Source of the DNA: Phytopythium helicoides
Lineage: Eukaryota > Oomycota > Peronosporomycetes > Pythiales > Pythiaceae
DNA length: 64,000 nt
Direction of reading: 5' to 3'
Assembly: GCA_024867545.1 (NCBI GenBank)
Contig: JANFNE010000011.1
Coordinates: 806,001-870,000, forward strand
Made by a program: the position numbers and the translations under genes. This document shows, in pieces, positions 1 through 64,000 of this stretch (the first letter of the stretch is position 1; the number at the start of each line of letters is the position of its first letter). The notes beneath the pieces were generated by a model. That model saw nothing but the letters and a program-made list of their open reading frames with translations. It made no database searches and was not told the origin of the DNA.

Positions 1-323
1 AGAACAGAACAAGGGACGTGATGAGGCAACTTGAATGTGGTTGTGGCGAGTGTTGGTCAGTTACGAATGTTGTGCGTGTGAAGTGAAGTATTCGTTACGT
101 GTGTGTGTGTGTGTGTTTGTGTTTGTATGTTTGTATGTATGTGTGAGTGTTGATCATGTGGTCATTTTTATGCGTTGAAAAGTTTGTGTGATGTGGTATG
201 ATAGTGTGTTGTGTGTTGTTGTTGAGTTTGGTGTGTTGTGTGGGTGTGTTGGTTGTTTGATGAGGGTGTGTTGTTGCTATTTGAGGGTGTGTTGATTGTG
301 GTGTTTGTTGCGGAATGGTGTGA

Positions 324-404
324 GACAGCTTGGCCGAGTGGTTAAGGCGATAGCCTGCTAAGTTATTGGGGAAACCCGCGTGAGTTCGAATCTCACAGCT
401 GTCG
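324..404 (+). tRNA. tRNA-Ser(GCU), unit 1
   Basis: This is a class II tRNA that decodes the serine codons AGC and AGU. The 7-bp acceptor GACAGCT pairs with AGCTGTC. The anticodon loop CTGCTAA holds GCT at the 34-36 position, closed by ATAGC/GTTAT. A long variable arm (TGGG, GAAA loop, CCCG) and the T arm GTGAG-TTCGAAT-CTCAC follow. The A box and B box are therefore internal. A TTTT run follows within about 10 bases and fits Pol III termination. No intron and no encoded CCA are present. Confidence 0.97.
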
Positions 405-603
405 ATTCTTTTCTTTCTTGGTTCTTTCCCACCACTCTCTTTTCTCATTTCCCACCCATCCCATCCGACCTCGAGCGCCATCCACACCATCTGCTGGTGT
501 CGATGGGTCTGCGTATTTGTTTTGTTTTGTTTTGTTTTGTTGTTCTCGTCTTGTCCATTTCCCACTTGTCTTTGCGAGGGAGCAAAGCAAAGTCGAAAGT
601 GGT

Positions 604-622
604 TTTGGACATGGCGTCCAAA
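604..622 (+). promoter_or_regulatory. Inverted repeat upstream of U6 (PSE candidate), unit 1
   Basis: TTTGGAC, a 5-nt centre and GTCCAAA form a perfect 7-bp inverted repeat at about -54 to -36 relative to the inferred U6 start. The arms are kept in both unit families and at the same offset in nearly all units; units 19 and 22 change only the centre. Its place just upstream of the TATA box suggests a proximal element for a Pol III type 3 promoter. That role is inferred. Confidence 0.55.
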
Positions 623-628
623 GACGAG

Positions 629-636
629 TATTTATA
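629..636 (+). promoter_or_regulatory. TATA box of U6, unit 1
   Basis: TATTTATA lies about 29 bases before the inferred 5' end of U6. This is the spacing known for TATA-containing Pol III type 3 U6 promoters. It is present at the matching place in nearly every unit; unit 3 has GTTTTTATA instead. Confidence 0.75.
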
Positions 637-657
637 GGTGTGTGGGAGGCGGTGAAA

Positions 658-685
658 GTAGGAACCACTTCGGTGGTCATCCGTA

Positions 686-716
<31 letters not shown>

Positions 717-766
717 GGCCCCTGCGCAAGGATGACACGCATAAATCGAGAAGTATCGCACTTTTT
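658..766 (+). ncRNA. U6: U6 spliceosomal snRNA, unit 1
   Basis: U6 is the catalytic snRNA of the spliceosome. The 5' stem-loop ACCAC-TTCG-GTGGT is followed by AAAATTGGAACGATACAGAG, which contains the ACAGAG box. Next come the AGATTAGC catalytic triad region and the near-invariant GCATGGCCCCTGCGCAAGG. The tail ends in TTTTT, which serves as the Pol III terminator and Lsm-binding end. The 5' end is estimated from the TATA spacing and may be off by a few bases. About 109 nt, normal for the family. Confidence 0.95.
762..766 (+). terminator. Pol III T5 terminator of U6, unit 1
   Basis: A run of five T directly ends the U6 sequence. The same run ends every U6 copy. Confidence 0.8.
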
Positions 767-897
767 ATGGAGGTGTCGTACAACCATGTGAACTCAATCC
801 AACCATCGCGAGTTGGGTTGATTTGGTGGCGTGATGGTATTTGGAAAAGAAGGTGCAGAAGGAGAGTTGTGTGCGCGTGGAAAAAGATGGAAAAGGC

Positions 898-968
898 TGA
901 GGGAAGAGGGATCGAACCCCCGACCGCTGGGACTGGAATCCAGCGCTCTACCACTGAGCTATTCCCCC
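898..968 (-). tRNA. tRNA-Trp(CCA), unit 1
   Basis: Read on the minus strand, the acceptor GGGGGAA pairs with TTCCCTC (one G-U) and the discriminator is A. The D arm is AGCTCAGTGGTAGAGC. The anticodon loop TTCCAGT gives CCA, with G37 as in eukaryotic tRNA-Trp. It decodes UGG. The closing pair of the anticodon stem is A31-C39, a mismatch shared by all copies. This copy has one G fewer in the T-arm side than the others. T-runs (TTTTCC, then TTTTT) lie just downstream on the minus strand and fit Pol III termination. Confidence 0.9.
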
Positions 969-1075
969 ATTGCATATCATTCGCATCACACAAACACAAC
1001 AAACCATCCAGCTACTATTCCACACACACAACACACACAACACACACAACACACAAACAAACAAACAAACAACTA

Positions 1076-1125
1076 CCGGACTCGACCAGGTCAGTGGGAC
1101 TCGATGATCGAATGACGGAACGATG
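1076..1125. other. Conserved block between tRNA-Trp and tRNA-Thr, unit 1
   Basis: A non-repetitive block starting ACCGGACTCGACCAGGTC sits in the middle of the otherwise GT/CA-rich spacer between the divergent Trp and Thr genes. It is about 110 bp from both gene starts. It is kept in all units of both families. In family B the centre reads GTCGGTGGGACCCGAC, which can form a 5-bp hairpin. Its role is unknown; it could be a shared upstream element or a small RNA. Confidence 0.4.
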
Positions 1126-1238
1126 TGTGTGTGGTATGTGTGTGTTTGTGTTTGTGGTATAGTTTGTGGTTGTTGTTTGTGGTGGTGTTTGTTTGTGAGT
1201 GGTGTGTAGTATGTAGTGTTTGTGTGTGTAGTCCGTAA

Positions 1239-1310
1239 GCCCCTATAGCTCAGTGGTAGAGCACTCGCTTCGTAAGCGAAAGGTCGGTGGTTCGATCCCG
1301 CCTGGGGGCT
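1239..1310 (+). tRNA. tRNA-Thr(CGU), unit 1
   Basis: The acceptor GCCCCTA pairs with TGGGGGC and the discriminator is T. The D arm is AGCTCAGTGGTAGAGC. The anticodon loop TTCGTAA gives CGT, which decodes ACG, a codon favoured in GC-rich genes. The T arm is GGTGG-TTCGATC-CCGCC. The outermost anticodon-stem pair is a C-A mismatch in all copies. TTTT follows 5-6 bases downstream and a longer T run a little later, fitting Pol III termination. Confidence 0.95.
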
Positions 1311-2145
1311 CATCTTTTCATATTCTCACTTTTTTTCACTCACTCGCTCACACTCCCTTCCTTCCTTCTTTTCACACAATTCGTGTGGCACACACACAAC
1401 ACATCACCTCACTCGGACACATTCACATCGACATACCCTTTCGCTTCTTTTCCTCTCTGACACATTCACACCCATTTATACCATCCCATTCTGTCATCAC
1501 ATCCACCCGATCGACCTCGCATTAGTTTGTTTGCATATGCATTAGTATGCTTGCTACTTTCACGCTACGCTGTTTCCTACTCAAACCAACACTCTTTCTT
1601 TCCATCAAGCACTTTGCTTTCCATTCCAGTACAAGAAACGGACAACCGTGTCGCCATCAATCAGATCAACGAAATGATGACGGTTTCTTTCGCCTGCAAC
1701 GCATCGATAGTGTGCGAACTTGCTGCTCGTTTCATGCCTCATGCACACGAAGAGAAAGAAACTGGAAAAAGAAAGAAAGAAAGGACACAAAAGGACACAA
1801 ATCAAATCGACAAATCGACACAGAACAGAACAAGGGACGTGATGAGGCAACTTGAATGTGGTTGTGGCGAGTGTTGGTCAGTTACGAATGTTGTGCGTGT
1901 GAAGTGAAGTATTCGTTACGTGTGTGTGTGTGTGTGTTTGTGTTTGTATGTTTGTATGTATGTGTGAGTGTTGATCATGTGGTCATTTTTATGCGTTGAA
2001 AAGTTTGTGTGATGTGGTATGATAGTGTGTTTGTGTGTTGTTGTTGAGTTTGGTGTGTTGTGTGTTGGTGTGTTGGTTGTTTGATGAGGTGTGTGTTGCT
2101 ATTTGAGGGTGTGTTGATTGTGGTGTTTGTTGCGGAATGGTGTGA
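1311..2145. other. Long Thr-to-Ser spacer, unit 1 (pattern repeated in each unit)
   Basis: About 835 bp here, up to about 960 bp in family B, without a recognisable gene. It begins with a C/T- and CA-rich stretch. A non-repetitive core follows (about 1,575-1,900, with words such as TTTCCATTCCAGTACAAG and GTGCGAACTTGCTGCTCG). It ends with an almost pure G/T strand (GTGTGTGTTTGTATG) leading to tRNA-Ser. The core is conserved in all units, but indels between units break any reading frame. Confidence 0.6.
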
Positions 2146-2226
2146 GACAGCTTGGCCGAGTGGTTAAGGCGATAGCCTGCTAAGTTATTGGGGAAACCCG
2201 CGTGAGTTCGAATCTCACAGCTGTCG
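2146..2226 (+). tRNA. tRNA-Ser(GCU), unit 2
   Basis: Intact copy, identical to unit 1. Confidence 0.96.
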
Positions 2227-2478
2227 ATTCTTTTCTTTCTTGGTTCTTTCCCACCACTCTCTTTTCTCATTTCCCACCCATCCCATCCGACCTCGAGCGC
2301 CATCCACACCATCTGCTGGTGTCGATGGGTCTGCGTATTTGTTTTGTTTTGTTTTGTTTTGTTGTTCTCGTCTTGTCCATTTCCCACTTGTCTTTGCGAG
2401 GGAGCAAAGCAAAGTCGAAAGTGGTTTTGGACATGGCGTCCAAAGACGAGTATTTATAGTGTGTGGGAGGCGGTGAAA

Positions 2479-2506
2479 GTAGGAACCACTTCGGTGGTCA
2501 TCCGTA

Positions 2507-2537
<31 letters not shown>

Positions 2538-2587
2538 GGCCCCTGCGCAAGGATGACACGCATAAATCGAGAAGTATCGCACTTTTT
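2479..2587 (+). ncRNA. U6: U6 snRNA, unit 2
   Basis: Intact copy ending in TTTTT. Confidence 0.95.
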
Positions 2588-2718
2588 ATGGAGGTGTCGT
2601 ACAACCATGTGAACTCAATCCAACCATCGCGAGTTGGGTTGATTTGGTGGCGTGATGGTATTTGGAAAAGAAGGTGCAGAAGGAGAGTTGTGTGCGCGTG
2701 GAAAAAGATGGAAAAGGC

Positions 2719-2790
2719 TGAGGGAAGAGGGGATCGAACCCCCGACCGCTGGGACTGGAATCCAGCGCTCTACCACTGAGCTATTCCCCC
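2719..2790 (-). tRNA. tRNA-Trp(CCA), unit 2
   Basis: Intact 72-nt copy; taken as the reference form for the array. Confidence 0.95.
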
Positions 2791-3064
2791 ATTGCATATC
2801 ATTCGCATCACACAAACACAACAAACCATCCAGCTACTATTCCAACACACACACAACACACACAACACACACAACACACAAACAAACAAACAAACAACTA
2901 CCGGACTCGACCAGGTCAGTGGGACTCGATGATCGAATGACGGAACGATGTGTGTGTGGTATGTGTGTGTTTGTGTGTTGTGGTATAGTTTGTGGTTGTT
3001 GTTTGTGGTGGGTGTTTTTTGTGAGTGGTGTGTAGTATGTAGTGTTTGTGTGTGTTAGTCCGTA

Positions 3065-3136
3065 ACCCCTATAGCTCAGTGGTAGAGCACTCGCTTCGTA
3101 AGCGAAAGGTCGGTGGTTCGATCCCGCCTGGGGGCT
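3065..3136 (+). tRNA. tRNA-Thr(CGU), unit 2, 5' base lost
   Basis: The first G of the acceptor is missing (AACCCCTATAG instead of AAGCCCCTATAG), which removes the G1-C72 pair. The rest is intact. Confidence 0.8.
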
Positions 3137-3971
3137 CATCTTTTCATATTCTCACTTTTTTTCACTCACTCGCTCACACTCCCTTCCTTCCTTCTTTTCA
3201 CACAATTCGTGTGGCACACACACAACACATCACCTCACTCGGACACATTCACATCGACATACCCTTTCGCTTCTTTTCCTCTCTGACACATTCACACCCA
3301 TTTATACCATCCCATTCTGTCATCACATCCACCCGATCGACCTCGCATTAGTTTGTTTGCATATGCATTAGTATGCTTGCTACTTTCACGCTACGCTGTT
3401 TCCTACTCAAACCAACACTCTTCTTTCCATCAAGCACTTTGCTTTCCATTCCAGTACAAGAAACGGACAACCGTGTCGCCATCAACCGAGATCAACGAAA
3501 TGATGACGGTTTCTTTCGCCTGCAACGCATCGATAGTGTGCGAACTTGCTGCTCGTTTCATGCCTCATGCACACGAAGAGAAAGAAACTGGAAAAAGAAA
3601 GAAAGAAAGGACACAAAAGGACACAAATCAAATCGACAAATCGACACAGAACAGAACAAGGGACGTGATGAGGCAACTTGAATGTGGTTGTGGCGAGTGT
3701 TGGTCAGTTACGAATGTTGTGCGTGTGAAGTGAAGTATTCGTTACGTGTGTGTGTGTGTGTTTGTGTTTGTATGTTTGTATGTATGTGTGAGTGTTGATC
3801 ATGTGGTCATTTTTATGCGTTGAAAAGTTTGTGTGATGTGGTATGATAGTGTGTTGTGTTGTTGTTGAGTTTGGTGTGTTGTTGTGTTGGTGTGTTTGTT
3901 TGTTTGATGAGGGTGTGTTGTTGCTATTTGAGGGTGTGTTTGATTGTGGTGTTTGTTGCGGAATGGTGTGA

Positions 3972-4052
3972 GACAGCTTGGCCCGAGTGGTTAAGGCGAT
4001 AGCCTGCTAAGTATTGGGAAACCCGCGTGAGTTTCGAATCTCACAGCTGTCG
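3972..4052 (+). tRNA. tRNA-Ser(GCU), unit 3, indel-bearing
   Basis: Extra C in the D arm, missing T and G around the variable arm, extra T in the T arm. Either a decayed copy or unpolished sequence. Confidence 0.65.
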
Positions 4053-4303
4053 ATTCTTTCTTTCTTGGTTCTTTCCCACCACTCTCTGTTCTCATCTTCC
4101 CACCATCCAATCCGACCTCGAGCGCCCATCCCACACATCTGGTGTCGATGGGTCTGCGTATTTGTTTTGTTGTGTTTTGTTTTGTTGTTCTCCTCTTGTC
4201 CATTTCCCACTTGTCTTTGCGAGGGAGCTAAAGCAAAGTCGAAAGTGGTTTTGGACATGGCGTCCAAAGACGAGTTTTTATAGTGTGTGGGAGGCGGTGG
4301 AAA

Positions 4304-4329
4304 GTAGGAACCACTTCGGTGGTCATCCG

Positions 4330-4361
<32 letters not shown>

Positions 4362-4411
4362 GGCCCCTGCGCAAGGATGACACGCATAAATCGAGAAGTA
4401 TCGCACTTTTT
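4304..4411 (+). ncRNA. U6: U6 snRNA, unit 3
   Basis: One A fewer before TTGGAACG; core otherwise intact. The TATA box reads TTTTTATA. Confidence 0.85.
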
Positions 4412-4544
4412 CTGGGAGGTGTCGTACAACCATGTGAACTCAATCCAACCATCGCGAGCTTGGGTGATTTGTGGGCGTGATTGGTATTTGGAAAAGAAGG
4501 TGCAGATGGAGAGTTGTGTGCGCGTGAACAAAGATGGAAAAGGC

Positions 4545-4618
4545 TGAAGGGGAAGAGGGATCGAACCCCCGACCGCTGGGACTGGAATCCAGCGCTCTAA
4601 CCACTGAGCTATTCCCCC
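4545..4618 (-). tRNA. tRNA-Trp(CCA), unit 3, indel-bearing
   Basis: Extra bases in the D-arm/anticodon-stem side (CTCTAACC on +) and in the 3' acceptor side. Confidence 0.65.
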
Positions 4619-4898
4619 ATTGCATATCATTCGCATCACCAAACACAACAAACCATCCAGCTACTATTCCAACACACACACAACACACACAACACACACA
4701 CACACAAACAAACAAACAACAACTACCGGACTCGACCAGGTCAGTGGGACTCGATGATCGAATGACGGAACGATGTGTGTGTGGTATGTGTGGTGTGTGT
4801 TTGTGGTTAGTTTGTGGTTGTTGTTTGTGGTGGTGTTTGTTTGTGTTTGTGTGTGTGAGTGGTGTGTAGTATGTAGTGTTTGTGTGTGTTGTCCGTAA

Positions 4899-4968
4899 GC
4901 CCCGTATAGTCAGGTAGAGCACTCGCTTCGTAAGCGAAAGGTCGGTGGTTCGATCCCGCCTGGGGGCT
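4899..4968 (+). tRNA. tRNA-Thr(CGU), unit 3, D arm damaged
   Basis: The 5' part reads GCCCCGTATAGTCAGGTAGAGC, so the acceptor has an extra G and the D arm has lost bases. Anticodon and T arms are intact. Confidence 0.6.
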
Positions 4969-5798
4969 CATCTTTTCATATTCTCACTTTTTTTCACTCA
5001 CTCGCTCACACTCCCTTCCTTCCTTCTTTTCACACAATTCGTGTGGCACACACACAACACATCACCTCACTCGGACACATTCACATCGACATACCCTTTC
5101 GCTTCTTTTCCTCTCTGACACATTCACACCCATTTATACTACCATCCCATTCTGTCATCCACATCCACCCGATCGACACTCGCATTAGTTGTTTGCATAT
5201 GCATTAGTATGCTTGCTACTTTCACGCTACGCTGTTTCCTACTCAAACCAACACTCTTTCTTTCCATCAAGCACTTTGCTTCCATCCAGTACAAGAAACG
5301 GACAACCGTGTCGCCATCAACCGAGATCAACGAAATGATGACGGTTTCTTTCGCCTGCACGCATCGATAGTGTGCGAACTTGCTGCTCGTTTCATGCCTC
5401 ATGCAACACGAAGAGAAAGAAACTGAAAAAGAAAGAAAGAAAGGACACAAAAGGACACAAATCAAATCGACAAATCGACACAGAACAGAACAAGGGACGT
5501 GATGAGGCAACTTGAATGTGGTTGTGGCGAAGTGTTGGTCAGTACGAATGTTGTGCGTGTGAAGTGAAGTATTCGTTACGTGTGTGTGTGTGTGTGTTTG
5601 TGTTTGTATGTTTGTATGTATGTGTGAGTGTGATCATGTTTTATGCGTTGAAAAGTTTGTGTGATGTGGTATGATAGTGTGTTGTGTGTTGTTGTTGAGT
5701 TTGGTGTGTTGTGTGTTGGTGTGTTGGTTGTTTGATGAGGGTGTGTTGTTGCTATTTGAGGGTGTGTTGATTGTGGTGTTTGTTGCGGAATGGTGTGA

Positions 5799-5879
5799 GA
5801 CAGCTTGCCGAGTGGTTAAGGCGATAGCCTGCTAAGTTATTGGGGAAACCCCGCGTGAGTTCGAATCTCACAGCTGTCG
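5799..5879 (+). tRNA. tRNA-Ser(GCU), unit 4, indel-bearing
   Basis: One G missing in the D arm (CTTGCCGAG) and one extra C in the variable arm. Confidence 0.7.
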
Positions 5880-6144
5880 ATTCTTTTCTTTCTTGGGTTC
5901 TTTCCCACCACTCTCTTTTCTCATTTCCCCACCCATCCCATCCGACCTCGAGCGCCATCCACACCATCTGCTGGTGTCGATGGGTCTGCGGTATTTGCTT
6001 TTGTTTTGTTTTGGTTTGTTGTTTCGCCTCTTGTCCATTTCCCACTTGTCTTTGCGAGGGAGCCAAGCAAAGTCGAAAGTGGTTTTGGACACATGGCATC
6101 CAAAGACGAGTATTTATAGGTGTGTGGGAGGCGGTGAAATGAAA

Positions 6145-6172
6145 GTAGGAACCACTTCGGTGGTCATCCGTA

Positions 6173-6203
<31 letters not shown>

Positions 6204-6253
6204 GGCCCCTGCGCAAGGATGACACGCATAAATCGAGAAGTATCGCACTTTTT
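6145..6253 (+). ncRNA. U6: U6 snRNA, unit 4
   Basis: U6 body intact. Four extra bases between the TATA box and the start (GTGAAATGAAAG) change promoter spacing. Confidence 0.9.
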
Positions 6254-6384
6254 ATGGAGGTGTCGTACAACCATGTGAACTCAATCCAACCATCGCGAGT
6301 TGGGTTGATTTGGTGGCGTGATGGTATTTGGAAAAGAAGGTGCAGAAGGAGAGTTGTGTGCGCGTGGAAAAAGATGGAAAAGGC

Positions 6385-6458
6385 TGAGGGAAGAGGGGAT
6401 CGAACCCCCGACCGCTGGGACTGGAATCCAGCGCTCTACCACTGAGCTATTCCCACCC
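6385..6458 (-). tRNA. tRNA-Trp(CCA), unit 4, acceptor insertion
   Basis: The 5' acceptor strand has an inserted base (TTCCCACCC on +). The rest is intact. Confidence 0.7.
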
Positions 6459-6719
6459 ATTGCATTATCATTCGCATCACACAAACACAACAAACCATCC
6501 AGCTACTATTCCAACACACACACAACACACACAACACACAAACAAACAAACAAACAACTACCGGACTCGACCAGGTCAGTGGGACTCGATGATCGAATGA
6601 CGGAACGATGTGTGTGTGGTATGTGTGTGTTTGTGTTTATAGTTTGTGGTTGTTGTTGTGGTGGTGTTTGTTTTGTGAGTGGTGTGTAGTATGTAGTGTT
6701 TGTGTGTGTTAGTCCGTAA

Positions 6720-6793
6720 GCCCCTATAGCTCAGTGGTAGAGCACTCGCGTTCGTAAGCGAAAGGTCGGTGGTTCGATCACCGCCTGGGGGCT
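6720..6793 (+). tRNA. tRNA-Thr(CGU), unit 4, indel-bearing
   Basis: Extra G in the anticodon stem (CTCGCGTTCG) and extra A in the T arm (GATCACCGCC). Confidence 0.65.
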
Positions 6794-7631
6794 CATCTTT
6801 TCATATTCTCACTTTTTTTCACTCACCTCGCTCACACTCCCTTCCTTCCTTCTTTTCACACAATTCGTGTGGCACACACACAACACATCACCTCCACTCG
6901 GACACATTCACATCGACATACCCTTTCGCTTCTTTTCCTCTCTGACACATTCACACCCATTTATACCATCCCATTCTGTCATCACATCCACCCGATCGGA
7001 CCTCGCATTAGTTTGTTTGCATATGCATTAGTATGCTTGCTACTTTCACGCTACGCTGTTTCCTACTCAAACCAACACTCTTTCTTTCCATCAAGCACTT
7101 TGCTTTCCATTCCAGTACAAGAAACGGACAACCGTGTCCAACCGAGATCAACGAAATGATGACGGTTTCTTTCGCCTGCAAAAGCATCGATAGTGTGCGA
7201 ACTTGCTGCTCGTGTTCATGCCTCATGCACACGAAGAGAAAGAAACTGGAAAAAGAAAGAAAGAAAAGGACACAAAAGGACACAAATCAAATCGACAAAT
7301 CGACACAGAACAGAACAAGGGACGTGATGAGGCAACTTGAATGTGGTTGTGGCGAGTGTTGGTCAGTTACGAATGTTGTGCGTGTGAAGTGAAGTATTCG
7401 TTACGTGTGTGTGTGTGTGTTTTGTGTTTGTATGTTTGTATGTATGTGTGAGTGTTGATCATGTGGTCATTTTTATGGCGTTGAAAAGTTTGTGTGATGT
7501 GGTATGATAGTGTGTTGTGTGTTGTTGTTGAGTTTGGTGTGTTGTGTGTTGGTGTGTTGGTTGTTTGATGAGGGTGTGTTGTTGCTATTTGAGGGTGTGT
7601 TGATTGTGGTGTTTGTTGCGGAATGGTGTGA

Positions 7632-7714
7632 GACAGCTCTTGGCCGAGTGGTTAAGGCGATAGCCTGCTAAGTTATTGGGGAAACCCGCGTGAGTTCGAA
7701 TCTCACAGCTGTCG
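7632..7714 (+). tRNA. tRNA-Ser(GCU), unit 5, acceptor insertion
   Basis: Two extra bases after the acceptor (GACAGCTCTTGG). The remainder is intact. Confidence 0.75.
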
Positions 7715-7967
7715 ATTCTTTTCTTTCTTGGTTCCTTTCCCACCACTCTCTTTTCTCATTTCCCACCCATCCCATCCGACCTCGAGCGCCATCCACACCA
7801 TCTGCTGGTGTCGATGGGTCTGCGTATTTGTTTTGTTTGTTTTGTTTTGTTGTTCTCCTCTTGTCCATTTCCCACTTGTCTTTGCGAGGGAGCAAAGCAA
7901 AGTCGAAAGTGGTTTTGGACATGGCGTCCAAAGACGAGTATTTATAGGTGTGTGGGAGGCGGTGAAA

Positions 7968-7995
7968 GTAGGAACCACTTCGGTGGTCATCCGTA

Positions 7996-8026
<31 letters not shown>

Positions 8027-8076
8027 GGCCCCTGCGCAAGGATGACACGCATAAATCGAGAAGTATCGCACTTTTT
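7968..8076 (+). ncRNA. U6: U6 snRNA, unit 5
   Basis: Intact copy. Confidence 0.94.
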
Positions 8077-8204
8077 ATGAGGTGTCGTACAACCATGTGA
8101 CTCAATCCAACCATCGCGAGTTGGGTTGATTTGGTGGCGATGGTATTTGGAAAAAGAAGGTGCAGAAGGAGAGTTGTGTGCGCGTGGAAAAAGATGGAAA
8201 AGGC

Positions 8205-8278
8205 TGAGGGAAGAGGGGATCGAGAACCCCCGACCGCTGGGACTGGAATCCAGCGCTCTACCACTGAGCTATTCCCCC
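8205..8278 (-). tRNA. tRNA-Trp(CCA), unit 5, T-loop insertion
   Basis: Two extra bases in the T arm (GATCGAGAACC on +). Confidence 0.7.
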
Positions 8279-8551
8279 ATTGCATATCATTCGCATCACA
8301 CAAACACAACAAACCATCGAGCTACTATTCCAACACACACACAACACCACACAACACACAACACACAAACAAACAAACAAACAACTACCGGACTCGACCA
8401 GGTCAGTGGGACTCGATGATCGAATGACGGAACGATGTGTGTGTGGTATGTGTGTGTTTGTGTTTGTGGTATAGTTTGTGGTTGTTGTTTGTGGTGGTGT
8501 TTGTTTGTGAGTGGTGTGTAGTATGTAGTGTTTGTGTGTGGTTAGTCCGTA

Positions 8552-8622
8552 GCCCCTATAGCTCAGTGGTAGAGCACTCGCTTCGTAAGCGAAAGGTCGG
8601 TGGTTCGATCCGCCTGGGGGCT
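8552..8622 (+). tRNA. tRNA-Thr(CGU), unit 5, one base short
   Basis: One C missing in the 3' T stem (GATCCGCC). The rest is intact. Confidence 0.75.
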
Positions 8623-9458
8623 CATCATTTTCATATTCTCACTTTTTTTCACTCACTCGCTCACACTCCCTTCCTTCCTTCTTTTCACACAATTCGTGTG
8701 GCACACACACAACACATCACCTCACTCGGACACATTCACATCGACATACCCTTTCGCTTCTTTTCCTCTCTGACACATTCACACCCATTTATACCATCCC
8801 ATTCTGTCATCACATCCACCCGATCGACCTCGCATTAGTTTGTTTGCATATGCATTAGTATGCTTGCTACTTTCACGCTACGCTGTTTCCTACTCAAACC
8901 AACACTCTTTCTTTCCATCAAGCACTTTGCTTTCCATTCCAGTACAAGAAACGGACAACCGTGTCGCCATCAACCGAGATCAACGAAATGATGACGGTTT
9001 CTTTCGCCTGCAACGCATCGATAGTGTGCGAACTTGCTGCTCGTTTCATGCCTCATGCACACGAAGAGAAAGAAACTGGAAAAAGAAAGAAAGAAAGGAC
9101 ACAAAAGGACACAAATCAAATCGACAAATCGACACAGAACAGAACAAGGGACGTGATGAGGCAACTTGAATGTGGTTGTGGCGAGTGTTGGTCAGTTACG
9201 AATGTTGTGCGTGTGAAGTGAAGTATTCGTTACGTGTGTGTGTGTGTGTTTGTGTTTGTATGTTTGTATGTATGTGTGAGTGTTGATCATGTGGTCATTT
9301 TTATGCGTTGAAAAGTTTGTGTGATGTGGTATGATAGTGTGTTGTGTGTTGTTGTTGAGTTTGGTGTGTTGTGTGTTGGTGTGTTGGTTGTTTGATGAGG
9401 GTGTGTTGTTGCTATTTGAGGGTGTGTTGATTGTGGTGTTTGTTGCGGAATGGTGTGA

Positions 9459-9539
9459 GACAGCTTGGCCGAGTGGTTAAGGCGATAGCCTGCTAAGTTA
9501 TTGGGGAAACCCGCGTGAGTTCGAATCTCACAGCTGTCG
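9459..9539 (+). tRNA. tRNA-Ser(GCU), unit 6
   Basis: Intact copy. Confidence 0.96.
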
Positions 9540-9792
9540 ATTCTTTTCTTTCTTGGTTCTTTCCCACCACTCTCTTTTCTCATTTCCCACCCATCCCATC
9601 CGACCTCGAGCGCCATCCACACCATCTGCTGGTGTCGATGGGTCTGCGTATTTGTTTTGTTTTGTTTTGTTTTGTTGTTCTCGTCTTGTCCATTTCCCAC
9701 TTGTCTTTGCGAGGGAGCAAAGCAAAGTCGAAAGTGGTTTTGGACATGGCGTCCAAAGACGAGTATTTATAGGTGTGTGGGAGGCGGTGAAA

Positions 9793-9820
9793 GTAGGAAC
9801 CACTTCGGTGGTCATCCGTA

Positions 9821-9851
<31 letters not shown>

Positions 9852-9901
9852 GGCCCCTGCGCAAGGATGACACGCATAAATCGAGAAGTATCGCACTTTT
9901 T
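9793..9901 (+). ncRNA. U6: U6 snRNA, unit 6
   Basis: Intact copy. Confidence 0.95.
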
Positions 9902-10032
9902 ATGGAGGTGTCGTACAACCATGTGAACTCAATCCAACCATCGCGAGTTGGGTTGATTTGGTGGCGTGATGGTATTTGGAAAAGAAGGTGCAGAAGGAGA
10001 GTTGTGTGCGCGTGGAAAAAGATGGAAAAGGC

Positions 10033-10104
10033 TGAGGGAAGAGGGGATCGAACCCCCGACCGCTGGGACTGGAATCCAGCGCTCTACCACTGAGCTATTC
10101 CCCC
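10033..10104 (-). tRNA. tRNA-Trp(CCA), unit 6
   Basis: Intact copy. Confidence 0.95.
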
Positions 10105-10369
10105 ATTGCATATCATTCGCATCACACAAACACAACAAACCATCCAGCTACTATTCCAACACACACACAACACACACAACACACAAACAAACAAACAAAC
10201 AACTACCGGACTCGACCAGGTCAGTGGGACTCGATGATCGAATGACGGAACGATGTGTGTGTGGTATGTGTGTGTTTGTGTTTGTGGTATAGTTTGTGGT
10301 TGTTGTTTGTGGTGGTGTTTGTTTGTGAGTGGTGTGTAGTATGTAGTGTTTGTGTGTGTTAGTCCGTAA

Positions 10370-10441
10370 GCCCCTATAGCTCAGTGGTAGAGCACTCGCT
10401 TCGTAAGCGAAAGGTCGGTGGTTCGATCCCGCCTGGGGGCT
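10370..10441 (+). tRNA. tRNA-Thr(CGU), unit 6
   Basis: Intact copy. Confidence 0.95.
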
Positions 10442-11278
10442 CATCTTTTCATATTCTCACTTTTTTTCACTCACTCGCTCACACTCCCTTCCTTCCTTCT
10501 TTTCACACAATTCGTGTGGCACACACACAACACATCACCTCACTCGGACACATTCACATCGACATACCCTTTCGCTTCTTTTCCTCTCTGACACATTCAC
10601 ACCCATTTATACCATCCCATTCTGTCATCACATCCACCCGATCGACCTCGCATTAGTTTGTTTGCATATGCATTAGTATGCTTGCTACTTTCACGCTACG
10701 CTGTTTCCTACTCAAACCAACACTCTTTCTTTCCATCAAGCACTTTGCTTTCCATTCCAGTACAAGAAACGGACAACCGTGTCGCCATCAACCGAGATCA
10801 ACGAAATGATGACGGTTTCTTTCGCCTGCAACGCATCGATAGTGTGCGAACTTGCTGCTCGTTTCATGCCTCATGCACACGAAGAGAAAGAAACTGGAAA
10901 AAGAAAGAAAGAAAGGACACAAAAGGACACAAATCAAATCGACAAATCGACACAGAACAGAACAAGGGACGTGATGAGGCAACTTGAATGTGGTTGTGGC
11001 GAGTGTTGGTCAGTTACGAATGTTGTGCGTGTGAAGTGAAGTATTCGTTACGTGTGTGTGTGTGTGTGTTTGTGTTTGTATGTTTGTATGTATGTGTGAG
11101 TGTTGATCATGTGGTCATTTTTATGCGTTGAAAAGTTTGTGTGATGTGGTATGATAGTGTGTTGTGTGTTGTTGTTGAGTTTGGTGTGTTGTGTGTTGGT
11201 GTGTTGGTTGTTTGATGAGGGTGTGTTGTTGCTATTTGAGGGTGTGTTGATTGTGGTGTTTGTTGCGGAATGGTGTGA

Positions 11279-11359
11279 GACAGCTTGGCCGAGTGGTTAA
11301 GGCGATAGCCTGCTAAGTTATTGGGGAAACCCGCGTGAGTTCGAATCTCACAGCTGTCG
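11279..11359 (+). tRNA. tRNA-Ser(GCU), unit 7
   Basis: Intact copy. Confidence 0.96.
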
Positions 11360-11612
11360 ATTCTTTTCTTTCTTGGTTCTTTCCCACCACTCTCTTTTCT
11401 CATTTCCCACCCATCCCATCCGACCTCGAGCGCCATCCACACCATCTGCTGGTGTCGATGGGTCTGCGTATTTGTTTTGTTTTGTTTTGTTTTGTTGTTC
11501 TCGTCTTGTCCATTTCCCACTTGTCTTTGCGAGGGAGCAAAGCAAAGTCGAAAGTGGTTTTGGACATGGCGTCCAAAGACGAGTATTTATAGGTGTGTGG
11601 GAGGCGGTGAAA

Positions 11613-11642
11613 GTAGGAACCACTTCGGTGGTCATCCGCGTA

Positions 11643-11673
<31 letters not shown>

Positions 11674-11725
11674 GGCCCCCTGCGCAAGGATGACACGCAT
11701 AAATCGAGAAGTATCGCACCTTTTT
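11613..11725 (+). ncRNA. U6: U6 snRNA, unit 7, indel-bearing
   Basis: Extra CG before TAAAAATTGG, an extra C in GGCCCCCTGCGC and an extra C before the T run. The start of an indel-rich zone. Confidence 0.75.
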
Positions 11726-11727
11726 AT

Positions 11728-12160
11728 GAGTCGTCGTGCAAACATGTGAACCATACAATCCAACCATAGCGGTTGCTTGGATTTGGTGACGTGATGGTAT
11801 TTGAAAAAGGGAGGTGCGTGATAAGGAGAGTTGTGTTTGCGCGCGGAAAAGAAGGAAAAGATGGAAAAGGCTGAGGGGGAAGAGGGATCGAATCCCCCGC
11901 CCGCTGGGACTGGAATCCAGCGCTCTACCACTGAGCTATTCCCCCATTGCATTTCATTCTCTACCACACTAACTCACAAACCATCGAGCTACCATTCCAA
12001 CCACACACACACACACAACATCAACACACAACTACCACCGGACTCGACCAGGTCGGTGGGACCCGACGATCGAATGGACGAAATGTGATGTGTGTGTGGT
12101 GTGGTATATGTGTGTTGTGGTGGTCGTTGTGTTTGATGTTTGTTGTTTGTGGTGGTGTTT
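11728..12160. repeat. Family-B-like patch inside family A unit 7
   Basis: From just after U6 to just before tRNA-Thr of unit 7 the sequence carries B-type words (GTCGTCGTGCAAACATGTG, GGTCGGTGGGACCCGACG, ACCATCGAGCTACCATTCC), although both flanks are A-type. The patch is also indel-rich. Confidence 0.7.
11872..11945 (-). tRNA. tRNA-Trp(CCA), unit 7, indel-bearing
   Basis: Extra bases in the acceptor 3' strand and altered T arm (AATCCCCCGCCCGC on +). Lies within the family-B-like patch. Confidence 0.65.
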
Positions 12161-12210
12161 GTTTGTGAGTGGTGGTGTAGTATGTAGTGTTTGTGTGTGT
12201 TAGTCCGTAA

Positions 12211-12284
12211 GCCCCCTATAGCTCAGTGGTAGAGCACTCGCTTCGTAAGCGAAAGGTCGGTGGTTCGTATCCCGCCTGGGGGCT
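12211..12284 (+). tRNA. tRNA-Thr(CGU), unit 7, indel-bearing
   Basis: Extra C in the acceptor (GCCCCCTA) and extra T in the T loop (TTCGTATCCC). Confidence 0.7.
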
Positions 12285-13124
12285 CATCTTTTCATATTCT
12301 CACTTTTTTTCAACTCACTTCGCTCACTACTCCCTTCCTTCCTTCTTTTCACACAATTCGTGTGGCACACACACAACACATCACCTCACTCGGACACATT
12401 CACATCGACATACCCTTTCGCTTCTTTTCCTCTCTGACACATTCACACCCATTTATACCATCCCATTCTGTCATCACATCCACCCGATCGACCTCGCATT
12501 AGTTTGTTTGCATATGCATTAGTATGCTTGCTACTTTCACGCTACGCTGTTTCCTACTCAAACCAACACTCTTTCTTTCCATCAAGCACTTTGCTTTCCA
12601 TTCCAGTACAAGAAACGGACAACCGTGTCGCCATCAACCGAGATCAACGAAATGATGACGGTTTCTTTCGCCTGCAACGCATCGATAGTGTGCGAACTTG
12701 CTGCTCGTTTCATGCCTCATGCACACGAAGAGAAAGAAACTGGAAAAAGAAAGAAAGAAAGGACACAAAAGGACACAAATCAAATCGACAAATCGACACA
12801 GAACAGAACAAGGGACGTGATGAGGCAACTTGAATGTGGTTGTGGCGAGTGTTGGTCAGTTACGAATGTTGTGCGTGTGAAGTGAAGTATTCGTTACGTG
12901 TGTGTGTGTGTGTGTTTGTGTTTGTATGTTTGTATGTATGTGTGAGTGTTGATCATGTGGTCATTTTTATGCGTTGAAAAGTTTGTGTGATGTGGTATGA
13001 TAGTGTGTTGTGTGTTGTTGTTGAGTTTGGTGTGTTGTGTGTTGGTGTGTTGGTTGTTTGATGAGGGTGTGTTGTTGCTATTTGAGGGTGTGTTGATTGT
13101 GGTGTTTGTTGCGGAATGGTGTGA

Positions 13125-13205
13125 GACAGCTTGGCCGAGTGGTTAAGGCGATAGCCTGCTAAGTTATTGGGGAAACCCGCGTGAGTTCGAATCTCACAGC
13201 TGTCG
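13125..13205 (+). tRNA. tRNA-Ser(GCU), unit 8
   Basis: Intact copy. Confidence 0.96.
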
Positions 13206-13458
13206 ATTCTTTTCTTTCTTGGTTCTTTCCCACCACTCTCTTTTCTCATTTCCCACCCATCCCATCCGACCTCGAGCGCCATCCACACCATCTGCTGGTG
13301 TCGATGGGTCTGCGTATTTGTTTTGTTTTGTTTTGTTTTGTTGTTCTCGTCTTGTCCATTTCCCACTTGTCTTTGCGAGGGAGCAAAGCAAAGTCGAAAG
13401 TGGTTTTGGACATGGCGTCCAAAGACGAGTATTTATAGGTGTGTGGGAGGCGGTGAAA

Positions 13459-13486
13459 GTAGGAACCACTTCGGTGGTCATCCGTA

Positions 13487-13517
<31 letters not shown>

Positions 13518-13567
13518 GGCCCCTGCGCAAGGATGACACGCATAAATCGAGAAGTATCGCACTTTTT
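13459..13567 (+). ncRNA. U6: U6 snRNA, unit 8
   Basis: Intact copy. Confidence 0.95.
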
Positions 13568-13698
13568 ATGGAGGTGTCGTACAACCATGTGAACTCAATC
13601 CAACCATCGCGAGTTGGGTTGATTTGGTGGCGTGATGGTATTTGGAAAAGAAGGTGCAGAAGGAGAGTTGTGTGCGCGTGGAAAAAGATGGAAAAGGC

Positions 13699-13770
13699 TG
13701 AGGGAAGAGGGGATCGAACCCCCGACCGCTGGGACTGGAATCCAGCGCTCTACCACTGAGCTATTCCCCC
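13699..13770 (-). tRNA. tRNA-Trp(CCA), unit 8
   Basis: Intact copy. Confidence 0.95.
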
Positions 13771-14035
13771 ATTGCATATCATTCGCATCACACAAACACA
13801 ACAAACCATCCAGCTACTATTCCAACACACACACAACACACACAACACACAAACAAACAAACAAACAACTACCGGACTCGACCAGGTCAGTGGGACTCGA
13901 TGATCGAATGACGGAACGATGTGTGTGTGGTATGTGTGTGTTTGTGTTTGTGGTATAGTTTGTGGTTGTTGTTTGTGGTGGTGTTTGTTTGTGAGTGGTG
14001 TGTAGTATGTAGTGTTTGTGTGTGTTAGTCCGTAA

Positions 14036-14107
14036 GCCCCTATAGCTCAGTGGTAGAGCACTCGCTTCGTAAGCGAAAGGTCGGTGGTTCGATCCCGCCT
14101 GGGGGCT
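14036..14107 (+). tRNA. tRNA-Thr(CGU), unit 8
   Basis: Intact copy. The following spacer has a short indel-rich patch at 14,345-14,480. Confidence 0.95.
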
Positions 14108-14952
14108 CATCTTTTCATATTCTCACTTTTTTTCACTCACTCGCTCACACTCCCTTCCTTCCTTCTTTTCACACAATTCGTGTGGCACACACACAACACA
14201 TCACCTCACTCGGACACATTCACATCGACATACCCTTTCGCTTCTTTTCCTCTCTGACACATTCACACCCATTTATACCATCCCATTCTGTCATCACATC
14301 CACCCGATCGACCTCGCATTAGTTTGTTTGCATATGCATTAGTATGCTTGCTACTGTTCACGCTACGCTGATGTCCTACTCAAACCAACACTCTATCTTT
14401 CCATCAAGCACTTTGCTTTCCATTCCAGTACAAAGAAACGGACAACCGTGTCCGCCAACTACAACCGAGATCAAACGAAATGATGACGGTTTCTTTCGCC
14501 TGCAACGCATCGATAGTGTGCGAACTTGCTGCTCGTTTCATGCCTCATGCACACGAAGAGAAAGAAACTGGAAAAAGAAAGAAAGAAAGGACACAAAAGG
14601 ACACAAATCAAATCGACAAATCGACACAGAACAGAACAAGGGACGTGATGAGGCAACTTGAATGTGGTTGTGGCGAGTGTTGGTCAGTTACGAATGTTGT
14701 GCGTGTGAAGTGAAGTATTCGTTACGTGTGTGTGTGTGTGTGTTTGTGTTTGTATGTTTGTATGTATGTGTGAGTGTTGATCATGTGGTCATTTTTATGC
14801 GTTGAAAAGTTTGTGTGATGTGGTATGATAGTGTGTTGTGTGTTGTTGTTGAGTTTGGTGTGTTGTGTGTTGGTGTGTTGGTTGTTTGATGAGGGTGTGT
14901 TGTTGCTATTTGAGGGTGTGTTGATTGTGGTGTTTGTTGCGGAATGGTGTGA

Positions 14953-15033
14953 GACAGCTTGGCCGAGTGGTTAAGGCGATAGCCTGCTAAGTTATTGGGG
15001 AAACCCGCGTGAGTTCGAATCTCACAGCTGTCG
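14953..15033 (+). tRNA. tRNA-Ser(GCU), unit 9
   Basis: Intact copy. Confidence 0.96.
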
Positions 15034-15287
15034 ATTCTTTTCTTTCTTGGTTCTTTCCCACCACTCTCTTTTCTCATTTCCCACCCATCCCATCCGACCT
15101 CGAGCGCCATCCACACCATCTGCTGGTGTCGATGGGTCTGCGTATTTGTTTTGTTTTGTTTTGTTTTGTTGTTCTCCTCTTGTCCATTTCCCACTTGTCT
15201 TTGCGAGGGAGCAAAGCAAAGTCGAAATGTGGTTTTGGACATGGCGTCCAAAGACGAGTATTTATAGGTGTGTGGGAGGCGGTGAAA

Positions 15288-15315
15288 GTAGGAACCACTT
15301 CGGTGGTCATCCGTA

Positions 15316-15346
<31 letters not shown>

Positions 15347-15396
15347 GGCCCCTGCGCAAGGATGACACGCATAAATCGAGAAGTATCGCACTTTTT
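15288..15396 (+). ncRNA. U6: U6 snRNA, unit 9
   Basis: Intact copy. Confidence 0.95.
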
Positions 15397-15526
15397 ATGG
15401 AGGTGTCGTACAACCATGTGAACTCAATCCAACCATCGCGAGTTGGGTTGATTTGGTGGCGTGATGGTATTTGGAAAGAAGGTGCAGAAGGAGAGTTGTG
15501 TGCGCGTGGAAAAAGATGGAAAAGGC

Positions 15527-15598
15527 TGAGGGAAGAGGGGATCGAACCCCCGACCGCTGGGACTGGAATCCAGCGCTCTACCACTGAGCTATTCCCCC
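15527..15598 (-). tRNA. tRNA-Trp(CCA), unit 9
   Basis: Intact copy. Confidence 0.95.
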
Positions 15599-15872
15599 AT
15601 TGCATATCATTCGCATCACACAAACACAACAAACCATCCAGCTACTATTCCAACACACACACAACACACACAACACACACAACACACAAACAAACAAACA
15701 AACAACTACCGGACTCGACCAGGTCAGTGGGACTCGATGATCGAATGACGGAACGATGTGTGTGTGGTATGTGTGTGTTTGTGTTTGTGGTATAGTTTGT
15801 GGTTGTTGTTTGTGGTGGTGTTTGTTTGTGAGTGGTGTGTAGTATGTAGTGTTTGTGTGTGTTAGTCCGTAA

Positions 15873-15944
15873 GCCCCTATAGCTCAGTGGTAGAGCACTC
15901 GCTTCGTAAGCGAAAGGTCGGTGGTTCGATCCCGCCTGGGGGCT
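15873..15944 (+). tRNA. tRNA-Thr(CGU), unit 9
   Basis: Intact copy. Confidence 0.95.
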
Positions 15945-16779
15945 CATCTTTTCATATTCTCACTTTTTTTCACTCACTCGCTCACACTCCCTTCCTTCCT
16001 TCTTTTCACACAATTCGTGTGGCACACACACAACACATCACCTCACTCGGACACATTCACATCGACATACCCTTTCGCTTCTTTTCCTCTCTGACACATT
16101 CACACCCATTTATACCATCCCATTCTGTCATCACATCCACCCGATCGACCTCGCATTAGTTTGTTTGCATATGCATTAGTATGCTTGCTACTTTCACGCT
16201 ACGCTGTTTCCTACTCAAACCAACACTCTTTCTTTCCATCAAGCACTTTGCTTTCCATTCCAGTACAAGAAACGGACAACCGTGTCGCCATCAACCGAGA
16301 TCAACGAAATGATGACGGTTTCTTTCGCCTGCAACGCATCGATAGTGTGCGAACTTGCTGCTCGTTTCATGCCTCATGCACACGAAGAGAAAGAAACTGG
16401 AAAAAGAAAGAAAGAAAGGACACAAAAGGACACAAATCAAATCGACAAATCGACACAGAACAGAACAAGGGACGTGATGAGGCAACTTGAATGTGGTTGT
16501 GGCGAGTGTTGGTCAGTTACGAATGTTGTGCGTGTGAAGTGAAGTATTCGTTACGTGTGTGTGTGTGTGTTTGTGTTTGTATGTTTGTATGTATGTGTGA
16601 GTGTTGATCATGTGGTCATTTTTATGCGTTGAAAAGTTTGTGTGATGTGGTATGATAGTGTGTTGTGTGTTGTTGTTGAGTTTGGTGTGTTGTGTGTTGG
16701 TGTGTTGGTTGTTTGATGAGGGTGTGTTGTTGCTATTTGAGGGTGTGTTGATTGTGGTGTTTGTTGCGGAATGGTGTGA

Positions 16780-16860
16780 GACAGCTTGGCCGAGTGGTTA
16801 AGGCGATAGCCTGCTAAGTTATTGGGGAAACCCGCGTGAGTTCGAATCTCACAGCTGTCG
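16780..16860 (+). tRNA. tRNA-Ser(GCU), unit 10
   Basis: Intact copy. Confidence 0.96.
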
Positions 16861-17113
16861 ATTCTTTTCTTTCTTGGTTCTTTCCCACCACTCTCTTTTC
16901 TCATTTCCCACCCATCCCATCCGACCTCGAGCGCCATCCACACCATCTGCTGGTGTCGATGGGTCTGCGTATTTGTTTTGTTTTGTTTTGTTTTGTTGTT
17001 CTCCTCTTGTCCATTTCCCACTTGTCTTTGCGAGGGAGCAAAGCAAAGTCGAAAGTGGTTTTGGACATGGCGTCCAAAGACGAGTATTTATAGGTGTGTG
17101 GGAGGCGGTGAAA

Positions 17114-17141
17114 GTAGGAACCACTTCGGTGGTCATCCGTA

Positions 17142-17172
<31 letters not shown>

Positions 17173-17222
17173 GGCCCCTGCGCAAGGATGACACGCATAA
17201 ATCGAGAAGTATCGCACTTTTT
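17114..17222 (+). ncRNA. U6: U6 snRNA, unit 10
   Basis: Intact copy. Confidence 0.95.
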
Positions 17223-17353
17223 ATGGAGGTGTCGTACAACCATGTGAACTCAATCCAACCATCGCGAGTTGGGTTGATTTGGTGGCGTGATGGTATTTGG
17301 AAAAGAAGGTGCAGAAGGAGAGTTGTGTGCGCGTGGAAAATGATGGAAAAGGC

Positions 17354-17425
17354 TGAGGGAAGAGGGGATCGAACCCCCGACCGCTGGGACTGGAATCCAG
17401 CGCTCTACCACTGAGCTATTCCCCC
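17354..17425 (-). tRNA. tRNA-Trp(CCA), unit 10
   Basis: Intact copy; last gene of the family A block. Confidence 0.95.
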
Positions 17426-17699
17426 ATTGCATATCATTCGCATCACACAAACACAACAAACCATCCAGCTACTATTCCAACACACACACAACACACACAA
17501 CACACACAACACACAAACAAACAAACAAACAACTACCGGACTCGACCAGGTCAGTGGGACTCGATGATCGAATGACGGAACGATGTGTGTGTGGTATGTG
17601 TGTGTTTGTGTTTGTGGTATAGTTTGTGGTTGTTGTTTGTGGTGGTGTTAGTTTGTGTGTGATGTGTAGTATGTAGTGTTTGTGTGTGTTAGTCCGTAA

Positions 17700-17771
17700 G
17701 CCCCTATAGCTCAGTGGTAGAGCACTCGCTTCGTAAGCGAAAGGTCGGTGTTCGATCCCCGCCTGGGGGCT
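17700..17771 (+). tRNA. tRNA-Thr(CGU), unit 10, T arm altered
   Basis: The T arm reads GGTGTTCGATCCCCGCC: one G lost and one C gained compared with the reference. Family B sequence begins here. Confidence 0.75.
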
Positions 17772-18652
17772 CATCTTTTCATAATATCACCTTTTTCACA
17801 CACACACACACACACACTCCCTTCCTTCCTTCCTTTTCACACACTTCGTGTGTCACACACCACACCACAACACATCACTTCACTCCGACACATTCACATA
17901 TACATACACTTTCACGTCCTTTCCTCTCCGACATATTCACACACATTTCTACCATCCCATTGTGTCCTCACATCGACTCGACCACCCGACCCTCGCCACT
18001 CGTTTGCATTTGCATTATTCTTGTTACTTTCACGCTCTTCCCTACTCAAACCAACACTCTTTCTTTCTATCAATCACTTTGTTTTCCAGTACAAGAAACA
18101 AGAAACGGACAAGCGAGTCGCCATCAACCGAGTTCAACGTAACGTCATGACGAGTTCCTTTCGCCTGCAACTCATCGATACATTGTCATTCGTAGTGTGC
18201 GAACTTGCTGCTCGTTCCATGCGTCCTGCACACGAAGAGAAACTGGAAGAAGAAAGAAAGGACACAAAACAAATCGACACAGAGCAATGAACGTGATCAG
18301 GCCAACTTGAATGTGTTTTTGGCGAGTGTTGGTCAGTTACGAATGTTGTGTGTAAAGTGAGGTATTCGTTCAAGTGTGTGTTTGTGTTTGCATGTTTGTA
18401 TGTTTGTATGTTTGTATGTTTGTGTGAGTGTTAATCATGTGGTCGGTTGTGCGTTGAAAAGTTGGTGTAATGTGATATGATAATGTGTGTTGTTGTTGTT
18501 TTGTTGTTGTTGTTGTTGATTTTTGCGTGTTGTGTTTTGTGTTTTTGTGGTATGTGTTGTTGGTGTGTGTTGTGTGTTGGTTGTTTGATGAGGGTGTGGT
18601 GTTGCGAATTGAGGGTGTGCTGGTTGTGGTGTGTGTTGTGGAATGGTGATGA

Positions 18653-18737
18653 GACCAGCTTGGCCGAGTGGTTAAGGCGATAGCCTGCCTAAGTTATTGG
18701 GGAAACCCCCGCGTGAGTTCGAATCTCACAGCTGTCG
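18653..18737 (+). tRNA. tRNA-Ser(GCU), unit 11, indel-bearing
   Basis: Extra C in the acceptor (GACCAGCT), in the anticodon loop (CTGCCTAA) and in the variable arm. The inserted base enlarges the anticodon loop, so function is doubtful if the sequence is correct. Confidence 0.6.
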
Positions 18738-19008
18738 ATTCTTTTCTTTCTTTCCTTGGTTCTTTCCCACCATTCTCCTTTCTCATTTCCCACCCATTCC
18801 CAACCGTCCTCGAGACTCGAGACTCGAGCGTCATCCATACCATCTGCTGGGGTGATGGATCTCCGTTTTTGTTTTTGTTTTTGTTTTTGTTTTTGTCTCC
18901 TCCTTGTCCCATTTCCCACTTGTCCTTTGCGAGACAGCAAAGTCCGAAAGTGGTTTTGGACATGGCGTCAAAGACGAGTATTTATAGGTGTGACTGGATG
19001 CGGTGAAA

Positions 19009-19036
19009 GTAGGAACCACTTCGGTGGTCATCCGTA

Positions 19037-19067
<31 letters not shown>

Positions 19068-19117
19068 GGCCCCTGCGCAAGGATGACACGCATAAATCGA
19101 GAAGTATCGCACTTTTT
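19009..19117 (+). ncRNA. U6: U6 snRNA, unit 11
   Basis: Body intact. The upstream inverted repeat has lost one C (GCGTCAAAG). Confidence 0.92.
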
Positions 19118-19262
19118 ATGGAGTCGTCGTGCAAACATGTGAATGCAATCCAACCATAGCGAGTTGGCTGATTTGGTGGCGTGATGGTATTTGGAAAAGG
19201 AGGTGCGTGGATAAGGAGAGTTTGTGTGCGCGCGGAAAAAAGATGGAAAAGATGGAAAAGGC

Positions 19263-19337
19263 TGAGGGAAGAGGGGATCGAACCCCCGACCGCTGGGACT
19301 GGAATCCAGCGCTCCTACCCACTGAGCTATTCCCCCC
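19263..19337 (-). tRNA. tRNA-Trp(CCA), unit 11, indel-bearing
   Basis: Three extra C on + (CTCCTACCCACTG and CCCCCC) disturb the D arm and acceptor. Confidence 0.6.
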
Positions 19338-19602
19338 ATTGCATTTCATTCACACCACACTAACACACCAAAACCATCGAGGCTACCATTCCAACAACAC
19401 ACACACACACCACAAACTCAACACACAACTACCGGACTCGACCAGGTCGGTGGGACCCGACGATCGAATGACGAAATGATGTGTGTGTGGTGTGGTATAT
19501 GTGTGTTTGTGGTGGTCGTTGTGTTTGTGTTTGTTGTTTGTGGTGGTGTTAGTTTTGCTGTGTGATGTGTAGTATGTAGTGTTTGTGTGTGTTAGTCCGT
19601 AA

Positions 19603-19675
19603 GCCCCTATAGCTCAGTGGTTGAGCACTCGCTTCGTAAAGCGAAAGGTCGGTGGTTCGATCCCGCCTGGGGGCT
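19603..19675 (+). tRNA. tRNA-Thr(CGU), unit 11, anticodon-loop insertion
   Basis: A D-arm A-to-T change (GTGGTTGAGC) and an extra A in the anticodon loop (TTCGTAAAGCG). Confidence 0.6.
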
Positions 19676-20559
19676 CATCTTTTCATATTATCACCTTTTT
19701 CACACACACACACACACACACTCCCCATCTTCTCCCTCTCTTTTCACCACACTTCGTGTGTCACACACACACACACAACACATCACTTCACTCCGACACA
19801 TTCACATATACATTACACTTTCACGTCCTTTCCTCTCCGACATATTCACACACATTTCTATCCATCCCATTGTGTCCTCACATCGACTCGACCACCCGAC
19901 CTCGCACTCGTTTGCATTTGCATTATTCTTGTTACTTTCACGCTCTTCCCCTACTCAAACCAACACTCTTTCTTTCTATCAATCACTTTGTTTTCCAGTA
20001 CAAGAAACCGAGAACGGACAAGCGAGTCGCCATCAACCGAGTTCAACCTAACGTCATGATGACTGTTTCTTCGCCTGCAACTCATCGATACATTGTCATC
20101 GTAGTGTGCGAACTTGCTGCTCGTTCCATGCGTCATGCACACGAAGAGAAACTGGAAGAAGAAAGAAAGGACACAAAACAATCGACACCGAGAGCAATGA
20201 ACGTGATCAGGCAACTTGAATGTGTTTTTGGCGAGTGTTGGTCATTTACGAATGTTGTGTGTAAAGTGAGGTATTCCGTCAAGTGTGTGTTTGTGTTTGC
20301 ATGTTTGTATGTTTGTATGTTTGTATGTTTGTTGTGAGTGTTAATCATGTGGTCGGTTGTGCGTTGAAAGTTGGTGTAATGTGATATGATTAATGTGTTG
20401 TTGTGGTGTTGTTGTTGTGTTGATTTTTGCTAGTTGTGTTTTGTGTTTTGTGGTATGTGTTGTTGGTTGTGTGTTGAGTGTTGGTTGTTTGATGGAGGTG
20501 TGGTGTTGCCCGAATTGAGGGTGTGCTGGTTGTGGTGTGTGTTGTGGAATGGTTGTGGA

Positions 20560-20645
20560 GACAAGCTTGGCCGAGTGGTTAAGGCGATAGCCTGTCTATG
20601 TTATTGGGGGAAACCCGCGGTGAGTTCGAATCTCACAGCTTGTCG
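20560..20645 (+). tRNA. tRNA-Ser-like, unit 12, anticodon region broken
   Basis: The anticodon region reads CCTGTCTATGTTATT instead of CCTGCTAAGTTATT, so the GCT anticodon is not preserved. Extra bases also occur in the acceptor, variable and T arms. Confidence 0.5.
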
Positions 20646-20923
20646 ATCTTTTCTTTCTTTCTTGGTTCTTTTCCCACCATTCTCCCTTCTCATTTTCCCA
20701 CCCATTCCCATCCGAACATCGAGACTCGAGACTCGAGCGTCATCCCATACCATCTGCTGGGGTTGATGGATATCCGTTTTGGTTTTTGTTTTTGTTTTTG
20801 TTTTGTTCGTTCTCCTCTTGTCCATTTCCCACTTGTCTTTGCGAGGGACAAGCAAAGTCGAAAGTGGTTTTGGACATGGCGTCCAAAGACGAGTATTTAT
20901 AGGTGTGACGGGATGCGGTGAAA

Positions 20924-20951
20924 GTAGGAACCACTTCGGTGGTCATCCGTA

Positions 20952-20982
<31 letters not shown>

Positions 20983-21032
20983 GGCCCCGTGCGCAAGGAT
21001 GACACGCATAATCGAGAAGTATCGCACTTTTT
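20924..21032 (+). ncRNA. U6: U6 snRNA, unit 12, indel-bearing
   Basis: Extra G in the GGCCCCGTGCGC segment and one A lost in the tail. Confidence 0.75.
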
Positions 21033-21174
21033 ATGGAGGTCGTCGTGCAAACATGTGAACTCAATCCAACCATAGCGAGTTGGCTTGATTTGGTGGCGTG
21101 ATGGTATTTGGAAAAGGAGGTGAGTGATAAGGAGAGTTGTGTGCGCGCGGAAAAAGATGGAAAGATGGAAAGGC

Positions 21175-21246
21175 TGAGGGAAGAGGGGATCGAACCCCCG
21201 ACCGCTGGGACTGGAATCCAGCGCTCTACCACTGAGCTATTCCCCC
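21175..21246 (-). tRNA. tRNA-Trp(CCA), unit 12
   Basis: Gene body intact although the neighbouring genes are damaged. Confidence 0.92.
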
Positions 21247-21514
21247 AGTTGCAATTCATTCGCATCACCACAAACACAACAAACCATCGAGCTACTATTC
21301 CAACACACACACACACACACACACAACAACATCAAACACACAACTACCGGACTCGACCAGGTCGGTGGGACCCGACGATCGAATGACGAAATGATGTGTG
21401 GTGGTGTGTATATGTGTGTTTGTGGTGGTCGTTGTGTTGGTGTTTGTTGTTTGTGGTGGTGTTAGTTTGTGTGTGATGTGTAGTATGTAGTGTTTGTGTG
21501 TGTTAGTCCCGTAA

Positions 21515-21586
21515 GCCCCTATAGCTCAGTGTAGAGCACTTCGCTTCGTAAGCGAAAGGTCGGTGGTTCGATCCCGCCTGGGGGCT
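21515..21586 (+). tRNA. tRNA-Thr(CGU), unit 12, indel-bearing
   Basis: One G lost in the D loop (CAGTGTAGAGC) and one T gained before the anticodon stem (CACTTCGC). Confidence 0.65.
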
Positions 21587-22314
21587 CATCTTTTCATATT
21601 ATCACCTTTTTCACACACTCACACTCACACTCCCTTCTTCCTCTCTTTTCACACACTTCGTGTGTCACACACACACACACAACACAGCACTTCACTCCGG
21701 ACACATTCACATCTACTACACTTTCACGTCCTTTCCTCTCCGAAACATATCACACACATTTCTAACCATCCCATTGTGTCCTCACATCGACCTCGACCAC
21801 CCGACCTCGCACTCGTGTTTGCTTTTGCATTATCCTTGTTACTTTCACGCTCTTCCCTACTCATACCAACACTCCTTTCTTTCTATCATTCTATCAATCA
21901 CTTTGTTTCCAGTACAGGAGAAACAAGAAACGGACATGCGAGTCGCCCTCAACCGAGTTCAACGTAACGTCATGACGACTGTTCCTTTCGCCATGGCAAC
22001 TCATCGATACATTGTCATTCGTAAGTGTGGCGAACTTGCTGCTCGTTCCATGCGTCATGCACACGAAAGAGAAACTGGAAGAGGTAAGAAAAGGACCAAA
22101 ACAAATCGACACAAGAGCAAATGAACCGTGATCAGCACACTTGAATGTAGTATATGGCGAGTGTTGGTCAGTTACGAATGTTGTGTGTAAAGTGAGTATT
22201 CGTCCAAGTGTGTGTTGTGTTTGCTGTTTGTAAGTTTGTATGTTTGTATGTTTGTGTGAGTGTTAATCATGTGGTCGGTTGTGCGTTGAAAGTTGGTGTT
22301 AATGTGATATGATA

Positions 22315-22775
22315 ATGTGTTGTGTGTTGTTGTTGAGTTTGGTGTGTTGTGTGTTGGTGTGTTGGTTGTTTGATGAGGTGTGGTTGTTGCTATTTGAGGG
22401 TGTGGTTGATTGTGGTGTTTGTTGCGGAATGGTGTGAGACAGCTTGGCCGAGTGTTAAGGCGATAGCCTGCTAAGTTATTGGGGAAACACGCGTGAGTTC
22501 GAATCTCACAGCTGTCGATTCTTTTCTTTCTTGGTTCTTTCCCACCACTCTACTTTTCTCATTTCCCACCCATCCCATCCGACCCTCGAGCGCCATCCAC
22601 ACCATCTGCCTGGTGTCGATGGGTCTGCGTATTTGTTTTGTTTTGTTTTGTTTTGTTGTTCTCGTCTTGTCCAATTCCCACTTGTCTTTGCGAGGGAGCC
22701 AAGCAAAGTCGAAAGTGGTTTTGGACATGGCGTCCAAAGACGAGTATTTATAGGTGTGTGGGAGGCGGTGCAAGT
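22315..22775. repeat. Family-A-like patch inside family B unit 13
   Basis: A-type words (GTTGTTGAGTTTGGTGTGTTG, the TTTTG run, GTGTGTGGGAGGCGG) cover tRNA-Ser 13 and its flanks up to the start of U6. Before and after, the sequence is B-type. Confidence 0.7.
22438..22517 (+). tRNA. tRNA-Ser(GCU), unit 13, minor damage
   Basis: One G lost in the D loop (GAGTGTTAAGG) and a C-to-A change in the variable arm. Lies in the family-A-like patch. Confidence 0.75.
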
Positions 22776-22800
22776 AGGAACCACTTCGGTGGTCATCGTA

Positions 22801-22831
<31 letters not shown>

Positions 22832-22881
22832 GGCCCCTGCGCAAGGATGACACGCATAAATCGAGAAGTATCGCACTTTTT
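22774..22881 (+). ncRNA. U6: U6 snRNA, unit 13
   Basis: One C lost after the 5' stem-loop (GGTCATCGTAAAAATT). Core intact. Confidence 0.88.
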
Positions 22882-23025
22882 ATGGAGTCGTCGTGCAAAC
22901 ATGTGAACACAATCCAACCATAGCGAGTTGGCTTGATTTGGTGACGTGATGGTATTTGGAAAAGGAGGTGCGTGGATAAGGAGAGTTGTGTGCGCGCGGA
23001 AAAAGATGGAAAAGATGGAAAAGGC

Positions 23026-23097
23026 TGAGGGAAGAGGGGATCGAACCCCCGACCGCTGGGACTGGAATCCAGCGCTCTACCACTGAGCTATTCCCCC
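23026..23097 (-). tRNA. tRNA-Trp(CCA), unit 13
   Basis: Intact copy; indels are rare from here to the end of the array. Confidence 0.95.
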
Positions 23098-23356
23098 ATT
23101 GCATTTCATTCACACCACACTAACACACCAAACCATCGAGCTACCATTCCAACACACACACACACACACAACATCAACACACAACTACCGGACTCGACCA
23201 GGTCGGTGGGACCCGACGATCGAATGACGAAATGATGTGTGTGTGGTGTGGTATATGTGTGTTTGTGGTGGTCGTTGTGTTTGTGTTTGTTGTTTGTGGT
23301 GGTGTTAGTTTGTGTGTGATGTGTAGTATGTAGTGTTTGTGTGTGTTAGTCCGTAA

Positions 23357-23428
23357 GCCCCTATAGCTCAGTGGTAGAGCACTCGCTTCGTAAGCGAAAG
23401 GTCGGTGGTTCGATCCCGCCTGGGGGCT
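23357..23428 (+). tRNA. tRNA-Thr(CGU), unit 13
   Basis: Intact copy. Confidence 0.95.
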
Positions 23429-24304
23429 CATCTTTTCATATTATCACCTTTTTCACACACACACACACACACACTCCCTTCTTCTTCCCTCTCTTTTCAC
23501 ACACTTCGTGTGTCACACACACACACACAACACATCACTTCACTCCGACACATTCACATATACATACACTTTCACGTCCTTTCCTCTCCGACATATTCAC
23601 ACACATTTCTACCATCCCATTGTGTCCTCACATCGACTCGACCACCCGACCTCGCACTCGTTTGCATTTGCATTATTCTTGTTACTTTCACGCTCTTCCC
23701 TACTCAAACCAACACTCTTTCTTTCTATCAATCACTTTGTTTTCCAGTACAAGAAACGAGAAACGGACAAGCGAGTCGCCATCAACCGAGTTCAACCTAA
23801 CGTCATGACGACTGTTCCTTTCGCCTGCAACTCATCGATACATTGTCATTCGTAGTGTGCGAACTTGCTGCTCGTTCCATGCGTCATGCACACGAAGAGA
23901 AACTGGAAGAAGAAAGAAAGGACACAAAACAAATCGACACAGAGCAATGAACGTGATCAGGCAACTTGAATGTGTTTTTGGCGAGTGTTGGTCAGTTACG
24001 AATGTTGTGTGTAAGTGAGGTATTCGTCAAGTGTGTGTTTGTGTTTGCATGTTTGTATGTTTGTATGTTTGTATGTTTGTGTGAGTGTTAATCATGTGGT
24101 CGGTTGTGCGTTGAAAGTTGGTGTAATGTGATATGATAATGTGTTGTTGTGTTGTTGTTGTTGTTGTTGTTGATTTTTGCGTGTTGTGTTTTGTGTTTTG
24201 TGGTATGTGTTGTTGGTGTGTGTTGTGTGTTGGTTGTTTGATGAGGGTGTGGTGTTGCGAATTGAGGGTGTGCTGGTTGTGGTGTGTGTTGTGGAATGGT
24301 GTGA

Positions 24305-24385
24305 GACAGCTTGGCCGAGTGGTTAAGGCGATAGCCTGCTAAGTTATTGGGGAAACCCGCGTGAGTTCGAATCTCACAGCTGTCG
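24305..24385 (+). tRNA. tRNA-Ser(GCU), unit 14
   Basis: Intact copy. Confidence 0.96.
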
Positions 24386-24645
24386 ATTCTTTTCTTTCTT
24401 TCTTGGTTCTTTCCCACCATTCTCCTTTCTCATTTCCCACCCATCCCATCCGACCTCGAGACTCGAGCGTCATCCATACCATCTGCTGGGGTCGATGGAT
24501 CTCCGTTTTTGTTTTTGTTTTTGTTTTTGTTTTCGTTCTCCTCTTGTCCATTTCCCACTTGTCTTTGCGAGACAGCAAAGTCGAAAGTGGTTTTGGACAT
24601 GGCGTCCAAAGACGAGTATTTATAGGTGTGACGGATGCGGTGAAA

Positions 24646-24673
24646 GTAGGAACCACTTCGGTGGTCATCCGTA

Positions 24674-24704
<31 letters not shown>

Positions 24705-24754
24705 GGCCCCTGCGCAAGGATGACACGCATAAATCGAGAAGTATCGCACTTTTT
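24646..24754 (+). ncRNA. U6: U6 snRNA, unit 14
   Basis: Intact copy. Confidence 0.95.
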
Positions 24755-24907
24755 ATGGAGTCGTCGTGCAAACATGTGAATGCAATCCAACCATAGCGAG
24801 TTGGCTTGATTTGGTGGCGTGATGGTATTTGGAAAAGGAGGTGCGTGGATAAGGAGAGTTGTGTGCGCGCGGAAAAAGATGGAAAAGATGGAAAAGATGG
24901 AAAAGGC

Positions 24908-24979
24908 TGAGGGAAGAGGGGATCGAACCCCCGACCGCTGGGACTGGAATCCAGCGCTCTACCACTGAGCTATTCCCCC
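24908..24979 (-). tRNA. tRNA-Trp(CCA), unit 14
   Basis: Intact copy. Confidence 0.95.
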
Positions 24980-25238
24980 ATTGCATTTCATTCACACCAC
25001 ACTAACACACCAAACCATCGAGCTACCATTCCAACACACACACACACACACAACATCAACACACAACTACCGGACTCGACCAGGTCGGTGGGACCCGACG
25101 ATCGAATGACGAAATGATGTGTGTGTGGTGTGGTATATGTGTGTTTGTGGTGGTCGTTGTGTTTGTGTTTGTTGTTTGTGGTGGTGTTAGTTTGTGTGTG
25201 ATGTGTAGTATGTAGTGTTTGTGTGTGTTAGTCCGTAA

Positions 25239-25310
25239 GCCCCTATAGCTCAGTGGTAGAGCACTCGCTTCGTAAGCGAAAGGTCGGTGGTTCGATCCCG
25301 CCTGGGGGCT
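25239..25310 (+). tRNA. tRNA-Thr(CGU), unit 14
   Basis: Intact copy. Confidence 0.95.
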
Positions 25311-26026
25311 CATCTTTTCATATTATCACCTTTTTCACACACACACACACACACTCCCTTCCTTCCTTCTTTTCACACACTTCGTGTGTCACACACACAC
25401 ACACAACACATCACTTCACTCCGACACATTCACATATACATACACTTTCACGTCCTTTCCTCTCCGACATATTCACACACATTTCTACCATCCCATTGTG
25501 TCCTCACATCGACTCGACCACCCGACCTCGCACTCGTTTGCATTTGCATTATTCTTGTTACTTTCACGCTCTTCCCTACTCAAACCAACACTCTTTCTTT
25601 CTATCTTTCTATCAATCACTTTGTTTTCCAGTACAAGAAACGAGAAACGGACAAGCGAGTCGCCATCAACCGAGTTCAACCTAACGTCATGATGACTGTT
25701 TCTTTCGCCTGCAACTCATCGATACATTGTCATTCGTAGTGTGCGAACTTGCTGCTCGTTCCATGCGTCATGCACACGAAGAGAAACTGGAAGAAGAAAG
25801 AAAGGACACAAAACAAATCGACACAGAGCAATGAACGTGATCAGGCAACTTGAATGTGTTTTTGGCGAGTGTTGGTCAGTTACGAATGTTGTGTGTAAAG
25901 TGAGGTATTCGTCAAGTGTGTGTTTGTGTTTGCATGTTTGTATGTTTGTATGTTTGTATGTTTGTGTGAGTGTTAATCATGTGGTCGGTTGTGCGTTGAA
26001 AGTTGGTGTAATGTGATATGATAATG

Positions 26027-26057
<31 letters not shown>

Positions 26058-26190
26058 GATTTTTGCGTGTTGTGTTTTGTGTTTTGTGGTATGTGTTGTA
26101 GGTGTGTGTTGTGAGTTGGTTGTTTGATGAGGGTGTGGTGTTGCGAATTGAGGGTGTGCTGGTTGTGGTGTGTGTTGTGGAATGGTGTGA

Positions 26191-26271
26191 GACAGCTTGG
26201 CCGAGTGGTTAAGGCGATAGCCTGCTAAGTTATTGGGGAAACCCGCGTGAGTTCGAATCTCACAGCTGTCG
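26191..26271 (+). tRNA. tRNA-Ser(GCU), unit 15
   Basis: Intact copy. Confidence 0.96.
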
Positions 26272-26543
26272 ATTCTTTTCTTTCTTTCTTGGTTCTTTCC
26301 CACCATTCTCCTTTCTCATTTCCCACCCATCCCATCCCATCCCATCCGACCTCGAGACTCGAGACTCGAGCGTCATCCATGCCATCTGCTGGGGTTGATG
26401 GATCTCCGTTTTTGTTTTTGTTTTTGTTTTTCGTTCTCCTCTTGTCCATTTCCCACTTGTCTTTGCGAGACAGCAAAGTCGAAAGTGGTTTTGGACATGG
26501 CGTCCAAAGACGAGTATTTATAGGTGTGACGGATGCGGTGAAA

Positions 26544-26571
26544 GTAGGAACCACTTCGGTGGTCATCCGTA

Positions 26572-26602
<31 letters not shown>

Positions 26603-26652
26603 GGCCCCTGCGCAAGGATGACACGCATAAATCGAGAAGTATCGCACTTTTT
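26544..26652 (+). ncRNA. U6: U6 snRNA, unit 15
   Basis: Intact copy. Confidence 0.95.
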
Positions 26653-26796
26653 ATGGAGTCGTCGTGCAAACATGTGAATGCAATCCAACCATAGCGAGTT
26701 GGCTTGATTTGGTGGCGTGATGGTATTTGGAAAAGGAGGTGCGTGGATAAGGAGAGTTGTGTGCGCGCGGAAAAAGATGGAAAAGATGGAAAAGGC

Positions 26797-26868
26797 TGAG
26801 GGAAGAGGGGATCGAACCCCCGACCGCTGGGACTGGAATCCAGCGCTCTACCACTGAGCTATTCCCCC
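26797..26868 (-). tRNA. tRNA-Trp(CCA), unit 15
   Basis: Intact copy. Confidence 0.95.
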
Positions 26869-27129
26869 ATTGCATTTCATTCACACCACACTAACACACC
26901 AAACCATCGAGCTACCATTCCAACACACACACACACACACACAACATCAACACACAACTACCGGACTCGACCAGGTCGGTGGGACCCGACGATCGAATGA
27001 CGAAATGGTGTGTGTGTGGTGTGGTATATGTGTGTTTGTGGTGGTCGTTGTGTTTGTGTTTGTTGTTTGTGGTGGTGTTAGTTTGTGTGTGATGTGTAGT
27101 ATGTAGTGTTTGTGTGTGTTAGTCCGTAA

Positions 27130-27201
27130 GCCCCTATAGCTCAGTGGTAGAGCACTCGCTTCGTAAGCGAAAGGTCGGTGGTTCGATCCCGCCTGGGGGC
27201 T
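27130..27201 (+). tRNA. tRNA-Thr(CGU), unit 15
   Basis: Intact copy. Confidence 0.95.
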
Positions 27202-27923
27202 CATCTTTTCATATTATCACCTTTTTCACACACACACACACACACACTCCCTTCTTCTTCCCTCTCTTTTCACACACTTCGTGTGTCACACACACACACA
27301 CAACACATCACTTCACTCCGACACATTCACATATACATACACTTTCACGTCCTTTCCTCTCCGACATATTCACACACATTTCTACCATCCCATTGTGTCC
27401 TCACATCGACTCGACCACCCGACCTCGCACTCGTTTGCATTTGCATTATTCTTGTTACTTTCACGCTCTTCCCTACTCAAACCAACACTCTTTCTTTCTA
27501 TCTTTCTATCAATCACTTTGTTTTCCAGTACAAGAAACGAGAAACGGACAAGCGAGTCGCCATCAACCGAGTTCAACGTAACGTCATGATGACTGTTTCT
27601 TTCGCCTGCAACTCATCGATACATTGTCATTCGTAGTGTGCGAACTTGCTGCTCGTTCCATGCGTCATGCACACGAAGAGAAACTGGAAGAAGAAAGAAA
27701 GGACACAAAACAAATCGACACAGAGCAATGAACGTGATCAGGCAACTTGAATGTGTTTTTGGCGAGTGTTGGTCAGTTACGAATGTTGTGTGTAAAGTGA
27801 GGTATTCGTCAAGTGTGTGTTTGTGTTTGCATGTTTGTATGTTTGTATGTTTGTATGTTTGTGTGAGTGTTAATCATGTGGTCGGTTGTGCGTTGAAAGT
27901 TGGTGTAATGTGATATGATAATG

Positions 27924-27954
<31 letters not shown>

Positions 27955-28087
27955 GATTTCTGCGTGTTGTGTTTTGTGTTTTGTGGTATGTGTTGTTGGT
28001 GTGTGTTGTGAGTTGGTTGTTTGATGAGGGTGTGGTGTTGCGAATTGAGGGTGTGCTGGTTGTGGTGTGTGTTGTGGAATGGTGTGA

Positions 28088-28168
28088 GACAGCTTGGCCG
28101 AGTGGTTAAGGCGATAGCCTGCTAAGTTATTGGGGAAACCCGCGTGAGTTCGAATCTCACAGCTGTCG
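28088..28168 (+). tRNA. tRNA-Ser(GCU), unit 16
   Basis: Intact copy. Confidence 0.96.
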
Positions 28169-28436
28169 ATTCTTTTCTTTCTTTCTTGGTTCTTTCCCAC
28201 CATTCTCCTTTCTCATTTCCCATCCCATCCCATCCCATCCGACCTCGAGACTCGAGACTCGAGCGTCATCCATGCCATCTGCTGGGGTTGATGGATCTCC
28301 GTTTTTGTTTTTGTTTTTGTTTTTCGTTCTCCTCTTGTCCATTTCCCACTTGTCTTTGCGAGACAGCAAAGTCGAAAGTGGTTTTGGACATGGCGTCCAA
28401 AGACGAGTATTTATAGGTGTGACGGATGCGGTGAAA

Positions 28437-28464
28437 GTAGGAACCACTTCGGTGGTCATCCGTA

Positions 28465-28495
<31 letters not shown>

Positions 28496-28545
28496 GGCCC
28501 CTGCGCAAGGATGACACGCATAAATCGAGAAGTATCGCACTTTTT
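28437..28545 (+). ncRNA. U6: U6 snRNA, unit 16
   Basis: Intact copy. Confidence 0.95.
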
Positions 28546-28689
28546 ATGGAGTCGTCGTGCAAACATGTGAATGCAATCCAACCATAGCGAGTTGGCTTGA
28601 TTTGGTGGCGTGATGGTATTTGGAAAAGGAGGTGCGTGGATAAGGAGAGTTGTGTGCGCGCGGAAAAAGATGGAAAAGATGGAAAAGGC

Positions 28690-28761
28690 TGAGGGAAGAG
28701 GGGATCGAACCCCCGACCGCTGGGACTGGAATCCAGCGCTCTACCACTGAGCTATTCCCCC
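28690..28761 (-). tRNA. tRNA-Trp(CCA), unit 16
   Basis: Intact copy. Confidence 0.95.
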
Positions 28762-29020
28762 ATTGCATTTCATTCACACCACACTAACACACCAAACCAT
28801 CGAGCTACCATTCCAACACACACACACACACACAACATCAACACACAACTACCGGACTCGACCAGGTCGGTGGGACCCGACGATCGAATGACGAAATGAT
28901 GTGTGTGTGGTGTGGTATATGTGTGTTTGTGGTGGTCGTTGTGTTTGTGTTTGTTGTTTGTGGTGGTGTTAGTTTGTGTGTGATGTGTAGTATGTAGTGT
29001 TTGTGTGTGTTAGTCCGTAA

Positions 29021-29092
29021 GCCCCTATAGCTCAGTGGTAGAGCACTCGCTTCGTAAGCGAAAGGTCGGTGGTTCGATCCCGCCTGGGGGCT
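29021..29092 (+). tRNA. tRNA-Thr(CGU), unit 16
   Basis: Intact copy. Confidence 0.95.
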
Positions 29093-29808
29093 CATCTTTT
29101 CATATTATCACCTTTTTCACACACACACACACACACACTCCCTTCCTTCCTTCTTTTCACACACTTCGTGTGTCACACACACACACAACACATCACTTCA
29201 CTCCGACACATTCACATATACATACACTTTCACTTCCTTTCCTCTCCGACACATTCACACACATTTCTACCATACCATTGTGTCCTCACATCGACTCGAC
29301 CACCCGACCTCGCACTCGTTTGCATTTGCATTATTCTTGTTACTTTCACGCTCTTCCCTACTCAAACCAACACTCTTTCTTTCTATCTTTCTATCAATCA
29401 CTTTGTTTTCCAGTACAAGAAACGAGAAACGGACAAGCGAGTCGCCATCAACCGAGTTCAACCTAACGTCATGATGACTGTTTCTTTCGCCTGCAACTCA
29501 TCGATACATTGTCATTCGTAGTGTGCGAACTTGCTGCTCGTTCCATGCGTCATGCACACGAAGAGAAACTGGAAGAAGAAAGAAAGGACACAAAACAAAT
29601 CGACACAGAGCAATGAACGTGATCAGGCAACTTGAATGTGTTTTTGGCGAGTGTTGGTCAGTTACGAATGTTGTGTGTAAAGTGAGGTATTCGTCAAGTG
29701 TGTGTTTGTGTTTGCATGTTTGTATGTTTGTATGTTTGTATGTTTGTGTGAGTGTTAATCATGTGGTCGGTTGTGCGTTGAAAGTTGGTGTAATGTGATA
29801 TGATAATG

Positions 29809-29839
<31 letters not shown>

Positions 29840-29972
29840 GATTTTTGCGTGTTGTGTTTTGTGTTTTGTGGTATGTGTTGTTGGTGTGTGTTGTGTGTTG
29901 GTTGTTTGATGAGGGTGTGGTGTTGCGAATTGAGGGTGTGCTGGTTGTGGTGTGTGTTGTGGAATGGTGTGA

Positions 29973-30053
29973 GACAGCTTGGCCGAGTGGTTAAGGCGAT
30001 AGCCTGCTAAGTTATTGGGGAAACCCGCGTGAGTTCGAATCTCACAGCTGTCG
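29973..30053 (+). tRNA. tRNA-Ser(GCU), unit 17
   Basis: Intact copy. Confidence 0.96.
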
Positions 30054-30321
30054 ATTCTTTTCTTTCTTTCTTGGTTCTTTCCCACCATTCTCCTTTCTCA
30101 TTTCCCATCCCATCCCATCCCATCCGACCTCGAGACTCGAGACTCGAGCGTCATCCATGCCATCTGCTGGGGTTGATGGATCTCCGTTTTTGTTTTTGTT
30201 TTTGTTTTTCGTTCTCCTCTTGTCCATTTCCCACTTGTCTTTGCGAGACAGCAAAGTCGAAAGTGGTTTTGGACATGGCGTCCAAAGACGAGTATTTATA
30301 GGTGTGACGGATGCGGTGAAA

Positions 30322-30349
30322 GTAGGAACCACTTCGGTGGTCATCCGTA

Positions 30350-30380
<31 letters not shown>

Positions 30381-30430
30381 GGCCCCTGCGCAAGGATGAC
30401 ACGCATAAATCGAGAAGTATCGCACTTTTT
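30322..30430 (+). ncRNA. U6: U6 snRNA, unit 17
   Basis: Intact copy. Confidence 0.95.
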
Positions 30431-30583
30431 ATGGAGTCGTCGTGCAAACATGTGAATGCAATCCAACCATAGCGAGTTGGCTTGATTTGGTGGCGTGATG
30501 GTATTTGGAAAAGGAGGTGCGTGGATAAGGAGAGTTGTGTGCGCGCGGAAAAAGATGGAAAAGATGGAAAAGATGGAAAAGGC

Positions 30584-30655
30584 TGAGGGAAGAGGGGATC
30601 GAACCCCCGACCGCTGGGACTGGAATCCAGCGCTCTACCACTGAGCTATTCCCCC
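30584..30655 (-). tRNA. tRNA-Trp(CCA), unit 17
   Basis: Intact copy. Confidence 0.95.
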
Positions 30656-30914
30656 ATTGCATATCATTCACACCACACTAACACACCAAACCATCGAGCT
30701 ACCATTCCAACACACACACACACACACAACATCAACACACAACTACCGGACTCGACCAGGTCGGTGGGACCCGACGATCGAATGACGAAATGATGTGTGT
30801 GTGGTGTGGTATATGTGTGTTTGTGGTGGTCGTTGTGTTTGTGTTTGTTGTTTGTGGTGGTGTTAGTTTGTGTGTGATGTGTAGTATGTAGTGTTTGTGT
30901 GTGTTAGTCCGTAA

Positions 30915-30986
30915 GCCCCTATAGCTCAGTGGTAGAGCACTCGCTTCGTAAGCGAAAGGTCGGTGGTTCGATCCCGCCTGGGGGCT
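30915..30986 (+). tRNA. tRNA-Thr(CGU), unit 17
   Basis: Intact copy. Confidence 0.95.
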
Positions 30987-31861
30987 CATCTTTTCATATT
31001 ATCACCTTTTTCACACACACACACACACACTCCCTTCCTTCCTTCTTTTCACACACTTCGTGTGTCACACACACACACAACACATCACTTCACTCCGACA
31101 CATTCACATATACATACACTTTCACTTCCTTTCCTCTCCGACACATTCACACACATTTCTACCATACCATTGTGTCCTCACATCGACTCGACCACCCGAC
31201 CTCGCACTCGTTTGCATTTGCATTATTCTTGTTACTTTCACGCTCTTCCCTACTCAAACCAACACTCTTTCTTTCTATCAATCACTTTGTTTTCCAGTAC
31301 AAGAAACGAGAAACGGACAAGCGAGTCGCCATCAACCGAGTTCAACCTAACGTCATGATGACTGTTTCTTTCGCCTGCAACTCATCGATACATTGTCATT
31401 CGTAGTGTGCGAACTTGCTGCTCGTTCCATGCGTCATGCACACGAAGAGAAACTGGAAGAAGAAAGAAAGAACACAAAACAAATCGACACAGAACAATGA
31501 ACGTGATCAGGCAACTTGAATGTGTTTTTGGCGAGTGTTGGTCAGTTACGAATGTTGTGTGAAAAGTGAGGTATCTGTCAAGTGTGTGTTTGTGTTTGCA
31601 TGTTTGTATGTTTGTATGTTTGTATGTTTGTGTGAGTGTTGATCATGTGGTCGGTTGTGCGTTGAAAGTTGGTGTAATGTGATATGATAATGTGTTGTTG
31701 TTGTTGTTGTTGTTGAGTTTCGTGTTTTGTGTTTTGTGTTTTGTGTTTTGTGTTTTGTGGTATGTGTTGTTGGTGTGTGTTGTGAGTTGGTTGTTTGATG
31801 AGGGTGTGGTGTTGCGAATTGAGGGTGTGCTGGTTGTGGTGTGTGTTGTGGAATGGTGTGA

Positions 31862-31942
31862 GACAGCTTGGCCGAGTGGTTAAGGCGATAGCCTGCTAAG
31901 TTATTGGGGAAACCCGCGTGAGTTCGAATCTCACAGCTGTCG
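31862..31942 (+). tRNA. tRNA-Ser(GCU), unit 18
   Basis: Intact copy; first of the higher-order repeat. Confidence 0.96.
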
Positions 31943-32217
31943 ATTCTTTTCTTTCTTTCTTGGTTCTTTCCCACCATTCTCCTTTCTCATTTCCCATCCC
32001 ATCCCATCCCATCCGACCTCGAGACTCGAGACTCGAGCGTCATCCATGCCATCTGCTGGGGTTGATGGATCTCCGTTTTTGTTTTTGTTTTTGTTTTTTG
32101 TTTTTCGTTCTCCTCTTGTCCATTTCCCACTTGTCGTTGCGAGACAGCAAAGTCGAAAGTGGTTTTGGACATGGCGTCCAAAGACGAGTATTTATAGGTG
32201 TGGCGGATGGGGTGAAA

Positions 32218-32245
32218 GTAGGAACCACTTCGGTGGTCATCCGTA

Positions 32246-32276
<31 letters not shown>

Positions 32277-32326
32277 GGCCCCTGCGCAAGGATGACACGC
32301 ATAAATCGAGAAGTATCGCACTTTTT
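32218..32326 (+). ncRNA. U6: U6 snRNA, unit 18
   Basis: Intact copy. Confidence 0.95.
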
Positions 32327-32461
32327 ATGGAGTCGTCGTGCAAACATGTGAATGCAATCCAACCATAGCGAGTTGGCTTGATTTGGTGGCGTGATGGTAT
32401 TTGGAAAAGGAGGTGCGTGGATAAGGAGAGTTGTGCGCGCGCGGAAAAAGATTGAAAAGGC

Positions 32462-32533
32462 TGAGGGAAGAGGGGATCGAACCCCCGACCGCTGGGACTG
32501 GAATCCAGCGCTCTACCACTGAGCTATTCCCCC
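32462..32533 (-). tRNA. tRNA-Trp(CCA), unit 18
   Basis: Intact copy. Confidence 0.95.
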
Positions 32534-32587
32534 ATTGCATATCATTCACACCACACAAACACACCAAACCATCGAGCTACCATTCCA

Positions 32588-32602
32588 ATATATATATATA
32601 TA
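32588..32602. repeat. AT dinucleotide run unique to unit 18
   Basis: An (AT)7-like run stands where the other units have a CA run with a single G, 55 bp upstream of tRNA-Trp. It marks this unit and is absent from its higher-order partner, unit 21. Confidence 0.8.
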
Positions 32603-32797
32603 CACACACACACAACACCAACGCAAAACTACCGGACTCGACCAGGTCGGTGGGACCCGATGATCGAATGACGAAATGATGAGTGTGTGTGGTATGTGTG
32701 TGTTTGTGGTCGTGTTTGTGTTTGTGGTTGTTGTTTGTGTTTGTGTTTGTTTGTGTGTGGTGTGTAGTATGTATTGTTTGTGTGTGTTAGTCCGTAA

Positions 32798-32869
32798 GCC
32801 CCTATAGCTCAGTGGTAGAGCACTCGCTTCGTAAGCGAAAGGTCGGTGGTTCGATCCCGCCTGGGGGCT
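32798..32869 (+). tRNA. tRNA-Thr(CGU), unit 18
   Basis: Intact copy. Confidence 0.95.
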
Positions 32870-33747
32870 CATCTTTTCATGTTATCACCTTTTTCACACA
32901 CACACACACACACACACTCCCTTCCTTCCTTCTTTTCACACACTTCGTGTGTCACACACACACACAACACATCACTTCACTCCGACACATTCACATATAC
33001 ATACACTTTCACTTCCTTTCCTCTCCGACACATTCACACACATTTCTACCATACCATTGTGTCCTCACATCGACTCGACCACCCGACCTCGCACTCGTTT
33101 GCATTTGCATTATTCTTGTTACTTTCACGCTCTTCCCTACTCAAACCAACACTCTTTCTTTCTATCAATCACTTTGTTTTCCAGTACAAGAAACGAGAAA
33201 CGGACAAGCGAGTCGCCATCAACCGAGTTCAACCTAACGTCATGATGACTGTTTCTTTCGCCTGCAACTCATCGATACATTGTCATTCGTAGTGTGCGAA
33301 CTTGCTGCTCGTTCCATGCGTCATGCACACGAAGAGAAACTGGAAGAAGAAAGAAAGAACACAAAACAAATCGACACAGAACAATGGACGTGATCAGGCA
33401 ACTTGAATGTGTTTTTGGAGAGTGTTGGTCAGTTACGAATGTTGTGTGAAAAGTGAGGTATTTGTCAAGTGTGTGTTTGTGTTTGCATGTTTGTATGTTT
33501 GTATGTTTGTATGTTTGTGTGAGTGTTGATCATGTGGTCGGTTGTGCGTTGAAAGTTGGTGTAATGTGATATGATAATGTGTTGTTGTTGTTGTTGTTGT
33601 TGTTGTTGATTTCTGCGTGTTGTGTTTTGTGTTTTGTGTTTTGTGGTATGTGTTGTTGGTGTGTGTTGTGAGTTGGTTGTTTGATGAGGGTGTGGTGTTG
33701 CGAATTGAGGGTGTGCTGGTTGTGGTGTGTGTTGTGGAATGGTGTGA

Positions 33748-33828
33748 GACAGCTTGGCCGAGTGGTTAAGGCGATAGCCTGCTAAGTTATTGGGGAAACC
33801 CGCGTGAGTTCGAATCTCACAGCTGTCG
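33748..33828 (+). tRNA. tRNA-Ser(GCU), unit 19
   Basis: Intact copy. Confidence 0.96.
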
Positions 33829-34103
33829 ATTCTTTTCTTTCTTTCTTGGTTCTTTCCCACCATTCTCCTTTCTCATTTCCCATCCCATCCCATCCCATCC
33901 GACCTCGAGACTCGAGACTCGAGCGTCATCCATGCCATCTGCTGGGGTTGATGGATCTCCGTTTTTGTTTTTGTTTTTGTCTTTTGTTTTTTGTTCTCCT
34001 CTTGTCCATTTCCCACTTGTCGTTGCGAGACAGCAAAGTCGAAAGTGGTTTTGGACTTGGCGTCCAAAGACGAGTATTTATAGGTGTGACGGATGCGGTG
34101 AAA

Positions 34104-34131
34104 GTAGGAACCACTTCGGTGGTCATCCGTA

Positions 34132-34162
<31 letters not shown>

Positions 34163-34212
34163 GACCCCTGCGCAAGGATGACACGCATAAATCGAGAAGT
34201 ATCGCACTTTTT
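34104..34212 (+). ncRNA. U6: U6 snRNA, unit 19, G-to-A variant
   Basis: The otherwise invariant GCATGGCCCC reads GCATGACCCC (A at 34,164, base 61 of the RNA as drawn here). Everything else is intact, and the centre of the upstream inverted repeat is TTGGC instead of ATGGC. Confidence 0.9.
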
Positions 34213-34347
34213 ATGGAGTCGTCGTGCAAACATGTGAACACAATCCAACCATAGCGAGTTGGCTTGATTTGGTGACGTGATGGTATTTGGAAAAGGAGGT
34301 GCGTGGATAAGGAGAGTTGTGCGCGCGCGGAAAAAGATTGAAAAGGC

Positions 34348-34419
34348 TGAGGGAAGAGGGGATCGAACCCCCGACCGCTGGGACTGGAATCCAGCGCTCT
34401 ACCACTGAGCTATTCCCCC
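34348..34419 (-). tRNA. tRNA-Trp(CCA), unit 19
   Basis: Intact copy. Confidence 0.95.
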
Positions 34420-34683
34420 ATTGCATATCATTCACACCACACAAACACACCAAACCATCGAGCTACCATTCCAACACACACACACACGCACACACACACA
34501 ACACCAACGCAAAACTACCGGACTCGACCAGGTCGGTGGGACCCGATGATCGAATGACGAAATGATGAGTGTGTGTGGTATGTGTGTGTTTGTGGTCGTG
34601 TTTGTGTTTGTGGTTGTTGTTTGTGTTTGTGTTTGTTTGTGTGTGGTGTGTAGTATGTATTGTTTGTGTGTGTTAGTCCGTAA

Positions 34684-34755
34684 GCCCCTATAGCTCAGTG
34701 GTAGAGCACTCGCTTCGTAAGCGAAAGGTCGGTGGTTCGATCCCGCCTGGGGGCT
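34684..34755 (+). tRNA. tRNA-Thr(CGU), unit 19
   Basis: Intact copy. Confidence 0.95.
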
Positions 34756-35629
34756 CATCTTTTCATGTTATCACCTTTTTCACACACACACACACACACA
34801 CTCCCTTCCTTCCTTCTTTTCACACACTTCGTGTGTCACACACACACACAACACATCACTTCACTCCGACACATTCACATATACATACACTTTCACTTCC
34901 TTTCCTCTCCGACACATTCACACACATTTCTACCATACCATTGTGTCCTCACATCGACTCGACCACCCGACCTCGCACTCGTTTGCATTTGCATTATTCT
35001 TGTTACTTTCACGCTCTTTCCTACTCAAACCAACACTCTATCTTTCTATCTTTCTATCAATCACTTTGTTTTCCAGTACAAGAAACGGACAAGCGAGTCG
35101 CCATCAACCGAGTTCAACCTAACGTCATGATGACTGTTTCTTTCGCCTGCAACTCATCGATACATTGTCATTCGTAGTGTGCGAACTTGCTGCTCGTTCC
35201 ATGCGTCATGCACACGAAGAGAAACTGGAAGAAGAAAGAAAGAACACAAAACAAATCGACACAGAACAATGGACGTGATCAGGCAACTTGAATGTGTTTT
35301 TGGAGAGTGTTGGTCAGTTACGAATGTTGTGTGAAAAGTGAGGTATTTGTCAAGTGTGTGTTTGTGTTTGCATGTTTGTATGTTTGTATGTTTGTATGTT
35401 TGTGTGAGTGTTGATCATGTGGTCGGTTGTGCGTTGAAAGTTGGTGTAATGTGATATGATAATGTGTTGTTGTTGTTGTTGTTGTTGTTGAGTTTCGTGT
35501 TTTGTGTTTTGTGTTTTGTGTTTTGTGGTATGTGTTGTTGGTGTGTGTAGTGAGTTGGTTGTTTGATGAGGGTGTGGTGTTGCGAATTGAGGGTGTGTTG
35601 GTTGTGGTGTGTGTTGTGGAATGGTGTGA

Positions 35630-35710
35630 GACAGCTTGGCCGAGTGGTTAAGGCGATAGCCTGCTAAGTTATTGGGGAAACCCGCGTGAGTTCGAATCTC
35701 ACAGCTGTCG
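35630..35710 (+). tRNA. tRNA-Ser(GCU), unit 20
   Basis: Intact copy. Confidence 0.96.
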
Positions 35711-35985
35711 ATTCTTTTCTTTCTTTCTTGGTTCTTTCCCACCATTCTCCTTTCTCATTTCCCATCCCATCCCATCCCATCCGACCTCGAGACTCGAGAC
35801 TCGAGCGTCATCCATGCCATCTGCTGGGGTTGATGGATCTCCGTTTTTGTTTTTGTTTTTGTTTTTTGTTTTTTGTTCTCCTCTTGTCCATTTCCCACTT
35901 GTCGTTGCGAGACAGCAAAGTCGAAAGTGGTTTTGGACATGGCGTCCAAAGACGAGTATTTATAGGTGTGACGGATGGGGTGAAA

Positions 35986-36013
35986 GTAGGAACCACTTCG
36001 GTGGTCATCCGTA

Positions 36014-36044
<31 letters not shown>

Positions 36045-36094
36045 GGCCCCTGCGCAAGGATGACACGCATAAATCGAGAAGTATCGCACTTTTT
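35986..36094 (+). ncRNA. U6: U6 snRNA, unit 20
   Basis: Intact copy. Confidence 0.95.
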
Positions 36095-36229
36095 ATGGAG
36101 TCGTCGTGTAAACATGTGAATGCAATCCAACCATAGCGAGTTGGCTTGATTTGGTGGCGTGATGGTATTTGGAAAAGGAGGTGCGTGGATAAGGAGAGTT
36201 GTGCGCGCGCGGAAAAAGATTGAAAAGGC

Positions 36230-36301
36230 TGAGGGAAGAGGGGATCGAACCCCCGACCGCTGGGACTGGAATCCAGCGCTCTACCACTGAGCTATTCCCC
36301 C
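36230..36301 (-). tRNA. tRNA-Trp(CCA), unit 20
   Basis: Intact copy. Confidence 0.95.
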
Positions 36302-36565
36302 ATTGCATATCATTCACACCACACAAACACACCAAACCATCGAGCTACCATTCCAACACACACACACACGCACACACACACAACACCAACGCAAAACTAC
36401 CGGACTCGACCAGGTCGGTGGGACCCGATGATCGAATGACGAAATGATGAGTGTGTGTGGTATGTGTGTGTTTGTGGTCGTGTTTGTGTTTGTGGTTGTT
36501 GTTTGTGTTTGTGTTTGTTTGTGTGTGGTGTGTAGTATGTATTGTTTGTGTGTGTTAGTCCGTAA

Positions 36566-36637
36566 GCCCCTATAGCTCAGTGGTAGAGCACTCGCTTCGT
36601 AAGCGAAAGGTCGGTGGTTCGATCCCGCCTGGGGGCT
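36566..36637 (+). tRNA. tRNA-Thr(CGU), unit 20
   Basis: Intact copy. Confidence 0.95.
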
Positions 36638-37505
36638 CATCTTTTCATGTTATCACCTTTTTCACACACACACACACACACTCCCTTCCTTCCTTCTTTT
36701 CACACACTTCGTGTGTCACACACACACACAACACATCACTTCACTCCGACACATTCACATATACATACACTTTCACTTCCTTTCCTCTCCGACACATTCA
36801 CACACATTTCTACCATACCATTGTGTCCTCACATCGACTCGACCACCCGACCTCGCACTCGTTTGCATTTGCATTATTCTTGTTACTTTCACGCTCTTCC
36901 CTACTCAAACCAACACTCTTTCTTTCTATCAATCACTTTGTTTTCCAGTACAAGAAACGAGAAACGGACAAGCGAGTCGCCATCAACCGAGTTCAACCTA
37001 ACGTCATGATGACTGTTTCTTTCGCCTGCAACTCATCGATACATTGTCATTCGTAGTGTGCGAACTTGCTGCTCGTTCCATGCGTCATGCACACGAAGAG
37101 AAACTGGAAGAAGAAAGAAAGAACACAAAACAAATCGACACAGAACAATGAACGTGATCAGGCAACTTGAATGTGTTTTTGGCGAGTGTTGGTCAGTTAC
37201 GAATGTTGTGTGAAAAGTGAGGTATTCGTCAAGTGTGTGTTTGTGTTTGCATGTTTGTATGTTTGTATGTTTGTATGTTTGTGTGAGTGTTGATCATGTG
37301 GTCGGTTGTGCGTTGAAAGTTGGTGTAATGTGATATGATAATGTGTTGTTGTTGTTGTTGTTGTTGAGTTTCGTGTTTTGTGTTTTGTGTTTTGTGTTTT
37401 GTGGTATGTGTTGTTGGTGTGTGTTGTGAGTTGGTTGTTTGATGAGGGTGTGGTGTTGCGAATTGAGGGTGTGTTGGTTGTGGTGTGTGTTATGGAATGG
37501 TGTGA

Positions 37506-37586
37506 GACAGCTTGGCCGAGTGGTTAAGGCGATAGCCTGCTAAGTTATTGGGGAAACCCGCGTGAGTTCGAATCTCACAGCTGTCG
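37506..37586 (+). tRNA. tRNA-Ser(GCU), unit 21
   Basis: Intact copy; first of the second higher-order copy. Confidence 0.96.
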
Positions 37587-37861
37587 ATTCTTTTCTTTCT
37601 TTCTTGGTTCTTTCCCACCATTCTCCTTTCTCATTTCCCATCCCATCCCATCCCATCCGACCTCGAGACTCGAGACTCGAGCGTCATCCATGCCATCTGC
37701 TGGGGTTGATGGATCTCCGTTTTTGTTTTTGTTTTTGTTTTTTGTTTTTCGTTCTCCTCTTGTCCATTTCCCACTTGTCGTTGCGAGACAGCAAAGTCGA
37801 AAGTGGTTTTGGACATGGCGTCCAAAGACGAGTATTTATAGGTGTGGCGGATGGGGTGAAA

Positions 37862-37889
37862 GTAGGAACCACTTCGGTGGTCATCCGTA

Positions 37890-37920
<31 letters not shown>

Positions 37921-37970
37921 GGCCCCTGCGCAAGGATGACACGCATAAATCGAGAAGTATCGCACTTTTT
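37862..37970 (+). ncRNA. U6: U6 snRNA, unit 21
   Basis: Intact copy. Confidence 0.95.
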
Positions 37971-38105
37971 ATGGAGTCGTCGTGCAAACATGTGAATGCA
38001 ATCCAACCATAGCGAGTTGGCTTGATTTGGTGGCGTGATGGTATTTGGAAAAGGAGGTGCGTGGATAAGGAGAGTTGTGCGCGCGCGGAAAAAGATTGAA
38101 AAGGC

Positions 38106-38177
38106 TGAGGGAAGAGGGGATCGAACCCCCGACCGCTGGGACTGGAATCCAGCGCTCTACCACTGAGCTATTCCCCC
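38106..38177 (-). tRNA. tRNA-Trp(CCA), unit 21
   Basis: Intact copy. Confidence 0.95.
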
Positions 38178-38441
38178 ATTGCATATCATTCACACCACAC
38201 AAACACACCAAACCATCGAGCTACCATTCCAACACACACACACACGCACACACACACAACACCAACGCAAAACTACCGGACTCGACCAGGTCGGTGGGAC
38301 CCGATGATCGAATGACGAAATGATGAGTGTGTGTGGTATGTGTGTGTTTGTGGTCGTGTTTGTGTTTGTGGTTGTTGTTTGTGTTTGTGTTTGTTTGTGT
38401 GTGGTGTGTAGTATGTATTGTTTGTGTGTGTTAGTCCGTAA

Positions 38442-38513
38442 GCCCCTATAGCTCAGTGGTAGAGCACTCGCTTCGTAAGCGAAAGGTCGGTGGTTCGATC
38501 CCGCCTGGGGGCT
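38442..38513 (+). tRNA. tRNA-Thr(CGU), unit 21
   Basis: Intact copy. Confidence 0.95.
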
Positions 38514-39389
38514 CATCTTTTCATGTTATCACCTTTTTCACACACACACACACACACACACTCCCTTCCTTCCTTCTTTTCACACACTTCGTGTGTCACA
38601 CACACACACAACACATCACTTCACTCCGACACATTCACATATACATACACTTTCACTTCCTTTCCTCTCCGACACATTCACACACATTTCTACCATACCA
38701 TTGTGTCCTCACATCGACTCGACCACCCGACCTCGCACTCGTTTGCATTTGCATTATTCTTGTTACTTTCACGCTCTTTCCTACTCAAACCAACACTCTA
38801 TCTTTCTATCTTTCTATCAATCACTTTGTTTTCCAGTACAAGAAACGGACAAGCGAGTCGCCATCAACCGAGTTCAACCTAACGTCATGATGACTGTTTC
38901 TTTCGCCTGCAACTCATCGATACATTGTCATTCGTAGTGTGCGAACTTGCTGCTCGTTCCATGCGTCATGCACACGAAGAGAAACTGGAAGAAGAAAGAA
39001 AGAACACAAAACAAATCGACACAGAACAATGGACGTGATCAGGCAACTTGAATGTGTTTTTGGCGAGTGTTGGTCAGTTACGAATGTTGTGTGAAAAGTG
39101 AGGTATTTGTCAAGTGTGTGTTTGTGTTTGCATGTTTGTATGTTTGTATGTTTGTATGTTTGTGTGAGTGTTGATCATGTGGTCGGTTGTGCGTTGAAAG
39201 TTGGTGTAATGTGATATGATAATGTGTTGTTGTTGTTGTTGTTGTTGTTGATTTCTGCGTGTTGTGTTTTGTGTTTTGTGTTTTGTGGTATGTGTTGTTG
39301 GTGTGTGTTGTGAGTTGGTTGTTTGATGAGGGTGTGGTGTTGCGAATTGAGGGTGTGCTGGTTGTGGTGTGTGTTATGGAATGGTGTGA

Positions 39390-39470
39390 GACAGCTTGGC
39401 CGAGTGGTTAAGGCGATAGCCTGCTAAGTTATTGGGGAAACCCGCGTGAGTTCGAATCTCACAGCTGTCG
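39390..39470 (+). tRNA. tRNA-Ser(GCU), unit 22
   Basis: Intact copy. Confidence 0.96.
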
Positions 39471-39745
39471 ATTCTTTTCTTTCTTTCTTGGTTCTTTCCC
39501 ACCATTCTCCTTTCTCATTTCCCATCCCATCCCATCCCATCCGACCTCGAGACTCGAGACTCGAGCGCCATCCATGCCATCTGCTGGGGTTGATGGATCT
39601 CCGTTTTTGTTTTTGTTTTTGTTTTTTGTTTTTTGTTCTCCTCTTGTCCATTTCCCACTTGTCGTTGCGAGACAGCAAAGTCGAAAGTGGTTTTGGACTT
39701 GGCGTCCAAAGACGAGTATTTATAGGTGTGACGGATGCGGTGAAA

Positions 39746-39773
39746 GTAGGAACCACTTCGGTGGTCATCCGTA

Positions 39774-39804
<31 letters not shown>

Positions 39805-39854
39805 GACCCCTGCGCAAGGATGACACGCATAAATCGAGAAGTATCGCACTTTTT
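39746..39854 (+). ncRNA. U6: U6 snRNA, unit 22, G-to-A variant
   Basis: Carries the same substitution as unit 19 (GCATGACCCC, A at 39,806) together with the same TTGGC centre in the upstream inverted repeat. Confidence 0.9.
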
Positions 39855-39989
39855 ATGGAGTCGTCGTGCAAACATGTGAATGCAATCCAACCATAGCGAG
39901 TTGGCTTGATTTGGTGACGTGATGGTATTTGGAAAAGGAGGTGCGTGGATAAGGAGAGTTGTGCGCGCGCGGAAAAAGATTGAAAAGGC

Positions 39990-40061
39990 TGAGGGAAGAG
40001 GGGATCGAACCCCCGACCGCTGGGACTGGAATCCAGCGCTCTACCACTGAGCTATTCCCCC
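39990..40061 (-). tRNA. tRNA-Trp(CCA), unit 22
   Basis: Intact copy. Confidence 0.95.
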
Positions 40062-40325
40062 ATTGCATATCATTCACACCACACAAACACACCAAACCAT
40101 CGAGCTACCATTCCAACACACACACACACGCACACACACACAACACCAACGCAAAACTACCGGACTCGACCAGGTCGGTGGGACCCGATGATCGAATGAC
40201 GAAATGATGAGTGTGTGTGGTATGTGTGTGTTTGTGGTCGTGTTTGTGTTTGTGGTTGTTGTTTGTGTTTGTGTTTGTTTGTGTGTGGTGTGTAGTATGT
40301 ATTGTTTGTGTGTGTTAGTCCGTAA

Positions 40326-40397
40326 GCCCCTATAGCTCAGTGGTAGAGCACTCGCTTCGTAAGCGAAAGGTCGGTGGTTCGATCCCGCCTGGGGGCT
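40326..40397 (+). tRNA. tRNA-Thr(CGU), unit 22
   Basis: Intact copy. Confidence 0.95.
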
Positions 40398-41260
40398 CAT
40401 CTTTTCATGTTATCACCTTTTTCACACACACACACACACACACTCCCTTCCTTCCTTCTTTTCACACACTTCGTGTGTCACACACACACACAACACATCA
40501 CTTCACTCCGACACATTCACATATACATACACTTTCACTTCCTTTCCTCTCCGACACATTCACACACATTTCTACCATACCATTGTGTCCTCACATCGAC
40601 TCGACCACCCGACCTCGCACTCGTTTGCATTTGCATTATTCTTGTTACTTTCACGCTCTTTCCTACTCAAACCAACACTCTATCTTTCTATCTTTCTATC
40701 AATCACTTTGTTTTCCAGTACAAGAAACGGACAAGCGAGTCGCCATCAACCGAGTTCAACCTAACGTCATGATGACTGTTTCTTTCGCCTGCAACTCATC
40801 GATACATTGTCATTCGTAGTGTGCGAACTTGCTGCTCGTTCCATGCGTCATGCACACGAAGAGAAACTGGAAGAAGAAAGAAAGAACACAAAACAAATCG
40901 ACACAGAACAATGGACGTGATCAGGCAACTTGAATGTGTTTTTGGCGAGTGTTGGTCAGTTACGAATGTTGTGTGAAAAGTGAGGTATTTGTCAAGTGTG
41001 TGTTTGTGTTTGCATGTTTGTATGTTTGTATGTTTGTGTGAGTGTTGATCATGTGGTCGGTTGTGCGTTGAAAGTTGGTGTAATGTGATATGATAATGTG
41101 TTGTTGTTGTTGTTGTTGTTGATTTCTGCGTGTTGTGTTTTGTGTTTTGTGTTTTGTGGTATGTGTTGTTGGTGTGTGTTGTGTGTTGGTTGTTTGATGA
41201 GGGTGTGGTGTTGCGAATTGAGGGTGTGTTGATTGTGGTGTGTGTTATGGAATGGTGTGA

Positions 41261-41341
41261 GACAGCTTGGCCGAGTGGTTAAGGCGATAGCCTGCTAAGT
41301 TATTGGGGAAACCCGCGTGAGTTCGAATCTCACAGCTGTCG
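41261..41341 (+). tRNA. tRNA-Ser(GCU), unit 23
   Basis: Intact copy. Confidence 0.96.
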
Positions 41342-41616
41342 ATTCTTTTCTTTCTTTCTTGGTTCTTTCCCACCATTCTCCTTTCTCATTTCCCATCCCA
41401 TCCCATCCCATCCGACCTCGAGACTCGAGACTCGAGCGTCATCCATGCCATCTGCTGGGGTTGATGGATCTCCGTTTTTGTTTTTGTTTTTGTTTTTTGT
41501 TTTTTGTTCTCCTCTTGTCCATTTCCCACTTGTCGTTGCGAGACAGCAAAGTCGAAAGTGGTTTTGGACATGGCGTCCAAAGACGAGTATTTATAGGTGT
41601 GACGGATGGGGTGAAA

Positions 41617-41644
41617 GTAGGAACCACTTCGGTGGTCATCCGTA

Positions 41645-41675
<31 letters not shown>

Positions 41676-41725
41676 GGCCCCTGCGCAAGGATGACACGCA
41701 TAAATCGAGAAGTATCGCACTTTTT
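41617..41725 (+). ncRNA. U6: U6 snRNA, unit 23
   Basis: Intact copy. Confidence 0.95.
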
Positions 41726-41860
41726 ATGGAGTCGTCGTGTAAACATGTGAATGCAATCCAACCATAGCGAGTTGGCTTGATTTGGTGGCGTGATGGTATT
41801 TGGAAAAGGAGGTGCGTGGATAAGGAGAGTTGTGCGCGCGCGGAAAAAGATTGAAAAGGC

Positions 41861-41932
41861 TGAGGGAAGAGGGGATCGAACCCCCGACCGCTGGGACTGG
41901 AATCCAGCGCTCTACCACTGAGCTATTCCCCC
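41861..41932 (-). tRNA. tRNA-Trp(CCA), unit 23
   Basis: Intact copy. Confidence 0.95.
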
Positions 41933-42196
41933 ATTGCATATCATTCACACCACACAAACACACCAAACCATCGAGCTACCATTCCAACACACACACACAC
42001 GCACACACACACAACACCAACGCAAAACTACCGGACTCGACCAGGTCGGTGGGACCCGATGATCGAATGACGAAATGATGAGTGTGTGTGGTATGTGTGT
42101 GTTTGTGGTCGTGTTTGTGTTTGTGGTTGTTGTTTGTGTTTGTGTTTGTTTGTGTGTGGTGTGTAGTATGTATTGTTTGTGTGTGTTAGTCCGTAA

Positions 42197-42268
42197 GCCC
42201 CTATAGCTCAGTGGTAGAGCACTCGCTTCGTAAGCGAAAGGTCGGTGGTTCGATCCCGCCTGGGGGCT
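42197..42268 (+). tRNA. tRNA-Thr(CGU), unit 23
   Basis: Intact copy. Confidence 0.95.
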
Positions 42269-43154
42269 CATCTTTTCATGTTATCACCTTTTTCACACAC
42301 ACACACACACACACTCCCTTCCTTCCTTCTTTTCACACACTTCGTGTGTCACACACACACACAACACATCACTTCACTCCGACACATTCACATATACATA
42401 CACTTTCACTTCCTTTCCTCTCCGACACATTCACACACATTTCTACCATACCATTGTGTCCTCACATCGACTCGACCACCCGACCTCGCACTCGTTTGCA
42501 TTTGCATTATTCTTGTTACTTTCACGCTCTTTCCTACTCAAACCAACACTCTATCTTTCTATCTTTCTATCAATCACTTTGTTTTCCAGTACAAGAAACG
42601 AGAAACGGACAAGCGAGTCGCCATCAACCGAGTTCAACCTAACGTCATGATGACTGTTTCTTTCGCCTGCAACTCATCGATACATTGTCATTCGTAGTGT
42701 GCGAACTTGCTGCTCGTTCCATGCGTCATGCACACGAAGAGAAACTGGAAGAAGAAAGAAAGAACACAAAACAAATCGACACAGAACAATGGACGTGATC
42801 AGGCAACTTGAATGTGTTTTTGGCGAGTGTTGGTCAGTTACGAATGTTGTATGTGTAAAGTGAGGTATTTGTCAAGTGTGTGTTTGTGTTTGCATGTTTG
42901 TATGTTTGTATGTTTGTATGTTTGTGTGAGTGTTGATCATGTGGTCGGTTGTGCGTTGAAAGTTGGTGTAATGTGATATGATAATGTGTTGTTGTTGTTG
43001 TTGTTGTTGTTGTTGAGTTTCGTGTTTTGTGTTTTGTGTTTTGTGTTTTGTGGTATGTGTTGTTGGTGTGTGTAGTGAGTTGGTTGTTTGATGAGGGTGT
43101 GGTGTTGCGAATTGAGGGTGTGTTGATTGTGGTGTGTGTTATGGAATGGTGTGA

Positions 43155-43235
43155 GACAGCTTGGCCGAGTGGTTAAGGCGATAGCCTGCTAAGTTATTGG
43201 GGAAACCCGCGTGAGTTCGAATCTCACAGCTGTCG
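43155..43235 (+). tRNA. tRNA-Ser(GCU), unit 24
   Basis: Intact copy. Confidence 0.96.
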
Positions 43236-43510
43236 ATTCTTTTCTTTCTTTCTTGGTTCTTTCCCACCATTCTCCTTTCTCATTTCCCATCCCATCCCAT
43301 CCCATCCGACCTCGAGACTCGAGACTCGAGCGTCATCCATGCCATCTGCTGGGGTTGATGGATCTCCGTTTTTGTTTTTGTTTTTGTTTTTTGTTTTTTG
43401 TTCTCCTCTTGTCCATTTCCCACTTGTCGTTGCGAGACAGCAAAGTCGAAAGTGGTTTTGGACATGGCGTCCAAAGACGAGTATTTATAGGTGTGACGGA
43501 TGGGGTGAAA

Positions 43511-43538
43511 GTAGGAACCACTTCGGTGGTCATCCGTA

Positions 43539-43569
<31 letters not shown>

Positions 43570-43619
43570 GGCCCCTGCGCAAGGATGACACGCATAAATC
43601 GAGAAGTATCGCACTTTTT
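43511..43619 (+). ncRNA. U6: U6 snRNA, unit 24
   Basis: Intact copy. Confidence 0.95.
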
Positions 43620-43754
43620 ATGGAGTCGTCGTGTAAACATGTGAATGCAATCCAACCATAGCGAGTTGGCTTGATTTGGTGGCGTGATGGTATTTGGAAA
43701 AGGAGGTGCGTGGATAAGGAGAGTTGTGCGCGCGCGGAAAAAGATTGAAAAGGC

Positions 43755-43826
43755 TGAGGGAAGAGGGGATCGAACCCCCGACCGCTGGGACTGGAATCCA
43801 GCGCTCTACCACTGAGCTATTCCCCC
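43755..43826 (-). tRNA. tRNA-Trp(CCA), unit 24
   Basis: Intact copy. Confidence 0.95.
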
Positions 43827-44090
43827 ATTGCATATCATTCACACCACACAAACACACCAAACCATCGAGCTACCATTCCAACACACACACACACGCACAC
43901 ACACACAACACCAACGCAAAACTACCGGACTCGACCAGGTCGGTGGGACCCGATGATCGAATGACGAAATGATGAGTGTGTGTGGTATGTGTGTGTTTGT
44001 GGTCGTGTTTGTGTTTGTGGTTGTTGTTTGTGTTTGTGTTTGTTTGTGTGTGGTGTGTAGTATGTATTGTTTGTGTGTGTTAGTCCGTAA

Positions 44091-44162
44091 GCCCCTATAG
44101 CTCAGTGGTAGAGCACTCGCTTCGTAAGCGAAAGGTCGGTGGTTCGATCCCGCCTGGGGGCT
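44091..44162 (+). tRNA. tRNA-Thr(CGU), unit 24
   Basis: Intact copy. Confidence 0.95.
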
Positions 44163-45048
44163 CATCTTTTCATGTTATCACCTTTTTCACACACACACAC
44201 ACACACACACTCCCTTCCTTCCTTCTTTTCACACACTTCGTGTGTCACACACACACACAACACATCACTTCACTCCGACACATTCACATATACATACACT
44301 TTCACTTCCTTTCCTCTCCGACACATTCACACACATTTCTACCATACCATTGTGTCCTCACATCGACTCGACCACCCGACCTCGCACTCGTTTGCATTTG
44401 CATTATTCTTGTTACTTTCACGCTCTTTCCTACTCAAACCAACACTCTATCTTTCTATCTTTCTATCAATCACTTTGTTTTCCAGTACAAGAAACGAGAA
44501 ACGGACAAGCGAGTCGCCATCAACCGAGTTCAACGTAACGTCATGACGACTGTTCCTTTCGCCTGCAACTCATCGATACATTGTCATTCGTAGTGTGCGA
44601 ACTTGCTGCTCGTTCCATGCGTCATGCACACGAAGAGAAACTGGAAGAAGAAAGAAAGAACACAAAACAAATCGACACAGAACAATGGACGTGATCAGGC
44701 AACTTGAATGTGTTTTTGGCGAGTGTTGGTCAGTTACGAATGTTGTGTGAAAAGTGAGGTATTTGTCAAGTGTGTGTTTGTGTTTGCATGTTTGTATGTT
44801 TGTATGTTTGTATGTTTATGTGAGTGTTGATCATGTGGTCGGTTGTGCGTTGAAAGTTGGTGTAATGTGATATGATAATGTGTTGTTGTTGTTGTTGTTG
44901 TTGTTGTTGATTTCTGCGTGTTGTGTTTTGTGTTTTGTGTTTTGTGGTATGTGTTGTTGGTGTGTGTTGTGAGTTGGTTGTTTGATGAGGGTGTGGTGTT
45001 GCGAATTGAGGGTGTGTTGATTGTGGTGTGTGTTATGGAATGGTGTGA

Positions 45049-45129
45049 GACAGCTTGGCCGAGTGGTTAAGGCGATAGCCTGCTAAGTTATTGGGGAAAC
45101 CCGCGTGAGTTCGAATCTCACAGCTGTCG
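45049..45129 (+). tRNA. tRNA-Ser(GCU), unit 25
   Basis: Intact copy. Confidence 0.96.
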
Positions 45130-45404
45130 ATTCTTTTCTTTCTTTCTTGGTTCTTTCCCACCATTCTCCTTTCTCATTTCCCATCCCATCCCATCCCATC
45201 CGACCTCGAGACTCGAGACTCGAGCGTCATCCATGCCATCTGCTGGGGTTGATGGATCTCCGTTTTTGTTTTTGTTTTTGTTTTTTGTTTTTTGTTCTCC
45301 TCTTGTCCATTTCCCACTTGTCGTTGCGAGACAGCAAAGTCGAAAGTGGTTTTGGACATGGCGTCCAAAGACGAGTATTTATAGGTGTGACGGATGGGGT
45401 GAAA

Positions 45405-45432
45405 GTAGGAACCACTTCGGTGGTCATCCGTA

Positions 45433-45463
<31 letters not shown>

Positions 45464-45513
45464 GGCCCCTGCGCAAGGATGACACGCATAAATCGAGAAG
45501 TATCGCACTTTTT
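45405..45513 (+). ncRNA. U6: U6 snRNA, unit 25
   Basis: Intact copy. Confidence 0.95.
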
Positions 45514-45648
45514 ATGGAGTCGTCGTGTAAACATGTGAATGCAATCCAACCATAGCGAGTTGGCTTGATTTGGTGGCGTGATGGTATTTGGAAAAGGAGG
45601 TGCGTGGATAAGGAGAGTTGTGCGCGCGCGGAAAAAGATTGAAAAGGC

Positions 45649-45720
45649 TGAGGGAAGAGGGGATCGAACCCCCGACCGCTGGGACTGGAATCCAGCGCTC
45701 TACCACTGAGCTATTCCCCC
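45649..45720 (-). tRNA. tRNA-Trp(CCA), unit 25
   Basis: Intact copy; last tRNA-Trp of the array. Confidence 0.95.
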
Positions 45721-45984
45721 ATTGCATATCATTCACACCACACAAACACACCAAACCATCGAGCTACCATTCCAACACACACACACACGCACACACACAC
45801 AACACCAACGCAAAACTACCGGACTCGACCAGGTCGGTGGGACCCGATGATCGAATGACGAAATGATGAGTGTGTGTGGTATGTGTGTGTTTGTGGTCGT
45901 GTTTGTGTTTGTGGTTGTTGTTTGTGTTTGTGTTTGTTTGTGTGTGGTGTGTAGTATGTATTGTTTGTGTGTGTTAGTCCGTAA

Positions 45985-46056
45985 GCCCCTATAGCTCAGT
46001 GGTAGAGCACTCGCTTCGTAAGCGAAAGGTCGGTGGTTCGATCCCGCCTGGGGGCT
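45985..46056 (+). tRNA. tRNA-Thr(CGU), unit 25
   Basis: Intact copy; last tRNA-Thr of the array. Confidence 0.95.
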
Positions 46057-46941
46057 CATCTTTTCATGTTATCACCTTTTTCACACACACACACACACAC
46101 ACACACTCCCTTCCTTCCTTCTTTTCACACACTTCGTGTGTCACACACACACACAACACATCACTTCACTCCGACACATTCACATATACATACACTTTCA
46201 CTTCCTTTCCTCTCCGACACATTCACACACATTTCTACCATACCATTGTGTCCTCACATCGACTCGACCACCCGACCTCGCACTCGTTTGCATTTGCATT
46301 ATTCTTGTTACTTTCACGCTCTTTCCTACTCAAACCAACACTCTTTCCTTCTATCTTTCTATCAATCACTTTGTTTTCCAGTACAAGAAACGAGAAACGG
46401 ACAAGCGAGTCGCCATCAACCGAGTTCAACGTAACGTCATGACGACTGTTCCTTTCGCCTGCAACTCATCGATACATTGTCATTCGTAGTGTGCGAACTT
46501 GCTGCTCGTTCCATGCTTCATGCACACGAAGAGAAACTGGAAGAAGAAAGAAAGGACACAAAACAAATCGACACAGAGCAATGAACGTGATCAGGCAACT
46601 TGAATGTGTTTTTGGCGAGTGTTGGTCAGTTACGAATGTTGTGTGAAAAGTGAGGTATTTGTCAAGTGTGTGTTTGTGTTTGCATGTTTGTATGTTTGTA
46701 TGTTTGTATGTTTATGTGAGTGTTGATCATGTGGTCGGTTGTGCGTTGAAAGTTGGTGTAATGTGATATGATAATGTGTTGTTGTTGTTGTTGTTGTTGT
46801 TGATTTTTGCGTGTTGTGTTTTGTGTTTTGTGTTTTGTGGTATGTGTTGTTGGTGTGTGTTGTGTGTTGGTTGTTTGATGAGGGTGTGGTGTTGCGAATT
46901 GAGGGTGTGTTGGTTGTGGTGTGTGTTATGGAATGGTGTGA

Positions 46942-47022
46942 GACAGCTTGGCCGAGTGGTTAAGGCGATAGCCTGCTAAGTTATTGGGGAAACCCGCGTG
47001 AGTTCGAATCTCACAGCTGTCG
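46942..47022 (+). tRNA. tRNA-Ser(GCU), unit 26
   Basis: Intact copy in the truncated terminal unit. Confidence 0.96.
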
Positions 47023-47305
47023 ATTCTTTTCTTTCTTTCTTGGTTCTTTCCCACCATTCTCCTTTCTCATTTCCCACCCATCCCATCCCATCCCATCCCA
47101 TCCGACCTCGAGACTCGAGACTCGAGCGTCATCCATGCCATCTGCTGGGGTTGATGGATCTCCGTTTTTGTTTTTGTTTTTGTTTTTGTTTTTTGTTCTC
47201 CTCTTGTCCATTTCCCACTTGTCGTTGCGAGACAGCAAAGTCGAAAGTGGTTTTGGACATGGCGTCCAAAGACGAGTATTTATAGGTGTGACGGATGGGG
47301 TGAAA

Positions 47306-47333
47306 GTAGGAACCACTTCGGTGGTCATCCGTA

Positions 47334-47364
<31 letters not shown>

Positions 47365-47414
47365 GGCCCCTGCGCAAGGATGACACGCATAAATCGAGAA
47401 GTATCGCACTTTTT
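47306..47414 (+). ncRNA. U6: U6 snRNA, unit 26
   Basis: Intact copy with TATA box and upstream inverted repeat kept. It is the last RNA gene before the array ends. Confidence 0.95.
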
Positions 47415-47503
47415 ATGGAGTCGTCGTGCAAACATGTGAATGCAATCCAACCATAGCGAGTTGGCTTGATTTGGTGGCGTGATGGTATTTGGAAAAGGAG
47501 GTG

Positions 47504-47801
47504 CAGAGGGGAGTTAGGATTCGCAACCAAGGTTAGTATTGCTATCGGACGAATCCATGCATGCATACCAAGAAGTATCTCCCCTTCAGCAGCATTGACA
47601 GACATCAAGCGGATTGAAGTTGGTCGCTTCTGATTGGATACTTCTCATGGGTTATTCATCTTGAAAATTGTATGTTAGTGTTCGTCTACTAATAGTATGC
47701 GTCATGAAACCTCGCGGAATAGATACTTCAGGTGCCAAAGCATGTACCCACGTTTTGGTTCGCTCGTTGCTGAGCCCGTGTCGGAGTGACCACCTCGCAA
47801 C
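47504..47801. other. Array edge and upstream region of the hydrolase gene
   Basis: Array similarity fades between about 47,500 and 47,516: GGAAAAGGAGGTGC is followed by AGAGGGGAGTTAGG, which still resembles a family A word. After that the sequence is unique and moderately AT-rich. An inverted CCAAT box (ATTGG, 47,633-47,637) may belong to the promoter of the next gene. I see no tRNA remnant and no insertion sequence here. Confidence 0.5.
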
Positions 47802-48844
47802 ATGGCCGCACCCGCCATCGACCGCCGCGGCTTGGCGCTCGCGCAGGGCGTGCTGGTCACCGTCCACGACTTGTACGGGGGCGCGTGGCCGCTGCGGCCG
47901 CTGGAGCTGTATCTGGGCCTGGCGCGAGGCTTCGACGTCGAGCCGTTCCGCTACCGCCCCCGCTCGCAGGTGCGCGCTTCCTGCGATCCGTTGCTGCCAT
48001 AGATGGCGCCAGCTCACGCTCGACTGTGTTGGTGCGCGTTTTCTCCGGCTGCAGACACTGGCCGACTCGTCTGGACGTACGCGGCAGCACTGAGAGCGTT
48101 GAGGCGGCCAACCAAGCGAGCAACTGACACGTGAGTGACGTGTGGCGCAGAGCTGGCCGAGCTGCTGCGGAGCCTTAAGCCGCACACCTCGGACGATGCT
48201 GTGGGCTTCGTCACGCACGGGTATGGCGCGCTTGTGCTGCGCGTACGTGCTGCTGGCTCCTTGCTGTGGAGATGGAGGTGGAGGCTCAAATCGCTGTGTG
48301 TGTATGTGAAGGACGCATTTCGACGCATCGACTGGGACCACACGCGGTCGAAAGTGATCATGCTGGGGCCTCCGAACCGAGGGTGCGACTTGCTTCCTCG
48401 CTCATTCTCACCATCAGGTCTAATGCTGCTGCTACTGGTGTCGATCAGGCTCCAGTACTACCGACTCATGAAGAAGAACATTGGGATCGCTGGTTGGGGA
48501 GGAGTTGCGGCCGACGAGCTCGCCGCGCTCTCGGCGGACGAGCTCGACACGCGCTTGGGGAAGCTCCCGCGGCGCTGCTACCCGCTCGTGGTCTCGGGCT
48601 CGCTCAGCTTGAACCCGTTCAACCAGCGCCACTACCCGAACGACGGGCTGGTGCGGCTGGAGGAGACGCAGCTGCCTGGCGAGTTCCGCCACCAGGTACG
48701 GACATCCGAGTTGAGTTGTCTGGTGGGGAGGGGACAATGCTAAGGGAACGATGCGCTGCCGTGCAGATCGTAGCGGCGCCGCACTACCTGCTGCCGTCGC
48801 ACCCGCTGGTCATGGACCTCGCGCGCGGGTTTTTGGAGGCGTAG
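47802..48844 (+). CDS. Alpha/beta-hydrolase (lipase-like) family protein with nucleophile Ser replaced by Gly
   Basis: Six exons (47802-47969, 48055-48076, 48151-48242, 48312-48382, 48449-48695, 48767-48844) give a continuous 225-aa frame; all junctions are GT-AG and keep phase. The fold is suggested by VTVHDLYGG near the N-terminus (oxyanion region), FVTHGYGALVLR in the middle, then VIMLGPPNRG. In the bacterial and oomycete lipase-like relatives the middle motif is typically THSxGG, with Ser as nucleophile. Here residue 87 is Gly (GGG codon, 48219-48221). The likely acid (NDGLVRLEE) and base (HYLLPSHP) remain, so a non-catalytic role or a changed mechanism is possible. There is no signal peptide. 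Exon 2 is only 22 nt. The gene is convergent with the next gene, 86 bp apart. The family call rests on motif memory; the exact function is unknown. Confidence 0.75.
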
Positions 48845-48930
48845 AGGCTCTGATGAAGGTTGTCACGAGCTGTATTTAACGATTGCCTCGACAGTAATGG
48901 CGGCCAATAAATATCCCTGGCGCCGGCGGG

Positions 48931-49293
48931 TCACGCGGGCGACCAGAAGGCGACGTAGCTGACGAGCGGCGCGTCCGGGTCCTTGACGGCGAGCACGAGC
49001 GCGGCGGCGGCGCCGAGCGCGCAGGCGGCCACCAGCAGCAGCAGCAGGAAGCGCAGCAGCAGCACGAGGAAGATGCCGTGCAGGATGCCCTTGGCCTCTC
49101 CGCGGAAGGCGCGCATGGACTGCGCCGTCTTGCCGTCGGGGTCCTCGGCAGCCAGCGAGCGGCCGCCGCGCGCGCTGGGCTGGCGCTGCATGGCCGCCTG
49201 CACGTGCGCCAGGAAGCGGCTGGACACGTGCTGTGCGTGGCGCCGCGTGGGCGTCGAGGGCTCCGCGAAGGTCACGCGCGGGGCGTCGGCCAT
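48931..49293 (-). CDS. Small single-pass membrane protein, function unknown
   Basis: Single exon, 120 aa. The ATG at 49293 lies in a GCCATGGCC context. The N-terminal 70 residues are charged and rich in Arg/Ser/Gln, with AEPSTPTRRHAQHVSSRFL. They are followed by a strongly hydrophobic segment of about 30 residues (from GIFLVLLLRFLLLLLVAAC through ALVLAV) and a short tail ending YVAFWSPA. This suggests a tail-proximal anchored protein with its N-terminus in the cytosol or matrix. I recognise no family. The high GC content could let a spurious frame appear, but the clean start, membrane profile and fit between neighbours support a real gene. Confidence 0.6.
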   Translation of the reverse strand: MADAPRVTFAEPSTPTRRHAQHVSSRFLAHVQAAMQRQPSARGGRSLAAEDPDGKTAQSMRAFRGEAKGILHGIFLVLLLRFLLLLLVAACALGAAAALVLAVKDPDAPLVSYVAFWSPA

Positions 49294-49552
49294 GGCGGCG
49301 GCTGGGGGCGGGAAGGCGGAATGGCGAGCGACGACGGCGAGGTTGAACGTCCACCCTCACGGCGCCGCCCGTCTTTGGGCTTGCTCGAATGCATACTGGA
49401 GCCAAAAGGGTGGACGGCGCGGGGAGACGCACCCACCAGCGCCGTTGTCGCGTCGCGAGCATACTGAGCGCCACACAAACGTGACCGAACATGGTTTTTC
49501 TACTGTCTAGAGGCGGCGGCGCCATCCACATGACGTGTGATGTGTACCCAAC

Positions 49553-50792
49553 CTACAGCTTGGGAGCCAGCCGCACGACCTTGGCGACCACGACCGTGAT
49601 GTCATCGGGCTTGAGGTTGTGGCGCAGGGAGGCCAGCACGATGTTCTCGGCGGCCTTGGCCGGGTCCGCGGCCACGACGTCGACCAGCGACGCGATGTCT
49701 CCATGCCAGTAACTGCGCCACGACCGCATGGGCTGCCATCATCATGATCATTGGAACACGTAAGCCTCAGTGACGCGTAAGCCTTCCAGGTGAGAGCCAT
49801 CACAGGCACCCATCTCACGGCCAGACGCACCGGTTGGAAGGCGCGAGTCGCCTCCAAGTCGGGCGAAAAGTTGTCCCAGACGCCGTCCGTGGCCAGCACA
49901 ATGATGTCGCCGTCCTCAACGGCCACCTCGCCCGAGTCGGCCTGCGGAACGCTCAGTGATGGTCATCGGTGGCATCATCAACGCAGAAGACGCAGGTATT
50001 ACGCACATCGCTCGGCTGGTTCTCGATGGCTCCGTAGTGCTTGAAGCGCAACGGCACCTTGGCGAGCTGGTATGGTGCTCGGCCGTAATACTGCGCCACA
50101 CAGAAGGCACCGAGTCAAACGGGATGCGCTTCAGAGTATGCACGCCATAGCATGCTGCGCACCTGGAACTTGCTGCGGAAGACGACCTTGCCGTCGCGGA
50201 TGATGGCGAAACCCGAGTCGCCGAGGTTGGTGTACTCGAGCACGGCGGTGCCGTCGGCGGCCTCGGCGATCTTGACGATGCACGCAGTGGTGCTGCCGGC
50301 CTCGACGGCGTCGTCGTTCTGCGCCTGCTCGAAGCCGTAGCTGAGCACCTGGAGCGTGCTCACGTCGCTCTGCAGCTGCTCGTGGCGCCGCACGAACTGC
50401 GCCGCGTTGCGCATGAGGCAGCGCGAGATCTCGCCCGGGTCCACGCCGTTCTCGTTCCACCCGCCCACGCCGTCCGCCACGCCCACGATGCGCTTCGACA
50501 GGAAGAACGAGTCCTCCCCGCACGCTGCGGGGTTGCTCACGATGCCGCTGTGGTCCTTGCCCAGCGCGCAGCGCTTGTTCTTGCAGGCCGCCGTCGCGTC
50601 CAGGAAGTAGGCGGCCGCGCTCGCCACGTCGCGGCCGCTCGTCGCCTCCGAGCCGAACGCGCGCTCCCCGCCGCCCGAGCGCGCGCGGAAGTGGAACGCG
50701 CGCCGCTGCAGCGCGTCGCCGCCGCTGTGCGCGCGTCGTACGGAGCGCTGGAGGCCGCGCACGGCGCCGCGCCTGCCCACCGCGTGCATCAT
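49553..50792 (-). CDS. PP2C-type protein phosphatase, PPTC7/Ptc7-like (mitochondrial)
   Basis: Four exons (50792-50163, 50090-50007, 49941-49831, 49732-49553) give about 334 aa. The metal-dependent Ser/Thr phosphatase (PPM) motifs are in order: CGEDSFFLS, VGVADGVGGWNENGVDPGE, GSTTACIVKI, YTNLGDSGFAIIRDGKVV, DGDIIVLATDGVWDN and DDITVVVAKV. GVGGW and the overall layout match the PPTC7/Ptc7 branch, whose yeast and animal members act in mitochondria (coenzyme Q metabolism, mitophagy control). The Arg-rich, Asp/Glu-poor first 30 residues (MMHAVGRRGAVRGLQRSVRR) look like a mitochondrial presequence. The last intron could use either of two donors 12 bp apart (before GTGCGT or GTGAGA); both keep phase. 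Divergent from the bL20m gene with a 184-bp shared upstream region. Confidence 0.88.
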
Positions 50793-50832
50793 GGTGGTCG
50801 AGTGCCCTGTAGGGGGAGTGTCGCCAGAAATC

Positions 50833-50887
50833 GCTCATTATCAACCAATGAAAAGCGCGGGTGATGGATTTGGCGCCAGTTGATTGG
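50833..50887. promoter_or_regulatory. Divergent promoter elements between phosphatase and bL20m
   Basis: The 184-bp gap holds GCTCATT at 50,833-50,839, which resembles the oomycete initiator core GCTCATT. A CCAAT box lies at 50,845-50,849 and an inverted CCAAT (ATTGG) at 50,883-50,887. The initiator-like word is on the + strand, facing bL20m. Function is inferred from motif and position only. Confidence 0.4.
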
Positions 50888-50976
50888 ACGAAAGGCCGTC
50901 CTGCGAGGCAATTCCTCGCCTCCGTTCGTGGTGGAGACGCAGTGACCAAAGCGACCGCAGCGGCGAAGCGACCGAT

Positions 50977-51386
50977 ATGTCCTGGGGCAAGCACAAGAAG
51001 ATCCTGGCCATGGCCAAGGGCTACCGCGGCCGCGCCAACTCGTGCTACCGCACGGCCATCAACCGCGTCGAGAAGGGCCTGCAGTACCAGTACCGCGACC
51101 GCAAGCAGAAGAAGCGCGTACGTCTCGCGTGCTGCTCCGTGTTCGGCGTCCTCGTGGCGTGCTAACGCTCGTTACGCGGCGCCTCTATCGCCATTGACAG
51201 GACATGCGCTCGCTGTGGATCCAGCGCATCAACGCCGGCGCGCGCCAGGAGGGCACGACGTACTCGAAGCTCTTTGGCGAGCTCAACGGCTCGGGCATCG
51301 ACCTCAACCGCAAGGTGCTGGCCGACCTGGCCGCCACCGAGCCCTTCAGCTTCAAGTCGGTGCTCGAGGTCGTCAAGCAGCTGTAG
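50977..51386 (+). CDS. Mitochondrial large ribosomal subunit protein bL20m
   Basis: Two exons (50977-51117 and 51201-51386) join as KKR-DMRS and give 108 aa, close to bacterial L20 (about 117 aa). Diagnostic stretches are [51 protein letters not shown] and NRKVLADLA. bL20 binds 23S-type rRNA early in assembly of the large subunit. The protein is highly basic at its N-terminus, which may double as the targeting signal. The start is the ATG directly before SWGKHKK; upstream frames lack similarity. The intron is 83 bp, with donor GTACGT and acceptor GACAG. Confidence 0.93.
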
Positions 51387-51670
51387 ATCGCGCCCTCCGC
51401 TGTTGCCTGCCGTCCAGGAGGGGGCGAGAGGTGGACCACGAGAGAAGAGAGTAAATAGCAAGCTCCAGTGCACATCTATGAATGACATGCCGAGGTGATC
51501 GATAACGCATGGGGACTTTACCAGCTGAGGGTACTGCGTGCTCTCTTCATCCTTAGAGCCTCTTCTTCCTACAGCTCCCGCTAGTTTCACGTTTTTCAGT
51601 TTTGCCTGCCTGCCCTTCTGTTGATAGCTTTTTCGCCTCGGGGGAGCCAGCGACGCCATAGCTTTTCAAC
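51387..51670. other. Convergent intergenic region (bL20m / phosphagen kinase)
   Basis: 284 bp between two stop codons; presumably both 3' UTRs. I see no further gene. Confidence 0.5.
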
Positions 51671-53052
51671 TCACTTCTTCTTGAGCGCCGCAACCTTCTT
51701 GTCAATCGAGCGGCCCTTCTTCAGGTCCTCCTCAAGCTCAATGAGCTTCCAGACACCGTCGATCATGGTCTGCACGAGCTCCACCTCCGAGTACCCGATG
51801 CGCGCCTTGTTGGACACGTCGTACACGCCGCCCGGTCCAGGGGGCGAGTGCTCGCCCTTGGAGCCGCGAGCCTGCAGTCCGAGCACGTCGCACAGCTCGT
51901 AGAACTGGTCCGAGTTCTTGGCCAGGTACGGGAACTTGATCATGACGCTCGCGCGCAGACCCGTGCCGAGGTTCGACGGGCACGTGCACACGAAGCCCAG
52001 GTGCTCGTCGTACATGTACTCGCGGCCTTCGCCCTTGACGACCTTCTCGACGTCGCAGACGCCGCGGGCAAAGCGGTCGAACACCTCGAGCACGTTGCCG
52101 CCATCCTGCATGGCGATGACACGCATGTGGTCCTCCTCGTTGACCCAGACCAGGAACGTCTTCTGGTCGTTGTGGAAGATACCGCGTCCATCGGGCCAGT
52201 CGCGAGCAGCTCCAGCGTTCGTGAGCAGTGTGCCGCCACCAGGCTTCTGGAACAGGAAGTGGTCGTCGATGAGCTGCTGCTCCTCCTCCTTGGTCATCTT
52301 GCTCAGCGGGTAGTACTTGCCCTTGAGATCCTGTGTGAGGTTGCTCAGCGCCTTGGATAGCACACGTTCGACCTCACGGCGCTCGCCACGCGACGTTCCA
52401 GGCGGAAGGGCGAGTCCACGCACGCTACGACCGGCGCGGATGCGCGTGGAGACCACGTAACTGTCCGGCAGCTTGCCGTTCTTGATCTTGCTGGGGTCGA
52501 TGTCGGTCTTGTGCGCGTCCGTGGGCTTGTAGCCGTGCCAGCCTTCGATCACAAGGTCCATGAGCTCCTTGAATGCCACGTACGACTCCTCATCGCCTGC
52601 CACGATGCCCACACCGAGGTGCGGCGTGTCGATGCCCGTCTGGATGGCCTGGTCCAGCGTGTAGCCTCCAGGCGTGCGGCGGTCCTTGAGCTTGGCGTAG
52701 ATCTCTGGCGTCAGGTTCTTGGCCATGAGGCTGCGGTGCTTGGGGGTCAGCACGGGAAAGTTGTCGTACTTGGAGCCTGCCGAGGTCGACCCGGAGATGC
52801 CCAGGTCCTTCTCGATGTTGCGGAGGCGAGCCGAGATGTCTCGAAGCACCTCGGACGTCGAGCCCGCCGAGTTCTCGGACGTCGCCGGTCGTGAGTAGCT
52901 GGCAGCCACGAGCCCGAGTGCTGCGGCGCTGGAGGCCGCGATGAGTCCGCCGTTGCGGCGAAGCACACGAGCTGCAAGAAAACCACAGTGCTGTCAGCGA
53001 CTTCTCCATTTTCGAGCCACGGCAGACACAGAACTGCCGACGAACCCAACAT
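51671..53052 (-). CDS. Mitochondrial phosphagen kinase (ATP:guanido phosphotransferase; taurocyamine/creatine kinase type)
   Basis: Transfers phosphate between ATP and a guanidino compound as an energy buffer. The bulk is one exon (52971-51671). A 7-nt first exon (53052-53046, ATG TTG G) joins across a 74-bp intron to give [17 protein letters not shown], an amphipathic Arg-rich mitochondrial presequence, and a 435-aa protein. The N-terminal domain has [19 protein letters not shown] and [12 protein letters not shown]. The catalytic domain has [20 protein letters not shown] and the active-site Cys in [17 protein letters not shown] (about residue 333). Oomycetes are known to have taurocyamine-kinase-like enzymes, so that substrate is likely but not shown by sequence. 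The donor GTTCGT is slightly off the usual GTRNGT. Without exon 1 the large exon has no ATG before its conserved part, which supports the split start. Confidence 0.9.
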
Positions 53053-53277
53053 GCTGGAGGAGGAGGTGGAGACTGAAGGCGGAGCTGGAGTGCTGACGAC
53101 GCGTCGAGTCCGGAAGTGACGGCGACCGACGTGCGGGTGAAAGATCGCGTCGCGGAGGATCACTGGGCGTGAGTATGCGGCGACTTGAGGCCACCAAAGA
53201 TCGCGGCTCTCCATGATACAGTGACACGCACCAGCGGATTCGAGCTTCCGGCCGAGCCACACACGCCGCACGCAATG

Positions 53278-53669
53278 CACGACTTCAACGTTCGCCAGGG
53301 CAACGAGACCTACTGTCATGACTCTTGCAGCAAATCCAGCACCGGCACGGCCGACAGCAACGTCAGCAGGCAGGGGTCAAACTTTGGCAGTGGCCACGTC
53401 GCCGACGTAGACATCCAAGCACAACTGGTCGGGACCATTGCCATCGCCATCCTCGCCTTGCTCAATAATGTGATCGTGCATGTGCATCCCAGTAGCGCTA
53501 CCAACACCATAGATCAGGATCCACACCGCAGCGTACTCAATAAGTATTGTTGTGTGTATTTCTCTCCTGAAGCTCCTACTCGAGGGCCGCCAGGCTGCCT
53601 TCTCTCGAGAACCTGCATTACAGTACCAACCGCTGGACACGGAGCTCACAGCCGCTTCTGACTACACCT
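53278..53669 (+). CDS. Possible small membrane-protein gene, structure unresolved
   Basis: Two protein-like frames lie in the gap between the divergent phosphagen kinase and the convergent CCT7 gene. One frame from about 53,275 runs through QLVGTIAIAILALLNNVIVH (hydrophobic). A second frame continues from about 53,515 as AAYSISIVVCISLLKLLLE, then QYQPLDTELTAASDYT and a stop at 53,669. A TAG separates them at the switch near 53,512. Either an intron ending at CCATAG (donor not clear) or one extra base near 53,512 would join them into a protein with two membrane segments. I recognise no family; the gene model is tentative. Confidence 0.35.
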
Positions 53670-53715
53670 GAAGAAGAGGACGCAGCTTGCCAACGAGTCG
53701 GCGGCACTCAGCCGC

Positions 53716-55761
53716 TTATGCACCGCCCTTGCCGCGGAACGCACGCACGCCTCGGCCCAGACCGCGGCCACCGCCCATCATACCTCGCATGCCCTGGCCA
53801 CCCATGGCCGCGCTCATCGGGGCTCCCTGGCCAGGACCCCCCTGCGGCTGCTCCGACTTGGGGTTGCGCACCGTCTCGTCGACCGACAGGATCAGGCACG
53901 CGGCTTCCGTCGCCGCCGCAATCGAGTTGATCTTGTTAGCTGCGGGCTCCCACACATGCGACTCGTACGTGTCACAAATGCCACCCGAGTTGATGTCCAC
54001 GCCGAACCACTTGCCCTCCTCCGGGTCCTTGAAGTGCTTCTGGCGCAGGCGGTTCAGGATGTCCGTCGAGTCATGGCCAGCGTTATCAGCGATCTGGCGC
54101 GGGATGATCTCGAACGCCTTGGCGTATGCGTTCACAAGCAGCTGTGCCTTGCCCTCGATCGTACGCGCGTACTGCCGCAGGTGGCGAGACACCTCCATCT
54201 CAATCGCACCACCACCAGCAACCACGGTCGACGACGCTACAGCGCGCTTGACGACCATCAGGGCGTCGTGCACCGAGCGGTGCGCCTCCTCAATGAACTG
54301 CTCAGCACCACCACGGAGAACAATCGTCGAGCTCTTCGCCTGACTGCATTCCATGAAGATGTTGTAGCGCTCGTTGCCGACCTGGCGCTCCTCGAAGCGA
54401 CCGCACGTTCCTAGCACGTCCGGCGTCATGTCATGAACCGACGTCTGCACAACACCACCCGTAGCGCGCAGGGTGCGGTCCATGTCGTCCTGGGGAACAC
54501 GGCCGGCACAGAACAGACCACGGTCGGCAAAGTACTGCGTCGCGAGATCACCAATGGGCAGCTTCGACAGAATAATCTTGGCACCGGTCTTCACGCACAG
54601 ATCGAGCTTCTCGTAAATAATGTTCCACTCGGCGTCCACGATCGACTGGTACTTGGTCGGGTCGTCAATGCGGACCTCGGCATTCTCCTTCTCCGACTTC
54701 AGCTCGAGCTCAACGTTCAGCAGCAGGATCTTGGGGTTCGTGAACGACTTGGGCTGCTGCTCAAAGCCGGCGTACGAGAACGTTTTCTTGAAGGCGACAC
54801 CCTTGACAAGGAACGAGTCCGTCGTGGATCCGCCCGGGACCTTCTTGATACCAACCATGGAGATATCCATGTCCTCGTCAAGGCTGAGCACAGAGTCCAC
54901 AACCTGCAACACCACCAGACAATTAGCATCTTGAGCGGTAAGAGCAATGTTGGACTAGACGACCAACGCACCATAGGCGAGAAGAAGGCCTTGTGACGAG
55001 AGATGAGCTTTGAGTTCAGCGCCGTACCAGCCACGCGCTCGAGCATCTGGCGGCGTCCGACCTCGTCCGAGTCGGCAACACGGATCTGGATCTCCTTGAT
55101 CTTTTCGACCGCGAGCTGACCAGCCTTGCGGTAGCTCTACACCAGAAAAGAACGACAAATGAGAACCTTTGTCCTTCAAGACATCGCTTCCTCTGTATCC
55201 AGCAGCTAACCTTGATGATCATCTGCGGGTGCATGTTCTCCTCAATGAAGGGCTTGGCCTGGCGAAGGAACTCGGCACCGAGCAGCACAACGGAGGTTGT
55301 ACCATCGCCGACCTCAGCGTCCTGGGAGAGCGAGATGTCCACGAGCGTCTTGGCGGCCGGGTGGACCACGTCCAGCAGGTTCATGATGGTGGCACCGTCA
55401 TTCGAGATGGTTGTCTGCGATACACAGAGACCGGCTGGTTCGTAAGCGCTAGAATCTCTCTTAAGCGTATCCTGACAGGCCTCGCACCTTGTTGCCGGCG
55501 TGGATGAGCTTGTCCATGCCGCGCGGGCCCAGCGTGGTGCGCACGGCCTCCATGACGGCCTGGCAGGCGTTGATGTTGCTGATGAGCTGCGCCTTGCCCT
55601 GGCTGGTGTCCGTGCCCTCCTTGAGCAGGATAATCTGCGGTTGCTGCGCTCCAACGACACATACACACTTTAGCGCCTCCTGCAGCCCCCAGAGCGCGCC
55701 CAGAGCCCGTTCCAACGGCTAGAGCATCAACATGAGCAGCGGAAGCACGCACCATCATCAT
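53716..55761 (-). CDS. CCT7: T-complex protein 1 subunit eta (CCT7) of the cytosolic chaperonin
   Basis: Subunit of the eight-member TRiC/CCT ring that folds actin, tubulin and WD-repeat proteins in the cytosol. Five exons (55761-55753, 55643-55488, 55414-55211, 55136-54972, 54903-53716) yield 573 aa. The opening [49 protein letters not shown] and [10 protein letters not shown] form the ATP-binding equatorial domain. [14 protein letters not shown] and [12 protein letters not shown] lie in the apical part. [29 protein letters not shown] and [20 protein letters not shown] mark the eta subunit specifically. The tail ends in a Gly/Arg/Met-rich stretch. The first exon is only 9 nt (three Met codons), which matches the MM start of other eta subunits. 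All splice sites are GT-AG with phase kept. Confidence 0.96.
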
Positions 55762-56022
55762 CTTGGACGCGAGGGGGACGGGGAGCGACCGGGACGGCGG
55801 GGGGAGCGGCGCGCGGCGGATCGGTCGACGAGGTGGCGGCCGAAGATTTTGTCACCACAGAAATCTTACGGTCGGCGCCTGCGCTAAGTACGAATTGAGA
55901 GATGCTGAATAGTGCGCTCTTCACATTTGAACCGGGACATAGATTGCATAGAGGGTCATGTTGAAGACAAATCGCATGACCAAGCAAGCCTCCCCCCACC
56001 GCAGCGAACGAGGGTGCACCTA

Positions 56023-58368
56023 CTAGTTGCCGATCGAGGCAGCCATGTACAGCGCCCACGACCGAGTCAGCCCGTCGTCCATCTTGACGCGCTGCAGCAC
56101 GTCCATCGCCTTGGCCTTGTTCACGACCGCGTAGCTAGAGTACAAGATCGACAGCCACGCGTTCGTCACATCTTCACTCGTCACGATCGGCTGCTTGGAC
56201 AGCACCTCGTCCCACTCCTCGCGCACAAACTGCTGCGAGCGCACGAACGGCGTGATGGCCGACACAGGGAGCATCTGGATGCCGTGGATGCAGTACTTCT
56301 CGGGACTGAACCACGTCGCGTAGTCCACCTTGTTGTCGAAGAAGATGCCTGTGACCTTGTTAGGTCGGAAGTTGGCCGGGTGGATCTGGTTCTGGTCCTC
56401 CACGAGGAAGTATGTCTGGATCGCGTGCGCGTTCACGCGCGCCATGAGCTTCCCCACCATGGCAAGCTGCGCGTTGTTGGTCACCTTGCCGTACATGTAC
56501 AATCCGAATGAAAAGTTGATGTCCTCCGACGTGCTCTCCTGGTCCTTGCCGTCCGCGAACGGAGACACACCGTGCGAGTACGAGTGACCGCGGAACCAGT
56601 CGAACGACCGGAAGCGCGGGAAGAATCGGTCGCTCGCGTCCGAGTTGGCGACGTCGCGGATCAGCAGCTCCGTCATGGTGTTCAGCCGCGGGAGCTCCGA
56701 CCACGACGGGTCCAAGAAGTTGATGAGCGCCGCCGTGTGCACCCAGTAGCCGTAGTGGAAGTGGTGGTCGTTGTACATGGTGTTGCCAAAGTCCGCGTTC
56801 ATGTCGTTCTTGACGAAACCCTCGGAGCTCACGATGCCGCCGTACACGCGGTCGTACTGCAACTTGTACGTCCACGAGTTGCTCAGGTACGGTGCCATGA
56901 TGTTGCGCAGCTTGCCGATGCATGTTGAGAACAGGCTGCGGTCTCCACCAACGACAGCCGCGTCGTTCGCCATGAGACACAGAGAAGCGTACTTTTGAGC
57001 CGCCTTGCCGTTGAAGTAGTAGCTGCCGCCGATCGGGATATCCCAGTTCGCGTTGATGTCGTCACGCAAGTGATCAAGGATACGCTGCTGTTGCACGGTG
57101 GCCGCATCTAGCTTGCGCGGAGGGTAAAAGTCAGATGGCACGTCTTGCGTCTCACGCATGTTCCACACCGTCGGAGCGTTCGGCGGTGTCGTGTAGGCGT
57201 CGAAGATACCGCGCGTCGTCGAGTATGCCGACATGCCGTTGACCTTGGAGACGCCGCTCGACGTGTCGATGGTGGTCGTGTGGTGCGGCATGGCGAAGTG
57301 CAGCAGTCCGCTGGAGCAATCACCCGTCGTTTTCCAGTTGAACGCGTACGTCGAGTCGTCTGTGAAGGAGACGGATCCGCTCTGGACGATGCAAGACTTG
57401 TATTTGTCGAGCGAGGGCATCCACGAATCGTCAGTGGCGAGTGCGAGACGAAGGATGCCGTCGAACGGACCATCGCTCTTCAATGCCACGCTGCCATCAC
57501 CATGCAAAGTGACTGGCTTTGGAGCTCGACCATCGGGGGTCAACGAGTAGAGAACCCACTTGGTGCCAGCATTTGTTGCAATCACAAACTTGGAGTTTTG
57601 TTGCACTGCGTTGAGAGGCTGTCCGTTGACAGATATGATCGCTGTGTTCATGACAATGCGAGGCGAAAGTCCGTTTGAGTAACTAGTTGACGCGTAGACC
57701 ATACCGGTGACAAGGTTTGAGGTCATGACACCGGCGCCAGCCTGGAAGCGCACTGTGACACCTTGGTCGTCCCAGTCCGTGACTTTGAAGGTTGGCCTGT
57801 TCCACGCGAACTCGGATGCAGTCAACACCACATCGCGAGCGAGCCCGTGAGCGTAGTACTTGACAGCTCCGTTGTTGCCAGAAGCACCACCACTGAAGCG
57901 GTAGCGATACGAGTACGTGACTGCAAGACCGAATGGTGCCTGATCAATGATCGGCTGTAGCATGTACGGGTTGGACCAGACGGGTTGCAGCACGGCTCCG
58001 GGCCGGTCGTGTGCGATGAGATTTCCCCACCAGTTGTTAGTGGGAACGGCTCGGTTGGCGAGGCTTGCAGGGTCGACATTTTGCGGTGCGCAGAGGTTGT
58101 TCATTGCGTCGGTGGGTGGTATGAGGCTTGCTGGTGGTGCGTCAGCACCAAATGCCATGGTACCAGTCGAGTTCGTGGAATTGTCGTCGTAGGCTGACGA
58201 GGCTGACGAGTATGGCTGCCAGTCTCCCACAGTTGCATTGGTGACTGTCGAGCTGACCCAGCCAGATCCCGAGCCCGATGAAGAGCTGCTTTGAGCATCG
58301 CTTTGGTGAAGAAGAGAGCTGTGGAGCAGAGCAGACAGTCCGGCAGCGTGGACGAGGTTGAATCTCAT
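56023..58368 (-). CDS. Secreted glycoside hydrolase family 81 endo-1,3-beta-glucanase
   Basis: Hydrolyses 1,3-beta-glucan, the main wall polymer of oomycetes and of many fungi. Single exon, 781 aa from the chosen ATG at 58368. That start places a signal peptide (MRFNLVHAAGLSALLHS, cleavage probably after about residue 26) at the N-terminus. An earlier in-frame ATG at 58503 would hide it behind 45 residues and was not used. A Ser/Gly-rich linker with N-glycosylation sites follows. GH81 motifs: PTNNWWGNLI, SNPYMLQPIID, DHHFHYGYW near residue 533, RGHSYSHGVSPFADGKDQES and STSEDINFS near residue 608. The acidic residues in the last motifs are those proposed as catalytic in the family. Roles in wall remodelling are likely; a role in interaction with fungi or hosts is only possible. 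Confidence 0.92.
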   Translation of the reverse strand: MRFNLVHAAGLSALLHSSLLHQSDAQSSSSSGSGSGWVSSTVTNATVGDWQPYSSASSAYDDNSTNSTGTMAFGADAPPASLIPPTDAMNNLCAPQNVDPASLANRAVPTNNWWGNLIAHDRPGAVLQPVWSNPYMLQPIIDQAPFGLAVTYSYRYRFSGGASGNNGAVKYYAHGLARDVVLTASEFAWNRPTFKVTDWDDQGVTVRFQAGAGVMTSNLVTGMVYASTSYSNGLSPRIVMNTAIISVNGQPLNAVQQNSKFVIATNAGTKWVLYSLTPDGRAPKPVTLHGDGSVALKSDGPFDGILRLALATDDSWMPSLDKYKSCIVQSGSVSFTDDSTYAFNWKTTGDCSSGLLHFAMPHHTTTIDTSSGVSKVNGMSAYSTTRGIFDAYTTPPNAPTVWNMRETQDVPSDFYPPRKLDAATVQQQRILDHLRDDINANWDIPIGGSYYFNGKAAQKYASLCLMANDAAVVGGDRSLFSTCIGKLRNIMAPYLSNSWTYKLQYDRVYGGIVSSEGFVKNDMNADFGNTMYNDHHFHYGYWVHTAALINFLDPSWSELPRLNTMTELLIRDVANSDASDRFFPRFRSFDWFRGHSYSHGVSPFADGKDQESTSEDINFSFGLYMYGKVTNNAQLAMVGKLMARVNAHAIQTYFLVEDQNQIHPANFRPNKVTGIFFDNKVDYATWFSPEKYCIHGIQMLPVSAITPFVRSQQFVREEWDEVLSKQPIVTSEDVTNAWLSILYSSYAVVNKAKAMDVLQRVKMDDGLTRSWALYMAASIGN

Positions 58369-58790
58369 GCTGGCGAAGTGGTCTTGTGCAGCGAAGCAGA
58401 CAGCCTGAGCTCTTGAGCGCTGAAAGCGGAATGAGATCGACAAACTCGAGTGCAGTGCTGGAAGATCACCAGCATGGTGATAGATGGCTCGGTCGTTTGA
58501 CATGATCGACGCACGCGTTCAGCTCCCTGCGTTGCTGCTTCCTAGGCTCGTGACGGCCGAACCAGACGCAGCAGCAGACGCGCGCGTTCCGTCGCGCCGA
58601 GGCTTCAACCTGCGCGTCGTCCAACGCTGGCGCCTGGGCTTCCAGCAGAGCAGCCCACCGGCCTTCGCCATGTTATCAGAGCCGCTCGGAAGGTCTGCGT
58701 TGCCGTCGAGAGTGGGCCACACGGCACCGCCTCCCGGTTGTGTGACGCCGCCCCTCTGCTTGGAAGCCGCCCGTGTCTCTGGCGCTCAGT
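58369..58790. other. Divergent intergenic region (GH81 / ApaG-domain gene)
   Basis: 422 bp between two start codons. It contains GGCGCTCAGTATG directly at the ApaG-gene start, which resembles a CA-type initiator. No other gene is apparent; open frames here are extensions of the flanking genes. Confidence 0.45.
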
Positions 58791-59912
58791 ATGGCTGACG
58801 CGTCCGTTGCCTTTCCCCCACTCGACCAACGGGACCTGCCGGCCGAGATGCCCCGGGCGACCACCGTGCGCGCCATCTACAAGTGCCTGCTGCGCGACGC
58901 GCGCGAGCTGCAGCGCACGCCGCACTTCTGCCTGCGCGCGCCGCTGCGGCTCGAGGACTGGGGCGTGGGCCAGTTCCTGGACCCGACGCGCGGCGCCACC
59001 AACCGCGACCTGACGCCAGCGGCCGCCGACGAGGCCGCGCCCATCCGCGGCTTTATGGACTACGAGCGCTGGCGCCGCCAGGGCTTCCGCGGCCCGCGCG
59101 CGCACCACGGCGTCGATGTGGTCGACGTCATCCGCCAGGTCTTCCGCGACAACAAGGACCTCGCCGACGAGCAGGTATGGCGAGGACTTGAGCGCCGGGA
59201 GCGGCTCCAGAGCTGACGGGCGGTGCTGTGGCAGCTGATCGAGCAGAAGCTGGACGAAGCCATCATGTGCGTCGACTAGGGAGGTGGAGGAAGGTGTGAA
59301 GGGGCGCTGACGGCAGGCTGACTGCAGGACGCTGCACGAGATCTCGGAGCAGATCCTGCTCGCCAAGTGCTCCAGCGGTGAGAGAACCCTCATGACGACA
59401 GCACCCAGCTCGGTGCTAATGCTGCATGCTTCGCAGTGACCGTGACGGACGGCGTGCGCATTGAGGTGACGAGCCAGTACGTGCAGACGCACTCGAACCC
59501 GGAGAACAACGTCTTCCGCTTCACCTACCGCGTCACCATCACCAACGAGAGTGCGTGCAAGCCGTGCAGCTTGGCTGCTGCATTGACACGACACTAACCG
59601 ATCGCCACTGCGACAGACGAGCACACGGCCGTGCAGATCCTTGGACGCCAATACACATTCGAGAGCGAGAAGGGCCAGCGCATCGCGCTTCCTCGCAACT
59701 CGCCAGGTATCGTGGGCAACACGCCGGTGCTCGCACCGGGCGACACGTTTGTTTACGCCAGCGGCGTCGACATTGATTCACCTCGAGGGTTCGTCACGGG
59801 CTGTCTGCACGCGCTGCGACGGCCTGGAGACCCGGATCACGAAGAGCTCTTCGATGCGTTCGTATCCAAGTTCGAGCTGCTGGCTCCACCAGCTGCAAAC
59901 TCGAGCGCCTGA
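58791..59912 (+). CDS. ApaG-domain (DUF525) protein with an N-terminal LYR-like segment
   Basis: Five exons (58791-59174, 59235-59266, 59328-59377, 59437-59550, 59617-59912) keep phase and give 291 aa; introns are 59-66 bp. Residues about 20-50 (RAIYKCLLRDARELQRTPHF) resemble a complex1_LYR-type helix with a Y-x-x-L-L-R core. The C-terminal part is an ApaG domain: GVRIEVTSQYVQTHSNPENN, VFRFTYRVTITNEN, VQILGRQYTFESEKG, NTPVLAPGDTFVYASG and SPRGFVTGCL. ApaG folds are beta-sandwich domains found alone in bacteria and in some eukaryotic F-box and polymerase-associated proteins; their biochemical role is poorly defined. The start is the ATG after an initiator-like GCTCAGT. Convergent with malic enzyme, 273 bp apart. 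Confidence 0.85.
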
Positions 59913-60185
59913 GCACGCTTCAAACCAGTTAGGGAGCTGCTCAACACAGCGCCAACGCCAACTTGACGGCAAGATTAGACATTGGGCGACTACAGACAAC
60001 AACCGTGTCTGGCATTGTCCACAACGGAAAAGCGAAGTGCTTCACGTGAAGCGCTCTCGTACATTGTAATCGCAGAGCGATCGAATCGATTCACTTCTTG
60101 AGGGCTGCTGAGCCCCCATTCTACAAGATGCTGCGGTAGTTTGTTCGTTTGTCCACCAAGATCGCCTCCGTCTTGGATCGAAAAC

Positions 60186-62266
60186 TTACTCCACGAGCGA
60201 GTGGTAGGCCGGGTAGTACATCTTCGAAGCGATGTACGCCTCCAAGCTGGCGCCACGGCGGATCTTGGGGCGGAAGCCCGCCACCTCATCGTCCAGCGCG
60301 CACTGCATCACGGCAGTGGCCACCTTGAGCGACACATGCCGGATGTTGCACACCGATGGGAAGACACGACCGCTGGCAATCTCCTCCGGCGTCATGCACT
60401 GCGAAAGCGCCTTGGCAGCAGCGTACAGCATGCGGTCCGTGACACGCGACGCGTGGCTGACCTTGCACGCAAGACCCACACCCGGGAAAATGAACATGTT
60501 GTTGCACTGGCTCACAGCGTACGTCTTGCCCTCGTAGTTCACCGGCTCGAACGGACTGCCACTCGCAAACACGCACTTGCCCTTGGTCCACTCGTAAGCC
60601 TGCTCGGCAGTACACTCAGCGACCGACGTCGGGTTCGACAGCGGGAACACAATCGGGTGCTCAACATGCTTGGCCATTTCCTCCACGGCCTCCTGGGTGA
60701 AATGCTCCACGAGCCGCGCTGAGGCCCATGAGCATCGTCGGCTTGGCGGCCTTGATGACGTCCACGAGGCTCGTCTTGTCCGCCAGGTCGGAGCGCGAGA
60801 AGTACTTCTGGCCCGAGTTCAGTCCCGAACGCGAAGATCCCATCAGTCCATGCTGGTCCAGGATGTAGAAGCGACTACGAGCCTCATCAGCAGTGATACC
60901 CTCACGGAGCATACCCTGCAGCAGCGTCGTCGCGACACCAAGACCGGCGCTGCCGGCACCAAGAATCACGATGCGCTGGTCCTTCAGCGGGATCTGAACG
61001 CGCTCACAGGCACTCAGCGCGCCAGCGAGCACCGTGGCACCCGTTCCCTGGATGTCATCGTTGAAGCAGAGCTGCTTGAGGCGGTACGCGTTCAGAACAT
61101 CGGCAGCGTGGTCACTCGAAAAGTCCTCGAACTGCACGAGAGCCTTGGGCCAGCGGCTGCGCACAGCACGCATGAACTCGTCCACGACTCCCCAGAAGAC
61201 CTCGCCCGTCAGTCGCGGGTGCTGCATGCCGAGGTAGTACGGGTCATCGAGGAACTTTTGGTTGTTGGTGCCCACGTCGAGCACGACCGGGAGCACCTTG
61301 CGGGGGTCGATGCCACCGGCAGCCGTGTACAACGCGAGCTTACCGATGGGAATGCCCATACCGTTGACGCCCAAGTCGCCAAGACCGAGAATGCGGCTGC
61401 CGTCCGTGACGACAATCACCTCAACGTCGTCGCACGGCCAGTTGTGCACCATGGCGCCGAACTGGCTGCGGTCCTCGGCGCTGAAGTACATGCCTCGCGG
61501 GCGGCGGAAGACGCTACCGAACTTCTGACACACGAGACCGACCGTCGGGGTGTACACAATGGGAGCTGCATTGTAACAGCGACCACAACACGAACGCACG
61601 TGAGACGAGGGTGTTCATCAAGCTGCAGGGCAGGTAGGACGTACCCATCTCCTCCATGTGGTCAATGAGCAGGCGGAAGAAGAGCGTCTCGTTACGGTTC
61701 TGCAGGTCGGACAGGAAGATGTTCTTGCGCAGCGGGTCGGGCTCCTCCGAGTAGACCTGGTAGATCTTCTTGAGCTGCGCGTCCATGTCGAGGCGGCGCG
61801 GGGGCACAAGGCCGCGCAGTCCTGCCGTCACCAAGCAAAGGTTCGTCATTAGTGCGTGGCGGCTTGCAACACTGCAAACGTCGCTAGCAGCATCGCACCG
61901 AGGCGGTCGCGCTCGACCATCTTGAAGCCCGTGCCCTTGTTGTACAGCGGGTCGTGCACCTGCCACGAACGCACGAGCGTCAGTCAGTCCGATCCACTCA
62001 CGCGAGCCCGCGCAGAGGACGCCACTCACGATGCTGATGCCCTTCATGCCCGTCTTGATGGGCGGGTTGTACTTGGGCACGGCGTTGAGGAACTTCTTGA
62101 CGGACTCGGGCTCGTCCACCGCCTCCTCCTTGGGCACGTCCATCTCATCGTCGTCCTCGGCGTCGTCCGCGGACACGCCGAAGCAGCGGAAGGCCAAGCG
62201 CAGCGGCCGCGGGGCCGCCGCCGCCTGCAGCGCGCGCACCTGCGTCTGCAGTTTCCTCGCCAGCAT
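60186..62266 (-). CDS. Malic enzyme, mitochondrial, with a one-base frameshift in the last exon
   Basis: Oxidative decarboxylation of malate to pyruvate and CO2 with NAD(P). Exons: 62266-62030, 61959-61899, 61821-61645, 61565-60186. The N-terminus MLARKLQTQVRALQAAAAPR looks like a mitochondrial presequence. Family motifs: VHDPLYNKGTGF, RNETLFFRLLIDHMEEM, YTPTVGLVCQ, TDGSRILGLGDLGVNGMG, QFEDFSSDHA (metal site), FNDDIQGTG, ILGAGSAGLGVA (Rossmann nucleotide site) and FPLSNPTSVAECTAEQAY. Within exon 4 the frame changes at an AAA run (60700-60702 on +). Upstream frame ends LMGLSAARGAF and conserved protein resumes in the next frame as TQEAVEEMAKHV. With two A the frame is open to the stop at 60188 and about 617 aa long, normal for the family. 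As given, translation would stop at about 60,661, truncating near residue 460. NAD versus NADP use cannot be decided. Confidence 0.9.
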
Positions 62267-63832
62267 CTTCGCTCGGGCGCAGTAGACGGAGCTGGTCGCT
62301 TGGCGGCCGATCGGGAAATGCGCAACGGCGACGCGCAGGTGACGAGGGGGGAATCACTGGCGCTCAGTATGCGGCGGCGACACCTACGGTGGGGCACGGG
62401 TGCTTGGATGTGCAAGGTTCAGGATTTATGCACCAGGCCGCTTGGGGACAGGGTTGAACCACAAAGCAGAAAATGGTCCCCTATCAAAATGATACGTTCG
62501 GGACGTTCGGGATGGATGATAGAGGGGACGCACGGGACGTGAAGAGATATCCTCCAATCGAAAGACGGCAAGTACGATTTTCTGCCCAATCAACACGCTG
62601 TTGTAATGTTGAAGCCGTGGTATCCGAGCTTGAAGTCGGCTCACCACTGACCTCGGTGCACACCGCAGTTCTATTGCAGACGGTTTCGCATCGCAACACT
62701 CCCTCGTCTTTTACTTGGGCTGCATACGCATCAACAGCGCTGCCCAACACCAACACCAGCGGTAAATTGCAGCGAGCCTTGAGCGGCATACGCATGCAGC
62801 AACAGCTCACGTGAAGATGCACAGCTATGTGACCGTGGTGTGCACGCCCGGCAAGGTGTATCCACATCCACACCTGATCAAAAATATCTACCGTTCTGCG
62901 TCAGCCACAAGCTGATGTAGAAGGAGGCATGGCATCACCAGCCTCCGCTTCTGTGACAACCTAGAGCTGTCAAAGCCCAACCATGACTAAAATGTAGTGT
63001 TTCTCGGTAAGCGACTCCAACGTGGCTACAAGTGATTGAAGCTTCAATGGAGACACCATCGATCCAGAGCTTGGGTATATTTTCTTCGAAAAATAATGAA
63101 AACCGCTCCAGCTCCTACGTCCCTTTTCACATGATGGTCAATCACATTACCTCGATACTCTACTCATCATTTTTGAGAGCTTTATTGTAAAAAAATTAGT
63201 GCTATTGATAAGAGCTTATTTTTTGTTTTGTTTCCCAATGGTTTTATAATTTTCAAAGGGATATTACGGTTGAGTGGTTGGAAGTCAACATACACAAGTC
63301 AAAAGTCCAACAATTTGAATATCTCGCAGATCGCACACATTTGCTCCACCTTCTCAAGTCCACATTGAATGAAGCCATCAGCCCTGCTGGCTTCTTGCCG
63401 AGCACAGGGGATGTGAATTGGCAACAACTCCGTGCGTGACTAGTTGCACGCTTTCAACTGAATCTTTCCGTCCCTCGTGTCCCTTATCAAGCATCCCCAA
63501 CGTCAGCTTGAAGCTGAATAATGTCACACTTTGACGCGGCGCGACGATTGGCCGAAATGTCGCGCAGGATGATTTCTTCGGTCGCTGCGATTGGCGGATG
63601 CGTCTGACGCGCGCCTCGGATTGGCGCAAAAGGCGCGGCACCTGGGTTCATCGGTCACCTTATCGCGACGCGCCGGACAGCGGACGCGAGCGATCTCCGA
63701 TCGTCAGTTGGCGTTTTCCCCGAGAAAGTGCACCCGATCCAAGCCTCCAGCCGCGCCACGCGTCGCTGCCGTACGCCCCGCCGCCCGCTGCCGCCCTCGA
63801 GCGCCTCTAACCGCGTTGCCTGTAGTGCCGAC
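62267..63832. other. Intergenic region, 1.57 kb, no gene recognised
   Basis: The first 200 bp are GC-rich and probably the malic enzyme promoter, with CGCTCAGTATG at 62,361. From about 62,480 to 63,540 GC content falls, with AT-rich stretches at 63,150-63,260. No conserved frame, RNA gene or transposon end is visible. The last 290 bp are GC-rich again and lead to the gelsolin-family gene. Confidence 0.5.
63547..63624. promoter_or_regulatory. Three inverted CCAAT boxes upstream of the gelsolin-family gene
   Basis: ATTGG occurs at 63,547-63,551, 63,590-63,594 and 63,620-63,624, all in the same orientation, spaced 43 and 30 bp, about 210-290 bp before the ATG. This fits an NF-Y-type promoter. 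The role is inferred. Confidence 0.4.
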
Positions 63833-64000
63833 ATGTCGATCGACCCCGCGTTCGTGGACGCCGGAAAGAAGGAGGGCCTCGAGGCCTGGCGCATCGAGGC
63901 GCTGCAGCCTGTGCCGCTGCCGGCCAGCGAGCTCGGCAAGGTGCACAGCGGCGACAGCTACATCTTCCTGAGCACCGTGGGCGGCAAGGGGTGCGTCTCG
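63833..64000 (+). CDS. Gelsolin/villin-family actin-binding protein, first exon (partial)
   Basis: The ATG at 63833 opens a frame with DPAFVDAGKKEGLEAWRIE and then VPLPASELGKVHSGDSYIFL, the start of a first gelsolin repeat. In that repeat the W-R-I-E strand and the GDSYI strand are hallmarks. Such proteins cap and sever actin filaments under calcium control. The exon appears to end at 63,990 before a GTGCGT donor, so the window closes inside the first intron. Whether it is a short gelsolin or a longer villin cannot be seen. Confidence 0.85.
   Translation, partial: MSIDPAFVDAGKKEGLEAWRIEALQPVPLPASELGKVHSGDSYIFLSTVGGKGCVS

Follow-up and report, generated by a model that had tools for sequence, protein, structure and literature searches.

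A 114-kb tandem array in a 49-Mb oomycete assembly (C4:739506-853504, plus strand) consists of about 62 repeats, in which a U6 snRNA gene accompanies genes for tRNA-Ser(GCU), tRNA-Trp(CCA) and tRNA-Thr(CGU). To judge from sequence, the organism probably has no nuclear source of these four RNAs other than this composite array of Pol III-type genes, and one spot on one chromosome would likely feed both RNA splicing and protein synthesis.

Structure and extent of the array

We began from a window of 64,000 nucleotides whose position 1 is C4:806001. The first-pass annotation of this window described 26 tandem units of about 1.85 kb that held the four genes in fixed order, ended at 47503 and ran beyond the left edge. 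cmscan, ARAGORN and blastn confirmed the 26-unit array and its gene order. Within the right part of the array (window 1..47504, plus strand), blastn counted 26 Ser, 26 U6, 25 Trp and 25 Thr genes. cmscan returned 75 tRNA matches together with 26 U6 matches scoring 89.7 to 102.8 bits (gathering score, 44), and ARAGORN returned 75 tRNAs, by position 25 each of Ser, Trp and Thr, including four with an unreadable anticodon. Using the closer B subfamily consensus (see below), we placed the right boundary at C4:853504 (window 47504), one base from its original position. On the other side, the array reaches a further 66.5 kb past the window's left edge, to C4:739506.

Across the whole array, blastn searches with the four genes recovered 62 tRNA-Ser(GCU), 62 U6, 61 tRNA-Trp(CCA) and 62 tRNA-Thr(CGU) genes, and the 61 units that we measured averaged 1844 bases (range, 1794 to 1913). 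Of the four genes, whose order and orientation were constant across all 114 kb in the blastn comparison, only Trp lay on the minus strand. The initial description stood as to the four genes and their fixed order but required correction in two respects: Trp stands convergent to the other three genes, and indels affect many copies in the middle of the array. The 220-kb stretch around the array contains no runs of N. ARAGORN called 180 tRNAs there, including six with unreadable anticodons and one Gly(CCC), which we rejected as a separate gene because it is an indel-bearing Trp copy at C4:790544.

In a representative unit, tRNA-Ser(GCU) (28088..28168, plus strand; ARAGORN and cmscan) is followed just downstream by a T4 run, and the U6 gene (28440..28546, plus strand; cmscan match 28442-28546, start inferred) ends in a T5 run. 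Convergent with U6 is tRNA-Trp(CCA) (28690..28761, minus strand; ARAGORN and cmscan), with T4, T4 and T5 runs downstream, and tRNA-Thr(CGU) (29021..29093, plus strand; ARAGORN and cmscan) precedes T4 and T5 runs, so that a T-run stands behind each of the four genes. The array closes with a partial unit (46942..47504, plus strand) comprising tRNA-Ser, U6 and ∼90 bp of U6 3' flank, after which the sequence is unique.

The repeats fall into two subfamilies, A and B, arranged in the block order A7-B5-A33-B16, and some units are mosaic. (The B consensus left out units 7 and 45-48, which are mosaic or error-rich; site tallies took all 61 units.) Units 7, 12, 45 and 48 switch type along their own length, and units 0 and 6, at the clean left end, are A-type with internal runs of B-type sites. 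These mosaic units indicate exchange between repeats, in line with the earlier proposal of unequal crossing-over, although those between units 12 and 48 (12, 45 and 47) may be assembly chimeras, given the many private changes in that region.

It is possible, if rather doubtful, that the true array is much shorter and that the assembler duplicated or misordered its middle. Private changes per unit were few at the ends, with means of 1.7 substitutions and 1.6 indel events in left units 0-6 and of 0.9 and 0.4 in right units 49-60, and numerous in the middle, reaching 13.1 and 10.8 in units 12-44 and 45.0 and 25.0 in units 45-48. Compared with the A consensus, the 33 middle A units showed 575 indel events and only 171 substitutions, and 207 of their 342 insertions extended a homopolymer, a pattern expected of unpolished long reads. 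The block order, together with the near-identical A-to-B junctions of units 7 and 48 (23 differing columns), fits duplication or joined haplotypes, and the likeness of these two units could mean a duplicated or misjoined stretch. However, the 22 end units (0-9 and 49-60) are near perfect, with 39 of 41 genes exact in the left zone and 48 of 50 in the right, and most of them differ mutually by real variants, which implies on sequence alone that tens of units exist. The same assembly contains other arrays, with 12 to at least 46 units, and for the tRNA families of Phytophthora infestans, read depth is described as matching the assembly (PMC9584435). This accumulation of private indels toward the middle leaves the exact copy number and the mid-array order uncertain.

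Small-RNA genes outside the array

Searching the whole assembly with a U6 pattern (up to 3 mismatches) gave 59 matches, all inside the array. Of the pattern matches for the tRNA genes, 53 of 54 for Trp(CCA) and 51 of 52 for Thr(CGU) lay in the array, and ARAGORN recognized no tRNA in either of the outlying matches. Because these patterns recovered only 53 of 61 Trp and 51 of 62 Thr copies within the array itself, they could overlook an outside copy that has diverged or contains an intron. No Ser(GCU) gene outside the array was present among the 100 of 107 assembly matches listed. The array is thus the only place found in the assembly for nuclear genes of U6, Trp(CCA), Thr(CGU) and Ser(GCU). 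The first-pass annotation had proposed it as the main source of U6, tRNA-Trp and tRNA-Thr(CGU), a claim that many dispersed U6 and Trp genes would have contradicted; the pattern searches of the assembly revealed no such dispersal. In separate contig collections, the U6 core had 0 matches among viral contigs and 1 among genome contigs, the latter in a metagenome-assembled genome (MAG) contig (L053) with U6 present and no tRNA in the 2.6 kb examined.

The array's U6 copies might instead be mostly nonfunctional passengers, the working U6 gene having escaped assembly or detection; in animals, pseudogenes of U6 are common. We nevertheless regard this as very unlikely here: 46 of the 62 array copies match the query exactly over 106 bases, 20 of the 26 window copies share the same score of 102.8 bits, and no pattern match to U6 was found elsewhere in the assembly. 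Furthermore, the A and B consensuses are 100% identical in gene columns, compared to 78% in spacer columns, as selection or biased conversion would give. Variant U6 copies also exist, among them G-to-A copies at window 34109 and 39751.

The genome holds at least 11 further tRNA arrays (at least 12 in all), plus 5S arrays. One sample from each of 11 contained only tRNA genes and no snRNA (Rfam, E up to 0.01). An Entamoeba-type organization would place almost every tRNA gene of a genome in arrays; besides its arrays, this genome has inverted pairs of small size (Ser(TGA) on C6; Arg-like CCG on C17 and C34), as well as lone candidates. Among other spliceosomal RNAs, we obtained at least 7 matches to U2 (46 of 433 first-look candidates scored) and at least 1 to U5 (46 of 1250 scored). 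In Phytophthora, U2 genes are described as arranged in arrays (PMC4640811).

A candidate U6 promoter

The longest identical spacer run between the two subfamily consensuses is a 57-bp block upstream of U6 (28365..28421, plus strand; mapped from the alignment), which we consider a candidate promoter. Shuffling the columns 10,000 times gave longest runs with a mean of 25.7, a 99th percentile of 42 and a maximum of 59. The list of runs skips gene columns, and its second entry (51) spans the Thr gene by joining, so we did not use it. Within the block lies a perfect inverted repeat with 6-bp arms and a 5-bp center (28384..28400, plus strand; −56 to −40 relative to the inferred start of U6), a candidate upstream element with 55 exact copies in the 62-unit array and 0 in the flanks examined. 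Closer to the gene is a TATA-like box, TATTTATAG (28408..28416, plus strand; −32 to −24). We located TATTTATAGG at 59 places in the 220-kb stretch and nowhere on the same strand of its 79-kb left and 26-kb right flanks. U6 in this array thus has the TATA-like box ∼30 bp upstream and the T-run terminator expected of a gene with a type-3 Pol III promoter.

As for a proximal element shared among the snRNA genes of the species, the inverted repeat was absent upstream of one U2 and one U5 gene, the only two compared, and similarity to their upstream regions, with starts taken as the ends of Rfam matches, was no better than in shuffles. A match to the B-box consensus GWTCRANNC downstream of U6 (window 28703) falls inside the convergent Trp gene and stems from its near-palindromic T arm, so we did not count it as evidence for a downstream B box of U6. 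Spacer matches to miRNA, ycf2 and SCARNA7 families scored far under their own gathering scores and were dismissed. With the 57-bp block, an oomycete gains a well-delimited candidate for a U6 promoter. For guide RNA expression, the RPL41 promoter is named for oomycetes, especially Phytophthora, and U6 and other Pol III promoters are used in fungi (PMC8382960).

Relation to known arrays and a possible origin

Oomycete composite tRNA tandem arrays consist of head-to-tail units with two or three different tRNA genes, an arrangement that we also found here, where the tRNAs of the unit, all at one place, are Ser(GCT), Trp(CCA) and Thr(CGT). On chromosome 1 of P. infestans, a trimeric array is described with the same three tRNAs and anticodons per unit and with notable diversity between repeats, as here; the Val(AAC)/Ser(AGA) dimer array of that species (850-nt unit) likewise has a counterpart in our assembly, on C35 (1.07-kb unit) (PMC9584435). 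The array genes of P. infestans were identified with tRNAscan-SE, a program that makes no search for U6; in the text of that description we found no mention of U6, and "snrna" once, in a figure legend on repeats (PMC9584435). A tRNA-only unit, which the published description implies rather than states as a rule, is where our array differs, with 62 U6 genes, one per unit. Since the published units possibly also carry U6, its presence marks a variant of the class rather than an exclusion from it. The earlier remark that such a coupling had not been described can consequently hold only for U6, because the tRNA trimer array is already published (PMC9584435): going by that description, the tRNA part is known.

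Other lineages offer partial parallels. In Trypanosoma brucei, U6 depends on a neighboring tRNA-Thr. A Taenia U5/U6 repeat reportedly places snRNA genes in a tandem unit. In Diplonema, an SL-5S-U2 array similarly has an snRNA gene inside a small-RNA tandem unit, although, unlike here, no tRNA genes are described in it (PMC10161547). Trypanosomatid U6 genes are clustered with tRNA genes, as in our array, but in clusters of 2 to 10 genes with a different layout rather than in a long tandem array (PMC2695483). Entamoeba arrays are also tandem multi-tRNA units, whose genes are separated by short tandem repeats; 5S RNA is present in some of the units, and in one a suspected snRNA lies beside tRNA-Thr (PMC2652664). 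That lineage is distant and its gene sets differ, and the non-tRNA gene in the present array is a clear U6.

We propose that U6 was captured into a preexisting Ser-Trp-Thr tRNA array like the one published for P. infestans, and that it was then multiplied and homogenized together with the tRNAs by unequal crossing-over and gene conversion between repeats. With seven U2 genes and one U5 gene detected, the abundance of U6 genes looks like that of a passenger: it is likely a side effect of the expansion of the tRNA array rather than an answer to demand for splicing. If this is correct, a single recombining locus would determine together the dosage of three tRNAs and of an essential spliceosomal RNA, and the disparity between 62 U6 genes and these counts would offer a natural experiment on whether the number of snRNA genes matters at all. 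Each of the four genes is predicted to have its own transcription, which for the tRNAs would start from internal A and B boxes and for U6 would depend on the TATA-like box and inverted-repeat element upstream of it.

A more far-reaching version of our proposal, which we consider improbable, is that U6 capture is oomycete-wide and permanently locks U6 dosage to that of tRNA-Trp, Ser(GCU) and Thr(CGU). The near-palindromic B box of Trp, which reads in the direction of U6 ∼264 bp from the U6 start, would then act as one TFIIIC site for two genes, and neighbors would help to switch U6 on. If so, array contraction would alter splicing and translation together.

The first-pass annotation also suggested that the array might act structurally close to a centromere or the end of a chromosome, and Entamoeba tRNA arrays have been proposed as chromosome ends (PMC2652664) and chromatin roles raised for P. 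infestans arrays (PMC9584435), but it is highly improbable that this array serves such a role, or that of a chromatin boundary, with its genes incidental: it lies amid a 1.47-Mb contig (C4; 1,471,556 bases) with ordinary protein genes on both sides (of 9 flanking ORFs compared with Pfam, 7 had a family match), and its genes are conserved far more than its spacers.

The protein genes of the right flank (51671..62266, minus strand) encode a phosphagen kinase, a TCP-1/cpn60 chaperonin, a GH81 glucanase and a malic enzyme. By the matches of its phosphagen kinase and GH81 proteins, the organism belongs with Peronosporales/Pythiales-like oomycetes. Over its full length, the phosphagen kinase shares 85% identity with that of Pythium oligandrum, 84% with Nothophytophthora and 82% with Phytophthora ramorum. 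For the GH81 protein, the best match was 76%, and named Phytophthora and Pythium-group matches were mostly at 55 to 67%.

Extent of the array and search for copies elsewhere in the assembly

The stretch examined comprised the window, C4:806001-870000, plus 146 kb leftward and 10 kb rightward, in an assembly of 49,062,832 bases and 100 contigs. Tandem units of tRNA-Ser(GCU), U6, tRNA-Trp(CCA) and tRNA-Thr(CGU), with Trp on the minus strand, fill the first 47.5 kb of the window. The first-pass annotation had proposed this four-gene array from inspection, and it was borne out by cmscan (26 U6 and 75 tRNA genes in the window, all above gathering scores) and by ARAGORN (75 tRNAs). As also proposed, the array continues beyond the left window edge: it begins at C4:739506 with a single Thr gene, preceded by its 5' flanking sequence, and stops at C4:853504, 90 bp past a U6 (C-numbers denote contigs of this assembly). 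Counting whole or damaged copies, blastn found 62 Ser, 62 U6, 61 Trp and 62 Thr genes, and the Ser-to-Ser unit length averaged 1844 bases (range, 1794 to 1913; n = 61 units). The array is real and well defined. The window's spacers abound in short GT/CA and TTG tandem repeats, as at 28900-29010 and 29660-29870, reminiscent of the short repeats that separate genes in Entamoeba arrays.

A 29-base U6 core, allowing up to 3 mismatches across the whole assembly, gave 59 matches, all 59 inside the array and none outside; the other three array copies bear indels and were missed. For Ser(GCU), a 31-place pattern (up to 3 mismatches) gave 107 matches. Among the 100 listed, 55 were in the array, 2 were Ser(TGA) on C6 and 43 were Ser(AGA) on C35, leaving no Ser(GCU) off the array; the remaining 7 lie on the reverse strand with, judging by sort order, 3 mismatches each. 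Three further Ser copies of the C35 array were observed beyond the 43. The Trp anticodon-plus-T-arm pattern placed 53 of 54 matches within the array and the Thr(CGU) pattern 51 of 52; ARAGORN rejected both stray matches as tRNAs. These two patterns allowed no mismatches and presupposed a standard variable loop and no intron, recovering 53 of 61 Trp and 51 of 62 Thr copies of the array itself, so a diverged copy elsewhere could escape them. The suggestion that the array is the main source of U6, Trp and Thr(CGU) therefore agrees with our pattern searches of the assembly, which found no copies elsewhere. U6 is built into the array, and by the searches made the assembly holds none off it. Separately, a complete U6 gene of eukaryotic type sits on the bacterial MAG contig JAIYDP010000129.1, where it likely stems from eukaryotic DNA contaminating that bin.

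Comparison with other arrays and known systems

Eleven other tRNA arrays were located among the matches listed. Two are composite: Val(AAC)/Ser(AGA) at C35:1346426-1395717, its right end lying beyond (unit, ∼1.07 kb; at least 46 Ser copies), and Ala(AGC)/His(GTG) from C25:254k on, where the His and Ala genes directly abut within the unit. The other nine are single-gene arrays: Ile(TAT) (C4:1101-1107k), Arg(TCT) (C10:20-52k), Leu(CAA) (C14:35-68k), Lys(TTT) (C14:701-713k), Ala(TGC) twice (C20:182-213k and C30:459k on), Phe(GAA) (C28:284-325k), Pro(CGG) (C42:517-536k) and Thr(TGT) (C57:1161-1187k). One sample of each of the eleven, searched against Rfam (E up to 0.01), held tRNA genes only and no snRNA, making the window's array the sole snRNA carrier among the twelve examined. 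5S rRNA arrays on C56, C98 and C99 have a spacing of 525 or 533 bases, with several-kilobase gaps between listed copies, some of which may hold unscored copies, as the best 47 were scored; the 5S units sampled carried no tRNA or snRNA.

Other snRNAs gave at least seven matches for U2 (46 of 433 first-look candidates scored) and at least one for U5 (46 of 1250 scored). Since U4, U5 and U6 work jointly in one particle, 62 U6 copies against one detected U5 argues that U6 copy number tracks the tRNA array instead of splicing demand.

Some tRNAs occur as same-tRNA, opposite-strand pairs instead of long arrays, as with Ser(TGA) at C6:240603-240979 and identical Arg-like CCG genes at C17:17015-18897 and C34:100321-102370. 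Contigs C89, C91 and C92, with numerous repeated, inverted organelle-like tRNA genes, are probably mitochondrial with large inverted repeats.

In P. infestans, single-gene arrays are reported to account for ∼64% of tRNA genes and dimeric or trimeric arrays for 36%, the composites including Thr(CGT)-Trp(CCA)-Ser(GCT) and Val(AAC)/Ser(AGA) (PMC9584435). Both sets are matched here, the C35 pair corresponding to the dimer array published for P. infestans Chr11, so the tRNA part is already known in oomycetes. The first-pass view that the array was undescribed could thus hold for one component only: the Ser/Trp/Thr array is published (PMC9584435), whereas our searches of open-access literature found no report of U6 within such a unit. 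Related arrangements described are an snRNA gene inside another mixed array in Diplonema (PMC10161547) and U6 in a tRNA cluster in trypanosomatids (PMC2695483). With its resident U6, the array represents a variant form of the composite tRNA arrays of oomycetes. The proposed centromere or chromosome-end role found no support here.

Unit subfamilies and the count of 62

The units, numbered 0 to 60 from the left, fall into subfamilies A and B in the block order A7-B5-A33-B16. Aligned bases of the two consensuses are 91.1% identical, and 196 columns contain gaps; by column, genes are 100% identical and spacers 78.2%, gaps counted as differences. Typing at 158 diagnostic sites showed units 0 and 6 to be A-type, each with one internal B-type run of 39 and 44 sites, respectively. 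Units 7, 12, 45 and 48 switch type along their length. Units 53 to 60 carry 14 to 19 A-type sites each, and unit 47 is jumbled, with 105 private substitutions. As judged from these sites, the mosaic fits unequal crossing-over plus conversion, processes discussed for the arrays of Entamoeba (PMC2652664) and P. infestans (PMC9584435). Units 0 and 6, in the clean left end, make the best cases for gene conversion.

Private changes are rare at both array ends and common in the middle, although middle units 20, 26 and 41 have none. Against the A consensus, the 33 middle A units show 575 indel events and 171 substitutions, and the share of exact gene copies falls from 39 of 41 on the left to 90 of 156 in the middle, rising again to 48 of 50 on the right. 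Homogenisation would normally be expected to leave the middle of an array cleanest. We therefore read the error-rich middle as poorly polished long-read consensus, and its apparent tRNA pseudogenes (ARAGORN anticodons gcct or gtct) are most simply sequence errors. Units 12 and 45, which lie in this part, and the jumbled unit 47 may be chimeras. The near-identity of junction units 7 and 48 may also reflect a duplicated or haplotype-joined stretch. An array of tens of units is secure, but neither the exact figure of 62 nor the unit order is.

Candidate transcription signals

Runs of T follow each gene: Ser has T4, U6 ends in T5, Trp is followed by T4/T4/T5, and Thr by T4 and T5. The array tRNAs have A and B boxes, and U6 gave no A-box match with up to 2 substitutions. 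In other systems, U6 of T. brucei depends functionally on a neighbouring tRNA, and yeast U6 has a downstream B box. The longest spacer run identical in both consensuses is a 57-bp block 5' of U6, containing a TATA-like box (-32 to -24 from the inferred U6 start, window position 28440 in a representative unit) and a perfect inverted repeat (-56 to -40). Exact copies of the repeat number 55 across the array against zero in the examined flanks, and it is missing 5' of the one U2 and one U5 gene used for comparison. In 10,000 column shuffles the longest identical run averaged 25.7 (99th percentile, 42; maximum, 59); because shuffling ignores clustered changes, the significance of the 57-bp run is suggestive only. 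The block is a candidate promoter region. We predict that each gene would be transcribed separately, the tRNAs via their A and B boxes and U6 via the upstream block. Two U6 copies (window 34109-34213 and 39751-39855) share a G-to-A change in the conserved core, which would make them natural tags for expression.
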